Of a stretch of 64,000 bases of DNA, positions 1 through 64,000 are shown in pieces; the stretch's first letter is position 1; each line of letters starts with the position of its first letter. This DNA is from Bacteroidales bacterium. Its GTDB lineage: Bacteria; Bacteroidota; Bacteroidia; Bacteroidales; UBA932. The stretch covers positions 1 to 64,000 of the forward strand of contig JAFUZO010000008.1 in NCBI GenBank assembly GCA_017476575.1, in the 5' to 3' direction. The notes beneath the pieces were generated by a model. It searched no databases. It was not told where the DNA came from and was given only the letters and a program-made list of their open reading frames with translations. The position numbers and the translations under genes are program-made.

Positions 1-23
1 AGCATGAATCAGCCAAAACTGCT

Positions 24-54
24 CTTGCTTAACAATGATTATTGACTATCTTTG
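24..54 (+). promoter_or_regulatory. Bacteroidetes-type promoter for the fecR-susCD locus A
   Basis: A -7 element TATCTTTG at 47-54 matches the TAnnTTTG consensus of the Bacteroidetes housekeeping sigma factor. A -33-like CTTG lies at 24-27, and the 19-base spacing is the expected one. Transcription would start about 60-62, leaving a leader of roughly 95 bases before the first possible start codon. Prediction is by consensus match only. Confidence 0.55.
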
Positions 55-61
55 CACAACA

Positions 62-133
62 CCGGTTAACCTATATCAGGACGTTCAAGTCCTAACTCAT
101 TAACTCACAAATCCGGTAAACCTATTTTAGGAC
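62..133 (+). repeat. Pair of 21-base near-identical direct repeats in the leader of locus A
   Basis: Bases 62-82 and 113-133 are the same 21-mer with three mismatches (18 of 21 identical). Both begin CCGGT and end AGGAC, and the start-to-start distance is 51 bases. The end of the first copy can also form a 5-bp hairpin (AGGAC at 78-82 with GTCCT at 89-93). Both copies lie between the promoter and the fecR start, so a transcribed regulatory role or an old duplication is possible. No function can be assigned. Confidence 0.6.
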
Positions 134-154
134 AAGACACCTTGACCGGATATC

Positions 155-1063
155 ATGTCGGGAAAGCATCTACCACATCCATCCCTGAAAAACACACCTC
201 CTGCGCAATACGTGTTTGACGCAGCTGCGTTGTCTTTATTCCAAAATGAGAAGATGACCTTGAAAGACCCATACGAAATCATCGCGATAGCAGAGATGAA
301 GGATACGGCCCGGCGGCGGAAAGAGACCGTCGCTACGGTCGCCCTGTCCTCTGCCCTGACCTTGGTAGTCTGTCTGGCCGCCGTCCTCTTGTGGCTGCAG
401 CCCCGACAGGAGGAGATTCCGAAGACTATCCTCCTGACCTCGGCAGACTGCAAGGGTTCTTATGAACTGCCAGACGGTACGACCGTCTGGCTCAACCGGG
501 GCAGTTCCCTCACCTATGCCGGCGCCCTCGACGGCAAGACGCGTACCGTCAGCCTCACGGGTGAAGCCTATTTCGACGTCGCCAAGGATGCGGCCCACCC
601 CTTCATCGTGGAAGCCCGCGACCTCTCCATCCGGGTCCTCGGCACCAAGTTCACGGTGACCTCCTACGAGGACCGGCCGGTGAGCGCCTGCCTGGCGGAG
701 GGAAGCATCAGTGCCGACCTCACCAACGACAATCAGGTAACCCTCACTCCGGGACAGATGCTTGTCCTTTCGGAGGACGGCCTGCTCGAGAGCATCGAGA
801 GTGTCAACGCCCTCGACCACACCTCTTGGATCGGTGACCGGCTGGTCTTCCGGGATACTCCGCTCACCGACATCGCCAGGAGCCTGGAGCACTGGTATGG
901 CATCCGGATCCTCCTGTCGGACGAGGGGGCGGCCTCGAAGGTCCTCCTCTCGCTCACGGTGAAGGGCGGCGACGCCCGGGAAGTGATCCTGCCGCTGGTC
1001 GCAAAACTGTCCCATGCCGGCTTGGGCCGGCTGGAGGACGGAACTGTCTGCCTCACCTTGTAA
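155..1063 (+). CDS. FecR-family anti-sigma factor (locus A)
   Basis: Membrane-bound anti-sigma regulator expected to receive a signal from the STN domain of the SusC encoded next (1089). It has 302 residues: a short cytoplasmic N-terminus, one membrane segment at about 59-81 after the basic ARRRK stretch, the FecR sensor domain (motif LPDGTTVWLN, then GEAYFDVAKDAAHPF) and a C-terminal DUF4974-like region. The N-terminus is short compared with the FecR genes at 11849 and 43281. No ribosome binding site precedes 155, and bases 155-253 do not have the GC-rich third positions of the rest. The ATG at 254 (269 residues) is therefore a real alternative start. No partner sigma gene lies within the window; it would have to be further left or encoded elsewhere. 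Confidence 0.82.
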   Translation: MSGKHLPHPSLKNTPPAQYVFDAAALSLFQNEKMTLKDPYEIIAIAEMKDTARRRKETVATVALSSALTLVVCLAAVLLWLQPRQEEIPKTILLTSADCKGSYELPDGTTVWLNRGSSLTYAGALDGKTRTVSLTGEAYFDVAKDAAHPFIVEARDLSIRVLGTKFTVTSYEDRPVSACLAEGSISADLTNDNQVTLTPGQMLVLSEDGLLESIESVNALDHTSWIGDRLVFRDTPLTDIARSLEHWYGIRILLSDEGAASKVLLSLTVKGGDAREVILPLVAKLSHAGLGRLEDGTVCLTL

Positions 1064-1088
1064 TAACCAACCAATCCGATACCGCATC

Positions 1089-4000
1089 ATGCAACGACAC
1101 GTATCGGCCATCATCCTGGCCATCCTTTTCTCCATCCTGCCCCTGGCGGCGCAGCCGAAGGTGTCCGTACACCTCAAGCAGGTGCCGCTCCGGGAGGTCT
1201 TCTCCGCCATCGAGGCACAGACCGACTATTCCTTCTTCTACAACAGCAACGAGATCAACGCTTCCACCCAGGTTTCCCTGGATGTCGACGACGCCTCCAT
1301 CCAGGAGGCCGTGGGCAAGGTCCTGCCCGGTGTCGACTGCGCGGTCGGAAGCGGACGGGTCGTCCTGACCCGCCGTCCCCAGGCCCAGGGCGACACCCAG
1401 GTGAAGCGGGGGGCGCAACTGCGCGGTGTGGTCCGGGATGCGGACCGGCAGCCGCTGCCGGGCGCTTCCGTCGTGGTGGTCTCCGAGGGCAAGACCTACG
1501 GCGCCATCACGGACCTCGACGGCAACTTCGAACTCAGGATGCCGGTCGCCCCGAAGCCGAGGGACCCCATCACCTTCAGTTTCATCGGCTTCGTGGATGA
1601 GACCCGTGAAGTGGGTTCCGCCTCCTTCTTCGACATCACCCTCCAGGAAGACAACGACGTGCTGAGCGAGGTCGTGGTCGTCGGCTACGGCATCCAGCGC
1701 AAGGTCGACCTGACCGGTTCCGTCTCCTCGGTGAAGGACGAGGACATCGCCCGCCGCCCCGTCATGCGCGCGACCACCGCCCTCCAGGGCCTCGCCGCCG
1801 GCGTCACCGTGACCCAGACCAGCGGCCAGCCGGGCTCCGACGGTTCCACGATCCGTATCCACGGCATCGGCACCCTCAACGATTCCGACCCGCTGGTGCT
1901 CGTAGACGGCGTCTACGGAAGCCTCGACGCTATCAACCCCAACGACATCGAGTCCATCTCGGTCCTCAAGGACGCTGCCTCCGCGGCCATCTACGGTTCC
2001 CGGGCGGCGAACGGCGTCATCCTCGTCACCACCAAGCGCGGCACCTCGGACCGGATCACGGCCACCTACAACGGCTACACCGGTTTCCAGCGGGCGACCG
2101 CCCTGCCGGAGTTCGCCTCGAACTACGACTACATGGTGAGCATGAACCGGGCCTACGAGAATGTCGGGCAGTCCCCTCTCTACACGGAGGCCTACCTGCA
2201 GGACTGGCTCCGCTACCGGGCCGTCGACCCGGACCACTATCCTGACATCGACTGGCAGGACCTCCTGATGAACGGCTCCGGCTTCACCCAGAACCACCAT
2301 GCTTCCATCCGGGGCGGCTCCCAGCGGGTCCAGGCCTTCGCCTCCTTCTCCTACCAGAGCCAGGACGGTATCTTCGACCACTACAACACCGACCGGTATT
2401 CCGCACGGGCAAACATCTCGATGGAAATCTCCAAGCACCTGTCCGCTTCCATCAATCTGGACGGCCGTCGCGCTTCGACCCAGACGCCGACCTACGGCAA
2501 GTCCTTCGCCCTCGGCTACATCAACCGCGTGCCGGGTATCTACACCTGCATCCTGAGCGACGGCCGCTACGGGACCGGCTTCAACAACCGCAACCCGCTG
2601 GCCCTCATGATGGAAGGCGGCAACACCAATTCGACTACCGATGCCTTCAAGGGCTCCTTCAACCTTACGTTCAAGCCTTTCAAGGGATTCGCCGTCGACT
2701 TCGCCTTCACCCCGAGCCTGTCGAACACCTACAAGAAGGTGACCAAGAAGACGGTCGACTTCTACGACCCCGACCGCGTCGAACCGGCGGCCTCGGCCCC
2801 GGCCCAGAACTCCTTGAGCCAGTCCGACTCGAAGACGACCCAGGTGACGACCCAGATCATCGCCCGCTACAACACCAAGGTGGCGAAGGTCCATGACATC
2901 AGCCTCATGGGCGGTTACGAGCAGTTCACCTATGACACCCAGAGCATCAGCCTGGCCCGGGAAGGCTTCGTCCTCCCGCAATACGAGGTGATCGACGCCG
3001 GCTCCACCTCCGCCCTCGAGAACGGCGGGACCGCCAGCGCCTGGGCGCTCCTCTCCTTCTTCGGCCGCATGAACTACGCCTACAAGGACCGCTACCTCGT
3101 CGAGGCCAACTTCCGTGCGGATGCCTCCTCCCGTTTCGCGAAGGGGCACCGCTGGGGCCGTTTCCCTTCGGTATCCCTCGGCTGGCGTATGTCCGAAGAG
3201 TCCTTCATGCAGGGCATCAAGTGGCTGACGAACCTGAAACTGCGCGCCTCCTTCGGTACGCTCGGCAACCAGAGCATCGGTACCTATCCGGCCTACGCGA
3301 CCATCACCCTGGACCCGGTCTATTCCTTCGGCAACACATTCACCGACGGCGGCTACCAGGCGTCCTTCGGCAACCCGGTCATCTCCTGGGAGACCTCCCA
3401 CAACTGGAACTTCGGCCTGGATGCCTCCGTCTTCGACAACAAACTGTCCGGTTCCTTCGACTACTACATCAAGAACACCGACGGCATCCTCCTGAGACTG
3501 CCGCTCCCGGGAACGGCGGGACTCGCCGTGCCCTACCAGAACGCCGGCAAGGTGCGGAACAAGGGCTGGGACCTGGAACTCACCTACAAGGGCCATGTCT
3601 CCGATTTCCATTATTCCGCCTCCTTCAACCTCTCGGACGTCCACAACGAGGTCGTCGACCTCAAGGGCGCCGGTCCGATCATCAGCGGCTACGAGATCAT
3701 CGACGAAGGCTATCCGATCAAATCCCTCTACGGCTACAAGGCCGACGGCCTGTACCGCAGCGACGAAGAGGTCCTGAACGGTCCCGACCAGAGTTATTTC
3801 AAGTCGTACGGCAAGGGTGACATCCGGTATGTCAACATCACCGACGAGGACGGCACCACCAACACCATCAACGCCTACGACCGTACGGTCATCGGCAACC
3901 AGATTCCGCGGCTGACCTACGGCCTGAACCTCTGCGCCGACTGGAAAGGCTTCGACATGTCCCTCATGTTGCAGGGCATCGGCAAGCGGGACATCATCCT

Positions 4001-4379
4001 CACCAACGACTGCGTCTGGGCCCTGTACAACGCCGGCAAGATGCAGACCTGGATGCTGGACAACTGGACGGAGGACAACCCCCGGGCGAGTTATCCGCGC
4101 CTGATCTCGGGCTCGGAGCACAACAACTTCAACTATTCCTCGTTCTGGGTCTACAACGCCGCCTTCTGCCGCCTCAAGACGCTGCAACTCGGCTATACCC
4201 TGCCCGCCGGCCTGGTGGAGAAAGTCTCCCTCAAAAACGTCCGGTTCTATGTGACGGGCGACAACCTCTTCACCTGGACCGGCCTTCCGAAGGGCTGGGA
4301 TCCCGAGATGGGCAGCGGCGCCGCCGACATCTATCCCCTCGTGAAGACCTATCTCTTCGGTGTCCAAGTCACCTTCTAA
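1089..4379 (+). CDS. SusC/RagA-family TonB-linked outer-membrane transporter with STN domain (locus A)
   Basis: TonB-dependent outer-membrane importer, 1096 residues. It has a signal peptide (about 1-20, ending LPLAAQ), an STN signalling domain (about 24-96), and a carboxypeptidase-regulatory-like beta sandwich (about 115-195, DLDGNF). The plug carries VVVVGYG and the SusC hallmark LKDAASAAIYGSRAANGV. A long beta barrel follows, ending in aromatic F (FGVQVTF). The open frame extends back to 1014, but the ATG at 1089 begins the signal peptide and is preferred. The STN domain indicates ligand sensing through FecR. It is paired with the SusD gene at 4393 for substrate capture; the ligand is unknown. 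Confidence 0.95.
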   Translation: MQRHVSAIILAILFSILPLAAQPKVSVHLKQVPLREVFSAIEAQTDYSFFYNSNEINASTQVSLDVDDASIQEAVGKVLPGVDCAVGSGRVVLTRRPQAQGDTQVKRGAQLRGVVRDADRQPLPGASVVVVSEGKTYGAITDLDGNFELRMPVAPKPRDPITFSFIGFVDETREVGSASFFDITLQEDNDVLSEVVVVGYGIQRKVDLTGSVSSVKDEDIARRPVMRATTALQGLAAGVTVTQTSGQPGSDGSTIRIHGIGTLNDSDPLVLVDGVYGSLDAINPNDIESISVLKDAASAAIYGSRAANGVILVTTKRGTSDRITATYNGYTGFQRATALPEFASNYDYMVSMNRAYENVGQSPLYTEAYLQDWLRYRAVDPDHYPDIDWQDLLMNGSGFTQNHHASIRGGSQRVQAFASFSYQSQDGIFDHYNTDRYSARANISMEISKHLSASINLDGRRASTQTPTYGKSFALGYINRVPGIYTCILSDGRYGTGFNNRNPLALMMEGGNTNSTTDAFKGSFNLTFKPFKGFAVDFAFTPSLSNTYKKVTKKTVDFYDPDRVEPAASAPAQNSLSQSDSKTTQVTTQIIARYNTKVAKVHDISLMGGYEQFTYDTQSISLAREGFVLPQYEVIDAGSTSALENGGTASAWALLSFFGRMNYAYKDRYLVEANFRADASSRFAKGHRWGRFPSVSLGWRMSEESFMQGIKWLTNLKLRASFGTLGNQSIGTYPAYATITLDPVYSFGNTFTDGGYQASFGNPVISWETSHNWNFGLDASVFDNKLSGSFDYYIKNTDGILLRLPLPGTAGLAVPYQNAGKVRNKGWDLELTYKGHVSDFHYSASFNLSDVHNEVVDLKGAGPIISGYEIIDEGYPIKSLYGYKADGLYRSDEEVLNGPDQSYFKSYGKGDIRYVNITDEDGTTNTINAYDRTVIGNQIPRLTYGLNLCADWKGFDMSLMLQGIGKRDIILTNDCVWALYNAGKMQTWMLDNWTEDNPRASYPRLISGSEHNNFNYSSFWVYNAAFCRLKTLQLGYTLPAGLVEKVSLKNVRFYVTGDNLFTWTGLPKGWDPEMGSGAADIYPLVKTYLFGVQVTF

Positions 4380-4392
4380 TCCTGCATCCATC

Positions 4393-6069
4393 ATGAAAAA
4401 GTATCTCTATATCTTTGCAACCCTGATGCTGACCGGATGCATGGGCATCCTGGACCAGTATCCCAAGTCGGGGCCTTCCAACGAAACTTTCTTCTCGAAC
4501 GAGACGGAACTGACCCTCGGCGTCAACGCGGTCTACAAGACCCTCTACTGGTTCTCTTCCGAGAGTACGCTCATCCAGTTCCAACCCATGCTGGACGGCC
4601 TGACTGAAAACTATTACATCCGGGGTACGTATGGCGGCAACCTCAATGTCGTCCAGTCCGGCCAGGCTAACGGCGAGACCAGCCTCTTCGCAAGTGCCTG
4701 GAAGCATTTCTATGCCGCCATCGCCCAGGCGAACAACCTGCTCGACCACATGGACCGGGCGAAGGATGTCGTGACGGAGGAGTTCTACGACCGGATCCGG
4801 GCCGAGGCGCTGGTGATCCGCGCCTACCAGTACCACTACCTGGTCTTCCTCTACGGCGACGTACCCTTCGCCGACCACTTCCTGGAGTGGAACGAAGCCG
4901 ACCTGCCCAAGACCAAGGCGGAGACCATCATCGCCCGGATGGAGGAGGACCTCCAGTGGGCCTCCGAGCACCTGCCCGACACCTGGACCGGCGAGGATGC
5001 CGGCCGCGTCACCAGCGGCTTCGCCCTCGGCCTGAAGGCGCGCTACGCCCTCTATGCCGGCGACTACGAGACGGCCGCCGCGGCTGCCAAGGCGGTCATG
5101 GACAAGAAGGTCTACACGCTGTATCCCCAATACGGCGACCTCTTCCTCCATGTCGGCAAGGATGCCTCCGAGATCATGATGAACATCCGCTACCTGAACA
5201 CCATCCAGATCCATCACAACCCGAAGTACATCGGCACCCGCCTGTCCGATTGCTACTCCATCATCGTCCCGACCTGGACCCTCATCGACACCTATCAGTG
5301 CACCGACGGCAAGCGGATCGACCAGTCCCCGCTCTACGATGCCAAGCATCCTTTCGAGAACCGGGATCCGCGCCTGCGGGCCTCCATCCTCGTCCCGGGC
5401 GACTATCACAACGGCTACAAGTTCGAACCCTGCCCGGATTCGACGACGACGACCCTGATTGTCGGTGACAAGGTCACCCGCGTCCCGAACACCGACGCCA
5501 CCCATGCCTACCGTTCCCCGACCGGCTTCGTCTCCCGCAAGTACTGCGACGAGATCGACTGCCCGGAGAACGTGAAGAAGAGCGAACTGCCCGTCATCGT
5601 GATGCGCTATCCGGAAATCCTGCTGACCTACGCCGAGGCGCAATTGGAGCGGGGGATCGTGGACCAGTCCGTGGTGGACGCCATCAATGCCGTCCGCTGC
5701 CGCGAAAGCGTCGGGATGCCGGCGGTGAGCGTGTCCGACGGCGTGGACAAGATCCGCGAGACCCTGCGCTACGAGCGGAACGTCGAGTTCCAGATGGAGG
5801 GCCTGCACTGGTTCGACATCAAGCGATGGAAGACGGCGGAGAAAATCATGCCCGGCCGTCTCCTGGGACGCCGCCAGCGGGCCAACTGGTACGATGCCGT
5901 CATTCCGACCTTCAACGAATACGGCAAGCCGGTCTATGCCGACGAGTCCATCTTCGAGTCGCTCGGCGAACTGGTCTTCGACCCGGCCACCAGCTATAAC
6001 TGGCCCATTCCGCAGAGCGAGATCGACCTGAACCCCCTGCTCGCCGAGCCTGCAAAATCCGCTGAATGA
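4393..6069 (+). CDS. SusD/RagB-family substrate-binding lipoprotein (locus A)
   Basis: Surface lipoprotein of 558 residues that caps the SusC barrel and binds the substrate. The signal peptide ends in a lipobox LTGC with lipidated Cys16. After it comes the typical DQYP N-terminus, a TPR-rich alpha domain, and the conserved C-terminal family signatures FQMEGLHWFDIKRW and YNWPIPQSEIDLNP. The start at 4393 lies 13 bases after the susC stop. An upstream in-frame ATG at 4360 lies inside susC and would spoil the signal peptide. The stop overlaps the next start (ATGA), so translation of the downstream EEP gene is probably coupled. Confidence 0.94.
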   Translation: MKKYLYIFATLMLTGCMGILDQYPKSGPSNETFFSNETELTLGVNAVYKTLYWFSSESTLIQFQPMLDGLTENYYIRGTYGGNLNVVQSGQANGETSLFASAWKHFYAAIAQANNLLDHMDRAKDVVTEEFYDRIRAEALVIRAYQYHYLVFLYGDVPFADHFLEWNEADLPKTKAETIIARMEEDLQWASEHLPDTWTGEDAGRVTSGFALGLKARYALYAGDYETAAAAAKAVMDKKVYTLYPQYGDLFLHVGKDASEIMMNIRYLNTIQIHHNPKYIGTRLSDCYSIIVPTWTLIDTYQCTDGKRIDQSPLYDAKHPFENRDPRLRASILVPGDYHNGYKFEPCPDSTTTTLIVGDKVTRVPNTDATHAYRSPTGFVSRKYCDEIDCPENVKKSELPVIVMRYPEILLTYAEAQLERGIVDQSVVDAINAVRCRESVGMPAVSVSDGVDKIRETLRYERNVEFQMEGLHWFDIKRWKTAEKIMPGRLLGRRQRANWYDAVIPTFNEYGKPVYADESIFESLGELVFDPATSYNWPIPQSEIDLNPLLAEPAKSAE

Positions 6070-7019
6070 TGAAAAGGATACATTTCTTGTTGTCTGTGCT
6101 CCTGACCCTCGGTGCGTGCTCCCATGCCGCGCCGGAGGGGCAGGAGAATACGGAGACCCCGGAGGGGCCGACCCCGTCCGGACCCTACCGGATGGAACTG
6201 ACCCTTTCGAGTTACAACGTCCTCGGGGTTGAATCGAAGGCCGCCTGGGCACCCCGCAAAGAGCCCATCCACGCCATCGTGGTCCGGGAAGACCACGATC
6301 CGGACGTGATCTCGTTCCAGGAGTGTGCGGCCGACCCGATGCGCAGCGACCTCCAGACGATGTTCGCCGACACCTACGACTTCCATGTCATCAGCATCTC
6401 CGGTGCTTCCCCGGCCCTCGTCGCCTGGAAGAGGGACCGCTTCTCCCTGGTGTCCGGCGGCGCCTTCGACATGGCGCCAGGGTCCGAATTCACCGCCAGC
6501 CGGTATGCCCACTGGGTCCGGCTCCGCGAGAAGGAGAGCGGCCGGGACTTCCTCATGTACGATATCCACCTCAAGACGAACGGGACGGTCTCCTACCAGC
6601 AACTCCGCTATGACAGCATCCAGCTGCTCGTGCCCAACGTGAACGCCCGCGCCAAGACCTACGGCGATATCCCCGCCGTCATCTGCGGCGACTTCAACAA
6701 CTACCTGAACACCATCGATGGCGGGGTCATCTCCGGTCCGGCCGCGTGCAAGGCGCTCGGCTTCACGGACGCGGCTACCGCCACCACCGACAAGAAGAAC
6801 TTCTACTACAAGACCTCCGGCACCGACATGACCGGCAAGGCGGTGAAGTGGTCCAGCAAGGACAGCCGCATCGACTTCATCTTCCTCGCCCCCGGCATCG
6901 AGGTCTCTTCCTACCAGACCGTCATCGACTTCGTCGACGGCTCCGACATCAACCTCCATACCCCGGTCCCATCCGACCACCATCCGGTCAGCGCCCGGCT
7001 TGTCCTGCAATACGAATAA
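6066..7019 (+). CDS. Endonuclease/exonuclease/phosphatase (EEP) family lipoprotein
   Basis: Secreted metal-dependent phosphodiesterase-fold lipoprotein of 317 residues, lipobox LGAC (Cys18). All catalytic motifs of the EEP (DNase I-like) superfamily are visible in order: SSYNVL, ISFQE, YDIHLKT, GDFNNY, RIDFIF and SDHHPV. Family members cleave phosphodiesters in nucleic acids, sphingomyelin or inositol phosphates, and the exact substrate cannot be told from sequence. It starts inside the susD stop (ATGA). This places it as the first accessory enzyme of locus A, likely at the outer face of the outer membrane. ATG at 6069 is an equivalent alternative start. Confidence 0.9.
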   Translation: MMKRIHFLLSVLLTLGACSHAAPEGQENTETPEGPTPSGPYRMELTLSSYNVLGVESKAAWAPRKEPIHAIVVREDHDPDVISFQECAADPMRSDLQTMFADTYDFHVISISGASPALVAWKRDRFSLVSGGAFDMAPGSEFTASRYAHWVRLREKESGRDFLMYDIHLKTNGTVSYQQLRYDSIQLLVPNVNARAKTYGDIPAVICGDFNNYLNTIDGGVISGPAACKALGFTDAATATTDKKNFYYKTSGTDMTGKAVKWSSKDSRIDFIFLAPGIEVSSYQTVIDFVDGSDINLHTPVPSDHHPVSARLVLQYE

Positions 7020-7033
7020 CACGAATGATAACT

Positions 7034-9127
7034 ATGAAACCACAGAGAACCTTATGGCTCGCCGCAGCGGCGCTCATCGCGCTGGCCGCGTGCAACAATG
7101 AAAAGGAAGACAACGGCAAGGAGACCAAGACTTCCTTCCTGGATGTCAACGTAACCTTCAAGCATGTCCGGGTCTCCCCGGCCGAAGGGCAGAAACTGAC
7201 GGTCAGCCTGTACACATCCGATGTGGCCGGCAAGGAGGTCGCTGCCCTCACCGCCGCCCGCACCGAGTCCGTCACCCTCACGGCGGCCCAGGCCTCCGCC
7301 GGCCTACGGGTCACCTTCGACAACCTCGACCGCTCCGCCGGCCACCTGTATGTCTTCGCCTATGTCGACATCGATGCCGACAGCCAGGTCTCTGACGGCG
7401 ACCTGGCCTCCTGGCTGGGCGGCACGCCGGAGGATGTGGCCGAAGGGAAGGCCACCCCGACTGACGTCAACGGCGAGTATGCCGTCAACCTGAAGGTCGA
7501 CGCCCTCATCGGGGAAGGGGAGTTCATCGTCCCCGACGGCTTCGTGGCCGACTTCGACAAGAACCTCTATACCATCGTGACGGTCGGCCCGCACTTCTGG
7601 ACCGGCGAGAACCTCCGTACCACCCACTTCCAGGACGGTACCGAGATTACCGTCCTGATGGCCGGTGACAACATCGGCGAGTACTCCACTCCGGCCGTCG
7701 TGAACGCCTACCCGAACGACGAGGCGCTCTCCGCGAAGATGGGCTACTACTACAACTGGTATGCCGCTTCCGAGAAAAACCCCTGCCCGGAAGGCTGGCG
7801 CATCCCTTCGGATGACGACTGGCTCGATGCCGAGCGCTACATCGCCCCCAGGGCGACCGACCTGGGGGTCGACCATACGGACGCTCCGCAGAAGAATGCC
7901 TTCCGGGGCGCATCCGAGAATGCCGCCGTCCCCTTCAAGACCGCCGAGATGGACTTCGGTGGCGACAACAGCACCGGATTGAACTTCTACCCGGCCGGTA
8001 TCTACGATGCCGCCGTCGCCAAGGGCTATGACGCCGATACGAAGATCTGTGTCATCTGGACCACGGACAGTTATCCGTCCCTGGAGACGAACGCTGTCCG
8101 CCGCTTCTTCCAGCACAACCAGGCCGGTATCGGCCGCGGCACCGACAAGAAGAACCGCGGCCAGTCCCTCCGCTGCATCAAGGACAACCCGGATTATGTG
8201 AAGAAGACCCCGCTCAAGGCTCCTGAGCTTACGGTCGAAGGCACCGTCGTCTCCTGGGCAGCCGTAGAGGGCGCATCCGCCTACATGGTCTCGGTCAACG
8301 GCGAGGAGGAAATCGCGGTGACCGCCACCTCCTTCGATGTCGCTTCCGTCAAGGAGGCCCAGGCCGAGGACAAGACCTACACCGTGACGGTATATGCCAC
8401 CGGTGACGAGACCCTCTACACCCCATCGCCTGTGGCGTCGGCCAACGTGACCATCACCGGTGTCGGCGGCGACGAGAAGCAGTATGTCAAGGACTACGAC
8501 GGCAACGAGTACGAGATTGTGACCATCGGCACCCAGACCTGGATGCGCGAGCATCTCAGGACCACCCGCTTCCAGGACGGTACGGCCATCTCCAAACTCG
8601 AAGGCGACGCCTTTAAGGCGGCGACGGATGCGGCTTATGTGAATCCGTTCAGCGAAGAGGATGTCAAGACGTTCGGCTACCTGTACAACTGGTATGCGGC
8701 TACGGAGAAGAACCCTTGCCCGTCCGGCTATCATGTCCCTTCCGATGACGAGTTCCTGATTCTCGAACGTTACATCTCCGGAAACGAGTCCCTGGATGCC
8801 GACAAGTCCCAGGCTGATTTCGCCAGCAATGTGTACCGGGAGGCCGACAGCGGGCTAGGTACGGCCATGAAGACGTCCGACTATTCCTTCGGCGGCGCCG
8901 ATGATTCAGCCTTCAATGCCATGCCGGCCGGCACGTATTCGAATGCGCTGTCCAAGGACTTCAGTGCGTCTACTAAGATCTGCGTCCTCTGGACGACGAC
9001 TCCGTTCGAGGCTAAGGAGGCCAATGCGATGCGTCGGATGTTCCAACATAATCAGAAAGGCTCCGGCCGTGGCTCTGCTGCCAAGGTTGCCGGCCAGTCC
9101 ATCCGCTGCGTGAAGGACAGCGAGTAA
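7034..9127 (+). CDS. Lipoprotein with two FISUMP (Fibrobacter succinogenes major paralogous) domains
   Basis: A 697-residue lipoprotein, lipobox LAAC (Cys20). The N-terminal domain (about 35-175) is beta-rich. Two FISUMP domains follow (about 180-390 and 485-697), joined by a fibronectin type III-like segment (about 395-475). The repeated marks are LRTTHFQDGT/LRTTRFQDGT, YNWYAA.EKNPCP.G, VPSDDEFL-type, FFQHNQ/MFQHNQ and GQS.RCIKD/CVKD. The domain is common in surface proteins of fibre-associated bacteria, with an unknown biochemical role, perhaps binding. ATG at 7025 is an alternative start three codons upstream. The gene lies 14 bases after the EEP gene. Third positions become less GC-rich towards the 3-prime end. 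Confidence 0.86.
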   Translation: MKPQRTLWLAAAALIALAACNNEKEDNGKETKTSFLDVNVTFKHVRVSPAEGQKLTVSLYTSDVAGKEVAALTAARTESVTLTAAQASAGLRVTFDNLDRSAGHLYVFAYVDIDADSQVSDGDLASWLGGTPEDVAEGKATPTDVNGEYAVNLKVDALIGEGEFIVPDGFVADFDKNLYTIVTVGPHFWTGENLRTTHFQDGTEITVLMAGDNIGEYSTPAVVNAYPNDEALSAKMGYYYNWYAASEKNPCPEGWRIPSDDDWLDAERYIAPRATDLGVDHTDAPQKNAFRGASENAAVPFKTAEMDFGGDNSTGLNFYPAGIYDAAVAKGYDADTKICVIWTTDSYPSLETNAVRRFFQHNQAGIGRGTDKKNRGQSLRCIKDNPDYVKKTPLKAPELTVEGTVVSWAAVEGASAYMVSVNGEEEIAVTATSFDVASVKEAQAEDKTYTVTVYATGDETLYTPSPVASANVTITGVGGDEKQYVKDYDGNEYEIVTIGTQTWMREHLRTTRFQDGTAISKLEGDAFKAATDAAYVNPFSEEDVKTFGYLYNWYAATEKNPCPSGYHVPSDDEFLILERYISGNESLDADKSQADFASNVYREADSGLGTAMKTSDYSFGGADDSAFNAMPAGTYSNALSKDFSASTKICVLWTTTPFEAKEANAMRRMFQHNQKGSGRGSAAKVAGQSIRCVKDSE

Positions 9128-9129
9128 CC

Positions 9130-9510
9130 CGCTTCTTTAACAGTTATGCCTACTGCGTCGACGGTGAGACCCTGGAGTTGAAGTGGAAATATGCCTACCT
9201 GCCCGGAACGAACAATGCATTCAACTATTCGCACCCATGCTCCGATACGGAGGGCAACTTCTACATCTCGGCCGGCCAGGTGGTCAACCAGAACTTCATC
9301 TTCGGTCCGGACGGTTCCGTCAAGTCCCAATGGAGTTACGAGACCGAGGACAAGTCGATGGGTGGCAACAACTTCCTGGACGGCGTCCTGTACAGCGCCT
9401 TTGTCGGTACGGCGGATACGGATGGCGGTGTCTTTGTCGGTAAATATGTCGGCGGAATCCGTTATACAGCCCATGGAATCGATATATGCGGCTCATGTGC
9501 TATCAATTGA
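9130..9510 (+). pseudogene. Remnant of a PQQ-like beta-propeller protein gene
   Basis: Between the FISUMP stop and the next lipoprotein there are 385 bases with no intact gene. One frame from about 9130 to the TGA at 9508-9510 reads as protein without any proper start or signal peptide; the only start-like codon is TTG at 9178. Its text resembles blades of PQQ/BamB-like propellers: LKWKYAYLPG, DTEGNFYISAG, FGPDGSVKSQW, GGVFVGKYVGG. After about 9470 the frame stops making sense. The best reading is an internal piece of a propeller gene left by deletion or recombination. A short genuine protein from an unusual start cannot be excluded. Confidence 0.5.
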
Positions 9511-9512
9511 TA

Positions 9513-11159
9513 ATGAATAAGTTGGTTATGTGTTTGGTGTCGCCGGCCTGGGTGCTGGCGGCACTTTCCGCATGTACCGGCGACGGGAAGGAAGACCCTG
9601 CAGCCGAACTCCGGATCCAGGTTTCACTGGCCTCGGAGTGGGGGGCGGCGAAGACCTTCTCCGCCTCCGATGCCGTGCAGTTGTACGACCTCACCTCGGG
9701 GGACAAGGATACGCAAAGCCCCCTCCAGGCGGGCGGCACCTCGGCCTATTTCCCGTTCTCGCTGCGGAAGGCTTCCCCGGGCGATGTTCTCGCCGGGGTC
9801 CTTTCTTCCGGTGACGATATGACGGTGACCGGGAAGAAGGCATCCTACCGCCTGGCCCCGCGGCAGACGGGCGCTGCGCCCGAGGTGCCCTGGACCGGGA
9901 ACACCCGCATCCCCGCCTCGTCGTCGGTCGGGACGGATCTCGTCCTTTCACCTCAGGCCGCCTGTGTCCGCGCCCGGGTTCCGCAGGGTGACTACTCCAT
10001 CGTCCAGGCCGTCCTCAAGGCGGTCGACGGGGAGAAGGTCTCCGGCGACGTCACCCTGGACCTGGAGACGGGCGGGTGCACTGCCTCGACGGCCAGTGTG
10101 ACCGTGTCCCTGGCGACGCCGCTGGATTGCAGCCAGGGGGCACAGGAGGTCGATTTCTTCATCGTTCCCGGCACCCTGATGCGGGGCGTGTCGGTGTCCT
10201 GCCTCGCAGTGGACGGACAGGAAGTCTCGTTCGAACTGACGGACAAGATGGACCTCCCGGCCGGTTCGCTGACGGAGGTGGGCGCCGGAGAATCCGCCCG
10301 GAAACTCATCATCGCCGGGGGGACGCGGGTGCGCATCATCTCCGAGGCGGAGGCCCGGCAGGTGGGCGACTACAAGGCCGGCCTGCAATGGGAATGGAAT
10401 GCCGCCACGGCGGCCTCGACCCTGGGGCAGGCTTCCAACCGGATGGACCATATCGACGATGCGAAACTGGTGGACGGCGGGGCCAAACTCCTCATCACCA
10501 GTTCGTACGGCTGGTGCGTGCTGCTGGATGTGGCCTCGAAGTCGGTGGACTTCTGGGCGACCGGCCTGACGAACGCCCACTCGGCGGCCCTCCTGCCGGG
10601 CGGCTACATCGCCGTGGCCTGTTCGGACGGCTTCGTGGCCCTGTACGACCGTTCCCGGAGCAATGTCCAACTCGCCAAGGTCGTCCTGGAGTCGGCCCAC
10701 GGAGTGGTGTGGAACGAGACGAAACAGCGCCTGTATGCGGTCGGCGGCACTTCGCTGATGGTCCTGAAGGTCGGCACCGGCACCCTCGTGGCAGAGCAGA
10801 TCATCTCGACCTCGTCCTATGTCACCGGCTGCCACGACCTCTCCTATGTCGACGAGGGACGGCTCCTCGTCGCCGGCAAGAAGATGGCCTTCTACGATGT
10901 CCAGACGATGAAGTTCACAGCGGTCCACGCCTACGACGGCGTCTCCGGCTTCAAGTCGGCGAACTACAATCCCGAGACCGGCGAACTCTACTACACCTAT
11001 GCCTGGAGCGGGTACAGCGAGGGCGACTACGACTGGTCCAGCCACTGGATCCGGTACACGTCCTCCCTCACCGCCCCGTTCTCCTTGTCGATCGATGCCC
11101 AGGGCCTCATCCGCGTAGAGGACATCAATATGTACAAGGTCCGCGTCTACAACTGGTAG
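9513..11159 (+). CDS. Lipoprotein with fimbrillin-like N-terminus and DUF6528-like beta-propeller C-terminus
   Basis: A 548-residue lipoprotein, lipobox LSAC (Cys21). Residues about 25-255 are a beta-sandwich region resembling fimbrillin-like modules (AKTFSASDAVQLYD). Residues about 262-548 form a propeller-like domain with DHIDDAKLVDGG, NAHSAALLPGG, SAHGVVWNE and HDLSYVDEG segments, as in the DUF6528 family. It is probably a surface-exposed ligand-binding or processing protein closing locus A. The frame is open back to 9486, but the ATG at 9513 gives the proper short signal peptide. A hairpin terminator follows at 11224. Confidence 0.75.
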   Translation: MNKLVMCLVSPAWVLAALSACTGDGKEDPAAELRIQVSLASEWGAAKTFSASDAVQLYDLTSGDKDTQSPLQAGGTSAYFPFSLRKASPGDVLAGVLSSGDDMTVTGKKASYRLAPRQTGAAPEVPWTGNTRIPASSSVGTDLVLSPQAACVRARVPQGDYSIVQAVLKAVDGEKVSGDVTLDLETGGCTASTASVTVSLATPLDCSQGAQEVDFFIVPGTLMRGVSVSCLAVDGQEVSFELTDKMDLPAGSLTEVGAGESARKLIIAGGTRVRIISEAEARQVGDYKAGLQWEWNAATAASTLGQASNRMDHIDDAKLVDGGAKLLITSSYGWCVLLDVASKSVDFWATGLTNAHSAALLPGGYIAVACSDGFVALYDRSRSNVQLAKVVLESAHGVVWNETKQRLYAVGGTSLMVLKVGTGTLVAEQIISTSSYVTGCHDLSYVDEGRLLVAGKKMAFYDVQTMKFTAVHAYDGVSGFKSANYNPETGELYYTYAWSGYSEGDYDWSSHWIRYTSSLTAPFSLSIDAQGLIRVEDINMYKVRVYNW

Positions 11160-11172
11160 GCTCCGCCCCTCG

Positions 11173-11208
11173 TCCCGTCCACGTTTTTCACCGAAATCGT
11201 GGACGGGA
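11173..11208. repeat. Intergenic inverted repeat (11-bp stem)
   Basis: TCCCGTCCACG at 11173-11183 pairs perfectly with CGTGGACGGGA at 11198-11208 around a 14-base loop. The sequence resembles the next hairpin (11224-11259), sharing CCGTCCACG on the left arm and CCGAAATCGTGGA on the right. The two therefore look like tandem copies of one palindromic element. It could aid termination or be an extragenic palindromic repeat. Confidence 0.7.
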
Positions 11209-11223
11209 TGGCTCCAACCCCCG

Positions 11224-11267
11224 TTCCGTCCACGAAATGACCCGAAATCGTGGATGGAATCTTTTTT
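11224..11267 (+). terminator. Rho-independent terminator after locus A
   Basis: A 12-bp stem pairs TTCCGTCCACGA (11224-11235) with TCGTGGATGGAA (11248-11259), with one G-T pair. It is followed immediately by TCTTTTTT (11260-11267). Stem, loop of 12 bases and T-run fit an intrinsic terminator that separates locus A from the sigma gene at 11319. A weak -7-like TATCTTCG at 11270-11277 may be part of the promoter of that sigma gene, but no good -33 element is seen. Confidence 0.75.
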
Positions 11268-11318
11268 CGTATCTTCGCGATAAGTAAATCCATCTTCAAG
11301 TCGTCTGTAAGATGACGC

Positions 11319-11852
11319 ATGAGCAAACGAACGACCACATCGTCTGACCAGTTGTTCCTCCTGGAGGCGCTCTACAAGGAGAACCTTCCCGGCCTGACCT
11401 TCTATGCCCGACGGTTCGTGCCGGAGGAAGTGACGGGAGACATCGTCCAGGACCTGTTCCTGAGGCTCTGGCAGGGCGGACGGACCTTCCTGGACATCCC
11501 CGACGGGCGCAGCCAGCGGACCTATCTCTACCGTGCGGTCCGCAATGCCTGCCGGGACTGGTTGAAGCACCAGGTCGCCGTCTCGAACCATGCCGACGAG
11601 GCCCTCTACCTGTTGAAACTGGACGAACTCCAGGACCAGGAAGACCGGAGCCCGGAGGAATTCGAGCAGCGGCTGCAGCGCATCGGCGAAGAGGTTGAAC
11701 GGCTCCCGGAAAGGTGTCGCGAAATCTTCTGCATGCACTACCGCCAGCAGAAGAAGAGCGCCGAGATCGCCCAGTATTTCGGCATCTCGCAGCGGACCGT
11801 GGAAGCCCAGTTGTACAAGGCGTTGCAACTCTTACGGAAGACCTTGAAATGA
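11319..11852 (+). CDS. ECF RNA polymerase sigma factor (locus B)
   Basis: An extracytoplasmic-function sigma factor of 177 residues. It shows the sigma-2 core (FYARRFVPEEVTGDIVQDLF, residues about 28-48) and a sigma-4 helix-turn-helix near the C-terminus (FGISQRTVEAQLYKALQLL). It would direct RNA polymerase to the susCD operon that follows once released by the FecR protein encoded next. The stop overlaps the next start (ATGATG at 11849-11854), so the sigma and anti-sigma are translationally coupled. Confidence 0.94.
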   Translation: MSKRTTTSSDQLFLLEALYKENLPGLTFYARRFVPEEVTGDIVQDLFLRLWQGGRTFLDIPDGRSQRTYLYRAVRNACRDWLKHQVAVSNHADEALYLLKLDELQDQEDRSPEEFEQRLQRIGEEVERLPERCREIFCMHYRQQKKSAEIAQYFGISQRTVEAQLYKALQLLRKTLK

Positions 11853-12868
11853 TGGAAAGAGAAACGTTCAGCAAAGAGACCCTGTTCATCGCCTATATCG
11901 ACGGCACCCTCGACCGGGAGCAGGCCGGCCAGTTGGAACGGCTGCTGGCGGACGACCCGGCTGCCCGGCGGGAACTGCTTGACATGAAGGATATCGCGGA
12001 CAGCGCCCGGGAGCCCCGGATGACCCCCTGGGAGACCGAACGCCGTTTCGCCGACCTGATGCATGCCATCACCGGCCGGGAGCGGGGCCTCCTGCGCCTC
12101 CGCATCGGACGGCTGGCCCGTTATGCGGCCGTGGCGGCGGTCGCGGCCCTCGCCGGTGTCCTCGGCACGGTGCTCCTGCGCCCGAAGCCGGTGGAAAAGA
12201 TGATGCAGGTGGCGGCCGCCCCCGGCAACATGACGGAGGTGACCCTGCCCGACGGCACCCGCGTCGCCCTCAAGTCCGCCAGCACCCTGTGCTACGACAT
12301 CGCCTCCTTCGGGACCGCCGAGCGCCGCGTGCACCTCGACGGCGAGGCGTACTTCGACGTGACCCGGTCGCCGGAGAAGCCCTTCGTCGTGGAAACCCTC
12401 ATGGAGACCGTCCGTGTCCACGGCACCACGTTCAACCTCCAGGCCTACCGGGGCGACAGCATGAACACCCTCGTCCTCCTGGAAGGGCGGGTGAGCGTGG
12501 ACCTGCTGAACGAGGCCGGCGAGCGCATCCACAGCCTGGCCATCCATCCGGGCGAGAAATGCACCTTCCACCGCGAGAGCGGCGAGATGAACGTGGAGAA
12601 GATCGCCAAGAACGAGGCCGGACAGGCCTGGGACGACAATATCTTCTATTTCCGCGACCAGTCCCTGCGGGAGATCGCGGCGCGCCTGGAGCAGTATTTC
12701 CAGGTCCGCATCGACATCGCCCCCGCCCTGGAGGGCCTGGGCGGCTACTCGGGCGCCTTCTCCCTGGGGCAGGGGTTCGAGGAAATCCTCCGGATGCTGG
12801 ACTACGACGGCTCCTTCACCGTCACCCAGCCGGAGAAAGGCTATTACCTGTTGACTGAAACCCGATGA
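11849..12868 (+). CDS. FecR-family anti-sigma factor (locus B)
   Basis: Inner-membrane regulator of 339 residues. A cytoplasmic sigma-binding N-terminus (1-88; FIAYIDGTLDREQAGQLERL) is followed by one membrane segment (about 91-110) and a periplasmic FecR domain (EVTLPDGTRVALKS, GEAYFDVTRSPEKPF). A C-terminal DUF4974-like region comes last (FYFRDQSLREIAARLEQYF). It overlaps the sigma gene before it and the susC gene after it by ATGA. ATG at 11852 is an equally possible start. The open frame running back to 11714 is only an antisigma-frame shadow of the sigma gene. Confidence 0.93.
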   Translation: MMERETFSKETLFIAYIDGTLDREQAGQLERLLADDPAARRELLDMKDIADSAREPRMTPWETERRFADLMHAITGRERGLLRLRIGRLARYAAVAAVAALAGVLGTVLLRPKPVEKMMQVAAAPGNMTEVTLPDGTRVALKSASTLCYDIASFGTAERRVHLDGEAYFDVTRSPEKPFVVETLMETVRVHGTTFNLQAYRGDSMNTLVLLEGRVSVDLLNEAGERIHSLAIHPGEKCTFHRESGEMNVEKIAKNEAGQAWDDNIFYFRDQSLREIAARLEQYFQVRIDIAPALEGLGGYSGAFSLGQGFEEILRMLDYDGSFTVTQPEKGYYLLTETR

Positions 12869-15800
12869 AACGAATCTTGACTCTTGCCGCCGCCCTGGTC
12901 CTGGCGTGGGCCGCGGCGGCACAGGAAAACCTCCTGGACCGGAAGGTGACCTTGAACGTGCAGGACACCCCGCTGGAGGAGGTCCTGACGGCGGTGATGC
13001 GGCAGACCGACGCGCTCTTCCTGTACCGGAGCGCCGACCTCGGCGCCTCCCGCCGCATCACCCTGGAAGTGAAGGACCAGCCGCTCCGTACCGTGCTGGA
13101 CCGCCTGACCGAGGGTGCCGGTGTGGACTACGTGGTGGACGGCCGCCACATCATCCTGCGGAAACGCGCCCAGCCCGCCGCCACCCCGGAGACGCCCCGG
13201 CGGAACACCCGTATCACCGGCACCGTGCGCGACCGCTCCGGCGAGCCCCTGGTCGGGGCGACCGTCATGGTCCACGGCTCGTCCACCGGCACATCGACCG
13301 ACCTGGACGGAAATTTTACCCTGGAGGCCACCGGCGATGACCTGGTCGATGTCCTCCTGATCGGCTACCGGACCTGGAGCGCCCCCGCCTCGCACCGGAT
13401 GCAGGTCGTCCTCGAAGAGGATGTGACTTTGCTGGACGAGGTGGTCGTCGTAGGCTACGGGACCCAGAAGAAGGTCAACCTGACGGGCTCCGTGGAGGCC
13501 CTCGGCGGCGACAAGATCGAGAACCTGCCGATGCCGTCGCTCTCCCGCGGCCTGCAGGGCCTCATCCCGAGTCTGAACATCGACATGACGGACGGCAAGC
13601 CGATCCGCTCCTCCGAGTACAACGTCCGCGGCACCACCTCCATCGGCGCGGGCGGCGGCAGCACCCTCATCATGATCGACGGTGCCCCCGGCGACCCGGA
13701 CCTGCTGAACCCCGGCGACATCGAGTCGGTCACGGTCCTCAAGGATGCGGCCTCGGCGGCCATCTACGGCGCCCGCGGTCCCTTCGGCGTCGTGCTCATC
13801 ACCACCAAGAACCCTTCCGCCGGCAAGACCTCCGTCTCCTACAGCGGCAACGTCTCCTTCTACACCCAGACCCAGCGGAACGACTACATCTGGGACGGGT
13901 ACACCTGGGCGAAGACCTTCGTCGAGGCCTACTATGCCTACAACGACTACGTGACCAACCCGACCGGCGTCAACAACGCCTTCCCCTTCTCACAGGGCCT
14001 GGAGACCTATCTCGCCGAACTCCAGCGCCGCCATGACGACCCCTCGCTCCCGAAGGTGGACACCGCCCCCGACGGCCGCTATCTCTACTACGGCTCCACC
14101 GACTGGTACGACCTGCTCTACAAGAAGGTCAACCTCGGGACCGAGCATTCCGTCACCGTCTCCGGCAGCGCCAAGAACGTGGGATACTACCTCTCCGGCC
14201 GCTACTACGGGCAGGAGGGCATCTTCAAGTACAACTCCGACGACTTCAACCAGTTCAACCTCCGCGGCAAGGGCTACGTCCAGGTCTTCCCCTGGCTGAA
14301 GGTCTCCGACAACTTCGACTTCTCCCGCCGCCGCTACGTCTATCCCCTCACGTCCATCTACGAGAAGGGCATCTGGCGCAACATCGCCGACCAGGGCTTC
14401 CCGATGGCCGTGATGTTCAATCCCGACGGCTCCCTGACCCGCCACGCCGCCTACACCGTGGGCGACTTCTACACCGGCAACAACAAGTCCGTCTCCACCC
14501 AGTTCAGCCTCCGCAACACGCTGAACCTCAATGCTTCCTTCCTGGATAACACCCTCCGGGCCAACGCCGACTTCACCTACAGTTACCGCAACGCCAAGGA
14601 CAAACGCATCCTCTTCCCGGTCACCTACAGCGACGAGGTCGGCGTGACCACCTCGGAGGGCACCAACAAGTTGAGCCAGGACACCGGCGAGACCAACTAC
14701 CTCGGGACGAACCTCTATGCCGAGTACGAGCGGACCTTCGCCGACGCCCACTATTTCAAGGCGATGGGCGGTTTCAACTACGAGTACCAGAAACTGGAAT
14801 CGCTCTACGTCGAGCGCAACGGCGTCCTGAAACCGGACATCGACGACTTCAACCTCGCGAACGGCGCCAACATCGTCATCACCGGCGGCGGCAACGCCTG
14901 GGCCGTCATGGGCCTGTTCTACCGCCTGAACTACAACTACCGGGAGCGTTACCTCGTCGAGGTCAACGGCCGTTACGACGGCTCGTCCAAGTTCCCGAAG
15001 AACTCCCGCTGGGGCTTCTTCCCCTCGGCTTCCGCAGGCTGGCGGCTTTCCAAGGAGGCCTTCTGGAACGTGGACCCGAAGGCGGTCTCCGAGGTGAAAC
15101 TGCGCCTGAGTTACGGGGAACTCGGCAACGGCCAGGTCCCGCCGTATTCCTATGTCCAGACCATCTCCACCCACCAGTCCACCCGCATCATCGACGGCGC
15201 CCTGCCGCTGTATTCCTACATGCCCTCCCTCATCCCGGAGAGCCTGACCTGGGAACGCTCCCGGACCTTCAACGTGGGCGTGGACCTCGGCTTCCTGGAC
15301 AACCGCCTCACCTTCAACGGCGACCTTTTCCAGCGCAACACGGAGAACATGTACACGACCGGCGTCATCGTCCCATCCGTCCTCGGTACCAGTTCGCCGA
15401 AGGGCAACTATGCCGACCTCCGCACCCGCGGCTTCGAGGCGACCCTCGAATGGAAGGACCGCATCCGCACGGCCGACCCGGTGGATTACAGCATCAAACT
15501 GGTCCTCTCCGACTCCCAGGCCGAGATCACCCGCTACAACAACCCCAACGGCCTGATCGAGAACGTCTACTACAAGGGCGCCAAGGTCGGGGAGATCTGG
15601 GGCTACGAGGTCTGCGGCCTCTTCCAGAGCGAGGAGGAGATCGCCGGCTGGGCCGACCAGTCCTACATGAAGACCTCCCAGGGCCAGAAGACCTGGCTGC
15701 CCGGCGACATGAAGTACGTCGACCGCGACGGCAACGGCAAGATCAATGACGGCAAGAAGACCGTCGACGACCACGGCGACATGCTGGTCATCGGCAACAC

Positions 15801-16344
15801 CACGCCGCGCTACCGGTTCGGCGTCAACCTTTCCGCCTCTTGGAAGGGCTGGTTCATGAACACCTTCTTCCAGGGCGTCGGCCACCGCGACTGGTACCCC
15901 TCGATGGAGTGCAACGCCTTCTGGGGTATGTACAACCGTCCCTACAACATGCTCCCGGAGCATGTCTACGAGAACCATTGGACCGAAGAGAACCGCGACG
16001 CCTACTTCCCGCGGCTGCGGGGCTACCTCGTGACCTCGACCAACGGGGTCCTGCGGGTCCCGAACACCCGCTACCTCCAGAACGCGGCCTACGTGCGCCT
16101 GAAGAACCTCACCTTCGGGTACGACATCCCGCACGAGATGCTCCAGCGCTACGGACTGTCGAAGATGCAGGTCTTCTTCTCCGGGCAGAACCTCTGGACC
16201 TGGTCGCCCATCCACAAGATCACGCGGAACATCGACCCGGAGGTCATCTCAGGCTCCGACACGGAGGTCGCCACGGGCAAGGGCGACGCCAACGCCTACC
16301 CGATGCTCCGCTGTTGTTCCCTCGGTATAACCCTTGGATTCTGA
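12865..16344 (+). CDS. SusC/RagA-family TonB-linked outer-membrane transporter with STN domain (locus B)
   Basis: TonB-dependent importer of 1159 residues. It has a signal peptide (1-19, ending AAAAQ), an STN domain (about 22-96), and a carboxypeptidase-regulatory-like domain (about 113-190, TSTDLDGNFTLEA). The plug contains EVVVVGYGTQKKVNLTGSVE and LKDAASAAIYGARGPFGVVL. A TonB-type beta barrel ends at GITLGF. It begins within the fecR stop codon. The STN domain links transport to the ECF/FecR pair directly upstream. It forms a complex with the SusD protein of 16352. The substrate is not evident. Confidence 0.95.
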   Translation: MKRILTLAAALVLAWAAAAQENLLDRKVTLNVQDTPLEEVLTAVMRQTDALFLYRSADLGASRRITLEVKDQPLRTVLDRLTEGAGVDYVVDGRHIILRKRAQPAATPETPRRNTRITGTVRDRSGEPLVGATVMVHGSSTGTSTDLDGNFTLEATGDDLVDVLLIGYRTWSAPASHRMQVVLEEDVTLLDEVVVVGYGTQKKVNLTGSVEALGGDKIENLPMPSLSRGLQGLIPSLNIDMTDGKPIRSSEYNVRGTTSIGAGGGSTLIMIDGAPGDPDLLNPGDIESVTVLKDAASAAIYGARGPFGVVLITTKNPSAGKTSVSYSGNVSFYTQTQRNDYIWDGYTWAKTFVEAYYAYNDYVTNPTGVNNAFPFSQGLETYLAELQRRHDDPSLPKVDTAPDGRYLYYGSTDWYDLLYKKVNLGTEHSVTVSGSAKNVGYYLSGRYYGQEGIFKYNSDDFNQFNLRGKGYVQVFPWLKVSDNFDFSRRRYVYPLTSIYEKGIWRNIADQGFPMAVMFNPDGSLTRHAAYTVGDFYTGNNKSVSTQFSLRNTLNLNASFLDNTLRANADFTYSYRNAKDKRILFPVTYSDEVGVTTSEGTNKLSQDTGETNYLGTNLYAEYERTFADAHYFKAMGGFNYEYQKLESLYVERNGVLKPDIDDFNLANGANIVITGGGNAWAVMGLFYRLNYNYRERYLVEVNGRYDGSSKFPKNSRWGFFPSASAGWRLSKEAFWNVDPKAVSEVKLRLSYGELGNGQVPPYSYVQTISTHQSTRIIDGALPLYSYMPSLIPESLTWERSRTFNVGVDLGFLDNRLTFNGDLFQRNTENMYTTGVIVPSVLGTSSPKGNYADLRTRGFEATLEWKDRIRTADPVDYSIKLVLSDSQAEITRYNNPNGLIENVYYKGAKVGEIWGYEVCGLFQSEEEIAGWADQSYMKTSQGQKTWLPGDMKYVDRDGNGKINDGKKTVDDHGDMLVIGNTTPRYRFGVNLSASWKGWFMNTFFQGVGHRDWYPSMECNAFWGMYNRPYNMLPEHVYENHWTEENRDAYFPRLRGYLVTSTNGVLRVPNTRYLQNAAYVRLKNLTFGYDIPHEMLQRYGLSKMQVFFSGQNLWTWSPIHKITRNIDPEVISGSDTEVATGKGDANAYPMLRCCSLGITLGF

Positions 16345-16351
16345 TGCGCCT

Positions 16352-18088
16352 ATGAAACGTCTGACCATCCTTGCCGCGGCGCTCCTGGTGACGGCCGCCT
16401 GCGATACCCTCGAACAGAATCCGATGGACAAACTCTTCGAGGACAACGCCTTCCAGACCGAATCCGACCTGGAACTCTATACCAACTCCTTCTACTCCAT
16501 GTTCCCGTCGGCCTACACCATCTTCTACGGCGACCGGATCAGCGACTACATGGCGCCCATCGCCGTGTCGAAGTTCTTCCTCGGGTCCTACACGGCCCAG
16601 GACGGCTCCGGCTGGACATGGGGGAGCCTCCGCAACGTGAACTACTTCCTGGCCCATTACGACCAGCCGTCCATCCCGCTCGAAGCCCGGCAGCATTACG
16701 GCGCCCTGGCGCGCCTGATGCGGGCCGTCTTCTACTTCGACAAGGTGAAGCGCTTCGGCGACGTGCCCTGGTACGATGCCCCGCTCGACTACGACGACCC
16801 GCTCCTGTACAAGCCCCGCGATTCCCGCGAGATGGTCATGCAGAAGGTGCTGGAAGACCTCGACTATGCCTGCACCCACCTCCGCACCCGCGACGGCGGC
16901 CGCCTGTCGGACACGGACGCCTCGGTGGTGGACCGCTACGTGGCCCTGGCCTTCAAGGCGCGCGTGTGCCTGTTCGAAGGCACCTTCCGCAAATACCACG
17001 GCCTGACGGGGTCCCCGTCGGCCGACGAATGGCTCGCCGAGGCCGTCGATGCGGCGCAGCAGGTGATGGACAGCGGCGTCTTCACCCTGGCCCGCGACTA
17101 CGGCAGCCAGTTCGTCTCCCAGGCGGCCGATCCCGACGAGACCATCCTCGCCATCGTCCACAGCGCCGACCTCCAGATCTACCATGCCTCCAACTGGTAC
17201 TGGTGCTCGCCCTCCTACGGCGAATGTCTCGGCCTGACGCACCAGTTCATCGACACCTACCTGTGCAGCGACGGCTCGCGGTTCACCGACCGGCCCGGCT
17301 TCGACGAACTGGAGTTCCCCGACGAAGTGGAGGGACGCGACAGCCGCCTGGCACAGACCATCCGCTGCGGCCTTTACGTGCGCAGCGACGGCAAGGTCTA
17401 CGCCCCGGACTTCGGTGCCTGCACGACCGGCTACCAGGTCCGCAAGTGGGTCGTGGATGACACCTCGATGGATTCCCGGGCCATGTGCACCAGCGCCATC
17501 CCGTACCTGCGGTATGCCGAGGTGCTGCTCGGCTATGCCGAGGCGAAGGCCGAACTCGGGACCTTCACCGCCGACGACTGGACGCGGACCATCGGCGCCC
17601 TGCGCACCCGCGCCGGAATCACCGACGTCTCGATGCCCGCCACGGCCGACCCCTACCTGGTCGAGCACTATTTCCCCGACCTCTCCGACCCGGTCCTCCT
17701 GGAAATCCGCCGCGAGCGGGGCGTGGAACTCGTCGGGGAAGGCCTCCGGTACGACGACATCCGCCGCTGGAAGTGCGGGGAACTGATGACGATGGAGTAC
17801 CAGGGCATCTACGTGCCCTCGCTGGACCTGCCGTTGGACCTCAACGGCGACGGCGTGGACGATGTCGCCTTCGTCCGGAAGAGTTCCTGGCAGGTGAGCA
17901 CCTACCAGGTCCTGGTCGGCTCCAAATACCTGCTCTCCGGCGGGGTCTACGGCCGCCTCATCTACAAGGCCAACACCAACGACACCTATTCCCGGGTGTG
18001 GGAAGACAAGATGTACCTCTACCCGGTCCCTTACGACGAGATCGTCGTCAACACCGACCTGGGCCAGAACCCGGGCTGGGAAATGTAA
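16352..18088 (+). CDS. SusD/RagB-family substrate-binding lipoprotein (locus B)
   Basis: Surface lipoprotein of 578 residues, lipobox TAAC (Cys17), with the DTLEQNPMD start typical of the family. It carries the C-terminal signatures RRERGVELVGEGLRYDDIRR and LYPVPYDEIVVN..LGQNPGW. The start at 16352 lies 7 bases after the susC stop. An earlier in-frame ATG (16334) lies inside susC and is rejected. The 27-base gap to the next lipoprotein gene has no terminator, so transcription should continue. Confidence 0.94.
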   Translation: MKRLTILAAALLVTAACDTLEQNPMDKLFEDNAFQTESDLELYTNSFYSMFPSAYTIFYGDRISDYMAPIAVSKFFLGSYTAQDGSGWTWGSLRNVNYFLAHYDQPSIPLEARQHYGALARLMRAVFYFDKVKRFGDVPWYDAPLDYDDPLLYKPRDSREMVMQKVLEDLDYACTHLRTRDGGRLSDTDASVVDRYVALAFKARVCLFEGTFRKYHGLTGSPSADEWLAEAVDAAQQVMDSGVFTLARDYGSQFVSQAADPDETILAIVHSADLQIYHASNWYWCSPSYGECLGLTHQFIDTYLCSDGSRFTDRPGFDELEFPDEVEGRDSRLAQTIRCGLYVRSDGKVYAPDFGACTTGYQVRKWVVDDTSMDSRAMCTSAIPYLRYAEVLLGYAEAKAELGTFTADDWTRTIGALRTRAGITDVSMPATADPYLVEHYFPDLSDPVLLEIRRERGVELVGEGLRYDDIRRWKCGELMTMEYQGIYVPSLDLPLDLNGDGVDDVAFVRKSSWQVSTYQVLVGSKYLLSGGVYGRLIYKANTNDTYSRVWEDKMYLYPVPYDEIVVNTDLGQNPGWEM

Positions 18089-18115
18089 ACGGAAACACAC
18101 TAAAACACCCTCATC

Positions 18116-19420
18116 ATGAAAAGAATCCAAGTCATCGCGATGCTGCTCGCCCTGGTCCTTCCGGCGGCCGTCATCTCCTGTGGGAAGGACGACAAGGACC
18201 CGTCCAACGGGACGGAGACGCCGGAAAAGCCCGGCAAGACCGACCCGGAGACCCCCGATCCGGGGCAGGGAACCTATATCGATGTGAAGGCCGGAGAAGA
18301 CCTCCAGGCCGCCATCGACGGGGCCGAAGCCGGCATGACCGTCCGCGTCCAGGGCGGCGTCACGTTCACGGGCCGGTTCAAGATGCGCGACGGTGTCGCC
18401 CTGTCCGGCGGCTGGGACGCCGCCTTCACGAAGGCCGACGTGGAGAACAACAAGACCGTCCTCGACGGGGCTTCCGAGGGCCGTACCCTCGACCAGAACA
18501 TGGACTTCGAGCACGAGACCCTGGTCACCGGCTTCGAGATCAAGAACGGCGCCGAGGAGAACGGAGCAGGCGTCTACATCAAGAAGAACGGCATCATCGA
18601 CCACTGCTACATCCATGACAACACCGCGACGAGCGGGGGCGGCGGCATCCGCATCAATGCCGGCGGCATCTGCCGCAACTCCGAGATCTCCAACAACGTG
18701 AGCAACAACAACGGCGGCGGCGCCTACGTCTACGGCCGCATCGAGAACTGCGAGGTGACCTTCAACAAGGCCGACAAGAACTGCGGCGGCGGCCTCCAGG
18801 TCCATGATGCCGGCGAGGTCATCGCCTGCACCATCGCCCGCAACTCCGCCTCCAACGGCGGCGGCATCCGCACCTACGGCAACGGCGCCGTCATCGTGAA
18901 CTGCCTCGTGGCGGCGAACACCAAGTCATCCGTGGGCAAACTCGGCGGTTCGGGCGTCACCCTCAACGGCAACGGGACCCTCGTCAACTGCACCATCGCC
19001 GGCAACCTCTCTTCCGAGGAAGTCGACTCGCAGAACGCCCCGGGCCTGTACTTCGGCAACGCCTCCTCCGACTCCCCGGTGTGCAACTGCGTCATCTGGG
19101 GCAACCAGTACAACGGCGGCGATGCCTCCGGGCGCCAGATCAAGGGCTCCCGCACGGCCATCGAGAACTGCGCGGTCGCAGGCGGCGACATCGTCGACCC
19201 GGCCTGCCTCGAACTTTCCTACACCGAGACCACGACATCGGACGGCGTCGCCCCGCAGTTCGTCAGCCCCGCCAACAACATCTACCGCCTCAAATCGACA
19301 TCCCCGCTGATCGACCGGGGGATAAACGATTTCGCACAGGTCTATCCGACGGACCTGGACGGTGCTGCCCGGAAGTCCGGTGCGTCGGTGGACCTCGGTT
19401 GTTTCGAATACCAGCAATGA
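18116..19420 (+). CDS. Right-handed parallel beta-helix lipoprotein (choice-of-anchor Q type)
   Basis: A 434-residue lipoprotein, lipobox VISC (Cys22), followed by a Pro/Asp/Gly-rich linker. The helix repeats run from about 60 to 400 with short turns such as NGAGVYIKKNGIIDHC, NNNGGGAYVYGRIENC and SNGGGIRTYG. The C-terminal LDGAARKSGASVDLGCFEYQ is the choice-of-anchor Q ending. The fold is shared by polysaccharide lyases and glycan-binding surface proteins. No catalytic set can be named. Related genes lie at 19422, 22691 and 26217. It is the first accessory gene after susD of locus B. Confidence 0.85.
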   Translation: MKRIQVIAMLLALVLPAAVISCGKDDKDPSNGTETPEKPGKTDPETPDPGQGTYIDVKAGEDLQAAIDGAEAGMTVRVQGGVTFTGRFKMRDGVALSGGWDAAFTKADVENNKTVLDGASEGRTLDQNMDFEHETLVTGFEIKNGAEENGAGVYIKKNGIIDHCYIHDNTATSGGGGIRINAGGICRNSEISNNVSNNNGGGAYVYGRIENCEVTFNKADKNCGGGLQVHDAGEVIACTIARNSASNGGGIRTYGNGAVIVNCLVAANTKSSVGKLGGSGVTLNGNGTLVNCTIAGNLSSEEVDSQNAPGLYFGNASSDSPVCNCVIWGNQYNGGDASGRQIKGSRTAIENCAVAGGDIVDPACLELSYTETTTSDGVAPQFVSPANNIYRLKSTSPLIDRGINDFAQVYPTDLDGAARKSGASVDLGCFEYQQ

Positions 19421-19421
19421 T

Positions 19422-20957
19422 ATGAGAAACAGGTACCTATGTTGGGTTGTGTTGCTGTTGGCGGCCTGCCAGGGAAAACAGGAGACTTCGGGTGAAGTGC
19501 CGGAGGAACCGGGTGGCTATGAAGTGGAAATCGTAATCGATGCTGCGGCCGCCGCACCGGGAGAATCCTCCCTGACCTTGTTTTCGGGGCGGTTGGCTGC
19601 CGGTATCCACCCCTACGGCCGCTTCCTGACGGAACGGGCGTTGTATGAACTGGCAGACGGCTTTTCGGTGACGGTGACCGAGGAGGAGCGGCGGCAGACC
19701 TTCACGGTCGGACGCGACGTCCTCAAGGCCAGACACCTGGTCGTCCGGTCCGGGGCGAGTCTCCAGGCGGCCGTCGAATCGGCCGAGGAAGGATTCGATG
19801 ACGTGTATGTGGGAGTCGGGACTTTCGCAGGACCTTTCGTGATGAGGGAAGGCGTGGATGTCACCGGCAGTTGGAATGAAGACTTCACGGAGACGGCCGA
19901 CTACGACCCGCTGGTATCCACGGAGGGATTGACGACCATCCTGGATGGCGGCGGATCCGGCCAGACCCTGGTCCAGCCGGAACCCTTCACCCGGGAGACC
20001 GTCTGGAGGAATCTCCGCATCGTCGGCGGCCTTGTCGCGGATGCCGACATCCACGGGGCCGGTGCCTGTATCCGGGGCGGCGGCGTGCTGGAAGGTTGCG
20101 AGGTCAGTGGCAATATCAACACCGGGGCAGGGAATTGTGGCGGCGGCATCTATGGCGATACCGGGTCGGTCGTCCGGCATTGCAGCATCACCCGGAACGG
20201 CGGCATCCGGGGCGGTGGCATCTTCACCAAGGGCGTCCTCGCTTTCAGCGTGGTGGAGAAGAATACGGCTACCGACAATGGCCGGGGCGGCGGGGTGTCC
20301 GTCTTCGGCGGGAACACGCCGTCCGACCGGGCCATCCTCTACAACAACATCATCCGGGACAATACCGGTATCGAGGGCGGCGGAATCCATGTCGAACGCT
20401 ATGCGACTGTCTATGACTGCCTGGTGACCGGTAATTCTGCTTCCAAGAACGTGGGTGGTATCCAGACGAACGGCAGTTACGGATGCAACATCATCAATTG
20501 CACGGTCGTGGGCAATACCGACACATCGACCAGCGCATATGCCGCCGGCATCTGCTGCTCCGAGCACGGTGTCTTGATGAACAACGTGGTCTTCGGAAAT
20601 ACCGCAGCCGGGCGGGAGGACGCCGAGGCCGTCCAGATTATTGTGAACAACAGATATCTGTTCTTCTTCAACAATGCCTATCCCGAGGGACGGCTGGAAC
20701 AGAAGGTGTCACCCTGGAAGGCGGAGCGCCACGATGCCGCCAGCGATGTCCTTCTCGCCGGCCTTTCCGGTGTGCTGGATGACGCCTTTATGCCGGTCGC
20801 CGGGTCCGTGCTCCTGGACAAGGGCATCGAAACGGTGGCCGTATCGGGCCATGAAGACGGGACGGTTCCGGATTGGACGGCTTCCGACCTGGCGGGGAGG
20901 CCCCGTAAATCGGGGTCGGCCCTCGACCTCGGCTGCTTTGAATACCAAGCCTTATGA
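19422..20957 (+). CDS. Right-handed parallel beta-helix lipoprotein
   Basis: A 511-residue lipoprotein, lipobox LAAC (Cys16). It has a short beta domain (about 30-110), then a beta helix (about 115-490) with GAGACIRGGGVLEGCEVSG, GGGIFTKGVLAFSVVEKN and GGGIHVERYATVYDC turns. It ends in a choice-of-anchor Q signature (SGSALDLGCFEYQ). Residues about 105-160 (ARHLVVRSGASLQ, VGTFAGPF, DVTGSWNEDF, GLTTILDGGG) closely match the same region of the protein at 22691, showing duplication. It starts one base after the previous stop. Third positions look less GC-rich than in the gene before it, which may mean separate acquisition. Confidence 0.85.
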   Translation: MRNRYLCWVVLLLAACQGKQETSGEVPEEPGGYEVEIVIDAAAAAPGESSLTLFSGRLAAGIHPYGRFLTERALYELADGFSVTVTEEERRQTFTVGRDVLKARHLVVRSGASLQAAVESAEEGFDDVYVGVGTFAGPFVMREGVDVTGSWNEDFTETADYDPLVSTEGLTTILDGGGSGQTLVQPEPFTRETVWRNLRIVGGLVADADIHGAGACIRGGGVLEGCEVSGNINTGAGNCGGGIYGDTGSVVRHCSITRNGGIRGGGIFTKGVLAFSVVEKNTATDNGRGGGVSVFGGNTPSDRAILYNNIIRDNTGIEGGGIHVERYATVYDCLVTGNSASKNVGGIQTNGSYGCNIINCTVVGNTDTSTSAYAAGICCSEHGVLMNNVVFGNTAAGREDAEAVQIIVNNRYLFFFNNAYPEGRLEQKVSPWKAERHDAASDVLLAGLSGVLDDAFMPVAGSVLLDKGIETVAVSGHEDGTVPDWTASDLAGRPRKSGSALDLGCFEYQAL

Positions 20958-22552
20958 GAATGTTACCTGCTATCCTTCCTGCCCTGCTGCTGGCGGTGGC
21001 CTGCAGCGGCACCCTCGATGTGCCCGGATCCGGACGGGGCGGCGAGGCATTGGCCGACCAGGCCCGTCGGGAATACTTGGAGCCCATCCGTCCCGGAGAT
21101 GCAGGCCGGAACCCTTGGTGGAACGGGTATGCACCCCGGTTCCTCTATGCGCCCGCCTTCAACCTGCCCGCAGTCGCCGATGCCGTCCGCTACCGGTTCA
21201 CCTTGACGGTGACGCCGGTGGAGGGCGAGGCCCAGAACCTCTCGTTCGAGGCGGAAAGGCCTACGGCATCGCTGGCCGCCGTCTGGAATGACATCCTGCC
21301 CGGAAAAGTGCGGCTGACCGTGTTGGGACTGGACCGGGAAGGGCAGACGGCCGGTCTGTCCGGTGTCCGCAGTTTTGTCCGGGATGTCCCGTTCCAGGAT
21401 GGGTATCCGGAGGCGGCCCGGCCCTATCGGGATGCCGCCGTCGCCGCCGCCCGTTTTGCGCACGGCCTTCCGGCCATCCAGTCCTGGAAGAATGCGACGG
21501 TCCCGGACATGAGCCTGCCTTTCAATGCCTATCCCTGCAAGACCATCGGCTCCACCGTCAGGATGGAGTGCCTGGTGGCCCGGCTCTGCCCGGAACTGTC
21601 GGAGGAGGCGCTTGCGATCGCCCGCCATGCAGCGGCCTTTCTGATAGCACAGAGCCGTCCGGCCAGTGCAACGCTGGCCTATTTCCCGCCTACCTATTAC
21701 GGCACGCTCCTGACGGCGGGCCGGGCGGAGAACATCGGCAAGACGATGATGATGGAGGCGGTCACGGCGGGAGACGCTTTCCTCGACCTGTATGCCGCGA
21801 CCGGGGAGACCCAGTATCTTCTCCGTGCCGTAGGCATCGCCAACACCTATCTCCGCCTGCAAGCCGCCGACGGATCCTTCCCCATCAAGGTGGACTTCGT
21901 GACCGGAGAGGCGGTGAATGGTTCCCATGCCCTGTTGACCCCGTTGATGGAATTCTGGGCCCGGCTGGACACGGAATTCGGGATGGGGGCCTATCGTGAC
22001 GGCCTCCGGGCGGCGGAGGAATGGATGGACCGTGTGCCCGTGGAGACATTCGACTGGACCGGCCAGTTCGAGGATGTCTCCGTGAATGTGGAGCCCTATT
22101 CCAATTTGACGGACTGCACGGCCGCCCCGTATGCGTCCTGGATCCTGCGCCGCGGGATGGTGTCGGAAAAGGCGCGGGAAGATGCCCGAGACCTGATCCG
22201 TCTTTGCGAGGACCAGTTCGTCCATTGGGACGAGTATGTGAATGCCAAGTGGAACATCTGCCCGCCCTGCGTGTTCGAGCAGTTCCACTACCAGACCCCG
22301 GTGGACAACAGTGCTTGCGTGGTGGCCAATGCCTGGCTGGACTGGTATCTCCTGACCGGGGATAGACTGTCGTTGACCAAGGCCAAGGCGCTGGTCGACA
22401 ACATCGTCAATGTCCAGAATCCGTCGACGGGGGAGATTCCCACCACGTGGGATGAATATCCCTCCCGTGCATCCCGCAACGGACCTTGGATCAACTGCCT
22501 GCTCAACTCGGTGAATACCCTGCTCCGGATGGAGAACTTTGACACAAACTGA
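20954..22552 (+). CDS. Lipoprotein with probable (alpha/alpha) toroid glycosidase- or lyase-like fold
   Basis: A 532-residue lipoprotein, lipobox AVAC (Cys17), starting inside the previous stop (ATGA). An N-terminal beta domain (about 30-150) is followed by helical repeats (about 165-525). The repeats contain aromatic and acidic patches: GKTMMMEAVTAGDAFLDLY, ADGSFPIKVDFVTGEAVNG, FEDVSVNVEPYSNLTDCTAA, WNICPPCVFEQFHY and DNSACVVANAWLDWY. This pattern fits six-hairpin-type enzymes acting on glycans, but I do not recognise the exact family and no catalytic residue is certain. It sits between beta-helix lipoproteins, so it may process the same ligand. Confidence 0.62.
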   Translation: MRMLPAILPALLLAVACSGTLDVPGSGRGGEALADQARREYLEPIRPGDAGRNPWWNGYAPRFLYAPAFNLPAVADAVRYRFTLTVTPVEGEAQNLSFEAERPTASLAAVWNDILPGKVRLTVLGLDREGQTAGLSGVRSFVRDVPFQDGYPEAARPYRDAAVAAARFAHGLPAIQSWKNATVPDMSLPFNAYPCKTIGSTVRMECLVARLCPELSEEALAIARHAAAFLIAQSRPASATLAYFPPTYYGTLLTAGRAENIGKTMMMEAVTAGDAFLDLYAATGETQYLLRAVGIANTYLRLQAADGSFPIKVDFVTGEAVNGSHALLTPLMEFWARLDTEFGMGAYRDGLRAAEEWMDRVPVETFDWTGQFEDVSVNVEPYSNLTDCTAAPYASWILRRGMVSEKAREDARDLIRLCEDQFVHWDEYVNAKWNICPPCVFEQFHYQTPVDNSACVVANAWLDWYLLTGDRLSLTKAKALVDNIVNVQNPSTGEIPTTWDEYPSRASRNGPWINCLLNSVNTLLRMENFDTN

Positions 22553-22559
22553 TACCCAT

Positions 22560-22694
22560 ATGAAAAAGTACATGGAACCGGAAGTCCATCAGATGGATTT
22601 CCAACTTGAAAGACAGTTCTGCGCCAGTAACCTGGTTACGGGCCAGACGGAAAGCCAATCGTTTGATTTTGATGGAGAGGAGGATATCTTATGA
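22560..22694 (+). CDS. Small FCAS-motif peptide (44 aa) upstream of fimbrillin-like lipoprotein
   Basis: A short gene of 44 codons plus stop. It begins MKKYMEPEV, has ERQFCAS at residues 17-23, then a polar stretch and an acidic aromatic end (FDFDGEEDIL). No signal peptide or membrane segment is present. The TGA overlaps the start of the 22691 lipoprotein (ATGA), so the two are probably translationally coupled. Two relatives in the window (30180 and 56027) also directly precede fimbrillin-like lipoproteins, which is the main reason to call this a real gene. Function is unknown: secreted or modified peptide, partner of the lipoprotein, or leader peptide are all possible. Confidence 0.65.
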   Translation: MKKYMEPEVHQMDFQLERQFCASNLVTGQTESQSFDFDGEEDIL

Positions 22695-24967
22695 GAACGA
22701 GGTATGCCTTCTTGGCCGTGCTGGCGCTGGGTGCGTCGGTGGCCTGTGAGAAAGCGGAGACCCGGGTCTCCGAGACCGGTCTTCAGGAAGCGGTCAACTT
22801 TACCTTTAACGGCTCGTTGGGTGCATTCGAGACCAAGACGGCCATCGACGAGGCGGCTGACGGCCATGCCTCCGTCCTGTGGAAGGCCACGGACCAGGTG
22901 AGCGTCTTCGATGCCGAAGGCAACAACTGCCTGTTCGAAGCGACGGCAGCCGGTGCCACGACGACCCTTCGCGGGACGTTGGTCCCTTCTTCCGACGGGA
23001 CGTATTATGCCGTGTACCCCTACGCGGAAGGGAATACCGTCAGCGGGACGACCGTTACGACGACCCTGCCGTCGGAGCAGACGGTGGCCGCTCCCGGATT
23101 TGCTGACGGGGTGGTCGTCTCCGCCGCTACGGCTTCCGACCGTTCCTTCTCCTTCTCCAACCTCGCCTCGCTCGTGCGGTTCACCGTACCTTCCAGCGTG
23201 ACGGCCCTCCGGTCGGTCCGGCTGGAATCGATGGGCGGAACCGCCCTTGCCGGGACGTTCACAGTCAGTTTCGCCGGAACCACGCCGACCGTCGCCTCGA
23301 CATCCGGAGGAACGGATGCTGTGACGGTGGCGAAGGGGGATGGTACAGCGCTGGAGGCCGGTAACTATTATGCGGCCGTCCTTCCGGGCTCCCATCAACT
23401 CAAGGTCACGCTGACCGATCTGGACGGGCGGACCGCGGTCCGTCAGATGGACGCGCCCCAGTCGTTCGTGTCCTCCCATATCCGCAGCATCGGCACTGTG
23501 AAAGACGACACCTTCTACCAGGATGTCGAGTTCGTGCTGGGTTCCGCGGCGGTCGACGGCGAGACGGCGAAGACGGTCTACACGGGGGGCCTCCCGGCCG
23601 GCACCTACGCTGTCTCCATGCTGTTCCCGGACGGTTATGCCCATCGAGGCGACAAGGCCATCTATGCCATCAGCCCGGACTTCTCCTTCACGGTCGAGGA
23701 CAGGGACGGCATCCAGACCATCGCCGTCGCCAAGGAGGACTTGACGGCGCGTCATCTGCTCGTCCGATCCGGGGACAACCTCCAGGATGCCCTTGATGCC
23801 GCCGAGGCGGGTCTGGACGACATCTATGTGGGTGCCGGTACCTTCACCGGAAACTTCACCATGAAGGAAGACATCGACGTCACGGGCAGTTGGAACGACG
23901 ATTTCACCTCGACAGTGACCTATGAACCCCTCAAGTCCACAGGCGGCCTCACCACCATCCTCGACGGCAATGCTGCCGGCCGGGTCGTGAACCAGGCTGC
24001 CGACTTCGAGCAGGTGACGACTTGGAAGAATGTGGTCATCCGGAATGGCAGTACCGATACGGGGGCCGGTGCCTATCTGCGCAAGAATGGCGTCCTGGAC
24101 GGCTGCGAAGTTGCAGAGAACACGTCGACAGGCGATGGCGCCGGATTTATCGGCCTGAATTTCAGCACGGTGACGCGATGCTACATCCATGGGAATGTGG
24201 CAGGTGGTTCAGGCGGTGGCGGAATAACCCGCTATGTCGTTTCCTATTCGGTGGTGGACGGCAACCAGGCGAAAGGATCGGGCGGACTCTATGTATATGC
24301 TGGCGGTTATTCCGGCGAGTCCGTCGAACGTCCCAGGATATTCAACTGCAAGATAACCAACAACAAGGCCGTCAATGACAATGGTGGAGGCGTCCGGGCG
24401 AACAGAGGTTCCAACAATCCGCTTCCGATTCTGTATAACTTGCTGGTGGCAGGCAATACAGCAACCGGATGGGCGGGCTCCGGTATCCTGGTCAATGCCG
24501 GTTGCGTCTATAACTGTACAGTCATTGTGAATTATACCAGTGCGACCCAGGAGAATGCGAACGCCATCTGCAATCAGACGAATTATTCGACAGATACGGA
24601 AAAGGGGCGTATCCAGAATTGCATTTCCTACGGAAACTGGACGGCCGGCAAGGCGGCAGATACTGCGACACAGATCTACATGAACTCGACCGGTGGTCTC
24701 CGGAACAATTCGACCAGTGCCAATGGAATGTGGGCGGCCAAGTCTGCCTATCAGTATGTTACGGGAAAAGATGTGACCGAGCAGTTCTTTACTGATTTTG
24801 CCGGTGGAGATTACACCTTGTCCGCCGCCGCTACCTGTGGTGCCAACGGAACCCTCAACGGGTTGAGCGGCCTATGGTCCATCCTTCCGAAGACCGACCT
24901 GGATGGAAACAACCGGTTGAATGCGGACGGCACAATCGGGCGGGGATGCTATCTGTTCCAGCACTGA
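22691..24967 (+). CDS. Lipoprotein with fimbrillin-like N-terminus and beta-helix C-terminus
   Basis: A 758-residue lipoprotein with a lipobox-like SVAC (Cys19). Residues about 30-260 resemble the Mfa/fimbrillin-like family (ETKTAIDE, VLWKATDQVSVFDAEG). Residues about 265-350 are a linker beta domain. Residues about 355-758 form a right-handed beta helix (RHLLVRSGDNLQDALDAAE, GTFTGNFTMKEDIDVTGSWN, GAYLRKNGVLDGCEV) and end in choice-of-anchor-like GRGCYLFQH. The helix start is very similar to that of 19422. It is coupled to the small peptide gene before it. An imperfect hairpin at 25031-25070 follows the gene. Confidence 0.85.
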   Translation: MRTRYAFLAVLALGASVACEKAETRVSETGLQEAVNFTFNGSLGAFETKTAIDEAADGHASVLWKATDQVSVFDAEGNNCLFEATAAGATTTLRGTLVPSSDGTYYAVYPYAEGNTVSGTTVTTTLPSEQTVAAPGFADGVVVSAATASDRSFSFSNLASLVRFTVPSSVTALRSVRLESMGGTALAGTFTVSFAGTTPTVASTSGGTDAVTVAKGDGTALEAGNYYAAVLPGSHQLKVTLTDLDGRTAVRQMDAPQSFVSSHIRSIGTVKDDTFYQDVEFVLGSAAVDGETAKTVYTGGLPAGTYAVSMLFPDGYAHRGDKAIYAISPDFSFTVEDRDGIQTIAVAKEDLTARHLLVRSGDNLQDALDAAEAGLDDIYVGAGTFTGNFTMKEDIDVTGSWNDDFTSTVTYEPLKSTGGLTTILDGNAAGRVVNQAADFEQVTTWKNVVIRNGSTDTGAGAYLRKNGVLDGCEVAENTSTGDGAGFIGLNFSTVTRCYIHGNVAGGSGGGGITRYVVSYSVVDGNQAKGSGGLYVYAGGYSGESVERPRIFNCKITNNKAVNDNGGGVRANRGSNNPLPILYNLLVAGNTATGWAGSGILVNAGCVYNCTVIVNYTSATQENANAICNQTNYSTDTEKGRIQNCISYGNWTAGKAADTATQIYMNSTGGLRNNSTSANGMWAAKSAYQYVTGKDVTEQFFTDFAGGDYTLSAAATCGANGTLNGLSGLWSILPKTDLDGNNRLNADGTIGRGCYLFQH

Positions 24968-25030
24968 ACAGGCGGTCGGTATTCATGAATATTTGTATAT
25001 GATTGATTTTCAGTATATTTCGTAGTCCGG

Positions 25031-25070
25031 CAAATCCTGACCCATACTCTTGGGGATGGGTTGGGATTTG
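25031..25070 (+). terminator. Hairpin terminator-like structure after the 22691 gene
   Basis: CAAATCC (25031-25037) pairs with GGATTTG (25064-25070), and ACCCAT (25040-25045) with ATGGGT (25056-25061). That gives 13 base pairs interrupted by a 2x2 internal loop, with a 10-base loop. No strong T-run follows (CTTGATTTG), so termination may be partial. The rest of the 187-base gap (24968-25154) is AT-rich and may hold a promoter for 25155, but no clear element is seen. Confidence 0.5.
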
Positions 25071-25154
25071 CTTGATTTGAAAGTAGTTGATTATTAGATT
25101 ATTGCATAATCGTTGAATCCCGACCCCGATGTTTTTTCAAACCAGGAGAAAGAA

Positions 25155-26084
25155 ATGCTGAAAATGTGGAAAACAGGGATGCTGGCGGCGATGGCGCTGT
25201 GCCTGCTGACGGCATCGCAATGCGGAAAGGACACCCCCGGACCGGGGGAGGAGCCGGAGCCGCCGGTGGAGATGGGCGTGGCGTTGAAGGCGGCGACGTT
25301 CAACATCCGGTTCGCGACGGCGTCCGATACCGGCGTGAAGGCGTGGTCGGCCCGCAAGGATGCCTGCCGGAGTGTCGTGGAACGCTACGGTTTCGATGTG
25401 TTCGGCATCCAGGAGGCCCTGGCCGTCCAGCAGGCCGACCTCCGGGAACTCTTGCCGGCCTACACCTTCCGCTTCGTGGGCCGGGATGACGGCCTCAACG
25501 GCGAGGCGGTGGGAATCGCCTGGCGGTCCGACCGCTTCGAGAGCGTGGAGGAAGGACGGTTCTGGCTGTCCCCCACGCCGGATGTGCCCAGCGGCTCAAC
25601 GGACTGGGGCGGCGTCGCCCGGCATCGGGTCGCCGTATGGAACCGCTTGAAAGAGAAGGATTCCGGACGGGAGTTCTACTTTCTGGCCACCCACCTCGAA
25701 GTGGGGGAGGATGTCGCTGCGGTCCGCACCCGGTCGGCGGAACTGATTATCGGGCGGGAGGCCGCCTTCAATCCGGACGGCCTGCCGGTCTTCGTCGTCG
25801 GCGACATGAACCCGGTCGCCCCGACGGAACCGGCCATGCGGACCTTCCGCACGGTCTACGTGGATGCCTGGCAGCAGGCCGAGGCGGACGGTGTCCGGGA
25901 GGGCCCCATCGGTTCCTACAACGGTTTCAACCCCGATGCGAACCTCGAAAGCCAGTCCAAGCGCGGCGACTACATCTTCTACCGGGGGGCCGTGTCCCTC
26001 GTGAAGTACAAGGCCGTCGACGACAAGTTCGCCGGGCAGTATCCCTCCGACCACATTCCCGTCATGGTGTTTGTCAACTTGTAG
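25155..26084 (+). CDS. EEP-family (endonuclease/exonuclease/phosphatase) lipoprotein
   Basis: A 309-residue secreted EEP-fold protein. The signal peptide ends LLTASQC, a poor lipobox because Q precedes Cys23. Motifs in order are ATFNIRF, FGIQE, ATHLEVG, GDMNPVAP, GDYIFY and PSDHIPV. The start at 25155 is set by an AGGAG at 25144-25148 spaced 6 bases away; the frame continues back to a TTG at 25113. It is a close paralogue of the 55054 protein in locus D (shared EGRFWLSPTPDV / KGRFFLSATPDV and AEADGVREG / AEAAGVREG). It lies within the long accessory run of locus B. Substrate unknown. Confidence 0.88.
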   Translation: MLKMWKTGMLAAMALCLLTASQCGKDTPGPGEEPEPPVEMGVALKAATFNIRFATASDTGVKAWSARKDACRSVVERYGFDVFGIQEALAVQQADLRELLPAYTFRFVGRDDGLNGEAVGIAWRSDRFESVEEGRFWLSPTPDVPSGSTDWGGVARHRVAVWNRLKEKDSGREFYFLATHLEVGEDVAAVRTRSAELIIGREAAFNPDGLPVFVVGDMNPVAPTEPAMRTFRTVYVDAWQQAEADGVREGPIGSYNGFNPDANLESQSKRGDYIFYRGAVSLVKYKAVDDKFAGQYPSDHIPVMVFVNL

Positions 26085-26086
26085 CG

Positions 26087-26209
26087 GGTGGGCAAGGTCT
26101 CTTGATGTGCCCGGGACCTTGCCCGCCTGAAATGGATTCCAGGGCACGCTAGGGGCAACCGGGTGGGAAAGGTCCCACCCCTGGAACGAGACCTTGCCCG
26201 CGAAATGGA
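26087..26209 (+). repeat. Intergenic palindromes and direct repeat before the 26217 gene
   Basis: Three related pieces lie in the 132-base gap. First, GGGCAAGGTC (26090-26099) pairs with GACCTTGCCC (26115-26124), extendable to 13 bp with one G-T pair (26087-26127). Second, GGGTGGGA (26161-26168) pairs with TCCCACCC (26173-26180). Third, GACCTTGCCCGC followed by GAAATGGA occurs at 26115-26136 and again at 26190-26209, a direct repeat 75 bases apart. This looks like duplicated palindromic elements that may terminate upstream transcripts or regulate the next gene. Confidence 0.6.
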
Positions 26210-26216
26210 AAGAGAG

Positions 26217-28130
26217 ATGAAAATCAAGTACTGGACATGGATGATGGCGGCCGCGGCGCTCCTCGCCGCCGGCTGCGACAAGGACAAGCCGGTTCCCGCG
26301 GAACCGGGCGGGGGAACGGAACAGCCCGAACCGGAGCCGGAGCCCGAGCCCGACCTCCGCGAAACCCTGCTGGTGGACCATATCCTCGTCTACGCAGGGG
26401 ACAACCTTCCCGATTCGCTCGCCAAGGCGAAGGCGGAAGGGAAGGACGTGCTCGTCTCCGAGGGCACCTATACCGGATGCTTCGAGATGGTCGAGGGCGT
26501 GGACGTGACCGGTGGCTGGAAGGCCGATTTCTCGGCGCAGGATCCGGCCCGCTACAAGACCGTCCTCGATGCCGACCGGAAAGGCCGCACCCTCGACCAG
26601 GCCGCCGACTTCACAGAGGCGACCGTCTGGAAGGACCTCGGCATCACCGGCGGCTACCTGTCCGGTGACAACGGGGCCGGCGCCTATCTCCGGAAGAACG
26701 GCCGCCTGGACGGCTGCGAGGTCTACGGGAACCGGACCGAGACGGGTTCCACCCAGGGCGGCGGAGTCTGGGCGGCCGAAGGCTCCGTCCTCAGCGGGTG
26801 CCATATCCACGGCAACTTCGCCCAGAATGCGGGTGGAGGCGTCTACTCCAAAGGCCTGGTCCATGACAGCCTCATCGAGGACAACACCGCCCAGGACAAT
26901 GTCGGCGGCGGCATCCAACTCCACGGCGGATCGGCCGCCAGCAACACTGACGGCACGATGTACAACTGCATCATCCGGGGCAACGCCGCCCCGAACGCCG
27001 GCGGCGTGCGGCTGTGGGGTTGTACCCAGGTGGCCTCCTGTGTCGTCTCCGGCAACACGGCGACGGAAAAAGGCGTCTCCGGCATCCTCTGCAACGGCGT
27101 CACCTCCCTGCTGAACTGTACCATCGCCGGCAACTACGATGCAGCGACGGCGGCGGGCAACTCCAGCGCCCTCTACATCAACCAGAACGGCACCCTCAAG
27201 AACAACCTCGTCTACGGGAATTACAGCGCCTCGCAATCCGCCGCCGAGGCCGTGCAGGTCTTTGTCAACCACCAGTACACCTGGCTGATGAACAATGCCG
27301 TCCGCGAAGGAGGCCTCCGCAAGCATGCCAGTTACGACCCCAACGGGAACGGCCGCGAGCAGGGCGCCCAGTCCATCCCCGTGGACGGCGACGGCATCTT
27401 CGCCGACTTCCCCGGCGGCGACTACCACCTGACGGAACAGGCCACCATGTGCATCGACAAGGGCAATGCCGCCCTGTTCGGGTTCATGGTCCTCGATGCC
27501 GGCGGGGCGCCCCGCCGCTACGGCCCCGTCCCGGACATCGGCGCCTACGAATATCCGGCACCAGTCCCGGACGGCGGCGTCCCTTGCGTCATCATCGGCG
27601 ACTCCATCTTCGACCGCTGGGACGGCGAGGACACCGGCCATCCGGCCTTCTTCACGGACAACGGCATCGTCGACAGCGGCATCAGCGGCCAGACCACCGA
27701 CCAGATGCTGCTCCGGTTCGACGGCAGCGTCCTCTACTACCGGCCGAAGGTCGTGGTCATCTACGGCGGGACGAACGACCTCACCCGCGTGCAGGAGACG
27801 GCTTCGTCCGATGCCGTGGTGGCGAACATCACCGCGATGGCGGACCGGGCAGCGGCGTACGGCGCCAAGGTGATCCTCTGCACCATCCTGCCCTGCAACG
27901 CCACGCAGACCGGCAGCGTCTCGCCGAAAGAACTGATCCGGGCGACGAACGACCGGCTGAAGGCGCTCGCCGACGGGAAGGGGTACGGCTTCCTCGACTT
28001 CTACACCCCGCTTTCCGCCGAGGACGGAGCCTTCCTGTCGCAGTACCATTCCGACGGGACCCATCCCAACGCCGACGGGTACACGGTGATGGAAGGCATC
28101 CTCCTTCCTGCAGTCCAGGCCGCCTTATGA
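26217..28130 (+). CDS. Lipoprotein fusing a beta-helix domain to an SGNH/GDSL hydrolase
   Basis: A 637-residue lipoprotein, lipobox LAAGC (Cys20). A beta helix of the same family as 18116 and 22691 occupies about 50-445 (EGVDVTGGWKADF, GAGAYLRKNGRLDGCEV, choice-of-anchor-like PDIGAYEYP). An SGNH/GDSL hydrolase domain follows at about 455-637. It has block I GDSIFDRW near 460, GTNDL near 517 and block V DGTHPNADG near 612, so the Ser-Asp-His catalytic set appears intact. SGNH enzymes of this kind act as esterases, often removing acetyl groups from glycans. The ATG at 26205 (MEREMKIKYW) is a possible alternative start. The stop overlaps the GH65 start. Confidence 0.86.
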   Translation: MKIKYWTWMMAAAALLAAGCDKDKPVPAEPGGGTEQPEPEPEPEPDLRETLLVDHILVYAGDNLPDSLAKAKAEGKDVLVSEGTYTGCFEMVEGVDVTGGWKADFSAQDPARYKTVLDADRKGRTLDQAADFTEATVWKDLGITGGYLSGDNGAGAYLRKNGRLDGCEVYGNRTETGSTQGGGVWAAEGSVLSGCHIHGNFAQNAGGGVYSKGLVHDSLIEDNTAQDNVGGGIQLHGGSAASNTDGTMYNCIIRGNAAPNAGGVRLWGCTQVASCVVSGNTATEKGVSGILCNGVTSLLNCTIAGNYDAATAAGNSSALYINQNGTLKNNLVYGNYSASQSAAEAVQVFVNHQYTWLMNNAVREGGLRKHASYDPNGNGREQGAQSIPVDGDGIFADFPGGDYHLTEQATMCIDKGNAALFGFMVLDAGGAPRRYGPVPDIGAYEYPAPVPDGGVPCVIIGDSIFDRWDGEDTGHPAFFTDNGIVDSGISGQTTDQMLLRFDGSVLYYRPKVVVIYGGTNDLTRVQETASSDAVVANITAMADRAAAYGAKVILCTILPCNATQTGSVSPKELIRATNDRLKALADGKGYGFLDFYTPLSAEDGAFLSQYHSDGTHPNADGYTVMEGILLPAVQAAL

Positions 28131-30130
28131 GAAGGCGTATCTGGGCAGGGCTCTTCCTCGTGCTGTGCGGCACGGGGCTTCCGGCACAGGAGGGACGCGA
28201 CGGCTGGGTGCTGGAGGCGCGGGATTTCGAACCCTATTACGGCATCACCGCCGCCAACGGGACGCTGGGCCTGGTGTCGTCGGCCGAGCCATTCAAGTGC
28301 TCCCAGGTCGTGCTGGCCGACGTGTACGACGAGTTCGGACGCGGCCGGGTGTCCAACTTCCTCCCCGAGGTGGACCCCGTCGAGGTGGACGTGTACCTCG
28401 ACGGGGCGAAGGTGACCCGCCGGGGCGCCCGGGACTATGTCCAGCGGATGGACCTCGCCACCGGGACCTTCTCCGGCGACCTGTCCTTCCGGGACCACCA
28501 GGTCCGTTACACGCTGCGGGCGCTCCGCCAACTGCCCCATGCCGCCTTCCTGGAGGTGACCGTCACCGCCGGGAAGGCGTGCACCCTCCGGGTCGACAAC
28601 GTCCATGCCCTCCCGTCCTCGCTGCACGATGCCGCCATGACGGCCCGGACCCTGACCTTCCCCCGTACACGGCACCGGCTCGACCTCATCACGACCGCGG
28701 CCTCCTCGCCGACCGGGCGGGTACGGACCGTTGCCTCCTCCGCCTTCATCGGCCTGGAGGCTCCGATGCACGTCATCCCCGACGCCGACCGGCATTACCA
28801 GACCGTCACCCGCACCCTCGCGGCGGGGGAGACCTTCACCTTCCAGGTGGTCGGCGCCCTCATTTCCGACGCCCAGGTCGCCGACCCGCTCAACCAGGCC
28901 GAGCGCATCGTCACCTACGCCTGTCTGCAGGGTGTGCCCGAACTGTTGCGGCGCCATGAGGAGGCTTGGGCGCATCTCTGGGAGAGCGATATCCGCATCG
29001 AGGGCGACCCGGACTCCCAGCGGGAGGTCCGCGCCATGCTCTACCACCTGTATGCCTTCAACCGCATGGACGGGGCCTTCTCGCCATCGCCGATGGGGCT
29101 CAGCGGTCTCGGCTACAACGGCCATGTCTTTTGGGACACGGAGATCTTCATGTTCCCGACCCTGCTGGCCCTGCGGCCGGAGATGGCGCGCACCATGCTC
29201 CAGTACCGGTTCGAACGCCTCGACCAGGCCCGGCGCAACGCCGCTTCCTACGGCTTTGCCGGGGCGATGTTCCCGTGGGAGAGCGCCGCAACCGGGGCGG
29301 AGGAATGCCCCGTGACCTCGCTCTCGGGCACGTTCCAGCACCATGTCACCGCCGACGTGGGCATCGCCGCGTGGAACTACTACCGCGTGACCCGCGACCG
29401 GGACTGGCTCGCGGCGGTGGGCTGGCCGCTGCTGAAGGACATCGCTGCCTTCTGGGCGAGCCGCGTGGAGCATGCCGGCGGGACGTACCATGTCCGCAAC
29501 GTGATGTGTGCCGACGAATGGGCCCTCAACGTCGATGACGACGCCTACACCAACGGCGCTGTCCGGCGGGTCCTGGAGGCCGCCACCGCCGCGGCGAAGG
29601 TGCTCAAGGAGCCCGCGCCCGCCGTCTGGGCGGACATCGCCGCGAACCTCCGCTTCGAGACCTTCGAGGGCGGGGTGACCCGGGAGCACGCTGCCTACGA
29701 CGGGGCCGACATCAAGCAGGCCGACGTCAACCTCCTCGCCTGGCCGCTCGGCCTGACGGAAGGGGACCAGGCCCTCCGGGACCTGGACTACTACGCACAG
29801 AAGGTCCCGCAGCGGCGGACCCCGGCCATGACCCAGGCGATGTTCTCCGTCATCAGCGCCCGCTACGGCACCCCCGAGGATGCCTGGCGGTGGTTCGTCG
29901 ATGCGTGGCGGCCCAACGGCTGCCCGCCGTTCGGCGTCCTCGCCGAGTTCAAGGGCGGGACCAATCCGTACTTCCTCACCGGGGCGGGCGGCGCCCTCCA
30001 GGCCGTCCTCTACGGCTTCGCCGGGCTGGATATCACCGACAGGGGACTCGTCCAGCGCCGCGGCGTCCTGCCGCCCGCCTGGACCGCCCTCACCGTCACC
30101 ACGCCTTCCGGCACTTTCACCGTCCGTTGA
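28127..30130 (+). CDS. GH65-family glycoside hydrolase or phosphorylase
   Basis: A 667-residue enzyme with a cleavable signal peptide (ending GLPAQ), so probably periplasmic. It has an N-terminal beta-sandwich domain (about 30-265), then an (alpha/alpha)6 catalytic barrel. Family marks are GHVFWDTEIFMFP (near 333), ADEWALNVDDDAYTN (near 462; probable acid residue E) and DIKQADVNLLAWPLG (near 530). GH65 contains phosphorylases for maltose, trehalose and kojibiose as well as hydrolases for kojibiose and collagen glucosylgalactose. Lacking a phosphate-binding-loop assignment, I cannot choose. It starts inside the previous stop. This is the only confidently named CAZyme in the window. Confidence 0.85.
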   Translation: MRRRIWAGLFLVLCGTGLPAQEGRDGWVLEARDFEPYYGITAANGTLGLVSSAEPFKCSQVVLADVYDEFGRGRVSNFLPEVDPVEVDVYLDGAKVTRRGARDYVQRMDLATGTFSGDLSFRDHQVRYTLRALRQLPHAAFLEVTVTAGKACTLRVDNVHALPSSLHDAAMTARTLTFPRTRHRLDLITTAASSPTGRVRTVASSAFIGLEAPMHVIPDADRHYQTVTRTLAAGETFTFQVVGALISDAQVADPLNQAERIVTYACLQGVPELLRRHEEAWAHLWESDIRIEGDPDSQREVRAMLYHLYAFNRMDGAFSPSPMGLSGLGYNGHVFWDTEIFMFPTLLALRPEMARTMLQYRFERLDQARRNAASYGFAGAMFPWESAATGAEECPVTSLSGTFQHHVTADVGIAAWNYYRVTRDRDWLAAVGWPLLKDIAAFWASRVEHAGGTYHVRNVMCADEWALNVDDDAYTNGAVRRVLEAATAAAKVLKEPAPAVWADIAANLRFETFEGGVTREHAAYDGADIKQADVNLLAWPLGLTEGDQALRDLDYYAQKVPQRRTPAMTQAMFSVISARYGTPEDAWRWFVDAWRPNGCPPFGVLAEFKGGTNPYFLTGAGGALQAVLYGFAGLDITDRGLVQRRGVLPPAWTALTVTTPSGTFTVR

Positions 30131-30179
30131 CGCTGTGCGTACGCTGCCTGTTGGTCGTCATTCTATCGTAACCCTTTAA

Positions 30180-30341
30180 ATGATGACCCATATGCAGATA
30201 ACCAATCGTCCCGAGGCCCGAAGGCCCTATTGCCCGCCGGATGTCCATGCGACCCGGATCGCCATGGAAGAATGCTTTACGGCCAGTGCGCTCCAGGACA
30301 TGGGGGCGAACTCCCTCTATGAAGAAGAATTTGACGACTAA
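30180..30341 (+). CDS. Small Cys-containing peptide (53 aa) related to the FCAS peptides
   Basis: A short gene with ATG codons at 30180, 30183 and 30192 (53, 52 or 49 residues). From the first start it has MEECFTAS near residues 33-40 and an acidic end (YEEEFDD). This parallels the central ERQFCAS/ERNFCAS and acidic tails of the peptides at 22560 and 56027, with the motif order changed to CFTAS. A second Cys lies in RRPYCPPD. There is no signal peptide. It ends 11 bases before the fimbrillin/GLUG/EEP lipoprotein gene. The recurring position and shared pattern support it as real; the sequence match alone is weak. Confidence 0.55.
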   Translation: MMTHMQITNRPEARRPYCPPDVHATRIAMEECFTASALQDMGANSLYEEEFDD

Positions 30342-30352
30342 TCCGGACGACC

Positions 30353-33300
30353 ATGAAGACAAGAGAATCCATTTTCCTCGGCATGGCCGCTGCGGCGCTG
30401 TGCCTCGGTTGCACGAAAGAAAACGACGCGCCGGAAGCCCGGCAGACGGTGACCATCACCGCCTCCATCCCGGAGACGGCCCCCGCGACGAAGGTCTCCT
30501 TCTCGGAACTGGAAGACGGTTCCGCCCTCGCCCTCGCCTGGGAGGCCGATGACGCCTTGACCGTGATCGGCTCCACGACGGAGACCTTCCGGATCCAGCC
30601 CGGATTCGAGGCACATGCCGCCACGTTCGATGGCAATGCGGTGTCCGGGTCCTCCTTCCATATCATCTATCCCGCTTCCCTTTCCAGCGTGGAAGCGGCC
30701 CTGGCCCGGAGTTACGCGGGACAGGTGCAGGACGGGAACGGAAGCATGGCCCATCTCCGCTACGACGCGATGCTCTACGGGGTGGATGACTACCGGGACA
30801 TCGCCTTCACCCCGGCCTGGGCCGCCGCCCACCAGGGCACCCTGTACCAGAACGCAGTCCTGAAGTTCCATCTCCAGTTGCCCGCCGACATCGAGACCGT
30901 GGAATCCATTTCGCTCAGCGCCGACGACGCCATCTTCTACTCCACCAATGCCGAGACGCCGAAGGTGGATGAACTGACCCTCACCCTGGAGAACGTCACG
31001 CCGGAGAACCGCATCGTGACGGCCTACCTGATGCTTTCCTGCCAGAGCGTGGAAATCGCCGAGGGACAGACCCTTACCGTTACGGTCAGCGGCGGCGGGG
31101 AGACCTGGTCCAAGTCCTTCACCCCGGGTGCGAAGCGCCTGGAAGGCGGCTGCCGCCACACCATCAAACTCTCCGGCTCCGGCTGGACGGACGAAGCGCT
31201 CTTCGCCGGCGGCACCGGCATCGAGTCCGATCCGTACATCATCACCAAGGCCAAGCATATCGACAATATGCGCAAGGTGCTGGATACGCAGAACAAGGCG
31301 ATGATGTGGTTCGAAATGGGGGACGATGTGGACATGTCGGCATATACCTCATGGTCGCCTTTCGCGACGTCTTCCAGTTATGTGAAGCAGATTACATTCG
31401 ATGGCAAGGGCCACAAGATCAAGAACTTCACCTGCGGAAGCGTCGGTATGTCCGGCCTTTTCGGAACGCTGGGCGGGAAGGTCTCCAACATCGAGTTCGT
31501 CGATGCTGTCCTTGCCCCGAACCGGAATGTCTCCGGCCTGGTTGCCGGTTACACCAAGAACGCCCGTATCGAGAACATCACCGGAAATGTGACCATCACC
31601 GCACAGGGCAACAACAAGGTAGGCGGCCTGGTCGGATACTTCGATTCCTCTTCCTCCCTCACGATGAAGGGATGCCATATGGATGTGTCCATCACGGCGG
31701 ATACCGATGCGCACGACCAGACGGGCGGCATGACCGGCGGCCTGGTCGGGTATGCCAATGCGTCCGGCTCGGTGCTGACGGTGGAAGATTGTTCGGTATC
31801 CGGTTCGCTGGTTTCCAGCAGCAAGGTGGGTGGCATTGTCGGTTATGCGACAGATGCCGAGGTATATATCGCCGGATGCTCGGTGTCCGCGACGGTCACC
31901 GGAACGGCCAAGCAGGCCACCGGGGGCGTTATCGGCTATTGGAAAGGGGCGGAAGACATGGGCATGATTTCGGATACGCATACCAGCGGGGACGTCCAGA
32001 ACGACGCTGGCGATGCAAACAATGTCTGCGTCGGCGGCATCGTCGGGCAGGTATGGGTCTATGCCTCTCTGCAAGGCTGCTCCTCTTCCGGAAAAATCGG
32101 GTCTGTCAACAAGAAGGACTGCAACGCGGGCGGCCTGATCGGCAAGGCGCAGGACAAGACCCGCATCGCGGATTGCTGGTCCACCTCGCAGGTCAATGCC
32201 GGCAACGGCGCTGCAGGCGGTCTGGTCGGACGGATCGCCCATGCGGGTTCGCTGGTCATGGACGCTTCGATTACGGGCAGTTATCACAGCATGGGTGATG
32301 TGACATTGAATTACGGAAAGTCCGGGTTGGGTGGTATCATCGGCGGTATCGAAGGCACCAGCGGCACTTTCCAACTGAAGGATTGCTGGACTTCCGGAAA
32401 TGTGAAGAGCAGTTGGGATGCCCGGGTTTCCCGTGTCGGCGGCCTGGTCGGAGCCGTGACCACTACGGGAATCACGGTCAGCATCGCCTCTTCCTGGTCG
32501 ACGACGACCGTACAGGCGGGCCACTGTGTCGGCGGCCTGGTCGGTGCCGTGCCGGGGACCAATGTCACCATCAAGGACTGCATCGCCTGGAATACCAAAG
32601 TGACGAGCAACAACAATTCCACGACAGAGTCGGAATACAAGTCGGCCGGTATGGTCGTCGGTTATGCCAACCCTGGCCTGACGGTCGGCGAGAACTACCG
32701 TCCGGCTTCCACGGGCAACATTTTCACGGACAAGATGGGCGGCACCGTCTATGAACATGCCTCCGTCAATCCGTTGACCGATGCGTCCGGCAATGCCCAG
32801 CCCACGGCGACGGCAGTCTCTCCCTACCATGGCAGCGGAACGGACGATTCCCTGGTCGAGACAGCCCGGTCGCTCGGCTGGGACGAGACGATATGGGATC
32901 TGGACCAGGATGTTCCCACCCTCAAGACGCAGGCTTCCTCCGGGGAGCCTGCTCCGTCTCCGGTCCTGTTGAAAGTGATGTCATTCAATGTCCGGGTCGC
33001 GTCGAAGGATGTCGGCACCGCGAATGACTGGGACCTCCGCAAGGCGGGCATCCCGCCGATGATAGCGGCCGGGAAACCGGTTGTCTTCGGGGTGCAGGAG
33101 GCCGATGCGGCGCAGATGGCGTGGCTCCAGGCGAATGTCTCCGGCTACGGCGCCTACGGCGTCGGACGGGATGACGGGGCTTCCGCCGGCGAGTTCATGT
33201 CCATCTTCTACGACGCCTCCCGCGTCTCGCTGCTCGAGAACGGCACGTTCTGGCTCTCCGAAACCCCTTCCCAGCCATCCTACGGCTGGGATGCGGCCTG

Positions 33301-33727
33301 CCGCCGGACGGCGACCTGGGCCATCCTCGAACTGAAATCCGAAGGGAAGCGCTTCTTCTATGTGAACACCCACCTGGACCACCAGGGCGAGACTGCCCAG
33401 GCCGAAGGGCTGAAACTCATCGTACAGAAGATCGCGGAACTGAATCCGCAGGCCTATCCTGCCGTCCTTACCGGCGATTTCAACATCAAACCCGACCATA
33501 CCGCCCTGTCCGTCCTCCGCGGCACGCTGAAGGACACCCGCGAGACCGCCCCGGTCTCCGACCACCTCAATACCTACAACGCCTGGGGCGGCACCGGCAA
33601 GATCATCGACTACATCTGGTGCACCGGTTTCTCCCGCATCCATTCCTACCACACCGTCACCGATGCCTACGCCGGCATCACCTACCTGTCCGACCACTAT
33701 CCCGTCACCGCCGTCCTCCGCTTCTGA
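30353..33727 (+). CDS. Giant lipoprotein: fimbrillin-like N-terminus, GLUG repeats, C-terminal EEP phosphodiesterase domain
   Basis: A 1124-residue lipoprotein, lipobox CLGC (Cys20). Residues about 25-285 are fimbrillin-like (ATKVSFSELEDG, LAWEADDALTVIG). Residues about 290-800 carry GLUG-type repeats with recurring GGLVGY/GGIVGYA/GGLVGAV cores and intervening CSVSG-type strands. Residues about 872-1124 form an EEP domain with MSFNVRV, FGVQE, NTHLDHQGE, GDFNIKPD, KIIDYIW and SDHYPV, all catalytic motifs present. The protein thus joins adhesin-like modules to a phosphodiesterase-fold enzyme at the cell surface. It ends at the terminator of 33782. Confidence 0.88.
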   Translation: MKTRESIFLGMAAAALCLGCTKENDAPEARQTVTITASIPETAPATKVSFSELEDGSALALAWEADDALTVIGSTTETFRIQPGFEAHAATFDGNAVSGSSFHIIYPASLSSVEAALARSYAGQVQDGNGSMAHLRYDAMLYGVDDYRDIAFTPAWAAAHQGTLYQNAVLKFHLQLPADIETVESISLSADDAIFYSTNAETPKVDELTLTLENVTPENRIVTAYLMLSCQSVEIAEGQTLTVTVSGGGETWSKSFTPGAKRLEGGCRHTIKLSGSGWTDEALFAGGTGIESDPYIITKAKHIDNMRKVLDTQNKAMMWFEMGDDVDMSAYTSWSPFATSSSYVKQITFDGKGHKIKNFTCGSVGMSGLFGTLGGKVSNIEFVDAVLAPNRNVSGLVAGYTKNARIENITGNVTITAQGNNKVGGLVGYFDSSSSLTMKGCHMDVSITADTDAHDQTGGMTGGLVGYANASGSVLTVEDCSVSGSLVSSSKVGGIVGYATDAEVYIAGCSVSATVTGTAKQATGGVIGYWKGAEDMGMISDTHTSGDVQNDAGDANNVCVGGIVGQVWVYASLQGCSSSGKIGSVNKKDCNAGGLIGKAQDKTRIADCWSTSQVNAGNGAAGGLVGRIAHAGSLVMDASITGSYHSMGDVTLNYGKSGLGGIIGGIEGTSGTFQLKDCWTSGNVKSSWDARVSRVGGLVGAVTTTGITVSIASSWSTTTVQAGHCVGGLVGAVPGTNVTIKDCIAWNTKVTSNNNSTTESEYKSAGMVVGYANPGLTVGENYRPASTGNIFTDKMGGTVYEHASVNPLTDASGNAQPTATAVSPYHGSGTDDSLVETARSLGWDETIWDLDQDVPTLKTQASSGEPAPSPVLLKVMSFNVRVASKDVGTANDWDLRKAGIPPMIAAGKPVVFGVQEADAAQMAWLQANVSGYGAYGVGRDDGASAGEFMSIFYDASRVSLLENGTFWLSETPSQPSYGWDAACRRTATWAILELKSEGKRFFYVNTHLDHQGETAQAEGLKLIVQKIAELNPQAYPAVLTGDFNIKPDHTALSVLRGTLKDTRETAPVSDHLNTYNAWGGTGKIIDYIWCTGFSRIHSYHTVTDAYAGITYLSDHYPVTAVLRF

Positions 33728-33781
33728 AGGCGGCTTGTCCCGCCTGGCGCGTAAATGGCTGGTAGTCAAGGGAATCACGAG

Positions 33782-33813
33782 AGCAGGGGTGCAACAAAAA
33801 GTGCACCCCTGCT
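33782..33813 (+). terminator. Intrinsic terminator between convergent loci B and C
   Basis: A perfect 12-bp stem, AGCAGGGGTGCA (33782-33793) with TGCACCCCTGCT (33802-33813), has an 8-base loop and is followed by TTATTTATTG. It stops plus-strand transcription from the 30353 gene. The stem is symmetric and may also act on minus-strand reads from the 33860 gene, though no T-run is obvious on that side. Confidence 0.85.
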
Positions 33814-33859
33814 TTATTTATTGCATTGTTGGTCAATTGATTGCGTGCCAGAACCGGCA

Positions 33860-36109
33860 TCAGGGCAGGAGCGGGGTCACGCAGATTTCGTCGAGGAACC
33901 AGCGGTTGAAGGTACGGGAGGCGGCAGCGACAGCCGTGGTCTGGGATTCGACACTGTTGACGAAGCGGATGCGGGTGGCGGGGGTGGCCCCGGTAATGTC
34001 GAGGGTGTAGGTGCCGAACTCGGTGGTGGAGAGGCCGGAGACCGTGACGCGGGTCTGCCCGCCGACGGTGCCGCCGCCGATGATTTCCACGACCGCCTCG
34101 GTCTGGTCGCCCTTCTTGTCGGCCGGATCCGTCGACGAGGCGTTCGGCCGGAGGGCGTGGGTCAGGTAGCCCATCGCCTTGAAGGTCAGCCGCAGGTCGC
34201 CGGACACCCCGAGCGCCGGGGTCTCCAACTGCCCGGCTGTGAAAACCATGTTGGCACGGGCCACGAGTTGCGTCTCGACATAGCCGACCTGCACATAGCC
34301 CGGCCGGGCATAGGCTCCGGAACCGGTCAGGCCGAGGGAGGAGCCCCAGGCCTCGATGCCTGCGCCGCAATAGTTCGACATGCCGGCGATACGGTCGCCG
34401 AGCCGGTAGTCGAGCCCGCCGTCCAGGGCGTCGAAGGCCTCGAAGTACACGGCGTCGGCCGGGCGGGCTGTCGTCTCCGCGAGGAAGGGCGTCAAGGCGA
34501 TGCCGCAACTCAGGCGGGCGTCGGAGGTCAGGCCGGTGCCGGTGTTCCCGTTGACGAGGGTCGCACCCTTCGGCGTGAGTTTGAGGTAGAAGGTGGAACC
34601 GGCCTCGATGCGCGCCGCCGGGGCGATGTCGAAGGTGTAGTAGAACCATCCTCCGTTGGCATTCTGGATGATGTAGGTCCCTACCTCGTTCCAGGTGGTC
34701 TTGTCGGTCGACCAGAGGACGGTCCATTCGCGGATGCAGCCGCCCGTCCCGTTCATCGCGAAGGAGACATGGAACCGGTCGGGAAGGTCCATGAGGAGGG
34801 GCACGGTGAGCAGGTAGTACGTCTCGCCCTCGTAGGTCCGGTTCTCCACGGCCATGGATTCGGCGTTGACGAACGACTTGGCCGGGATGTTGTCGTGGCC
34901 GCCCTGGTCGGCCCAATGGGTCAGCCGGATATGGCCGGAACTGGCGCCGTAGGCCCGCACGTCGAGGCGGACGCCGGTGCGCTCGTCCTTGTCCACGGCC
35001 GAGAAGCCTTCGCCGAAGTGGGTGGTGGAGTTCCATGCCCCGTCGGTGACGGTGACATACTTCGTGTCCTTGTTGGTCTGGGTCTGGGCATACAGGGAGA
35101 AGACATAGGGCAGTTGCCGGATGCCCGGCAGGAAGCCCAGCCGGGTGGTGCCGAGTTGGATGTCGGTCTCCTTGGCCGGACGGAAGGCCGGGATGGCGGC
35201 ACCCGCCCCGGCGACTCCGTAGACGGAGCCGCTGCCCTCCGGCACGGCATCGCCCCCGAACGAGGCGTCCTCGTCGACACAGAGGCGGAACTGCCGTCCC
35301 AGGATATCCTCCATCAGCGGGGCGTCGGAGAAGGCGCATCCGATGGACGCCTCCTCGACCTGGACGTTCCGCACGCGGAGGTACATGGACTCATACTGCC
35401 CGCCCTGGAGTTGGTCGATGTCCACGGTGAGGGCCGGGATGTTCATCGGGGTCATCTCGGTCTGGACGACCCCTACGGCCTCCGGCACGTGCAGGGTCAG
35501 GATGCCGTCGTCCGTCCGCACGAGCGAGGCCCCCTGGAGCGGGACCTCCACCTCCACGCCCTGGTTGAAATCCAGCCGGGAAGGCGCCGCGACGGTGATG
35601 CCGCAGCCCGCTTCGGTGAAGGCGTCCTGGATGGCGATGGCGCCCTGGAGGTAGTTGTTGTCGATGGAACTCGTCACGACGAACCCCTTGACAGAGACAT
35701 TCCCGTCGAGGGTGGCGCCTTCGAGGGCCCGCAATTCGCGGACGGAGACATAGCCCTCCGTCGCGCCGGCCTCCTGGACGATGTCGAGGACCCGGGAAAG
35801 GGTGTGGTCATGCTTGGCGGTGACCGTCACCGTACCGCTCCGGCGCTCCGTGCCCCCGTTCGGGGCGAGGGTGAGGGTGATGTCGGTGGAACCGACCGCC
35901 TCGGAGGTGGAAAGGGCGATCCAGGAGAAGTCGCTGACCTCGGCGTCCCAGGACGTGTTTGAGGCGACTTCGACGATGTATTCCGCCCCGAAGGACGGGG
36001 AGACGATGCGGTCCGCACTCAGGGCCAGCACCTGCATGGGCAGGTCGGGCTCGTGGCTGCACGCGGCGAGGGCGAGGGCCGCGGCCAGGACAAGGATGGG
36101 CTTTCTCAT
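33860..36109 (-). CDS. Lipoprotein with BACON-like and DUF5689-type domains (locus C)
   Basis: A 749-residue lipoprotein, lipobox LAAC (Cys17). A BACON-like domain (about 30-115; SNTSWDAEVSDFSWI, SGTVTVTAKHD) precedes a DUF5689-type OB-like region (about 120-310; NVSVKGFVVTSSIDNNYLQG, GAIAIQD). Two further beta-sandwich, jelly-roll-like domains end in FNRWFLDEICV. Such architectures are common at the end of SusCD operons and are thought to bind ligand. The start at 36109 overlaps the upstream EEP stop (ATGA); the frame open to 36694 is a shadow of that gene. Confidence 0.82.
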   Translation of the reverse strand: MRKPILVLAAALALAACSHEPDLPMQVLALSADRIVSPSFGAEYIVEVASNTSWDAEVSDFSWIALSTSEAVGSTDITLTLAPNGGTERRSGTVTVTAKHDHTLSRVLDIVQEAGATEGYVSVRELRALEGATLDGNVSVKGFVVTSSIDNNYLQGAIAIQDAFTEAGCGITVAAPSRLDFNQGVEVEVPLQGASLVRTDDGILTLHVPEAVGVVQTEMTPMNIPALTVDIDQLQGGQYESMYLRVRNVQVEEASIGCAFSDAPLMEDILGRQFRLCVDEDASFGGDAVPEGSGSVYGVAGAGAAIPAFRPAKETDIQLGTTRLGFLPGIRQLPYVFSLYAQTQTNKDTKYVTVTDGAWNSTTHFGEGFSAVDKDERTGVRLDVRAYGASSGHIRLTHWADQGGHDNIPAKSFVNAESMAVENRTYEGETYYLLTVPLLMDLPDRFHVSFAMNGTGGCIREWTVLWSTDKTTWNEVGTYIIQNANGGWFYYTFDIAPAARIEAGSTFYLKLTPKGATLVNGNTGTGLTSDARLSCGIALTPFLAETTARPADAVYFEAFDALDGGLDYRLGDRIAGMSNYCGAGIEAWGSSLGLTGSGAYARPGYVQVGYVETQLVARANMVFTAGQLETPALGVSGDLRLTFKAMGYLTHALRPNASSTDPADKKGDQTEAVVEIIGGGTVGGQTRVTVSGLSTTEFGTYTLDITGATPATRIRFVNSVESQTTAVAAASRTFNRWFLDEICVTPLLP

Positions 36110-36978
36110 TTTCCGAAGGGTTTGAGGTCCACGATGACCGGATAGTGGTCGGACAGGAAGTTGAAGTTCACGCCCTCGTAGGCGGGGATGGCGGTCCCGG
36201 CCACCTCGACGGTGGCCCCGTTGCCCTTCCACAGGAGGACATAGTCGATGCGCCGCGGGTTGGACGTGTTGAAGTAGGTGCCGGTGTTGACGCCGAGGGA
36301 GGTCCAGGAGGCGGTGAGCGCCTGGCCCATCGCCGTGGTGAGGACGTATTCGTTGAGGTCGCCGGCGAGGAAGACGGGCTTCGGCAACCCGGTGTAGTGC
36401 GCGGCGGCATACTCCGTGACCAGCCGGATGTCCTCGGTGCGGTTCTCGTCGGACTTGTGGCAGAAGTGCGTGGCGATGAATACGAAGTCCTCGAACTCCG
36501 TGATGAGCGCCTGGCGGGGTTCCTCGCCCGGGAGGGCGATGTGGTCCTGCCGGACGACCTTCAGGGCGCTGTTGTACAGGATGCCGATGCCGTACTTGCC
36601 CTTGGCGTAGGTCACGGTCGTGCAGTAGGTATAGGACATCTGGGCGCGGGTGGCCAGTTCGCCGAGTTGGAAATACGCGTGGCGCGTCGTGCAACTGTCG
36701 AGTTCCTGGATGGCGACCACGTCGGGCGACATCATCCGGAAGGCCTTCCCGAGGCCGTCATAGTCGGCGTTCACGTTGTCGTTCGGCGGGGTGCAGCGGT
36801 GGACGTTGTAGGTCGCGAGCCGGACCGTGCCCGGCACCCGGCCGTACCCGTCCGCATAGATGTCGGTCCCCGGGTCGTCGAAATGGTCGCCGAAGTCGAA
36901 GTCGGAGTTGTCTCCCTTGGAGGCGCAGGCCGCGACGCTCACGGCGGCCAGTACGAGGATAAGGCTGTATCTTGTCAT
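36106..36978 (-). CDS. EEP-family lipoprotein (locus C)
   Basis: A 290-residue lipoprotein, lipobox VAAC (Cys18), with an acidic linker (SDFDFGDHFDD) before the EEP domain. Motifs are ATYNVHRC, VAIQE, ATHFCHKSDENR, AGDLNEYV, RRIDYVLL and SDHYPV. All metal and phosphate-contact motifs seem present, so it should be active on a phosphodiester or phosphomonoester. It follows susD by 11 bases and overlaps the BACON/DUF5689 gene by 4. This makes it the sole recognisable enzyme of locus C. Confidence 0.9.
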   Translation of the reverse strand: MTRYSLILVLAAVSVAACASKGDNSDFDFGDHFDDPGTDIYADGYGRVPGTVRLATYNVHRCTPPNDNVNADYDGLGKAFRMMSPDVVAIQELDSCTTRHAYFQLGELATRAQMSYTYCTTVTYAKGKYGIGILYNSALKVVRQDHIALPGEEPRQALITEFEDFVFIATHFCHKSDENRTEDIRLVTEYAAAHYTGLPKPVFLAGDLNEYVLTTAMGQALTASWTSLGVNTGTYFNTSNPRRIDYVLLWKGNGATVEVAGTAIPAYEGVNFNFLSDHYPVIVDLKPFGK

Positions 36979-36989
36979 GGTTCAATCGT

Positions 36990-38735
36990 TTAGAAGTTGA
37001 TGCCGTCCACCCAGCCGGGATTCTGTTTCACGGCGCCGTGGGTCAGGACGATGTCGTCGGTCGGGATGGGATAGAGGTAGTCGCGCTCCTCGTTCCAGTG
37101 CCGCTCGATGTCGTCGAAGCGGATGATGTGGCCGCGGTTGCCCTCCGAGAGGTTCATCTCCTTGAGGCTGTAGGCGACCACCCCGTCGTCGCCCGCGGGT
37201 GCGGTGCCGTCATAGATGGTGAGGTCGACGGTCCCGTTGCCGTCCAGGTCGTAGGACCCGGCCCCGTCGAACCACATGCCCTTGAAGGTGCGGTCGAAGC
37301 GGGCCCCCTCCTTCCAGCGCATGATGTCCCAGTAGCGGAAGCCCTCGCAGATGAGTTCCACGGTGCGTTCCCGGCGGATTTCCAGGATGACGCCCCGGTG
37401 GGGGCCGGTCACGTTGCGGTAGCCCGTCACCGGGTCGAGGAGGTACGGGTCGGGGTCGGCGTCGGCCTGCTCCAGCGACAGGGCGGCGACCCCGGCCCGG
37501 GCGCGGAGCCGGTTGACGGTGGCGTCGAGGTCGCCCTGGGTCAGGGAACCGAGTTCGGCCTTCGCCTCGGCGAAGTTGAGGTAGGTCTCGGCGAGACGGA
37601 ACAGGGGCAGGTCGCTGGTGGAGGTGTTGTAGGCGTCGTAGGCGGCGGCCCCGACATACTTGACGATCTGGTAGCCCGTCATCGTGGCGGAGAGGTCCGG
37701 GGCGGCCGCCGCCGTGGAGCCGACGCGGTGGTAGCCCGGCGTCCGGATGGTCTGGGCGAGCCGTCCGTCACGGTCCTTGCTGGCCTCCACGAGCGACATC
37801 CGGTCGAAGCCGGGGCGGTCGGTGAACCGCGAGCCGTCCTTCATCAGGTACATGTCCACGACGTCCTGCAGGAGGCCCGAGCGCCCCATGGACATGGAGG
37901 TGAAGTAGCCGTTCACGTCGTGCGTGAGTTTCAGCGAGGAGTTGTAGGCGCGGGCCAGGATGACCTCGTCCGTGACGGCGTCCTGGGCGTTGAACAGGTC
38001 CAGGTACGGGGTGCTGCCGGTGGTGTAGAGGCTGTACGGGCCGCTCTGGATGAGTTCCTGGGCGGCGGCCGCGCATTCCTCCAGGCAGGGCTCCCAACCC
38101 TCGATGCCGTGGTATTTGCGGAAGGTGCCTTCGAACAGGAAGATGCGCGACTTGAGGGCCAGGGCCGTCCAGCGCGTCACCGTGTAGGCGGCCTTCTCGC
38201 GGGGCAGGTACTTGATGGCGAAGTCGATGTCCTCCAGCACGTGGTCCATCACCTCCTTCCGGTCGTCGCGCCCCTTGTAGAGTTCGTCGTCGGTGGCGGT
38301 GAGGGTATGGTCGAGCCAGGGGACGTCGCCGAAGCGCTTGACCTTCTCGAAGTAGAAATAGGCCCGGAAGAAGCGGGAAAGGGCTTCGTACCGGCTCCGG
38401 ACCTCCTCGTCGCTGCACTGCGAGGCATGTTCGAGGAAGAAGTTGATGTCGCGGAGCGCGTCGAAGTTCCAGTGGCTGTCGGTGGCGTTCGGGATGCGGA
38501 GGCCGGACACCTCGTTGTCCAGCACGTTCTTGATGATGATGTCGGCCGTCTCGCTGAAGATGCTGCTCCCGCCGGGGAACAGGGTGTAGTAGTCGTTGGT
38601 GTACAGGCGGCATTCCTCTTCGGTGTGGAAGAAGGTTTCCGGGGAGAGGCGGTCCTTCGGGTCCCGCGTAAGCAGGTCGTCGCACGAGGCGGCGAGGAGG
38701 ACGGTGCCGAGAAGGGGGATGAGATATGTTTTCAT
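36990..38735 (-). CDS. SusD/RagB-family substrate-binding lipoprotein (locus C)
   Basis: A 581-residue surface lipoprotein, lipobox AASC (Cys18). It shows DDLLTRDPKDRLSPETFF, RRERTVELICEGFRYWDIMR and YPIPTDDIVLTHGAVKQNPG family signatures. It is one base away from the susC stop and so cotranslated. It resembles the locus B SusD more than those of A and D (shared KVKRFGDVPW.D, LCDGSRF-like KDGSRFTDRPGFD and GTFRKYHG), which suggests duplicated loci or similar ligands. The frame open to 38873 lies within susC and is rejected as N-terminus. Confidence 0.94.
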   Translation of the reverse strand: MKTYLIPLLGTVLLAASCDDLLTRDPKDRLSPETFFHTEEECRLYTNDYYTLFPGGSSIFSETADIIIKNVLDNEVSGLRIPNATDSHWNFDALRDINFFLEHASQCSDEEVRSRYEALSRFFRAYFYFEKVKRFGDVPWLDHTLTATDDELYKGRDDRKEVMDHVLEDIDFAIKYLPREKAAYTVTRWTALALKSRIFLFEGTFRKYHGIEGWEPCLEECAAAAQELIQSGPYSLYTTGSTPYLDLFNAQDAVTDEVILARAYNSSLKLTHDVNGYFTSMSMGRSGLLQDVVDMYLMKDGSRFTDRPGFDRMSLVEASKDRDGRLAQTIRTPGYHRVGSTAAAAPDLSATMTGYQIVKYVGAAAYDAYNTSTSDLPLFRLAETYLNFAEAKAELGSLTQGDLDATVNRLRARAGVAALSLEQADADPDPYLLDPVTGYRNVTGPHRGVILEIRRERTVELICEGFRYWDIMRWKEGARFDRTFKGMWFDGAGSYDLDGNGTVDLTIYDGTAPAGDDGVVAYSLKEMNLSEGNRGHIIRFDDIERHWNEERDYLYPIPTDDIVLTHGAVKQNPGWVDGINF

Positions 38736-38736
38736 G

Positions 38737-41700
38737 TCAGAATTCCAGGTTGAGTCCGAACGAGAAGGTCTTGTACCAGGTGTAGGTGTTGCCGGCCTTG
38801 TTGGAGGCGACGGCGACCTGTTCCGGGTCGACGAAACGGCTGTGGATCGCGCTCCAGCACCACAGGTTTTCACCGCTGAAATACAGACGGGCGGAGGAGA
38901 GCCCGGCCCGGCGTACCCACTTCTCGGGGAAGGACCAGCCGAAGGTGAGGTTCTTCAGGCGCAGGTAGGCGAGGTTCTGGAGGTAGCGGTCGTTGGTGTA
39001 GTAGAGGGAGCCGTTGCTGGAGTTGAGGGCGGCATAGCCACGGGCACGGGGAAAATAGGCATCGGGGTTGTCCTCACTCCAGACGTCGGCCATGAAGTCC
39101 CGCGGGACGAAGGTCGTGTAGGGGCGGGAATACGGGCCCCAGAAGCGCTGGTTGTCGTTGCCGGGATACCAGTCCATGTGGCCGATACCCTGGAAGAAAA
39201 CCGCCAGGTCGAAGCCGTTCCAGTCGAAGCCGAAGTGGAAGCCGTAACTGTAGCGCGGCTGGGAATTGCCGATGATCTCGCGGTCGCCGTGGTCTTCGAG
39301 GGTGCCCTGCCCGAAGGTGACCTCCCCGTCGCCGTCCAGGTCGAGGTAGCGCATGTCGCCGCCCCGGACGCCCTTGCCGTATTCGCCCACGGAGGTGTAG
39401 TAGTTCTTGCAGACCTGCTCCATGTTCACCCGGGAGGCGTATTCGGCGGCCTCTTCGTCGTTGCGGAAGAGCCCGTCCACACGGAAGCCCCAGATCTCGC
39501 CGAGCCGCTTGCCTTCATAGGGCTCGCCGATGAGGCCGGAGGGGTTGTCGCAGCGGGTGTACCAGGCCGTGTAGTCGGCGAGGCTCGCGCCCACGTTGTA
39601 GTGGAACGGCCGCCCGGCCAGTTTGAAGGAGTCCTTCCACTCGAACTGCACCTCGTAGCCCCGGGTGCGCATGTCGTTGGCGTTGACCGTCGGCTCGGAG
39701 GCGCCGTACAGCGAGGGGAGTTTCTTGCCGGTGGTCAGGATGCCCTTGGTGTCGCGGATATAGAAGTCGGTGCTGAAGGTCAGCCGGTCCTGGAGGAAGC
39801 CGAGGTCGAGGCCGATGTCCTTCGACTCGATCTTCTCCCAGGTGCCGCTGGAGACCGGGGCGTCGACGACGGCGTGCCCGGCGAGGGTCTTCCCGTCGAA
39901 GGAATAACTCATGGTGCCCTTCGTGTTGACGGTCTGGTAGAAGTCGTAGTAGCCGATGTCCTGGTTGCCGAGCGAACCGTAGGAGGCCCGTACCTTGGCC
40001 TGGTTCCAGACCTCCTTCAGCGGCGCCCAGAAGGACTCCTCGCTGATGCGCCAGGCGGCGGAGGCGGAAGGGAAGGCGCCCCAGCGATGGCCGGCCGGGA
40101 AGCGGGAGGACCCGTCGTAGCGCCCGTCCAGTTCCAACAGGTAGCGGGACTTGTAGTCGTAGGTGAGGCGGTAGAAGAGGCCCATGATGGCGTATTCGGA
40201 GATGCCGCCGGTGAGGGCCTTGAGGTCGCCGCTCGCGAGGTTGAAGTCGGACAGGTCCTCCGACAGGAGGTCTTTCCGCTGCACCTTGAGGTCCTTGTAG
40301 TGGCGCGACTCGTAGTTGGCCCCGGCCGTCGCGGTGACATGGTGCGCCTCCTTCCAGGTCCGGTCGAAGAGGAACCAGGCGTTGGCCGTGTGGTTGTTCT
40401 GTTCGTAGACGACGTCGGACAGGTAGTCCTCGAAACTGGAGGCCGATTCCTGGAGGATTTCGCCCGGATACTGGGAATACTCGACCGTGGTCGACCGGTA
40501 GCCGTTCCGCAGGTAGCCGAACTTGTAGGAATAGTCGGCCTTGAACTGGAGGAAGTCGGTGATGCGCGCCTGGGCCTCGAAGGTGGAGGTGAGTTCGGTG
40601 GTGCGGTTGTTGCCGCCCGCCTTGCCCTTCTGGAGCATGGCGTTGTAGCCGTCCATCAGGTAGTGGGCGGAGGAGGCGGTCATCGACGTATGGGAGACGG
40701 CGGTCCCGTCCGGGTTGACCGGGACGAAGGAGGCCAGGGCATGGAGGGTCGGCTTGCGGAAGTTGTCGGTCTCCGAACTGTAGCCGTAGTAGTTGTAGCC
40801 GGAGTTGAAGAACTTGGTGTTGTTGGTAAGGGTCAGCCAGGGCTTGACCTTCACGCTGACCTTGGCGCGCGTGTTGAACGAGGAGAAGCGGTCGGGCAGT
40901 TGCCGGTTGATGCCCTGCTGGGTGTAGAAGCGCCCGCTCACGAGGTAGGAGACGGTCTTGGAGCCGCCGCTGACGCTGACGTTGTAGTCCTGGGTCGGAC
41001 GCGTCTCGTCGAACAGGTAGTTGTACCAGTCGAAGTTGGCGAGGTAGACATAGGACATCTTGCCGTTGCGCATCTCGGTCAGCACCCAGGGGCGCTCCGG
41101 GTTCTCGACCTTGTCGTTGCGCCGCTCCCAGAGCCGCTGGTAGTCGTATTCCGTGTAGTTGGTGTAGGGGACCCCCTGCGAGGTGGAGATGAACAGGTCG
41201 GCGATGCGGGCGGAATAGTAGCCGCGCGTCTCGAAGTCGGTGGACATCGTGTTGGCAGACACGGAGAAGCGGGCGTCGGCGGTGACCCGGGCCGGGGTGT
41301 CGGCCTTGCCGCTCTTGGTGGTCACGAGGATGACGCCGAAGGCGCCCCGGGCCCCGTAGATGGCCGCCGACGAGGCGTCCTTGAGGACGGAGATGGATTC
41401 GATGTCGTTGGAGTTGATGCGCTCCAGGTAGGTCTCTACCCCGTCCACGAGAATCAGCGGCGAACCGCCGTTCGGCGAGGTGTTGCCGCGGATGTTGTAA
41501 CTGGAACCGGCACCCGGCTGGCCCGAGGTCTGGGTGATGTTGAGGTTCGGGATCACGCCCTGGAGGGCCTGGCCGACGGTGGCGACCGGACGGTTGCGGA
41601 TTTCCTCGGCGCTGATGGCCGCGACCGCACCCGTGAGGTTGACCTTCTTCTGGGTGCCGTAGCCGACGACCACGGACTCGTCCAGGACCCGGTTGGATTC

Positions 41701-42267
41701 CTCCAGGACGATGTCGAAGCGGGACCGGTTGCCGATGGGAAGGGTCACGTCGTCGAAGCCCAGGAAGGAGGCCGTGAGGGTCTCGGTCCCCTCCAGGCGG
41801 ACGGGAAGGTCCAGGGTGAAGGCACCGTCCAGGTCGGTGGTGGCCCCGTATTTCCGCCCGTTCACGGTGACGATGGCGGAGGCGCCGGGCAGCGGTTCGC
41901 CGGCGGCGTCCTTGATGGAGCCCGACAGGCGGACCGGCTCCTGCGGGGTGCGTTGCTGCCGCACCGGGACCGGTTTCCGGGTGAGGATGACCTTCTTGTT
42001 GTCGAAGCGGAAGGTGAAGTCCGGAAGCATCTTCTCGAGGACTTCCTGGACCGGCGTGTCCTCTGCCTGGACCGTGACCGTGCGGCCGTCGTCCAGGTCG
42101 GCGTTGTTGTAGAAGAAGGCCAGGCGGGTCTGCCGTTCGATGCCTTTGAGCACTTCGGCGACCGGGGCTTCCTTCACCTTCACGGTGACCTTCTGCTGCT
42201 GGGCGGAGAGCGGGAGGCCGGCCGCCACGAGGAGAAGGGTCAGGGAGAAGCGTTGGATACGATTCAT
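38737..42267 (-). CDS. SusC/RagA-family TonB-linked outer-membrane transporter with STN domain (locus C)
   Basis: A 1176-residue TonB-dependent importer. It has a signal peptide (about 1-23, ending PLSAQ), an STN domain (about 26-98), and a carboxypeptidase-regulatory-like domain (about 112-190; KYGATTDLDGAFTLDL). The plug carries DESVVVGYGTQKKVNLTGAV and LKDASSAAIYGARGAFGVIL. The barrel ends SFGLNLEF. It is separated from fecR upstream by 57 bases without a visible terminator. The STN domain should report to the FecR of 42325-43281. A 1502-codon frame on the opposite strand is a GC-driven shadow, not a gene. Confidence 0.95.
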   Translation of the reverse strand: MNRIQRFSLTLLLVAAGLPLSAQQQKVTVKVKEAPVAEVLKGIERQTRLAFFYNNADLDDGRTVTVQAEDTPVQEVLEKMLPDFTFRFDNKKVILTRKPVPVRQQRTPQEPVRLSGSIKDAAGEPLPGASAIVTVNGRKYGATTDLDGAFTLDLPVRLEGTETLTASFLGFDDVTLPIGNRSRFDIVLEESNRVLDESVVVGYGTQKKVNLTGAVAAISAEEIRNRPVATVGQALQGVIPNLNITQTSGQPGAGSSYNIRGNTSPNGGSPLILVDGVETYLERINSNDIESISVLKDASSAAIYGARGAFGVILVTTKSGKADTPARVTADARFSVSANTMSTDFETRGYYSARIADLFISTSQGVPYTNYTEYDYQRLWERRNDKVENPERPWVLTEMRNGKMSYVYLANFDWYNYLFDETRPTQDYNVSVSGGSKTVSYLVSGRFYTQQGINRQLPDRFSSFNTRAKVSVKVKPWLTLTNNTKFFNSGYNYYGYSSETDNFRKPTLHALASFVPVNPDGTAVSHTSMTASSAHYLMDGYNAMLQKGKAGGNNRTTELTSTFEAQARITDFLQFKADYSYKFGYLRNGYRSTTVEYSQYPGEILQESASSFEDYLSDVVYEQNNHTANAWFLFDRTWKEAHHVTATAGANYESRHYKDLKVQRKDLLSEDLSDFNLASGDLKALTGGISEYAIMGLFYRLTYDYKSRYLLELDGRYDGSSRFPAGHRWGAFPSASAAWRISEESFWAPLKEVWNQAKVRASYGSLGNQDIGYYDFYQTVNTKGTMSYSFDGKTLAGHAVVDAPVSSGTWEKIESKDIGLDLGFLQDRLTFSTDFYIRDTKGILTTGKKLPSLYGASEPTVNANDMRTRGYEVQFEWKDSFKLAGRPFHYNVGASLADYTAWYTRCDNPSGLIGEPYEGKRLGEIWGFRVDGLFRNDEEAAEYASRVNMEQVCKNYYTSVGEYGKGVRGGDMRYLDLDGDGEVTFGQGTLEDHGDREIIGNSQPRYSYGFHFGFDWNGFDLAVFFQGIGHMDWYPGNDNQRFWGPYSRPYTTFVPRDFMADVWSEDNPDAYFPRARGYAALNSSNGSLYYTNDRYLQNLAYLRLKNLTFGWSFPEKWVRRAGLSSARLYFSGENLWCWSAIHSRFVDPEQVAVASNKAGNTYTWYKTFSFGLNLEF

Positions 42268-42324
42268 AGAAGCAGTGGTTTTCCTAAAAGACGGCCCCCT
42301 CCGGCCCTACACACAAGGAACCGG

Positions 42325-43281
42325 TCAGCGGGAGAGCAGGATGCTGTCGTCGGTCCAGGTGTACTGGAGGCCGGTCAGGGCGGAGATGGCGTCGAGGATT
42401 TCCTCCACCGGTTCCTGGCGGATGGTCATGGACAGGCGCGTGTCCCGCAGGAAGTCGGTGTCGGTGCACCGGAAGGAGAGGTTGTACCAGTGCGAGAGGT
42501 TTTCGAGGATGTCGCCGAGGGAGGTGTTGCCGAACTCCAGTTGCGGGCGGATCCATGCGGTGTGGTTCGCGACCGGGACGACGGACTTGGACCAGCGGAG
42601 GGTGTTGTCGTCGAAGGCGATGCACTGTCCCGGCTCCAGCCAGACCTCGGGGAAGTCGCGGCCCTTGACGCGGATGGACCCTTCCTCCAGGTAGGCGGAG
42701 ACGTGCTTGCCGGCGTAGGCGGAGACGGTGAAGCGGGTGCCCAGGACGGTGATGTCCATGTCGCTCGTCCGCACGATGAACGGATGCGCGGGGTCCTTGG
42801 CGACATCGAAGTAGCCTTCGCCGTCGATGGTGACGCTCCGGGTGCGGCCGTCGAGGCGGCCCGTGTAGGTGAGGCGGCTGTCGGCGTTGAGCCAGACGGT
42901 GGAGCCGTCAGGCAGTTCGAAGCGGCTTTTCGCCTCTTCGGAGGACGCAAGTGTCGTCACCTGCCGCGGCCGGAAGAGGAAAGGAACAAGCGCGACGAGT
43001 GCAAGGCACGCGGCGGCAACGATTCCCGGCAGCAGGAAGGATTTCCGGTAATATGTTCCGGCCGAAGCCTTTTCCAGGGCCTTGGCCCGTTTGAAGACAT
43101 CTGAGGCGGCGGGGAGGTCCGCATCTGTGTCGGAAGGCATTTCTTCCCAGACATCGCGAAGGGCCTGTTCCTTCTTCTGCGCGTCTGTGGGATCTGTCAT
43201 CCAGCGGGAGAAAGCATCCCGAACCTCGGGGTCCATCTCGTTCCGGACGAACAGTCCGACAATTTCCTTTTCAGTCTCCAT
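42325..43281 (-). CDS. FecR-family anti-sigma factor (locus C)
   Basis: A 318-residue inner-membrane regulator. The cytoplasmic N-terminus (1-80; FVRNEMDPEVRDAFSRWM) precedes a membrane segment at about 82-103. The periplasmic FecR domain follows (FELPDGSTVWLN, GEGYFDVAKDPAHPF, VLGTRFTVSAY), then a DUF4974-like C-terminus (LEFGNTSLGDILENLSHWY). The ATG at 43287 is a close alternative start. It is 17 bases downstream of its ECF sigma gene. It resembles the locus A FecR in its sensor domain (shared DVAKDxAHPFIV). Confidence 0.93.
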   Translation of the reverse strand: METEKEIVGLFVRNEMDPEVRDAFSRWMTDPTDAQKKEQALRDVWEEMPSDTDADLPAASDVFKRAKALEKASAGTYYRKSFLLPGIVAAACLALVALVPFLFRPRQVTTLASSEEAKSRFELPDGSTVWLNADSRLTYTGRLDGRTRSVTIDGEGYFDVAKDPAHPFIVRTSDMDITVLGTRFTVSAYAGKHVSAYLEEGSIRVKGRDFPEVWLEPGQCIAFDDNTLRWSKSVVPVANHTAWIRPQLEFGNTSLGDILENLSHWYNLSFRCTDTDFLRDTRLSMTIRQEPVEEILDAISALTGLQYTWTDDSILLSR

Positions 43282-43298
43282 GGTCATGCAGATATATT

Positions 43299-43892
43299 TT
43301 AAGACGGGAGTGTCGCCATCAACGCACAGAGGAAGGCGGCGAAGCACGTCATGTTGTGGGATATGGCCTTCCGGATGTCCCGCATGGCATTGGACAGGTG
43401 GTTCTCGACCGTACGGATGCTGATGCCGTACTGCTTGGCGATTTCCGCGTTCGGGACGCCCTTGTACCGGCTCAGCGTGAAGATGGTGCGGCGCTGCTCC
43501 GGCATCCGGGAAACCGTCTCCGCGATGAGGTCCCGCAGGTCGTCCGCCTCCACCTTCTGGTTCACCAGTTCGGCGAACTCCTCCTGGGTGAGGGCCATGC
43601 GGGCGGCATACCGGCGCCGGACCGCCTCCGACTCGAAGTGGTCGAAGACGGCGTTCTTGAGCATCCGGAAGAGGTACGCGTTGAACGAGTCCACCTTGGA
43701 GACGGTGTCCCGCTTGAGGTAGACCTTGATGAAGGCGTCCTGCACGAGGTCCTTGGCGGTGTCCTCGTCCTTGACGAGCGAGAACACGAAATTGTAACTC
43801 TTGCCCGCATACATGTTGTAGATGAGGGCAAAGGCGTTGGGGTCTCCGCGGCGGAGGGCTGTGAGGATCTGTTGTTCGTCGACGGTTTCCAT
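43299..43892 (-). CDS. ECF RNA polymerase sigma factor with hydrophobic C-terminal tail (locus C)
   Basis: A 197-residue ECF sigma factor. The sigma-2 region is NFVFSLVKDEDTAKDLVQD (about 34-52), and the sigma-4 helix-turn-helix is NAEIAKQYGISIRTVENHL. After sigma-4 the protein continues into a hydrophobic tail (MTCFAAFLCALMATLPS, about 181-197) that could touch the membrane or FecR. It is the first gene of locus C. It is transcribed from the intergenic region shared with locus D. Confidence 0.93.
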   Translation of the reverse strand: METVDEQQILTALRRGDPNAFALIYNMYAGKSYNFVFSLVKDEDTAKDLVQDAFIKVYLKRDTVSKVDSFNAYLFRMLKNAVFDHFESEAVRRRYAARMALTQEEFAELVNQKVEADDLRDLIAETVSRMPEQRRTIFTLSRYKGVPNAEIAKQYGISIRTVENHLSNAMRDIRKAISHNMTCFAAFLCALMATLPS

Positions 43893-43900
43893 GTCGGCGG

Positions 43901-43908
43901 CAAAAATA
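43901..43908 (-). promoter_or_regulatory. Predicted -7 element for the locus C sigma gene
   Basis: On the minus strand the bases read TATTTTTG, matching TAnnTTTG, 9 bases upstream of the ATG at 43892. At the correct 19-base distance the -33 region reads TTTT (43928-43931), one base from TTTG. The very short distance to the start implies an almost leaderless transcript. The 185-base divergent gap (43893-44077) also holds the start region for locus D, where a weaker TACATTTA lies at 44065-44072. Confidence 0.45.
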
Positions 43909-44077
43909 GCAGGAAAAAACGAAAGAAAAAAGTGTTTTCCGCCTGTGCGTGAAGGCCGCCCCGCCCGTCTATGCGCCCGCCGTTTGTCGGAAAAATCTTG
44001 GGGGTGGTCGCAGGAAAATGCGTCTTTATAGATATAGACACTGGACCGATAACCGGAAATTCGCTACATTTACATCC

Positions 44078-44602
44078 ATGTCGACCGATGAAAGGATACT
44101 TCTGCAACAAGTATCGGAGGGGGATGAAACCGCCTTCCGTGAGGTGTTTGCGCACTACTACCCGAAGGTGAAGGTCTTCCTCGGCGAATTCATCGACAAT
44201 GAGGACGACGTCAAAGACCTTTCCCAGAACATCTTCGTCAAGGTCTGGCTCATGCGCGGCACCCTTTCGGAGGTGCGTTCGTTCGGTGCCTATCTCTACC
44301 GGATGACCCGCAACGCCGCCATCGACTACTGCAAGCGCCACAAGGTCAAGATTCCCCTCGCCGACGAGTACGAGGAACCGTCCTCCTATCCGCTGGACGA
44401 GGAGTTCTTCGCCCGGGAACTCTCCTGCCGGTATGCCGGCCGCGTGGACCGGATGCCCGGGAAGCGCCGTGAGGTCTTCCTGATGTCCCGGGTCGAGGGC
44501 AGATCCAACGCCGAGATTGCCGAAGCCCTCGGCATCACCAAGAAGACGGTCGAGAACCACATCAACGCCGCCCTCAAGGAACTCCGCAAGGTTTCCTCGT
44601 AA
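44078..44602 (+). CDS. ECF RNA polymerase sigma factor (locus D)
   Basis: A 174-residue ECF sigma factor divergently placed to the one at 43892. The sigma-2 region is FIDNEDDVKDLSQNIFVKVW (about 42-61), and the sigma-4 helix-turn-helix is NAEIAEALGITKKTVENHI near the C-terminus. The frame is open to 43949, but residues before MSTDERIL lack sense and start 44078 is the natural one. It heads the longest phosphodiester-related operon of the window. FecR follows 43 bases later. Confidence 0.93.
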   Translation: MSTDERILLQQVSEGDETAFREVFAHYYPKVKVFLGEFIDNEDDVKDLSQNIFVKVWLMRGTLSEVRSFGAYLYRMTRNAAIDYCKRHKVKIPLADEYEEPSSYPLDEEFFARELSCRYAGRVDRMPGKRREVFLMSRVEGRSNAEIAEALGITKKTVENHINAALKELRKVSS

Positions 44603-44645
44603 ATTCGCTTGGGTGCAGACGGCTCCGGGAAAGTCATAAAGGTGT

Positions 44646-45545
44646 ATGAAGACACAGAAATTTCCCGGATGGGACCGGATCGACGGTTCCGCCGTCACCG
44701 AAGAAGAGATCGATGCGGCATTCCAGGCCGTGATGGCCCGCTCGCGCAAGATCGAGGTGTCCCGGACCTGGCACCGCCCGCAGCAACGTCGTCCCTGGGG
44801 GCGGTGGATTGTTGTCGCCGCCGCCGTCGCGACCCTCCTGGCCGTTCCCTATGCCGCCTGGCGCTATGTGCAGGACCATGAGCCCGACCCTGTCGCCCTG
44901 ACTTACACCCAGTTCTCGACCTCCCGCGGCGAAATCGCCGAGGTGGTGCTGCCCGACCAGTCCAAGGTCGTCCTGAACGCCGAGTCCGTGCTCATCTACC
45001 CCGAGCAGTTCGGCGCCGAGCGCTCCGTCTACCTGTCCGGCGAGGCCATCTTCGACGTGACCGCCAGCGAGGAGCACCCCTTCTACGTCCGCACCGCCGA
45101 CGTGACGGTCAAGGTCCACGGCACCCGCTTCAACGTCAGCGCCTGGTTCGACGAGGACGCCGTCAGCACGACCCTCTGCCGCGGCGTCATCACCGCCTGG
45201 CCCAACGGAGCGGAAGGGCAGGCCGTCACCCTGGTCCCGAACCAGAACTACACCTATGACCGGGCGACCGGAACGGCGGCCGTCACCCAGGCCAACGCCC
45301 TCGAAGCCGTCGCCTGGGAAAGCGGCGAGCTGTGTTTCCGGTCTGCCTCCATCCACAGCCTCATCCGCCAAGTCGAGCGCCGCTACGATGTCAGCATCTT
45401 CCTGACCAGCAGCAAGTACGACCAGGCCCTCATCACGGCCAAGTTCATCCACGGGGAGACCCTGGACGAACTGATGGACGCCGTCTGCATGATCGTCCCG
45501 GGCATGACCTACGTCCGGGACGGGAATGCCATCTACCTGAAATAA
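44646..45545 (+). CDS. FecR-family anti-sigma factor (locus D)
   Basis: A 299-residue regulator with a short cytoplasmic N-terminus (1-51), a membrane segment at about 53-72 (IVVAAAVATLLAVPYAAW) and a periplasmic FecR domain. The domain carries EVVLPDQSKVVLNAES, GEAIFDVTASEEHPFYV and KVHGTRFNVSAW. A DUF4974-like C-terminus follows (FRSASIHSLIRQVERRY). LPDQ replaces the more usual LPDG. It should hold the upstream sigma factor until the STN domain of the SusC at 45559 signals. Confidence 0.92.
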   Translation: MKTQKFPGWDRIDGSAVTEEEIDAAFQAVMARSRKIEVSRTWHRPQQRRPWGRWIVVAAAVATLLAVPYAAWRYVQDHEPDPVALTYTQFSTSRGEIAEVVLPDQSKVVLNAESVLIYPEQFGAERSVYLSGEAIFDVTASEEHPFYVRTADVTVKVHGTRFNVSAWFDEDAVSTTLCRGVITAWPNGAEGQAVTLVPNQNYTYDRATGTAAVTQANALEAVAWESGELCFRSASIHSLIRQVERRYDVSIFLTSSKYDQALITAKFIHGETLDELMDAVCMIVPGMTYVRDGNAIYLK

Positions 45546-45558
45546 TCCCTCTTTCTCT

Positions 45559-48500
45559 ATGAAAAGAATCCTCTATCTGGTCTGTCTGCTGACCGGCTTC
45601 CTATGGACGGGGAGCCTGTCGGCACAGCATCCGGTCATCACCTTCCCGAAGGACAGGATGACGACCGGAGAAGCGCTCGGCGTGGTCGAGGCCCAGAGCG
45701 GCCTGTCCATCGCCTACAACGAGAACCTGCTGGACCTGGGCCGCATGGTCTCCACCCCCAGCGGAAAGAACCTCATGGACATCCTTCCGCTCATCCTGGA
45801 AGGCACCGGCACCGAAGCCGTCGTCAAGGGGAAGATCATCCTGATTGTCAAGAAGGCCGCCCCGGCCCCCGCCGGCCCCTGCTCCGGCGTGGTCGTGGAC
45901 AAGGCCGGACCCGTCGTCGGCGCCGTCGTGCTGGTCCAGGGGACCGGCCGGGCGGCGACCACCGACCTCGACGGCGCCTTCACCGTGCAGGCCGGCCGCG
46001 GGGACGTCCTCGTGGTCTCCATGCTCGGCTACCAGGAGGCCGCCTACACGGTCGGGACGCGCACCCGCGACATCCAGATCCTCCTTCAGGACGACATCAC
46101 CCTGCTCGAAGAGTCGGTCGTGGTGGGCTACGGCACCATGCAGCGGCGCGACATCACCTCCTCCATCGCGACCTACAAGCCCGCCGAGGCAGGGGAGCGG
46201 CAGGTGCTGAGCCCGGACGCCCTGCTCCAGGGCCGCGTGCCGGGCGTCAACGTGACCGCCGCCTCCGGAACCCCCGGCGGCAAGTCCCGCGTGAGCATCC
46301 GCGGCATCGGTTCCCTGACCGCCGGCAACGAACCGCTCTATGTGGTCGACGGCGTGCCCATGTCGAACACCTCCGGTGATGCCGGGGCCTACGGCGGCGA
46401 GTCCCTGAGCGGCCTGAGCGACATCAACCCGGCCGACATCGAGTCCGTCCAGATCCTCAAGGATGCGGCCTCGGCCGCCATCTACGGCTCCCGGGGTACG
46501 AACGGCGTCATCATCATCACGACCAAGAAGGGGACGAAAGGCGCCCCGAAACTTACGGCGGACGCCTCCTTCGGCCTCAGTTGGCTGCCGAACCTCTCGA
46601 AGTTGAAGGTGGCCGATGCCGATCTCTACCTGGAGGTCCAGAACGAGGCCATCGACAACTACAACCTCCAGACCGGCAGCGCCATCGCCCGCCTGGAGAA
46701 CCCCTACCCGGGCAAGCCGCAGTTCAGCTGGGTGGATATGGTCTTCCGCACCGCCAAGACCTGGCAGGCCGACGTTTCCGTGTCCGGCGGCAGCGAGAAC
46801 GCCAACTACTACATCTCCGCCCATGCCAAGCAGAACGAGGGCGTGGGCATCGGCTCCCTCTACGAGAAATACGGGGTCAAGTCCAACGTCAACGCCGATG
46901 TCAAGCCCTGGCTCTCCGTCGGCATGACCCTGAACCTGAGTTACACCAACGCCAACCGCGTCCCGGACGGCAACATCGGCACCTCCATGCTCACCCATGC
47001 CCTGGAGCACCGGCCCTGGGACACCCCGTTCCGCCCGGACGGCACCTATTCGCTGAAGGACTCCGACCTGCTGCACTACAACCTGCTCCAGGCCCTCAAC
47101 GAGCAGAAGATCTACAACAAGACCTACCGGGCCTACGGTACGGCTTTCGCCCGGTTCAAGTTCACGAAGGACCTGGACTTCAAGACCTCCTTCGGCGGCG
47201 ACTTCATGTCGGCGGAGGACCATGTCTACTACTCGTCCGACCACATGTACGGCAACTCCGCCGGTGTCCTCACCGACTCCCGGAAGAACTACGCGTCCAT
47301 CGTCGTGGACAACATCCTCAGTTACCGGCACGCCTTCGGCGGACTCTCTCTCGATGCGATGGCCGGCCATTCCTTCCAGATGGACCAGAGTTCCACCGCC
47401 CTCCAGCGAGGCCAGGGCTTCCCGTCCAAGTCGCTCGACGTCAACTCCGTCGCGGCCGAATTCACCTCCGTCACCAGCGGCCTGAGCGCCTGGGCCATCC
47501 AGTCGTTCCTGTTCCGGACCACGCTGAACTGGAACGACCGCTACCTGGTCACGGTCAACGCCCGCGCCGACGGCTCCTCGAAGTTCGCCAAGAAGAACCG
47601 CTACGGCTTCTTCCCGTCCCTCTCCTTCGGCTGGAACCTGTCCGAAGAGCCGTTCTGGACCTATGCCGGCACGAATGCCAAGGTCCGCGCCAGTTACGGT
47701 GCGACCGGCAACCAGGGCAGCATCGGCGCCTACGCCTGGCAGGCCCTCGCCAACGGCGGTTTCAACTACATGAACGAGAACGGCCTTGCGGTGATGACCC
47801 AGGGCAATCCCGACCTCCAGTGGGAGAAGGCCGACCAGTACGACCTCGGCACTGACCTCTCGTTCTTCCAGGGCGCCCTGACCTTCACGGCCGACGCCTT
47901 CCTGAAGGATACCGGCAACCTCCTGTACAACATGCCGACCGCCGCGACGACCGGCTTCACGCAGTACACCTGCAACATCGGCTCCATGCGGAACACCGGC
48001 CTGGAACTGGCTGTCGGAGGCAACCTCGGCAAGGGGGACTTCCACTGGAAGGGCGACTTCAACATCTCCTTCATCCGCAACCGGCTGACCTCCCTGATCG
48101 GGGATGACGACATCCTCAAGACCGATGACTACCATGCCCTGAAGGTCGGCGAGGAAGTCGGCAGTTTCTACATGATCAAGATGACCGGCATCTACCAGAG
48201 CGACGACGAGGTGCCCACCTACCTGTACGACAACTACGGCGTCCGCGCCGGCGACTGCATCTACGAGGATGTCAACGGCGACGGCGACATCACCACGGCC
48301 GACGACGCCCAGTTCGTGGGCTCGGCCAACCCGAAGTTCTCCGGCGGCTTCTCCAACGCCTTCACCTACAAGGGATTCGACGCCTCCATCTTCTTCACGT
48401 TCTCCTACGGGGCCCAACTCTATGAGTACTGGACCGGCGGCCTGCGCCTCGGCAACGGCAACTGGCCCGCGCAGGAGTCCGAGGCCCTCTCCCGCTGGAC

Positions 48501-48834
48501 CGGCCCCGGCACCACCAACACCACCCCGCGCGCCATCTACGGCTACACCTGGAACTCCACCATGTTCAAGACGACCCGTTTCCTGCACGACGCCTCTTAC
48601 CTGCGCCTGCGCAGCGCTTCCCTCGGCTACACCCTGCCGGGCAGCCTCACCCGCCGCATCGGCATCGACCGGCTCCGGGTCTACGTCCAGGGCGACAACC
48701 TCTGGCTCTGGAGCCCGTTCCGCTTTCTCGACCCGGAAGTGAACACCTCCATGGATGCGACCAAGATGGGTCTCGACTGCATGTGGATCCCGCAGCCGCG
48801 TGCCGTCACCTTCGGTGTCAACCTCAGATTCTAA
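45559..48834 (+). CDS. SusC/RagA-family TonB-linked outer-membrane transporter with STN domain (locus D)
   Basis: A 1091-residue TonB-dependent importer. It has a signal peptide (about 1-23, ending SLSAQ), an STN domain (about 26-98), and a carboxypeptidase-regulatory-like domain (about 112-180; RAATTDLDGAFTVQ). The plug contains EESVVVGYGTMQRRDITSSI and LKDAASAAIYGSRGTNGVII. The barrel ends TFGVNLRF. The RRDIT version of the TonB-box-proximal motif differs from KKVNLTG in loci B and C, marking a separate SusC subgroup. It is paired with the SusD at 48840. Confidence 0.95.
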   Translation: MKRILYLVCLLTGFLWTGSLSAQHPVITFPKDRMTTGEALGVVEAQSGLSIAYNENLLDLGRMVSTPSGKNLMDILPLILEGTGTEAVVKGKIILIVKKAAPAPAGPCSGVVVDKAGPVVGAVVLVQGTGRAATTDLDGAFTVQAGRGDVLVVSMLGYQEAAYTVGTRTRDIQILLQDDITLLEESVVVGYGTMQRRDITSSIATYKPAEAGERQVLSPDALLQGRVPGVNVTAASGTPGGKSRVSIRGIGSLTAGNEPLYVVDGVPMSNTSGDAGAYGGESLSGLSDINPADIESVQILKDAASAAIYGSRGTNGVIIITTKKGTKGAPKLTADASFGLSWLPNLSKLKVADADLYLEVQNEAIDNYNLQTGSAIARLENPYPGKPQFSWVDMVFRTAKTWQADVSVSGGSENANYYISAHAKQNEGVGIGSLYEKYGVKSNVNADVKPWLSVGMTLNLSYTNANRVPDGNIGTSMLTHALEHRPWDTPFRPDGTYSLKDSDLLHYNLLQALNEQKIYNKTYRAYGTAFARFKFTKDLDFKTSFGGDFMSAEDHVYYSSDHMYGNSAGVLTDSRKNYASIVVDNILSYRHAFGGLSLDAMAGHSFQMDQSSTALQRGQGFPSKSLDVNSVAAEFTSVTSGLSAWAIQSFLFRTTLNWNDRYLVTVNARADGSSKFAKKNRYGFFPSLSFGWNLSEEPFWTYAGTNAKVRASYGATGNQGSIGAYAWQALANGGFNYMNENGLAVMTQGNPDLQWEKADQYDLGTDLSFFQGALTFTADAFLKDTGNLLYNMPTAATTGFTQYTCNIGSMRNTGLELAVGGNLGKGDFHWKGDFNISFIRNRLTSLIGDDDILKTDDYHALKVGEEVGSFYMIKMTGIYQSDDEVPTYLYDNYGVRAGDCIYEDVNGDGDITTADDAQFVGSANPKFSGGFSNAFTYKGFDASIFFTFSYGAQLYEYWTGGLRLGNGNWPAQESEALSRWTGPGTTNTTPRAIYGYTWNSTMFKTTRFLHDASYLRLRSASLGYTLPGSLTRRIGIDRLRVYVQGDNLWLWSPFRFLDPEVNTSMDATKMGLDCMWIPQPRAVTFGVNLRF

Positions 48835-48839
48835 CGACC

Positions 48840-50144
48840 ATGAAACGCACGATATCCCTCATCCTGACGGTCCTGACCCTGGCTTCCTGCGACAGCCTGC
48901 TGGACCAGTATCCGCACAACGCCGTCTCCAGCGACAGCCTCACCGAAGACGATGCGCACCTGCTGATGGTGGGCGTGTACAACATCGCCCAGTACAAGCC
49001 GACCTTCAACGGCTATGCCCTCTTCGACATTATCGGCGGCGACCTCATCCGCCCGGGCGCGACCTCGACCAACACCCCGGCCCTCGTCATCCAGGGCGCC
49101 ATCGCCCCGGACCTCAGCATCGTCGCCAGCCCGTGGAACGGCTATTACGCCGGCCTCTACCAGATCAACAACTTCATCCTCGCGGTGGACCGCCTGCCCG
49201 CCTCCAAGGACAAGGACGAGATGCTGGGCACCGGCCACTTCTTCCGCGGCCTGTACTACTACAACGTCGTCGCCCGCTGGCGCGACGTCCCCATCGTGAC
49301 GGAACCGACGACAGAAGACGTCCCGCAGACCCCCGAGGCAGAGGCCTGGGAGTTCGTCGCCTCCGAATTCCGCCTGGCGATGGAGATGGCCCCCGACTTT
49401 ACGACGAAGAACTATGTCTCCAAGGACGCCGCCAAGGCCCTCCTGGCCCGGACCTATCTCGCGATGGGGAAGAAGGCGGAGGCTGCGGCCCTCGCCGAGG
49501 AGGTCATCGCCAGCGGCCGGTTCGCCCTTGCCGACTTCTCCGAGATCTTCCGGGGCGTGGCCAACAAGGAGGAGATATTCACCTTCTCCAACCTGCTGGA
49601 GGAGGGGAGTTTCAACATCGGCTCCTACTACTATACGAAAGAGTCTTCCGTCGGCGGCAGCTACACGTTCTGCCCCACCGAGGAGGCGATGGACATGTTC
49701 CAGCATATCGACAAGCGCCGCACCGTCTCGGTGGATATCCAGGGCAGCAACAATGTCGTGAACAAGTACTGCCAGGGCGATGCGGGACATGACCCGATCT
49801 ATATCACCCGGCTCGCGGAGATGTACCTTATCAGCGCCGAGGGGCAGGGCTTGGCCCGCGGGATCGACCGGCTGAACGAGCTGCGCCGTTTCCGGGGGCT
49901 GCCCGCTGTGTCTCCTGCCACGGAGGATGCCTTCCTGGATGCCGTCCTGGACGAACGCCGCCTGGAACTCTTCGGCGAAGGCTTCCGCTGGTTCGACCTC
50001 GTGCGCACCGGCAAGTACGAGGCGAAGGTGGGCGTGGACCACAAGTTCACCGTCCTGCCGATTCCCGCCCGTGAACTTACGTTGAACAAACTGTTGAAGC
50101 AGAACCCGCTCTGGGTCGCCTCCACCCCGACAGAGGAGGAATAG
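48840..50144 (+). CDS. SusD/RagB-family substrate-binding lipoprotein, compact type (locus D)
   Basis: A 434-residue lipoprotein, lipobox LASC (Cys17), with DSLLDQYPHN near the N-terminus. The C-terminal signatures are DERRLELFGEGFRWFDLVRT and VLPIPARELTLNKLLKQNP. It is some 120-150 residues shorter than the other three SusD proteins. That is typical of the subgroup with smaller ligands, but this is only an inference. The start at 48840 follows the susC stop by 5 bases; the frame open to 48783 lies in susC. Confidence 0.93.
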   Translation: MKRTISLILTVLTLASCDSLLDQYPHNAVSSDSLTEDDAHLLMVGVYNIAQYKPTFNGYALFDIIGGDLIRPGATSTNTPALVIQGAIAPDLSIVASPWNGYYAGLYQINNFILAVDRLPASKDKDEMLGTGHFFRGLYYYNVVARWRDVPIVTEPTTEDVPQTPEAEAWEFVASEFRLAMEMAPDFTTKNYVSKDAAKALLARTYLAMGKKAEAAALAEEVIASGRFALADFSEIFRGVANKEEIFTFSNLLEEGSFNIGSYYYTKESSVGGSYTFCPTEEAMDMFQHIDKRRTVSVDIQGSNNVVNKYCQGDAGHDPIYITRLAEMYLISAEGQGLARGIDRLNELRRFRGLPAVSPATEDAFLDAVLDERRLELFGEGFRWFDLVRTGKYEAKVGVDHKFTVLPIPARELTLNKLLKQNPLWVASTPTEEE

Positions 50145-50148
50145 CACC

Positions 50149-51096
50149 ATGAAAAGAATCTATATACTGATGGCGCTTGCCGCCGCCTGCGGCTGCCAGA
50201 AACTCCCGACCTCGCCCGCCGACATCCCGGACACCACCTACGAACCCCGGACGGCCATCGGCAAGGTCCTCGCAGACTGCCCGTCCGTCGGCCACATCTA
50301 TGCCGACACCACCTTCCTCGTCGCCACCGGCGTGGAGGAGACCGACCTGCACATCCAGACGGCCGAGGCCAAGGTGGAGCACCTTTTCTTCCTCCGCGTC
50401 GACCTCGCCACGCCCGGCCTCAAGATGAAGGTCGGGATGCCCTACGACCAGGATGCCTATGTCATCGGAAGCCGTCAGAACCCGTCCGACATGGTCGAGT
50501 ACGTCGACAAGCCCGGACAGCGGGTTGTCGCCGTGGTCAATGCCGATTTCTGGGACACATCTAACGGGAAGATCCGCGGCCCGATCCACCGCAACGGCCG
50601 CGTCCTGAAGGATTCGTTCATCTTCTCGCCGACCCTTACCGACCAGGCTATCAGTTTCTTCGGCTTCGACTATGACGGGATCCCCGTCATCCGCGATTCC
50701 GTGGAGTACCGGCCGATGCAGGGCGACCTCCGCGACTGCACCGGAAGCGGGGTCGTCATCGTCCGGAACGGCGAGGTTCCTGCCTCCTTCTCCGCCTATT
50801 CGCCGAACCGCCATCCCCGCAACGTCGTGGGGTATACGGCCGACGGCAGGACCCTCTATTTCATGATCGCGGACGGCCGTCAGCCGCTCTGGTCCGACGG
50901 TATGCTCTACTGGGAGATGGGCGAAATCATGAAGAGCCTCGGCTGCGTATGGTCATCGAACCTCGACGGCGGCGGCTCCGCCCAACTCGTGATCCGGCAT
51001 CCTTCCGCCGAAATCTACCAACTCCGCAACCGGGCCTCCGACGGGGCCCAGCGGGCGGTCGTCAACACCTGGATGGTCACCGTAGATGAACCGTAG
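50149..51096 (+). CDS. Phosphodiester glycosidase family lipoprotein (NAGPA/DUF2233-like)
   Basis: A 315-residue lipoprotein, probable lipobox ACGC (Cys16). The C-terminal two-thirds shows the phosphodiester glycosidase fold. Marks are VVAVVNADFWDTSNGKIRGP (near 128), the central VVGYTADGRTLYFMIADGRQ and the hallmark NLDGGGSAQLVI near the end. The named mammalian relative removes GlcNAc from GlcNAc-phospho-mannose; bacterial relatives cleave sugar-1-phosphodiesters in exopolymers. It lies 4 bases after susD and before two TIG/NHL lipoproteins and two EEP enzymes. This supports a ligand with sugar-phosphodiester bonds, an inference from context. Confidence 0.85.
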   Translation: MKRIYILMALAAACGCQKLPTSPADIPDTTYEPRTAIGKVLADCPSVGHIYADTTFLVATGVEETDLHIQTAEAKVEHLFFLRVDLATPGLKMKVGMPYDQDAYVIGSRQNPSDMVEYVDKPGQRVVAVVNADFWDTSNGKIRGPIHRNGRVLKDSFIFSPTLTDQAISFFGFDYDGIPVIRDSVEYRPMQGDLRDCTGSGVVIVRNGEVPASFSAYSPNRHPRNVVGYTADGRTLYFMIADGRQPLWSDGMLYWEMGEIMKSLGCVWSSNLDGGGSAQLVIRHPSAEIYQLRNRASDGAQRAVVNTWMVTVDEP

Positions 51097-51099
51097 CGT

Positions 51100-52875
51100 A
51101 TGAAAAAGTATCTGATTCTCCTTGCCGGCGTCCTGGCCCTGGCCGGATGCGGCAGCGATGCTCCCGAAGCCGTGGAGCACAGCCCGAAACTCCTTTCCAT
51201 CATCCCGAAGGCCGGTTATCCCGGCACCGAGGCCGTCATCTCCGGCTACTGGTTCTCCGACGACGCCGTCGTGACGGTCGGCGGGACACCGGCCACCGTG
51301 ACCGCGACTACCATCGACCGCATCACCGTGGTCATGCCGTCCCTGGACCTCGGCGCCTACCCGGTCTCCGTCACGACCGGCGGCAAGACGGTCGAAGGGC
51401 TCTCCTTCCGCTACGCCGAACCCGTCGAGCCCGAGAAACTCGCCGTCTGGTCCTACAGCCCGAACCATGGCATCGAGGGCGACGAGGTCACCATCAGCGG
51501 GCAGCTCTTCTCCAACAAGAAGGAGCGCAACAGCGTGACCATCAACGACAAGGCGGTGGAAATCGTCTCGGCCAACGACGTGAAACTGGTGGTGGTCCTG
51601 CCCGACAACGAGCCGGGACAGTATCCCTTCATCGTTACGGTCGACGGCGAAAGCGTGACCGGCCCGATGTTCACCTACGACAAGAAACCGGAACTCACCG
51701 TCACGTCCATCTCGCCCAGCAGCGGCACGGCGGGCGATGTGCTGACCATCAACGGCCTGTGCTTCAGCGAGGTGGCTTCCGAGAACATCGTGACCCTGAA
51801 CGGGGTCCGGGCCGAGGTGGCCGAGGCCGCGACGACCCGTCTCCAGGTGGTCGTCCCGGAGAACCCGAAGGGCGCCTACCCGGTCGTCGTGACCGTGGGG
51901 GACAAGACCGTCACCGGCCCGTCCTTCCTGTATGTCCAGAAGACGCTCACCTACACGGTGCGGACCCTCGCAGGGACGGCCGGGCGCAACCCTACGACGA
52001 CCGAGTCGGTCGACGGTGCGCTCTCGACCGCCAAGTGGCGGCTGCCGCGCGGCCTGGTCTGGCTCCCGGACGGGCGCATCGCCTCCTTCGACGAGGGCAC
52101 GAACGTCATCCGCTTCATCGACCTCGCCCAAGGGACCGTGACGACGACCCAGGCCGGCCATACGCTGCTGAACGCCCCCTGGCGCGGATGCGTGAAGGAC
52201 GGCTGGCTCTACCTGGTCAGCAAGGGCAACGGCAACATCCTCCGCTACAACTTGTCCACGGACAACGTGGAGAAACTCGCCCCGACCTTCAGCGGCAAGA
52301 GCCCGATGGACATCCAGTTCGACGCGGCCGGGAACGCCTACATCTTGGTCCGCGATGAAAAGGCCCTGTACAAGTACCCTGCGGGCGATTTCTCCGCCCA
52401 GGAGACCCTCCTTGCCTTCGACGACAAGCCGCAGTCGATGGCCCTCCTGCCGGACGGGAACTTCGTTGTCGCGACGGACGGCTGCCAACTCCTTTCCGTC
52501 ACCCTGGACGGCACCGCCACGGTCATCGCCGGTATCAAGGGTGCCAAGGCGGTGGACGACGGCGAGCCCGGCGCCCCGCTGACGGCCAAGTTCGGCCCGA
52601 ACCTCTGGGGCATGGCCGTCGATGCCGAAGGGGTCATCTACGTGACCGACAACGGCAACCATGTCCTCCGCCGGGTCGCTCCGGGCGAGAACGGCTATGC
52701 CGACGCCCTGGTCCAGACCATCGCCGGAACGGCCGGCAAGGCCGGGAAGACGGACGGGGACGGCTCCGTGGCCCTGTTCAGTGCGCCGCACGGCATCATC
52801 GTCCATCCGGACGGGAACAAACTGTACCTGTCGGACTCCAACAACTACCTGATCCGTGAAATAACCATCCAGTAA
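51100..52875 (+). CDS. IPT/TIG and NHL-propeller lipoprotein
   Basis: A 591-residue lipoprotein, lipobox LAGC (Cys17). Three IPT/TIG immunoglobulin-like domains run at about 30-105, 110-190 and 195-280 (IIPKAGYPGTEAVISG, YSPNHGIEGDEVTISGQ, ISPSSGTAGDVLTINGL). An NHL-type propeller occupies about 285-591 (ATAKWRLPRGLVWLPDG-like SKWRLPRG, YVTDNGNHVLRRV, YLSDSNNYLIREI). Proteins of this design at the SusE/F position are thought to be surface glycan-binding proteins. It is probably cotranslated with the next gene, sharing one base. Confidence 0.88.
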   Translation: MKKYLILLAGVLALAGCGSDAPEAVEHSPKLLSIIPKAGYPGTEAVISGYWFSDDAVVTVGGTPATVTATTIDRITVVMPSLDLGAYPVSVTTGGKTVEGLSFRYAEPVEPEKLAVWSYSPNHGIEGDEVTISGQLFSNKKERNSVTINDKAVEIVSANDVKLVVVLPDNEPGQYPFIVTVDGESVTGPMFTYDKKPELTVTSISPSSGTAGDVLTINGLCFSEVASENIVTLNGVRAEVAEAATTRLQVVVPENPKGAYPVVVTVGDKTVTGPSFLYVQKTLTYTVRTLAGTAGRNPTTTESVDGALSTAKWRLPRGLVWLPDGRIASFDEGTNVIRFIDLAQGTVTTTQAGHTLLNAPWRGCVKDGWLYLVSKGNGNILRYNLSTDNVEKLAPTFSGKSPMDIQFDAAGNAYILVRDEKALYKYPAGDFSAQETLLAFDDKPQSMALLPDGNFVVATDGCQLLSVTLDGTATVIAGIKGAKAVDDGEPGAPLTAKFGPNLWGMAVDAEGVIYVTDNGNHVLRRVAPGENGYADALVQTIAGTAGKAGKTDGDGSVALFSAPHGIIVHPDGNKLYLSDSNNYLIREITIQ

Positions 52876-54122
52876 TGAAAAAGTCCCTCTATATCGCACT
52901 CCTGCTGCCGGTCGTGCTCACCAGCTGCAAGGAAGACAAGTACACCGCCCGCGTGACCGGACTCCGGCTCGTGTCCGTGGACCCGAAGAACGGCTATCCG
53001 GGCGACCTGGTGACCCTCCTGGGCCGCAACTTCTCCACCGACCCGGCCGAGGACATCGTCACCATCGGCGGCGTCCGCGCCCAGGTCCTGGAGGCCTACA
53101 AGGACCGCCTCCTCCTGATCCTTCCGGAGAACGAGCCGGGCCAGTACCCGATTGCGGTCACCGCCCCGTCCGGTTCGCTGGAGGGCCTGTCGGTGAACTA
53201 CCTCAAGACCCCGGACCATGAGTACCTGGTGACGACGGTCGTCGGGCAGCAGGGCGTCCGCACGTGTGTCGACGGGGTCGGCACCGGCGCCTCGACCTAC
53301 CTGCCGACCGGCATCAACAAGGCCCCCGACGGCACCCTCTGGTTCACCGACCGCGGGGGCAACCGGGTTCGCCGCATCGCCCCCGACCTCACCGTGACGA
53401 CCGTCGTGGACGCCTCCGCCTCCGGCGCCGCCGTATGGCAGGGCTGCTTCGACGCGGCGGGCAACTACTGGTTCAACGACAAGGCCAACGGCACCCTCAA
53501 ACGCTACAACCCCGCCGACGGCAAGACCGTCGCGGTCGCGACCGGCATGAAGTCCCCGATGAACGTCGCCGTGGATGCGGCTGGCAACATCTACGTCCCG
53601 GCCCGCGACGAGAAGGTCGTCTACCGGTTCGACAAGGACGGCGGCAACAAGACCGTCTTCGCCGAGGTCCCGGACGGTCCGGCCTACATCACCTTCGACC
53701 CGCAGGGCAACCTGGTCTCCGGTACGCAGAACGGCTACAAGATTGTCTCCATCGCCCCGGACGGCACGCTGCGGACCATCGTCGGCGACGGCGTGAAGGG
53801 TGACGAGGCCTCCGACGGCCTGGAGGGCGACCCGCTCACCGCGACCATCGGCTCCGCCCAGGGCATCGACTTCGACTCCAAGGGCGTGATGTACTTCACG
53901 GACATGAAGTTCCACAATGTCCGGCGGCTGGTCCCGGATGCCTCCGGCGACTATGCGAAAGGCACGCTGGAGACCATCATGGGCGGCGTCAAGGGCTATG
54001 CCGACGGCAAGGGGTTGAACGTGAAGTTCAACGAGCCGGACGGCCTGCTGGTCTACGACGACAACACCCTGTACGTCTGCGACGCGCAGAACTGTCTCAT
54101 CCGCAAGGTGAACATCCGATGA
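52875..54122 (+). CDS. IPT/TIG and NHL-propeller lipoprotein, single TIG
   Basis: A 415-residue lipoprotein, lipobox LTSC (Cys18). It has one TIG domain (about 25-115; VDPKNGYPGDLVTLLGRNF) and an NHL propeller (about 120-415; LPTGINKAPDGTLWFTDR, GNRVRRI, YVCDAQNCLIRKV). It appears to be a shorter duplicate of the 51100 protein: both contain LPDNEPGQYP/LPENEPGQYP in a TIG domain, and both propellers contain KSPM(D/N) and DEK segments. Start and stop overlap the neighbours by 1 and 4 bases. Confidence 0.88.
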   Translation: MKKSLYIALLLPVVLTSCKEDKYTARVTGLRLVSVDPKNGYPGDLVTLLGRNFSTDPAEDIVTIGGVRAQVLEAYKDRLLLILPENEPGQYPIAVTAPSGSLEGLSVNYLKTPDHEYLVTTVVGQQGVRTCVDGVGTGASTYLPTGINKAPDGTLWFTDRGGNRVRRIAPDLTVTTVVDASASGAAVWQGCFDAAGNYWFNDKANGTLKRYNPADGKTVAVATGMKSPMNVAVDAAGNIYVPARDEKVVYRFDKDGGNKTVFAEVPDGPAYITFDPQGNLVSGTQNGYKIVSIAPDGTLRTIVGDGVKGDEASDGLEGDPLTATIGSAQGIDFDSKGVMYFTDMKFHNVRRLVPDASGDYAKGTLETIMGGVKGYADGKGLNVKFNEPDGLLVYDDNTLYVCDAQNCLIRKVNIR

Positions 54123-55057
54123 AGAAGGCCTGGCTCCTGGCGCTGTTGCTGGCGGTCCTCCCGGGCTGCCGGCCCTCCGCCGTTCAGAAGACCCCGTTCC
54201 GCCTCCTGTTCTGGAACATCCAGAACGGGATGTGGTCCGGGCAGGGCGACCACTACGACGCCTTCGTGGACTGGGTGAAGGCCCAGGACCCGGACGTGTG
54301 CGTCTGGTGCGAGGCCCGCACCATCTACTACACCGGGACCCGGGACAAGATGCCCGTCGAGGAGAAATACCTCGTGGAGCACTGGCCCGAACTGGCCGCC
54401 CGCTACGGACATCCGTACGTGTTCGTCGGCGGCATGCGGGACAACTACCCGCAGGTCATCACCTCCAAGACGCCCCTGCACGGGATGGCACGGATTACGG
54501 GTGCCGAGCCCGACAGCCTGGTCTCCCACGGGGCCGGCTGGGCGCAGGTGACGGTGGCGGGCCGGACCCTCAACCTCGTCTCGCTCCACACCTGGCCGCA
54601 TCCGTATGCCTACGGGGCCGCCGACCCGGCCGCTTCGAAGGCCGCCCACGGCGGCGACGCCTACCGGCGGATGGAACTTCAGTACATCATCCGGCACACC
54701 CTCGGCGGCGCTGTGGACGGGAACTGGCTCGTGATGGGCGACTTCAACTCGATTTCCCGGACCGACAACGCCTTTTACGGCCTTCCGGAGGATGATTCCA
54801 AGTTCTGGGCACAGGACTACATGCTGGAGGAGACGCCCCTTCTGGACATCATCAAGGCGCGCTATCCCGACGAGGTCATCCTGTCGACCATCGACGACAC
54901 ACGCTACGACTATGTCTTCTGCACCCCGGACCTGTATCCGGCCGTCACGGAGGCGCGCATCGTCCGCGACCCTTACACCGACCCGGTCCGCGACCCCGCC
55001 ACCCGTTTCTGCCACCCCTCCGACCACCTGCCTGTCCTTGTCGATTTCATGCTATGA
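54119..55057 (+). CDS. EEP-family lipoprotein, divergent member (locus D)
   Basis: A 312-residue lipoprotein, lipobox LPGC (Cys17). The EEP motifs are LFWNIQNG, VCVWCEAR (catalytic E kept although the usual Q is replaced by C), SLHTWPHPYAYG, GDFNSISR, TRYDYVFCT and PSDHLPV. It is clearly a different subfamily from the 55054 and 25155 proteins. The long HTWPHPYAYGAADP insert near the active site may shape substrate choice. Overlaps of 4 bases with both neighbours show tight coupling. Confidence 0.87.
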   Translation: MKKAWLLALLLAVLPGCRPSAVQKTPFRLLFWNIQNGMWSGQGDHYDAFVDWVKAQDPDVCVWCEARTIYYTGTRDKMPVEEKYLVEHWPELAARYGHPYVFVGGMRDNYPQVITSKTPLHGMARITGAEPDSLVSHGAGWAQVTVAGRTLNLVSLHTWPHPYAYGAADPAASKAAHGGDAYRRMELQYIIRHTLGGAVDGNWLVMGDFNSISRTDNAFYGLPEDDSKFWAQDYMLEETPLLDIIKARYPDEVILSTIDDTRYDYVFCTPDLYPAVTEARIVRDPYTDPVRDPATRFCHPSDHLPVLVDFML

Positions 55058-56022
55058 GAAAATCCTGTCTTTTTATCCCGGCCATCCTATCCCTGGCCTT
55101 TTCCTGCGGGAAGGCGTCCCCGGAAACCCCGGCACCCGACCCCGGACCGGATGCGCCGGCCGTGGAACCGCAGCCCTCGGGGCGGTCTGCCCAGGTGACG
55201 GTGGCCACGTACAATATCCGCTGTCTCAAGAGCGAGGACACCGGCTACAAGGCCTGGTCCTGGCGGAAGGGGAACGTCTGTGCCCTCGTGGAGGACGAGG
55301 CGTTCGGCGTGGTCGGCTTCCAGGAGGTAAGCGAAGGGATGGTGAAAGACCTTACGGACGGCCTTCCCGCATATGACTTCCATCTCGTCGGGCGGGAAGA
55401 CGGCGTCTCCAAGGGAGAGTCTGTCGGCATCGTCTGGCGGAAGGATGCGTTCCGGGCGGTCTCCAAGGGCCGTTTCTTCCTGTCGGCTACGCCGGATGTG
55501 GTGTCGAGCCCTTATCCCGGATGGACGTCGTCCGACCCCGGGCGGAACCGTGTCGTGGCCTGGGCGGTGTTGACCCACCTGGAATCGGGCGTGTCTTTCC
55601 TGGCCCTGTCCACGCACCTGGAGGTCGGAAAGACGGATGAGGTGGTCATCCGCCAGAAGTCGGCGGAACTCATCGCGGCGATGCTTCCTTCGCTGAATCC
55701 GTCGGGGCTGCCCGTCATCCTCGTCGGCGACATGAATTCGAAGCCGACGGAGACCAGCGCCGCGATATTCCGGAAGACCTTCACCGACACCTATCTCGCC
55801 GCCGAGGCGGCCGGGGTCCGGGAGGGATGGCGCGGCTCTTTCAACGGGCACAACTACACCCCGGACGACTATCTGGACACCCAGGGGCTCCGGATCGACT
55901 ACATCTATATCCGGGGAACGGTCTCGGTCGACCGCTACCGGGTCGTCGACACCCGGTACGGCGGGTACTATCCCTCGGACCATTGCCCCGTCATGACACG
56001 ATTGACCCTACAAACACAATAA
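55054..56022 (+). CDS. EEP-family lipoprotein (locus D), paralogue of the 25155 protein
   Basis: A 322-residue lipoprotein, lipobox AFSC (Cys18), with a Pro-rich linker (ETPAPDPGPDAPA). EEP motifs: ATYNIRC, VGFQE, STHLEVG, GDMNSKPT, LRIDYIYIR and SDHCPV. The match to the locus B protein at 25155 is close over the whole domain. It follows a different EEP subfamily member, so locus D exports two phosphodiesterase-fold proteins. The small FCAS peptide begins 4 bases after its stop. Confidence 0.9.
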   Translation: MRKSCLFIPAILSLAFSCGKASPETPAPDPGPDAPAVEPQPSGRSAQVTVATYNIRCLKSEDTGYKAWSWRKGNVCALVEDEAFGVVGFQEVSEGMVKDLTDGLPAYDFHLVGREDGVSKGESVGIVWRKDAFRAVSKGRFFLSATPDVVSSPYPGWTSSDPGRNRVVAWAVLTHLESGVSFLALSTHLEVGKTDEVVIRQKSAELIAAMLPSLNPSGLPVILVGDMNSKPTETSAAIFRKTFTDTYLAAEAAGVREGWRGSFNGHNYTPDDYLDTQGLRIDYIYIRGTVSVDRYRVVDTRYGGYYPSDHCPVMTRLTLQTQ

Positions 56023-56026
56023 CACG

Positions 56027-56176
56027 ATGAAGAAGAAAGTCTATCAGGCTCCGTCGCTCCGGCGGGCACCGCTGCAGGCAGAGCGGAATTTCTGCGCCTC
56101 CCTCTACACCGATGGGGAGAATGGACTCGAAGGTTGGAACTGGGATTCCGACGAGACGGACTGGGAACTGAAATAA
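56027..56176 (+). CDS. Small FCAS-motif peptide (49 aa) upstream of fimbrillin-like lipoprotein
   Basis: A 49-residue peptide starting MKKKVYQAPSLRRAPL, with ERNFCAS at residues 19-25 and a Trp/acidic end (GWNWDSDETDWELK). The ERxFCAS core is shared with the peptide at 22560, and the MKK...P N-terminus is also alike. No signal peptide or membrane segment is present. Its stop sits within the strong ribosome binding site (AGGAGG, 56176-56181) of the next gene, so ribosomes finishing it could reinitiate there. It lies in an operon between an EEP lipoprotein and a fimbrillin/NHL lipoprotein. Function unknown. Confidence 0.68.
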   Translation: MKKKVYQAPSLRRAPLQAERNFCASLYTDGENGLEGWNWDSDETDWELK

Positions 56177-56189
56177 GGAGGACGGCACC

Positions 56190-58007
56190 ATGAAGAAATA
56201 TGGAATGACATTCGCAGCCCTCGCCGCCATCCTGGCCGGCTGCACCAAGGAGAACGACACCGTGCAGGAGACTGTCCCTGCCGATGGCGTCGCTTATCTG
56301 ACTGCCCGTTTTGCGCCCGAGACCAAGACGGCATTCGTGGACGGCGAGGCCCGCTATGTCTGGAAAAGCGGGGACAACCTCTCGGTCCATATCCTGAAGG
56401 AGGACGGAACGCATGCAACGACGGCCCTTACCTATACGGGTGACGATACGGATGGCGAAGCCAAGTTCTACCGGGCTCCCGAGAATACGCCGGGTACCGT
56501 GGTCGTCGGCAAGACGGGCTTTGCCGTCTATCCTGCCGTCGGGGTCTCCATGTCGGAAGACAACCTGGTCATCGGGTTGAAAAATACCTATGGCGGCGCG
56601 ACGGGCACCAATTTCTTCGTCGGGAACGTGGAGGCGCCGATGTTCGCGGCGGTCGAATCGACGACGGATATCACCCTGTCCCACCTGGGCGGCCTTCTGA
56701 AGGTGACCTACCAGAATATACCTCCGAAAGTGACCCGGATGGTGGTCAGCGCCCCTGGCTATCAGGTCTCAGGCAATATCCCCCTGGCCGCCGGTTGGAA
56801 TGCCGAGGGTGTCACGGGGGAGCAGCCCTACATCCAGGCCGTGGCCGGATCCGGTTCCGTGACGTTGAATTTCGCCACGACCAAGTTGACCCATGCCCAG
56901 CGTGTCGAAGGCGTGTCCTTCTATGTCCCGCTCCCCGTCGGCCCCGGTGATGACCACAAGTACCCCGAACTGGACATCGAACTGCGTTTTGCCGACGGTA
57001 CGACCGTCCCGGGCTCCGCCGTCGCCGCCAAGGACGTTCCGATCGAGCGTGCCACCGTAAAGACCCTCAAGCCCATCAAGATGAAGACCTATGCGGTGTC
57101 CACCTTGGCGAGCGGTATGGCCTATACCCTGCACAACATGGACCTGGTATCGGATGACATGCTGGTGGTGGCTTGCGAACAGTATCATCTGCAATATGTA
57201 TCGACGGCAGACGGGGCGATGGTGGGAACGGTGGACGGTTCCGGCCAGTTCCAGTATCCGTATGGCGTCTGTGTACACGACGGTAATATCCATATCGCCA
57301 ACAAGGTGGGTACGGGTGTCAACGGATTGCTTACCTATAGCATGTCCGAGGAGAAGATGGTGGCAACGGCGACTGGCTTCAACCAGGCGATGCAGGTGAA
57401 GTATTTCGGGGACGATGCCTATTTGCTGGCCCGTGGAGATGGAAGCAATGCCGGCGTCATCTACATCTACAAAGGGGGCATCGAATCTGGAACCCGTGAG
57501 GTCTATGCCGACTTCAGCGAGGTGACCCTGTCCGCCGGCAAGGCTTGGCCGGTTTCGATGGCGCAGGACAAGGACGGCTCTCTCGTCGTATTCGTAAGCA
57601 CATCGAGCGGCACCCCTAAGGAGGCATTCAAGTTGTACCGGATATCCGGGCAAGGTGCGACCCCGGTCGCCATCTTCGGAAGCGGAACAAAGGCCACAGA
57701 CTTTAACGGGATTGTCGACGGGGGCAGTGCTGCCTCGACATTTGCAGCCAATATGTGGGATATGGTTTTCGATGCGCAATGGAATCTGTATCTGGCCAAT
57801 GGAATTGTAGTCCGCAAACTGGTCCGGGGGACGGATGGCCTTGAGGACGGCACCCTCGTCACACTTTGTTCCAACGGGTATGCGGACGGAATCGGGGCCG
57901 CAGCGGCATTCAACAATCCGGCTGGACTGGCATTCAACGGCGATTACAGTATCCTGTACATTTCGGAGAACAGCAACAAGCGGATTCGGAAGATGGTGAT
58001 TGAATAG
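56190..58007 (+). CDS. Lipoprotein with fimbrillin-like N-terminus and NHL-like propeller
   Basis: A 605-residue lipoprotein, lipobox LAGC (Cys18). Residues about 25-290 are fimbrillin-like (ETKTAFVDGEARYVWKSGDN). Residues about 305-605 form an NHL-type propeller (YPYGVCVHDGNIHIANK, NPAGLAFNGDYSILYISENS, KRIRKMVIE) matching the C-termini of the 51100 and 52875 proteins. The start is supported by AGGAGG 8 bases upstream. It ends locus D ahead of the hairpin at 58034. The preceding small peptide and the N-terminal module link it to the proteins of 22691 and 30353. Confidence 0.87.
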   Translation: MKKYGMTFAALAAILAGCTKENDTVQETVPADGVAYLTARFAPETKTAFVDGEARYVWKSGDNLSVHILKEDGTHATTALTYTGDDTDGEAKFYRAPENTPGTVVVGKTGFAVYPAVGVSMSEDNLVIGLKNTYGGATGTNFFVGNVEAPMFAAVESTTDITLSHLGGLLKVTYQNIPPKVTRMVVSAPGYQVSGNIPLAAGWNAEGVTGEQPYIQAVAGSGSVTLNFATTKLTHAQRVEGVSFYVPLPVGPGDDHKYPELDIELRFADGTTVPGSAVAAKDVPIERATVKTLKPIKMKTYAVSTLASGMAYTLHNMDLVSDDMLVVACEQYHLQYVSTADGAMVGTVDGSGQFQYPYGVCVHDGNIHIANKVGTGVNGLLTYSMSEEKMVATATGFNQAMQVKYFGDDAYLLARGDGSNAGVIYIYKGGIESGTREVYADFSEVTLSAGKAWPVSMAQDKDGSLVVFVSTSSGTPKEAFKLYRISGQGATPVAIFGSGTKATDFNGIVDGGSAASTFAANMWDMVFDAQWNLYLANGIVVRKLVRGTDGLEDGTLVTLCSNGYADGIGAAAAFNNPAGLAFNGDYSILYISENSNKRIRKMVIE

Positions 58008-58033
58008 TGTCCGGACCACACTTCATAGACCTC

Positions 58034-58063
58034 TCACTCCCGGACCATGAGGCCCGGGAGTGA
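58034..58063 (+). terminator. Intrinsic terminator of locus D
   Basis: TCACTCCCGG (58034-58043) pairs perfectly with CCGGGAGTGA (58054-58063), 10 bp with a 10-base loop, followed by TTGTTTC. It lies 26 bases after the stop of the 56190 gene. Confidence 0.8.
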
Positions 58064-58174
58064 TTGTTTCAGTGTATCCTCCGGAGTGCATGGGGCCGGC
58101 TGCCCTGCTTTGGGAAGGCCCCCTCTCCCCCTCCTGTCCTGTTCCCACCCCCGTCCTTCCTGTTCCCTGCCCTC

Positions 58175-58261
58175 GTCATGCCCGGCCCGACCGGGCATCT
58201 CGTTTCCTGCCCCCGTTATGCCCATCCATTCCCGTCATGCCCGGCCCTGACCGGGCATGAC
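58175..58261. repeat. Extragenic palindromic repeats, two full copies and one partial
   Basis: GTCATGCCCGG at 58175-58185 is followed by CCGGGCAT at 58191-58198. A second, fuller copy has GTCATGCCCGG at 58234-58244 and CCGGGCATGAC at 58251-58261, an 11-bp stem. Between them GTTATGCCCAT (from about 58215) looks like a decayed copy. This REP-like array fills much of the 295-base gap 58008-58302, between the locus D terminator and the small minus-strand lipoprotein gene. The remainder of the gap is C-rich and shows nothing else. Confidence 0.75.
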
Positions 58262-58302
58262 AGGGGGGTGCACGACGGGCAACCGGGTGACGACCGGGCG
58301 CG

Positions 58303-58665
58303 TCAGTACGGGCGGGAGAGGTCGGCGAAGTTGAGGTGGCCGCGCGTGTCGTAGACGACGCCGTACGCTTCCGTGCGCAGGAACTCGCCCGAGATGGCGT
58401 CGTAGACGTCAAGGGTGAGCTGGGCGGTCTGGAAGTCCGGGCTGACGTGCCGGGTGAGGTCGGTGAAGATGTACTCCAAGTCGTTGTCGGAGAACGTGTT
58501 GTGGTGGAAGCCTTCGTAACGGACCGGGTCGATGTGGATGACGTCTCCGTTGGCATAGAGCAGGTCGGCCCTTGCATCGACGGAGAGGTCGGTGTCGACA
58601 TCGCAGGAGGATGCGGCACCGACCAGGGCCAGGCATGCGGCCACGAGGTACAGGAACCGTCTCAT
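58303..58665 (-). CDS. Small lipoprotein of unknown function
   Basis: A 120-residue predicted lipoprotein with signal peptide and lipobox-like ASSC (Cys21). No family is recognised. The mature part contains a beta-rich pattern (YEGFHHNTFSDNDLEYIF, LDVYDAISGEFL). The start codon overlaps the recA stop by one base (TGATG), so it is probably cotranscribed with recA, an unusual partner. Its reading frame has normal codon use and a good signal peptide, which supports a real gene. Confidence 0.7.
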   Translation of the reverse strand: MRRFLYLVAACLALVGAASSCDVDTDLSVDARADLLYANGDVIHIDPVRYEGFHHNTFSDNDLEYIFTDLTRHVSPDFQTAQLTLDVYDAISGEFLRTEAYGVVYDTRGHLNFADLSRPY

Positions 58666-59699
58666 CAGTCGGTGACGCTCTTCATCGCCTCGCGGATCTT
58701 GGCCTCGATCTCCTCGGCAAGCTCAGGGTTGTCGACCATGAGCTGCTTGGTGGCCTCGCGTCCCTGGGCGAGCTTGCTTTCGCCGTAACTGAACCACGAA
58801 CCGGATTTCTTGATGACTTCGAGTTCGACACCGAGGTCGACGATCTCGCCGCTGCGGGAGATGCCTTCTCCGAAGACGATGTCGAATTCTGCCTTCTTGA
58901 ACGGCGGAGCCATCTTGTTCTTGACGACCTTGACCCGGACATGGTTGCCGAGGGCTTCGTCGCCGTCCTTGATCTGGGTGGTGCGGCGGATGTCGAGGCG
59001 GACGGAGGCGTAGAACTTGAGGGCGTTGCCGCCGGTGGTGGTCTCCGGGTTGCCGAACATGATGCCGATCTTCTCGCGGAGTTGGTTGATGAAGATGCAG
59101 CAGGTGTTCGTCTTGGAGATGTTGGCCGTGAGCTTGCGGAGGGCCTGGGACATGAGGCGGGCCTGGAGCCCGACCTTGTTCTCGCCCATCTCGCCTTCGA
59201 TCTCGGCCTTCGGGGTGAGGGCGGCGACAGAGTCGATGACGACGATGTCGATGGCGCCGCTGCGGATGAGGTTGTCAGCAATTTCGAGGGCTTGTTCGCC
59301 GTTGTCGGGCTGTGAGATGAGGAGGGTGTCGAGGTTGACGCCGAGGGCCTTGGCATAGGTCCTGTCGAAAGCGTGTTCGGCATCGATGATGGCGGCGATG
59401 CCGCCGGCTTTCTGAGCCTCTGCGATGGCATGGATGGCGAGGGTGGTCTTGCCGCTGGACTCTGGACCGTAGATCTCGATGATCCGGCCCTTCGGATAAC
59501 CGCCGATCCCGAGGGCATGGTCCAACGCGATGGAACCGCTCGGAATGACCTGCGACGCATCCCATTGTGGCTGATCTCCCAGCTTCATGATGGTACCCTT
59601 CCCGTAATCCTTCTCGATCTTGTCGATCGTGGCCTGCAATGCCTTCAGTTTGGCGGCATTGACATCTGCACCGGTCTTTTCTTCTACTGCTTTAGCCAT
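58665..59699 (-). CDS. recA: RecA recombinase
   Basis: A 344-residue RecA, the DNA strand-exchange protein and SOS co-protease. The Walker A motif is GPESSGKTT, followed by [13 protein letters not shown]. The Walker B region is [20 protein letters not shown], and loop 2 includes the [20 protein letters not shown] stretch. An acidic C-terminal end ([16 protein letters not shown]) closes it. Length and motifs are those of full-length RecA. Its regulator RecX is encoded at 63227 on the other strand. Confidence 0.98.
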
Positions 59700-59749
59700 A
59701 ATGTTGTCATGTTTGTTGTGTTTCCCGGATGAAATATGTCCGATTGTCG

Positions 59750-59757
59750 CAAAGTTA
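59750..59757 (-). promoter_or_regulatory. Predicted -7 element of the recA promoter
   Basis: Read on the minus strand the bases are TAACTTTG, a full match to TAnnTTTG, about 50 bases upstream of the recA ATG. No clear TTTG occurs 19 bases further upstream. The 107-base gap between recA and rlmN therefore carries two diverging promoters. Confidence 0.5.
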
Positions 59758-59781
59758 TAAAATCTCCCGGGAAATTTGTAT

Positions 59782-59789
59782 TATTTTTG
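59782..59789 (+). promoter_or_regulatory. Predicted -7 element of the rlmN promoter
   Basis: TATTTTTG matches TAnnTTTG and lies 17 bases before the rlmN ATG at 59807. The -33 region is not well conserved. The short leader agrees with choosing 59807 rather than 59729 as the start of rlmN. Confidence 0.45.
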
Positions 59790-59806
59790 CAGAGAAATTG
59801 CGAGCT

Positions 59807-60832
59807 ATGAAGACAAGACTCTTGGGGCTGGACCCCGCCGGACTCAAAGACATCGCCGTGGACGCCGGACTGCCGCCTTTCGCCGGCCGACAGATGGCGC
59901 AGTGGATCTATAGCCGCCGCGTGCGGACCCTCGATGCGATGACAAACCTCTCCAAGGCCGGACGGGAGCGCCTGGCGGAGCGCTATGAGGTCGGCGTGGC
60001 AACGCCGCTAGGGTCGCAGGTCTCCTCCGACGGGACCGTCAAGTACCTCTTCCCGGTCGGCGGCAACCCGGATAATGCCGTAGAGGCCGTGATGATTCCG
60101 GACCAGGAAAGGCGGACCCTCTGCGTGTCTTCCCAGGCGGGCTGCCGGATGGGCTGCAAGTTCTGCATGACCGGCCGCCAAGGTTTCCACGGCAACCTCT
60201 CTCCCGCGGACATCCTCTCCCAGCTGTTCGGCATCGCCGAGGCCGGCCGTCTGACCAATGCCGTTTTCATGGGCATGGGAGAACCGTTGGACAACTGGGA
60301 GGCCGTCAAAGGAGCCATCGAGGTCCTGACCGCCGACTGGGGTCTGGGGTGGAGCCCCAAGCGCATCACCCTGTCGACGATCGGCGTCGTCCCGGCCCTG
60401 GAACGCTTTCTGGAGGAGAGCCGCTGCCACCTGGCGGTCAGTCTCCACAACCCTTTTCCGGAAGAGCGGCTGGAGATGATGCCCGTCCAGAAGGTCTGGC
60501 CCGCAGAAGATGTCCTGAAGCTGGTCCGTCAATACGATTTTACCGGCCAGCGCCGGGTCAGTTTCGAATACACCATGTTCGCCGGCTTCAACGACACCAA
60601 GCGCCACGCCGATGCCCTCGTCCAGCTCTTGAAGGGGCTGGAATGCCGGGTCAACCTGATCCGGTTCCACCGCATCCCGGACTTCCCGTACGGGACCAGC
60701 TCCCAGCCGGTGATGGAGGCCTTCCGCGACCGCCTGGCCCGGGGCGGGGTCACCGCCACCATCCGCGCCTCCCGGGGCGAAGACATCCTCGCCGCCTGCG
60801 GCATGCTGGCGGGCAAACACCATGCACCATGA
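59807..60832 (+). CDS. rlmN: 23S rRNA (adenine-C2)-methyltransferase RlmN
   Basis: A radical-SAM methyltransferase of 341 residues that methylates A2503 of 23S rRNA and A37 of some tRNAs. The iron-sulfur motif is CRMGCKFCMTG (CxxxCxxC). GMGEPLDNW, RITLSTIGVVP and the C-terminal catalytic Cys in AACGML are present. The frame is open back to 59729, but that portion includes the promoter and lacks family similarity. The stop overlaps the following patatin gene (ATGA). Confidence 0.96.
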   Translation: MKTRLLGLDPAGLKDIAVDAGLPPFAGRQMAQWIYSRRVRTLDAMTNLSKAGRERLAERYEVGVATPLGSQVSSDGTVKYLFPVGGNPDNAVEAVMIPDQERRTLCVSSQAGCRMGCKFCMTGRQGFHGNLSPADILSQLFGIAEAGRLTNAVFMGMGEPLDNWEAVKGAIEVLTADWGLGWSPKRITLSTIGVVPALERFLEESRCHLAVSLHNPFPEERLEMMPVQKVWPAEDVLKLVRQYDFTGQRRVSFEYTMFAGFNDTKRHADALVQLLKGLECRVNLIRFHRIPDFPYGTSSQPVMEAFRDRLARGGVTATIRASRGEDILAACGMLAGKHHAP

Positions 60833-63225
60833 GAAGATACCTTCTGATTACCATAGGACTCTTGGCAGGCCTGGCGCTCTCCGCGCAGGACCGCTCCTCT
60901 GCGACCTTCGGGCTGGACCCTTCCGACGAGGCGGCCGTGAAGGCCATCCGCGCCCGGATGGACAGCATCCGGCGCCATCGGCCCACCGTCGCCCTCGTGC
61001 TGAGCGGCGGCGGCGCCAAGGGAGCGGCACATATCGGTGCCCTGCGCTACATGGAGCGCTATAAGATACCCGTCGACATGGTCGTCGGCACCAGCATCGG
61101 CGGCCTCCTGGGCGGATGTTATGCGCTGGGCTACTCGCCTGCATATCTGGACTCCCTCATCCGCAGCATCGACTGGCCGGTGGCGATGAGCGACGATGTG
61201 CCGAAGGAGTATATCCCTTATTCCAAGGTCAGATACAGGGAGAAGTTCGCCTTGTCCATTCCGTTCTACTACAGCAAGCCGGACTTCCAGGACCATATCT
61301 CGGGCGACATCCAGTTTGCCGGGGGCGGCGACGGGCACCTGCATCTGTCGGCAGACAAGGATGGCGCGTCCAAGATGATCCGGCAGAACCTGATGGGCGT
61401 CCTTCCGTCCGGCTTCATCTACGGGCAGAACGTCGAATACATCATCTCCAGCCTGACCGCCGGGTATGCCGATTCGACGGACTTCTTCCAGTTCCCGATC
61501 CCGTTCGCCTGCATCGCCACGGACATCGTCTCCGGCAAGGCCAAGGTCTGGCACAGCGGCAGCATCAACACCGCGCTCCGGTCCACGATGTCCATCCCGG
61601 GTCTCTTCGCACCGGTGCGCACCCGCGGCATGGTGCTCGTCGACGGTGGCATGCGCAACAACTTCCCGGTCGACGTGGCGCGCGACATGGGCGCGGACAT
61701 CGTCATCGGCATCGACCTGTCCGACGCGAAACTGGGCTACGGTGAAATCCAGAACCTTGCCGACATCGTCTGGAGGGGCATCGACATGTTCGGCGGCGAT
61801 TCCTTCGAGCGCAATGTGGCGATGGTGGACCTCCGCATCAAGCCGGAACTCTCCGGCTACAACATGATGAGCTTTTCCGCCGAGAGCATCGACTCCATGC
61901 TCGTGCGGGGGTACGAGGCGGCCGAGGCGAAGGATGAGGAACTTTCCGCCATCCGGCGCTGGCTGGGCAAGGATACCCTCCGGCTTTCCGGGAAACCAGC
62001 TGTGGACGTGAACGGACATCCGGTGTACATCGACGACATCGAAATTGCGGGCGTGTCGGAACGCGAGCGGGAATACATCCTGTCCGCCATCCGCGTACAG
62101 CCAGGCCGGCTGGTGGACCGGCGCGGGATCGAGCAGGCCATCGCCACCATCTACGGCAAGGGCGCCTACGACTATGTCAATTACGAACTGCTCGGCACGG
62201 GCGATTCCTACCGCCTGCGGATCAACTGCAAGAAAGGTCCGAAGCACCAGCTGGGCGTCGGATTCCGGGTGGATACGGAAGAACTGGTGTCCATCCTGCT
62301 CAATGTCGGCCTGAATACGAACTCCCTGCGCGGCTCCTCCCTTGACATGACGGCCAAGGTGGGGGCGAATCCCTATTTCAATGCGCACTACGCCTACAAC
62401 ATGCAGAAGGCTCCGACCTTGAATGCCCGCGCCGGTATCCGCTGGACCGACCGCAACAACTTCATCTCGGGCCGCAACCGCTACAACATCTCCTATCTGA
62501 TGACCTCCCAGGAACTCTTTGTCTCCAACATGCACTGGTCGCAGTTCGATGTACGGGGCGGTGTCCGGAACGATTATTTCAAGGTGCACCGACTCCTGTC
62601 CAGCGATGTGGTCGGCGACTATGCCCGGAACCTCGAGGCCATGGACTATCCCGCCCTGTTCATCGACGCCACGACGGACAACCTGGACGACGGTTATTTT
62701 CCGAAGGAGGGTTTCTCGGCCAAGTTGCGCTATGAACTGATCTCCCGCATGAGCGACGGACCGGACTATCCCGGCTTCTTCGGCATCCTTGCCCTCGGCG
62801 GCCGGGTTGCCGTCCCGGTCGGCAGTCGGTTCACCCTCATCCCGCAGGGTGACATGCGCCTGGTCTTCGGCGACGACATCCCGATTCCCTATGCCAACGT
62901 CCTCGGTGGCGACATGCGCGGGCGGTATGTGGACCACCAGATTCCCTTCATCGGCATCGACAACGCCGCCTTCCGCCGCAACTGCCTCATCGACACACGG
63001 ATGGATCTCCGGTTCGAAGTGGCCCGCAACAACTATTTGACCGGTACGTTCAACTATGCCCGCGACTTCTACAATTTCAGCCAGTACGAACTGGGTGAGG
63101 ATGTCTTCGGCTGTGGCCTCGGCTATGCCTACGATTCCATTGTGGGCCCCCTCAAAGGACAGGTGTACTGGTCGTCGCTGACCCATCACGTCGGCGTCTA
63201 TCTCTCTCTCGGTTTCGACTTTTGA
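60829..63225 (+). CDS. Patatin-like phospholipase with POTRA and outer-membrane barrel (PlpD/type Vd-like)
   Basis: A 798-residue protein with a signal peptide (about 1-19, ending LALSAQ). The patatin domain (about 50-310) has the oxyanion loop GGGAKGAA, nucleophile motif GTSIGG and catalytic Asp in DGGMRNN. A POTRA-like region follows (about 385-465; VDVNGHPVYIDDIEIAGV). The C-terminal part is an outer-membrane beta barrel ending YLSLGFDF. The composition is like Bacteroidetes patatin-barrel proteins and Pseudomonas PlpD; lipase activity at the envelope is expected but not proven. It is coupled to rlmN by ATGA. Confidence 0.9.
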   Translation: MRRYLLITIGLLAGLALSAQDRSSATFGLDPSDEAAVKAIRARMDSIRRHRPTVALVLSGGGAKGAAHIGALRYMERYKIPVDMVVGTSIGGLLGGCYALGYSPAYLDSLIRSIDWPVAMSDDVPKEYIPYSKVRYREKFALSIPFYYSKPDFQDHISGDIQFAGGGDGHLHLSADKDGASKMIRQNLMGVLPSGFIYGQNVEYIISSLTAGYADSTDFFQFPIPFACIATDIVSGKAKVWHSGSINTALRSTMSIPGLFAPVRTRGMVLVDGGMRNNFPVDVARDMGADIVIGIDLSDAKLGYGEIQNLADIVWRGIDMFGGDSFERNVAMVDLRIKPELSGYNMMSFSAESIDSMLVRGYEAAEAKDEELSAIRRWLGKDTLRLSGKPAVDVNGHPVYIDDIEIAGVSEREREYILSAIRVQPGRLVDRRGIEQAIATIYGKGAYDYVNYELLGTGDSYRLRINCKKGPKHQLGVGFRVDTEELVSILLNVGLNTNSLRGSSLDMTAKVGANPYFNAHYAYNMQKAPTLNARAGIRWTDRNNFISGRNRYNISYLMTSQELFVSNMHWSQFDVRGGVRNDYFKVHRLLSSDVVGDYARNLEAMDYPALFIDATTDNLDDGYFPKEGFSAKLRYELISRMSDGPDYPGFFGILALGGRVAVPVGSRFTLIPQGDMRLVFGDDIPIPYANVLGGDMRGRYVDHQIPFIGIDNAAFRRNCLIDTRMDLRFEVARNNYLTGTFNYARDFYNFSQYELGEDVFGCGLGYAYDSIVGPLKGQVYWSSLTHHVGVYLSLGFDF

Positions 63226-63226
63226 C

Positions 63227-63685
63227 ATGGAAGAGAAACAGATATTGGACCGGCTGCAGCGGCAATGTTCGCGGGCCGAGTATTGTACGCAGGACGTCCG
63301 CAGGAAAGCGCTCAAGGCCTTGGAAGGGGATGCCGAGGCGGCCGACCGGGTGACGGCAGCCCTGGTGGCCGACCGCTTCGTGGACGACCGGCGCTATGCC
63401 GCCGCTTATGCACGGGAGAAGGCCGCGCTCCAGGGCTGGGGCGAGGTCAAGATCCGCTTCATGCTCCAGGGGAAGGGCATCGCCCGGGATGTCGTCGACG
63501 AGGCCCTCCGGGAAATCGACCCGGGGCGTGCCGCCTCGAAACTGGAACGGCTGGCCGCGGAACGGTATCGCATCTGGAAGGACGACCCTCAGTGCCGTCT
63601 CAAGCTGCTGAAGTTCATCCTCGGCCGCGGCTATCCCTACGAGGAGGCCTCGGAGGCTGTGGAGGCGGTGATGCGTCAGCGGTGA
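63227..63685 (+). CDS. recX: Regulatory protein RecX
   Basis: A 152-residue RecX-family modulator that limits RecA filament activity. Helical three-repeat pattern: ALKALEGDAEAADRVTAAL, VADRFVDDRRYAAAYAREKA, GWGEVKIRFMLQGKGI and KLLKFILGRGYPYEEA. It starts one base after the patatin stop, so it shares that transcript, while recA is 3.5 kb away on the opposite strand. Its 3-prime end overlaps the convergent hisIE end by 10 bases. Confidence 0.93.
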   Translation: MEEKQILDRLQRQCSRAEYCTQDVRRKALKALEGDAEAADRVTAALVADRFVDDRRYAAAYAREKAALQGWGEVKIRFMLQGKGIARDVVDEALREIDPGRAASKLERLAAERYRIWKDDPQCRLKLLKFILGRGYPYEEASEAVEAVMRQR

Positions 63686-64000
63686 CGCAGGGCCAGTTCG
63701 CCCTCCAGGTCGGAAAGGGAGCAGTCCATCTGTTCCAGGAGGACGAGCAGGTGGTACACCAGGTCGCCTGCCTCGTACAGGAAGCGGTCCCGGTTGCCGT
63801 CGACCGCCTCGATGACTGCCTCTGCGGCTTCTTCTCCGACTTTCTTCGCGACGGCCTTGACCCCCTTGATGAACAGGCGGGTCGTGTAGGAGCCTTCAGG
63901 CAGGGCGGCATGGCGTTCCTGTACGAGGGCGGAGAGGGTGCGGATGAACCCCTCGTCCTCCGGGGTGTCGAAGCAGGCGGTCGTCCCGCGGTGGCAGACC
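63676..64000 (-). CDS. hisI: Bifunctional HisIE, C-terminal part (cut by window edge)
   Basis: The 3-prime 107 codons of a minus-strand gene whose start lies beyond the window. It begins in the end of the phosphoribosyl-AMP cyclohydrolase domain (VCHRGTTACFDTP). It then continues with the phosphoribosyl-ATP pyrophosphohydrolase domain (SYTTRLFIKGVKAVAKKVGE, then EAAEAVIEA and YEAGDLVYHLLVLLEQM). The two steps belong to histidine biosynthesis. The TGA stop is at 63676-63678, within the end of recX. No frame disruption is seen. Confidence 0.92.
   Translation of the reverse strand, partial: VCHRGTTACFDTPEDEGFIRTLSALVQERHAALPEGSYTTRLFIKGVKAVAKKVGEEAAEAVIEAVDGNRDRFLYEAGDLVYHLLVLLEQMDCSLSDLEGELALRHR

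Follow-up and report, generated by a model that had tools for sequence, protein, structure and literature searches.

Three short open reading frames in a 64,000-nucleotide window of the genome of a gut Bacteroidales bacterium (the window being the whole stretch of DNA that was analysed) lie directly 5′ of lipoprotein genes, which raises the question of what their products do. A sequence-only reading of the window had placed them at 22560-22694, 30180-30341 and 56027-56176 with 44, 49-53 and 49 residues, and all three are present as described, with no match to any Pfam or NCBIfam model. The second has 53 residues when read from 30180 and 49 from the ATG at 30192, the start favoured by the profile. 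The peptides and their partner genes are as follows.

22560..22694, + strand: peptide 1, 44 aa, MKKYMEPEV...ERQFCAS and an acidic tail
22560..22628, + strand: leader-like segment of peptide 1, YMEPEV (= YxxPx[LVI]) through FCAS, with a putative leader/tail boundary
22691..24967, + strand: lipoprotein of the peptide 1 pair with a fimbrillin module, 758 aa
30192..30341, + strand: peptide 2, 49 aa, YCPPDV...EECFTAS and an acidic tail
30353..33727, + strand: lipoprotein of the peptide 2 pair with a fimbrillin module, 1124 aa
56027..56176, + strand: peptide 3, 49 aa, MKKKVYQAPSL...ERNFCAS and an acidic, Trp-rich tail
56027..56101, + strand: leader-like segment of peptide 3, YQAPSL (= YxxPxL) through FCAS, with a putative leader/tail boundary
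56190..58007, + strand: lipoprotein of the peptide 3 pair with a fimbrillin module, 605 aa

First, the three frames clearly belong together. When an HMM built from other genomes' peptides alone is run on the 486 small ORFs of the window, the top three are precisely these frames (E=3.5e-8, 0.0075 and 1.8e-10 for peptides 1, 2 and 3, respectively), the next having E>2. The gaps of -4, +11 and +13 nt reported to the next start are likewise borne out by starts at 22691, 30353 and 56190, the first forming a 4-nt ATGA overlap with the peptide 1 stop at 22691. The next gene does encode, as proposed, a lipoprotein with a fimbrillin-like N-terminus, where a lipobox (e.g. AILAGCTKEND) is found together with a fimbrillin-related module. 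Our module profile A4 gives 206, 131 and 192 bits for the lipoproteins of pairs 1, 2 and 3, scores that are not independent since its seeds include all three. The profile, like the module of the first lipoprotein, matches the solved structure 4k4k (E=6e-10) and also 3sy6, "Fimbrial protein BF1861" (E=1e-3), and hhalign of the module against Mfa_like_1 proteins returns a probability of 96.7 (E=3e-10). By Pfam alone the module is uncalled in the three window lipoproteins, and a related lipoprotein, at locus L016, exceeds the PF13149 cut-off; a structure of the module predicted from the three window sequences had a mean pLDDT of 34.4 and was unused. The 30353..33727 protein carries a GLUG repeat (PF07581, 2.2e-10) and, at its C-terminus, Exo_endo_phos (PF03372, 5.6e-13), and the 56190..58007 protein has a weak C-terminal NHL match; the latter also weakly matches NF038041 (Mfa1 family, E=6e-4).

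The family is considerably larger than the three members originally recognized, which do belong to one family, but the host genome holds about 24 such peptides. Family peptides are found directly 5′ of 23 of the approximately 38 fimbrillin-module lipoprotein genes of the host, and the expected link of homologues to fimbrillin-like genes was found in relatives, where 23 of 24 family matches are placed in the same way. The statement that no other lipoprotein gene has such a partner is correct inside the window, but a further pair lies on the same contig (C59:84683). A link to canonical pilus operons was considered and rejected: Pfam located 30 Mfa_like_1 loci, and a peptide lies upstream in just one of them, L091, so the linkage is with a sub-type of fimbrillin-module lipoproteins. 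The pairs appear to turn over fast, since a DNA search for orthologues of the peptide 3 locus returned nothing beyond the adjacent Exo_endo_phos-type gene.

Each family peptide consists of a conserved N-terminal half (Y/FxxPx[LVI] ... E..F..S), as in the example leader MKKKVYQAPSLRRAPLQAERNFCAS, and a variable acidic tail. The FCAS core noted earlier does occur, but only as one variant of the looser YxxPx[LVI]...E..F..S pattern. Among 58 collected peptides Y/F is found at position 0 in all 58 and P at +3 in 56, a conservation that is partly by construction, as the peptides were mostly profile-found; [YFW]xxP is present in 78 of 486 background small ORFs. The acidic, often aromatic tail has proved a general feature, with a net negative charge in 58/58 collected tails and Trp among the last six residues in 39/58; the tails mostly end near Trp and are almost free of Cys. 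The initial reading would have been contradicted by a lack of synonymous bias, but dN/dS is about 0.13-0.40 (0.13-0.21 within a single paralogue group; two further pairs gave 0.29 and 0.40). As judged from the sequences, substitution patterns in related genomes indicate purifying selection on the peptides.

The nature of the leader-like half points to a possible recognition partner. A YxxPxL motif is conserved in the leaders of lasso precursors (PMC10368454), and Y/W/LxxP is common to several RRE groups (PMC12710340). The host has only one clear PqqD/RRE (PqqD 52 bits), encoded in a cluster in the order S26-type peptidase, PqqD, NTP_transf_5 and ABC transporter. The predicted structure of the L247 RRE, 85% identical to that of the host (pLDDT 90.9), is nearest to the TbiB1-leader complex 5v1u (Z 11.2), followed by the lasso B1-leader complex 6jx3 (Z 11.0), with the next unrelated match at 8.1. 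Ser and His are invariant in the cluster peptidase, and the ABC protein consists of ABC_membrane and ABC_tran, with no C39 among the Pfam matches listed for it. Other lineages have an additional HPr-kinase-like gene K in this cluster, whose product keeps His...GTGKST...NDD, in agreement with the His-Lys-Asp-Asp motif of the kinases that tailor lasso peptides; K was not found beside the host cluster, where the contig starts, and beside those of the closest relatives, L247-L258. In the host genome the peptides lie apart from the cluster, and of 80 RRE loci from related gut Bacteroidales few have a peptide nearby and none has one directly flanking the cluster, so linkage in cis is lineage-specific and action in trans has to be assumed for this clade. 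Peptide and RRE cluster do share a same-strand run in four other genomes, several of them from distant Bacteroidales (L229, L196, L183 and L185).

Peptides and RRE also tend to be found in the same genomes, with all of the following p values ignoring phylogeny. PqqD is present in 12/12 peptide-positive genomes vs 183/295 (p=0.003), and the cluster-type RRE is accompanied by a peptide in 13 of 16 cases (Fisher p=3e-16). When genomes that seeded the RRE profile are left out the association persists (p=1e-4); leaving out both peptide and RRE seed genomes gives 0 overlaps and no power. No more than 10 kb separate a peptide from the RRE in 5/13 genomes, with 0.36 expected by chance, an expectation that is in truth higher because the per-genome peptide counts are underestimates. 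The exceptions are two peptide-positive genomes without a cluster-type RRE, G275 (65% complete) and G329 (89% complete), and three genomes of the RRE type, G218, G114 and G087, with zero peptides at threshold. In G202, which is 99% complete and lacks PqqD, the peptide frame has no start codon and its stop is lost.

Taken together, these observations suggest that the peptides are recognized by one central machinery for peptide processing and export, whose genes lie elsewhere in the host genome. The peptides are probably RiPP-like precursors that depend on an RRE, in a system where a single machine serves many dispersed substrates: they are short, with an RRE-motif leader and a variable C-terminal part, and have an associated RRE protein, though unlinked in the host. 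In such a model, the lasso-B1-type RRE would bind the YxxPx[LVI] leader in trans, and the tail could be tailored by the candidate K and NTP_transf_5 enzymes, possibly, by analogy with pseudomycoidin, through phosphorylation and then nucleotidyl or hexose transfer. The candidate S26-type Ser/His peptidase would cut close to F..S, and export of the acidic tail would fall to the ABC transporter. Finally, the tight, often overlapping pairing may provide each fimbrillin-fold surface lipoprotein with a cognate tail acting as ligand, cap or complementing strand. This is the least certain step, and the idea that every modified tail, once exported, serves as the specific partner of the lipoprotein encoded directly downstream, giving dozens of displayed pairs per cell, is a tentative and rather doubtful proposal.

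The peptides had been suggested to be RiPP-like precursors, lipoprotein partners or coupling leaders; the first is best supported, the second agrees with the gene organization and the third is unlikely. In the second case, an unmodified cytoplasmic partner or secretion adaptor would bind or escort the lipoprotein precursor or tune its translation or export, with the RRE cluster unrelated. The strict adjacency to, and overlap with, the lipoprotein start, the lack of any signal peptide seen in the small proteins and the unlinked RRE cluster of the host would all fit, but an adaptor would explain neither the shared operons in four lineages, with the L185 peptide standing first in its RRE operon without a lipoprotein, nor the known RRE-binding motif, the co-occurrence with the RRE type and the degenerate peptide of the PqqD-less G202, and we regard it as unlikely. 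Still less probable is a leader ORF that loads ribosomes for the lipoprotein gene, its amino-acid sequence being irrelevant. Most pairs do overlap or are separated by -4 to about +25 nt, and 14 of 15 peptide-less fimbrillin-module lipoprotein genes lie directly behind another long ORF, which would fit translational coupling; a pure coupling role is nevertheless at odds with the dN/dS values, a sequence that is conserved between different families within the order, the RRE-type motif and the peptides lacking a downstream lipoprotein (L024 and L185). The peptides are very probably not lasso peptides, and a version with unlinked B2 protease and cyclase is hardly credible: the YxxPxL leader, an RRE resembling lasso B1 and the presence of K, N and D homologues would agree with it, but Transglut_core3 (PF13471) is below cut-off in the 97% complete host (best 13.2 bits vs 26), neither B2 nor the asparagine-synthetase-like cyclase C was noted in the clusters inspected, and the tails have, by eye, no consistent ring-forming Asp/Glu position.

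Under the RRE-dependent precursor model, a peptidase-RRE-transporter cluster that is conserved in many gut Bacteroidales gains a proposed family of substrates, and a class of short proteins is given a role that can be tested; if the model is true, surface lipoproteins would be connected with a route of peptide export that handles dozens of substrates in each genome. Among known systems, the closest parallels are lasso clusters with K and N tailoring genes (the bsf cluster, paeninodin and pseudomycoidin), which share the YxxPxL leader, a discrete PqqD-type B1 RRE, in most lineages the HPr-kinase-like K, a nucleotidyltransferase and an ABC exporter; the B1-type fold and motif match, and the RRE may bind the leader. 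In contrast to them, the system here has an S26-type peptidase, many precursors in trans, mostly beside a surface lipoprotein, and acidic tails with near-terminal Trp. The putative single machine, conserved leader and variable tail resemble the prochlorosins, where one promiscuous ProcM serves many precursors (PMC10783134); these have lanthionine chemistry and Nif11-type leaders, with no pairing with lipoprotein genes reported in the abstract, whereas the cluster here shows no lanthionine synthetase and such pairing is a feature of the peptides. Bacteroidales GG-leader/PCAT RiPP clusters (PMC10352776, where fimbrillin is unmentioned) also combine small precursors with an ABC exporter, but here an RRE and an S26-type peptidase are found instead of the GG motif and C39. 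Finally, the likeness to the Type V pilin/fimbrillin superfamily (FimA, Mfa1, Mfa_like_1) lies in the N-terminal module of the downstream proteins, which, unlike that superfamily, are single lipoproteins with added C-terminal domains.

The three small ORFs that the sequence-only reading had placed at 22560-22694, 30180-30341 and 56027-56176 were found in place, and the claimed spacing to the next start of -4, +11 and +13 nt was borne out on reading the sequence. None of the three has a Pfam or NCBIfam model. With a profile whose members all came from other genomes' peptides, these three and no others head the list of 486 small window ORFs, the fourth having E>2, which excludes a chance likeness among them. 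The synonymous bias expected of genuine homologues was seen as well, with pairwise dN/dS of 0.13-0.21 among four paralogous peptides of genome G017 (below 0.1 in their tails) and 0.29 and 0.40 in two further pairs; these few, short comparisons, at fairly high dS and with no window peptide included, point to a translated and constrained product.

The proposed linkage to lipoproteins holds in relatives, where a lipoprotein start lies close behind the peptide at 23 of the 24 loci read at E<=0.01 from 60 genomes. Order-wide it is kept but looser, a fimbrillin-like or other lipoprotein following at about 9 of 16 non-own loci. A peptide lies upstream at 1 of 30 loci whose lipoprotein was found by Pfam Mfa_like_1, and since such lipoproteins are mostly without one, the partner is a lipoprotein sub-type. 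The module profile matches structures 4k4k and 3sy6 and aligns to Mfa_like_1 proteins at 96.7% probability. The C-terminal parts differ among members, with weak right-handed beta-helix matches in some and the following in one:
30353-33727: Exo_endo_phos and GLUG in the C-terminal part, the former domain fused to a fimbrillin module

Three Exo_endo_phos-type lipoprotein-like proteins are also encoded in the window (25113-26084, 54119-55057 and 55054-56022), and sigma-factor-like, FecR-like, SusC-type (45559-48834) and SusD-like genes at 43299-50144 suggest ECF-regulated uptake operons. Peptides of genus g113 (G147, with several, and G329) have RGxxWxxYE-like C-terminal tails and are placed behind another gene, not ahead of a fimbrillin gene (L240 2660-2818, L239 6100-6267).

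In the 2.62-Mb host assembly, 12 places match the profile of the first seven peptides, and the lipoprotein module profile A4 gives 43 matches, of which about 38 were counted as genes. Their upstream regions contain a [YF]xxP short ORF in 23 cases, including one YxxT, one YxxA and one tandem pair of peptides; 10 of these peptides escaped the first profiles and were selected, on position and motif, from the short ORFs lying 5' of the lipoprotein genes. A same-strand long ORF precedes, at a gap of at most about 80 nt, 14 of the 15 peptide-less lipoprotein genes, L127 being the exception. Four host pairs (L007, L014, L015, L016) have a longer peptide of 58-63 aa with a VETTGQEV-like insert, and a NusG/UpxY-like gene lies directly 5' at L007, L014 and L016.

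One PqqD exceeds the cut-off in the host genome, in the order S26-type peptidase, PqqD, NTP_transf_5, ABC. PqqD is present in 12/12 peptide-positive genomes against 183/295 (p=0.003). Scored with a profile of the cluster-type RRE, 18 genomes reach at least 67 bits and the remainder at most 57, and the former include 13 of 16 peptide-positive genomes (p=3e-16); several seed genomes of that profile were chosen for having peptides, and with seeds removed the co-occurrence is 3/6 (p=1e-4). Genome kinship is uncorrected in all three values. A peptide lies within 10 kb of the RRE in 5 of 13 genomes, 0.36 being expected on detected counts, an excess weakened, not removed, because the actual counts are probably about twice those detected. 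In one genome, the 99% complete G202, no PqqD match was found, and the frame that resembles the peptide lacks a start codon (ATG, GTG or TTG) as well as its former stop.

Uncultured Bacteroidales, for the most part ruminant gut MAGs, are the source of all 80 named loci, and in most of these peptidase, RRE and ABC occur together. Peptide and cluster are joined, with the HPr-kinase-like gene K, as follows:
L229, one strand: peptide, fimbrillin-module lipoprotein, K, peptidase, RRE, NTP_transf_5, ABC
L196: peptide, lipoprotein, ABC, peptidase, RRE, 246-aa ORF, K
L183: RRE, NTP_transf_5, K, two polysaccharide-export-like genes, peptide, lipoprotein, OmpA-type protein, peptidase, ABC
L185: peptide, K, peptidase, RRE, NTP_transf_5, ABC, without lipoprotein

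L196 was taken from the RRE list, its peptide not known beforehand; L229 was chosen once a second survey placed peptide and RRE on one contig, and genomes G294, G214, G054 and G074 were chosen knowing that a peptide or fimbrillin gene shared a contig with the RRE. Polysaccharide genes surround the cluster in G294 (L183), and Wzc-like chain-length and CpsB-like phosphatase genes lie a few genes past the host one (L152 6131-9273, G000:C45).

The peptidase motifs GxSMxPF and HR[IV], which we take to be the Ser and His of a Sec11-like S26 type, are kept in 12 clusters. At the loci most closely related to the host's (L247-L258), K was not seen nearby; where present, it keeps a His, GTGKST, NDD pattern resembling the His-Lys-Asp-Asp motif found in kinases that tailor lasso peptides. 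In pseudomycoidin, phosphorylation is carried out by PsmK and hexose addition needs PsmN (PMC9266682). Membership of the lasso peptides themselves was rejected on the B2 leader protease, its domain PF13471 staying below the cut-off in the 97% complete host genome.

The conserved front half of the peptides is similar to lasso leaders. The bsf lasso cluster has a YxxPxL leader motif and a discrete PqqD-type B1 (PMC10368454), and Y/W/LxxP is common to several RRE groups (PMC12710340). The structure model of a relative's RRE (L247; 40 sequences, pLDDT 90.9) is nearest to the TbiB1-leader and lasso B1-leader complexes (Z about 11; next 8.1). We infer RRE binding, cleavage, modification, export and a role for the lipoprotein, and the peptides would behave most like the precursors of a RiPP system whose lasso-B1-type RRE acts in trans.
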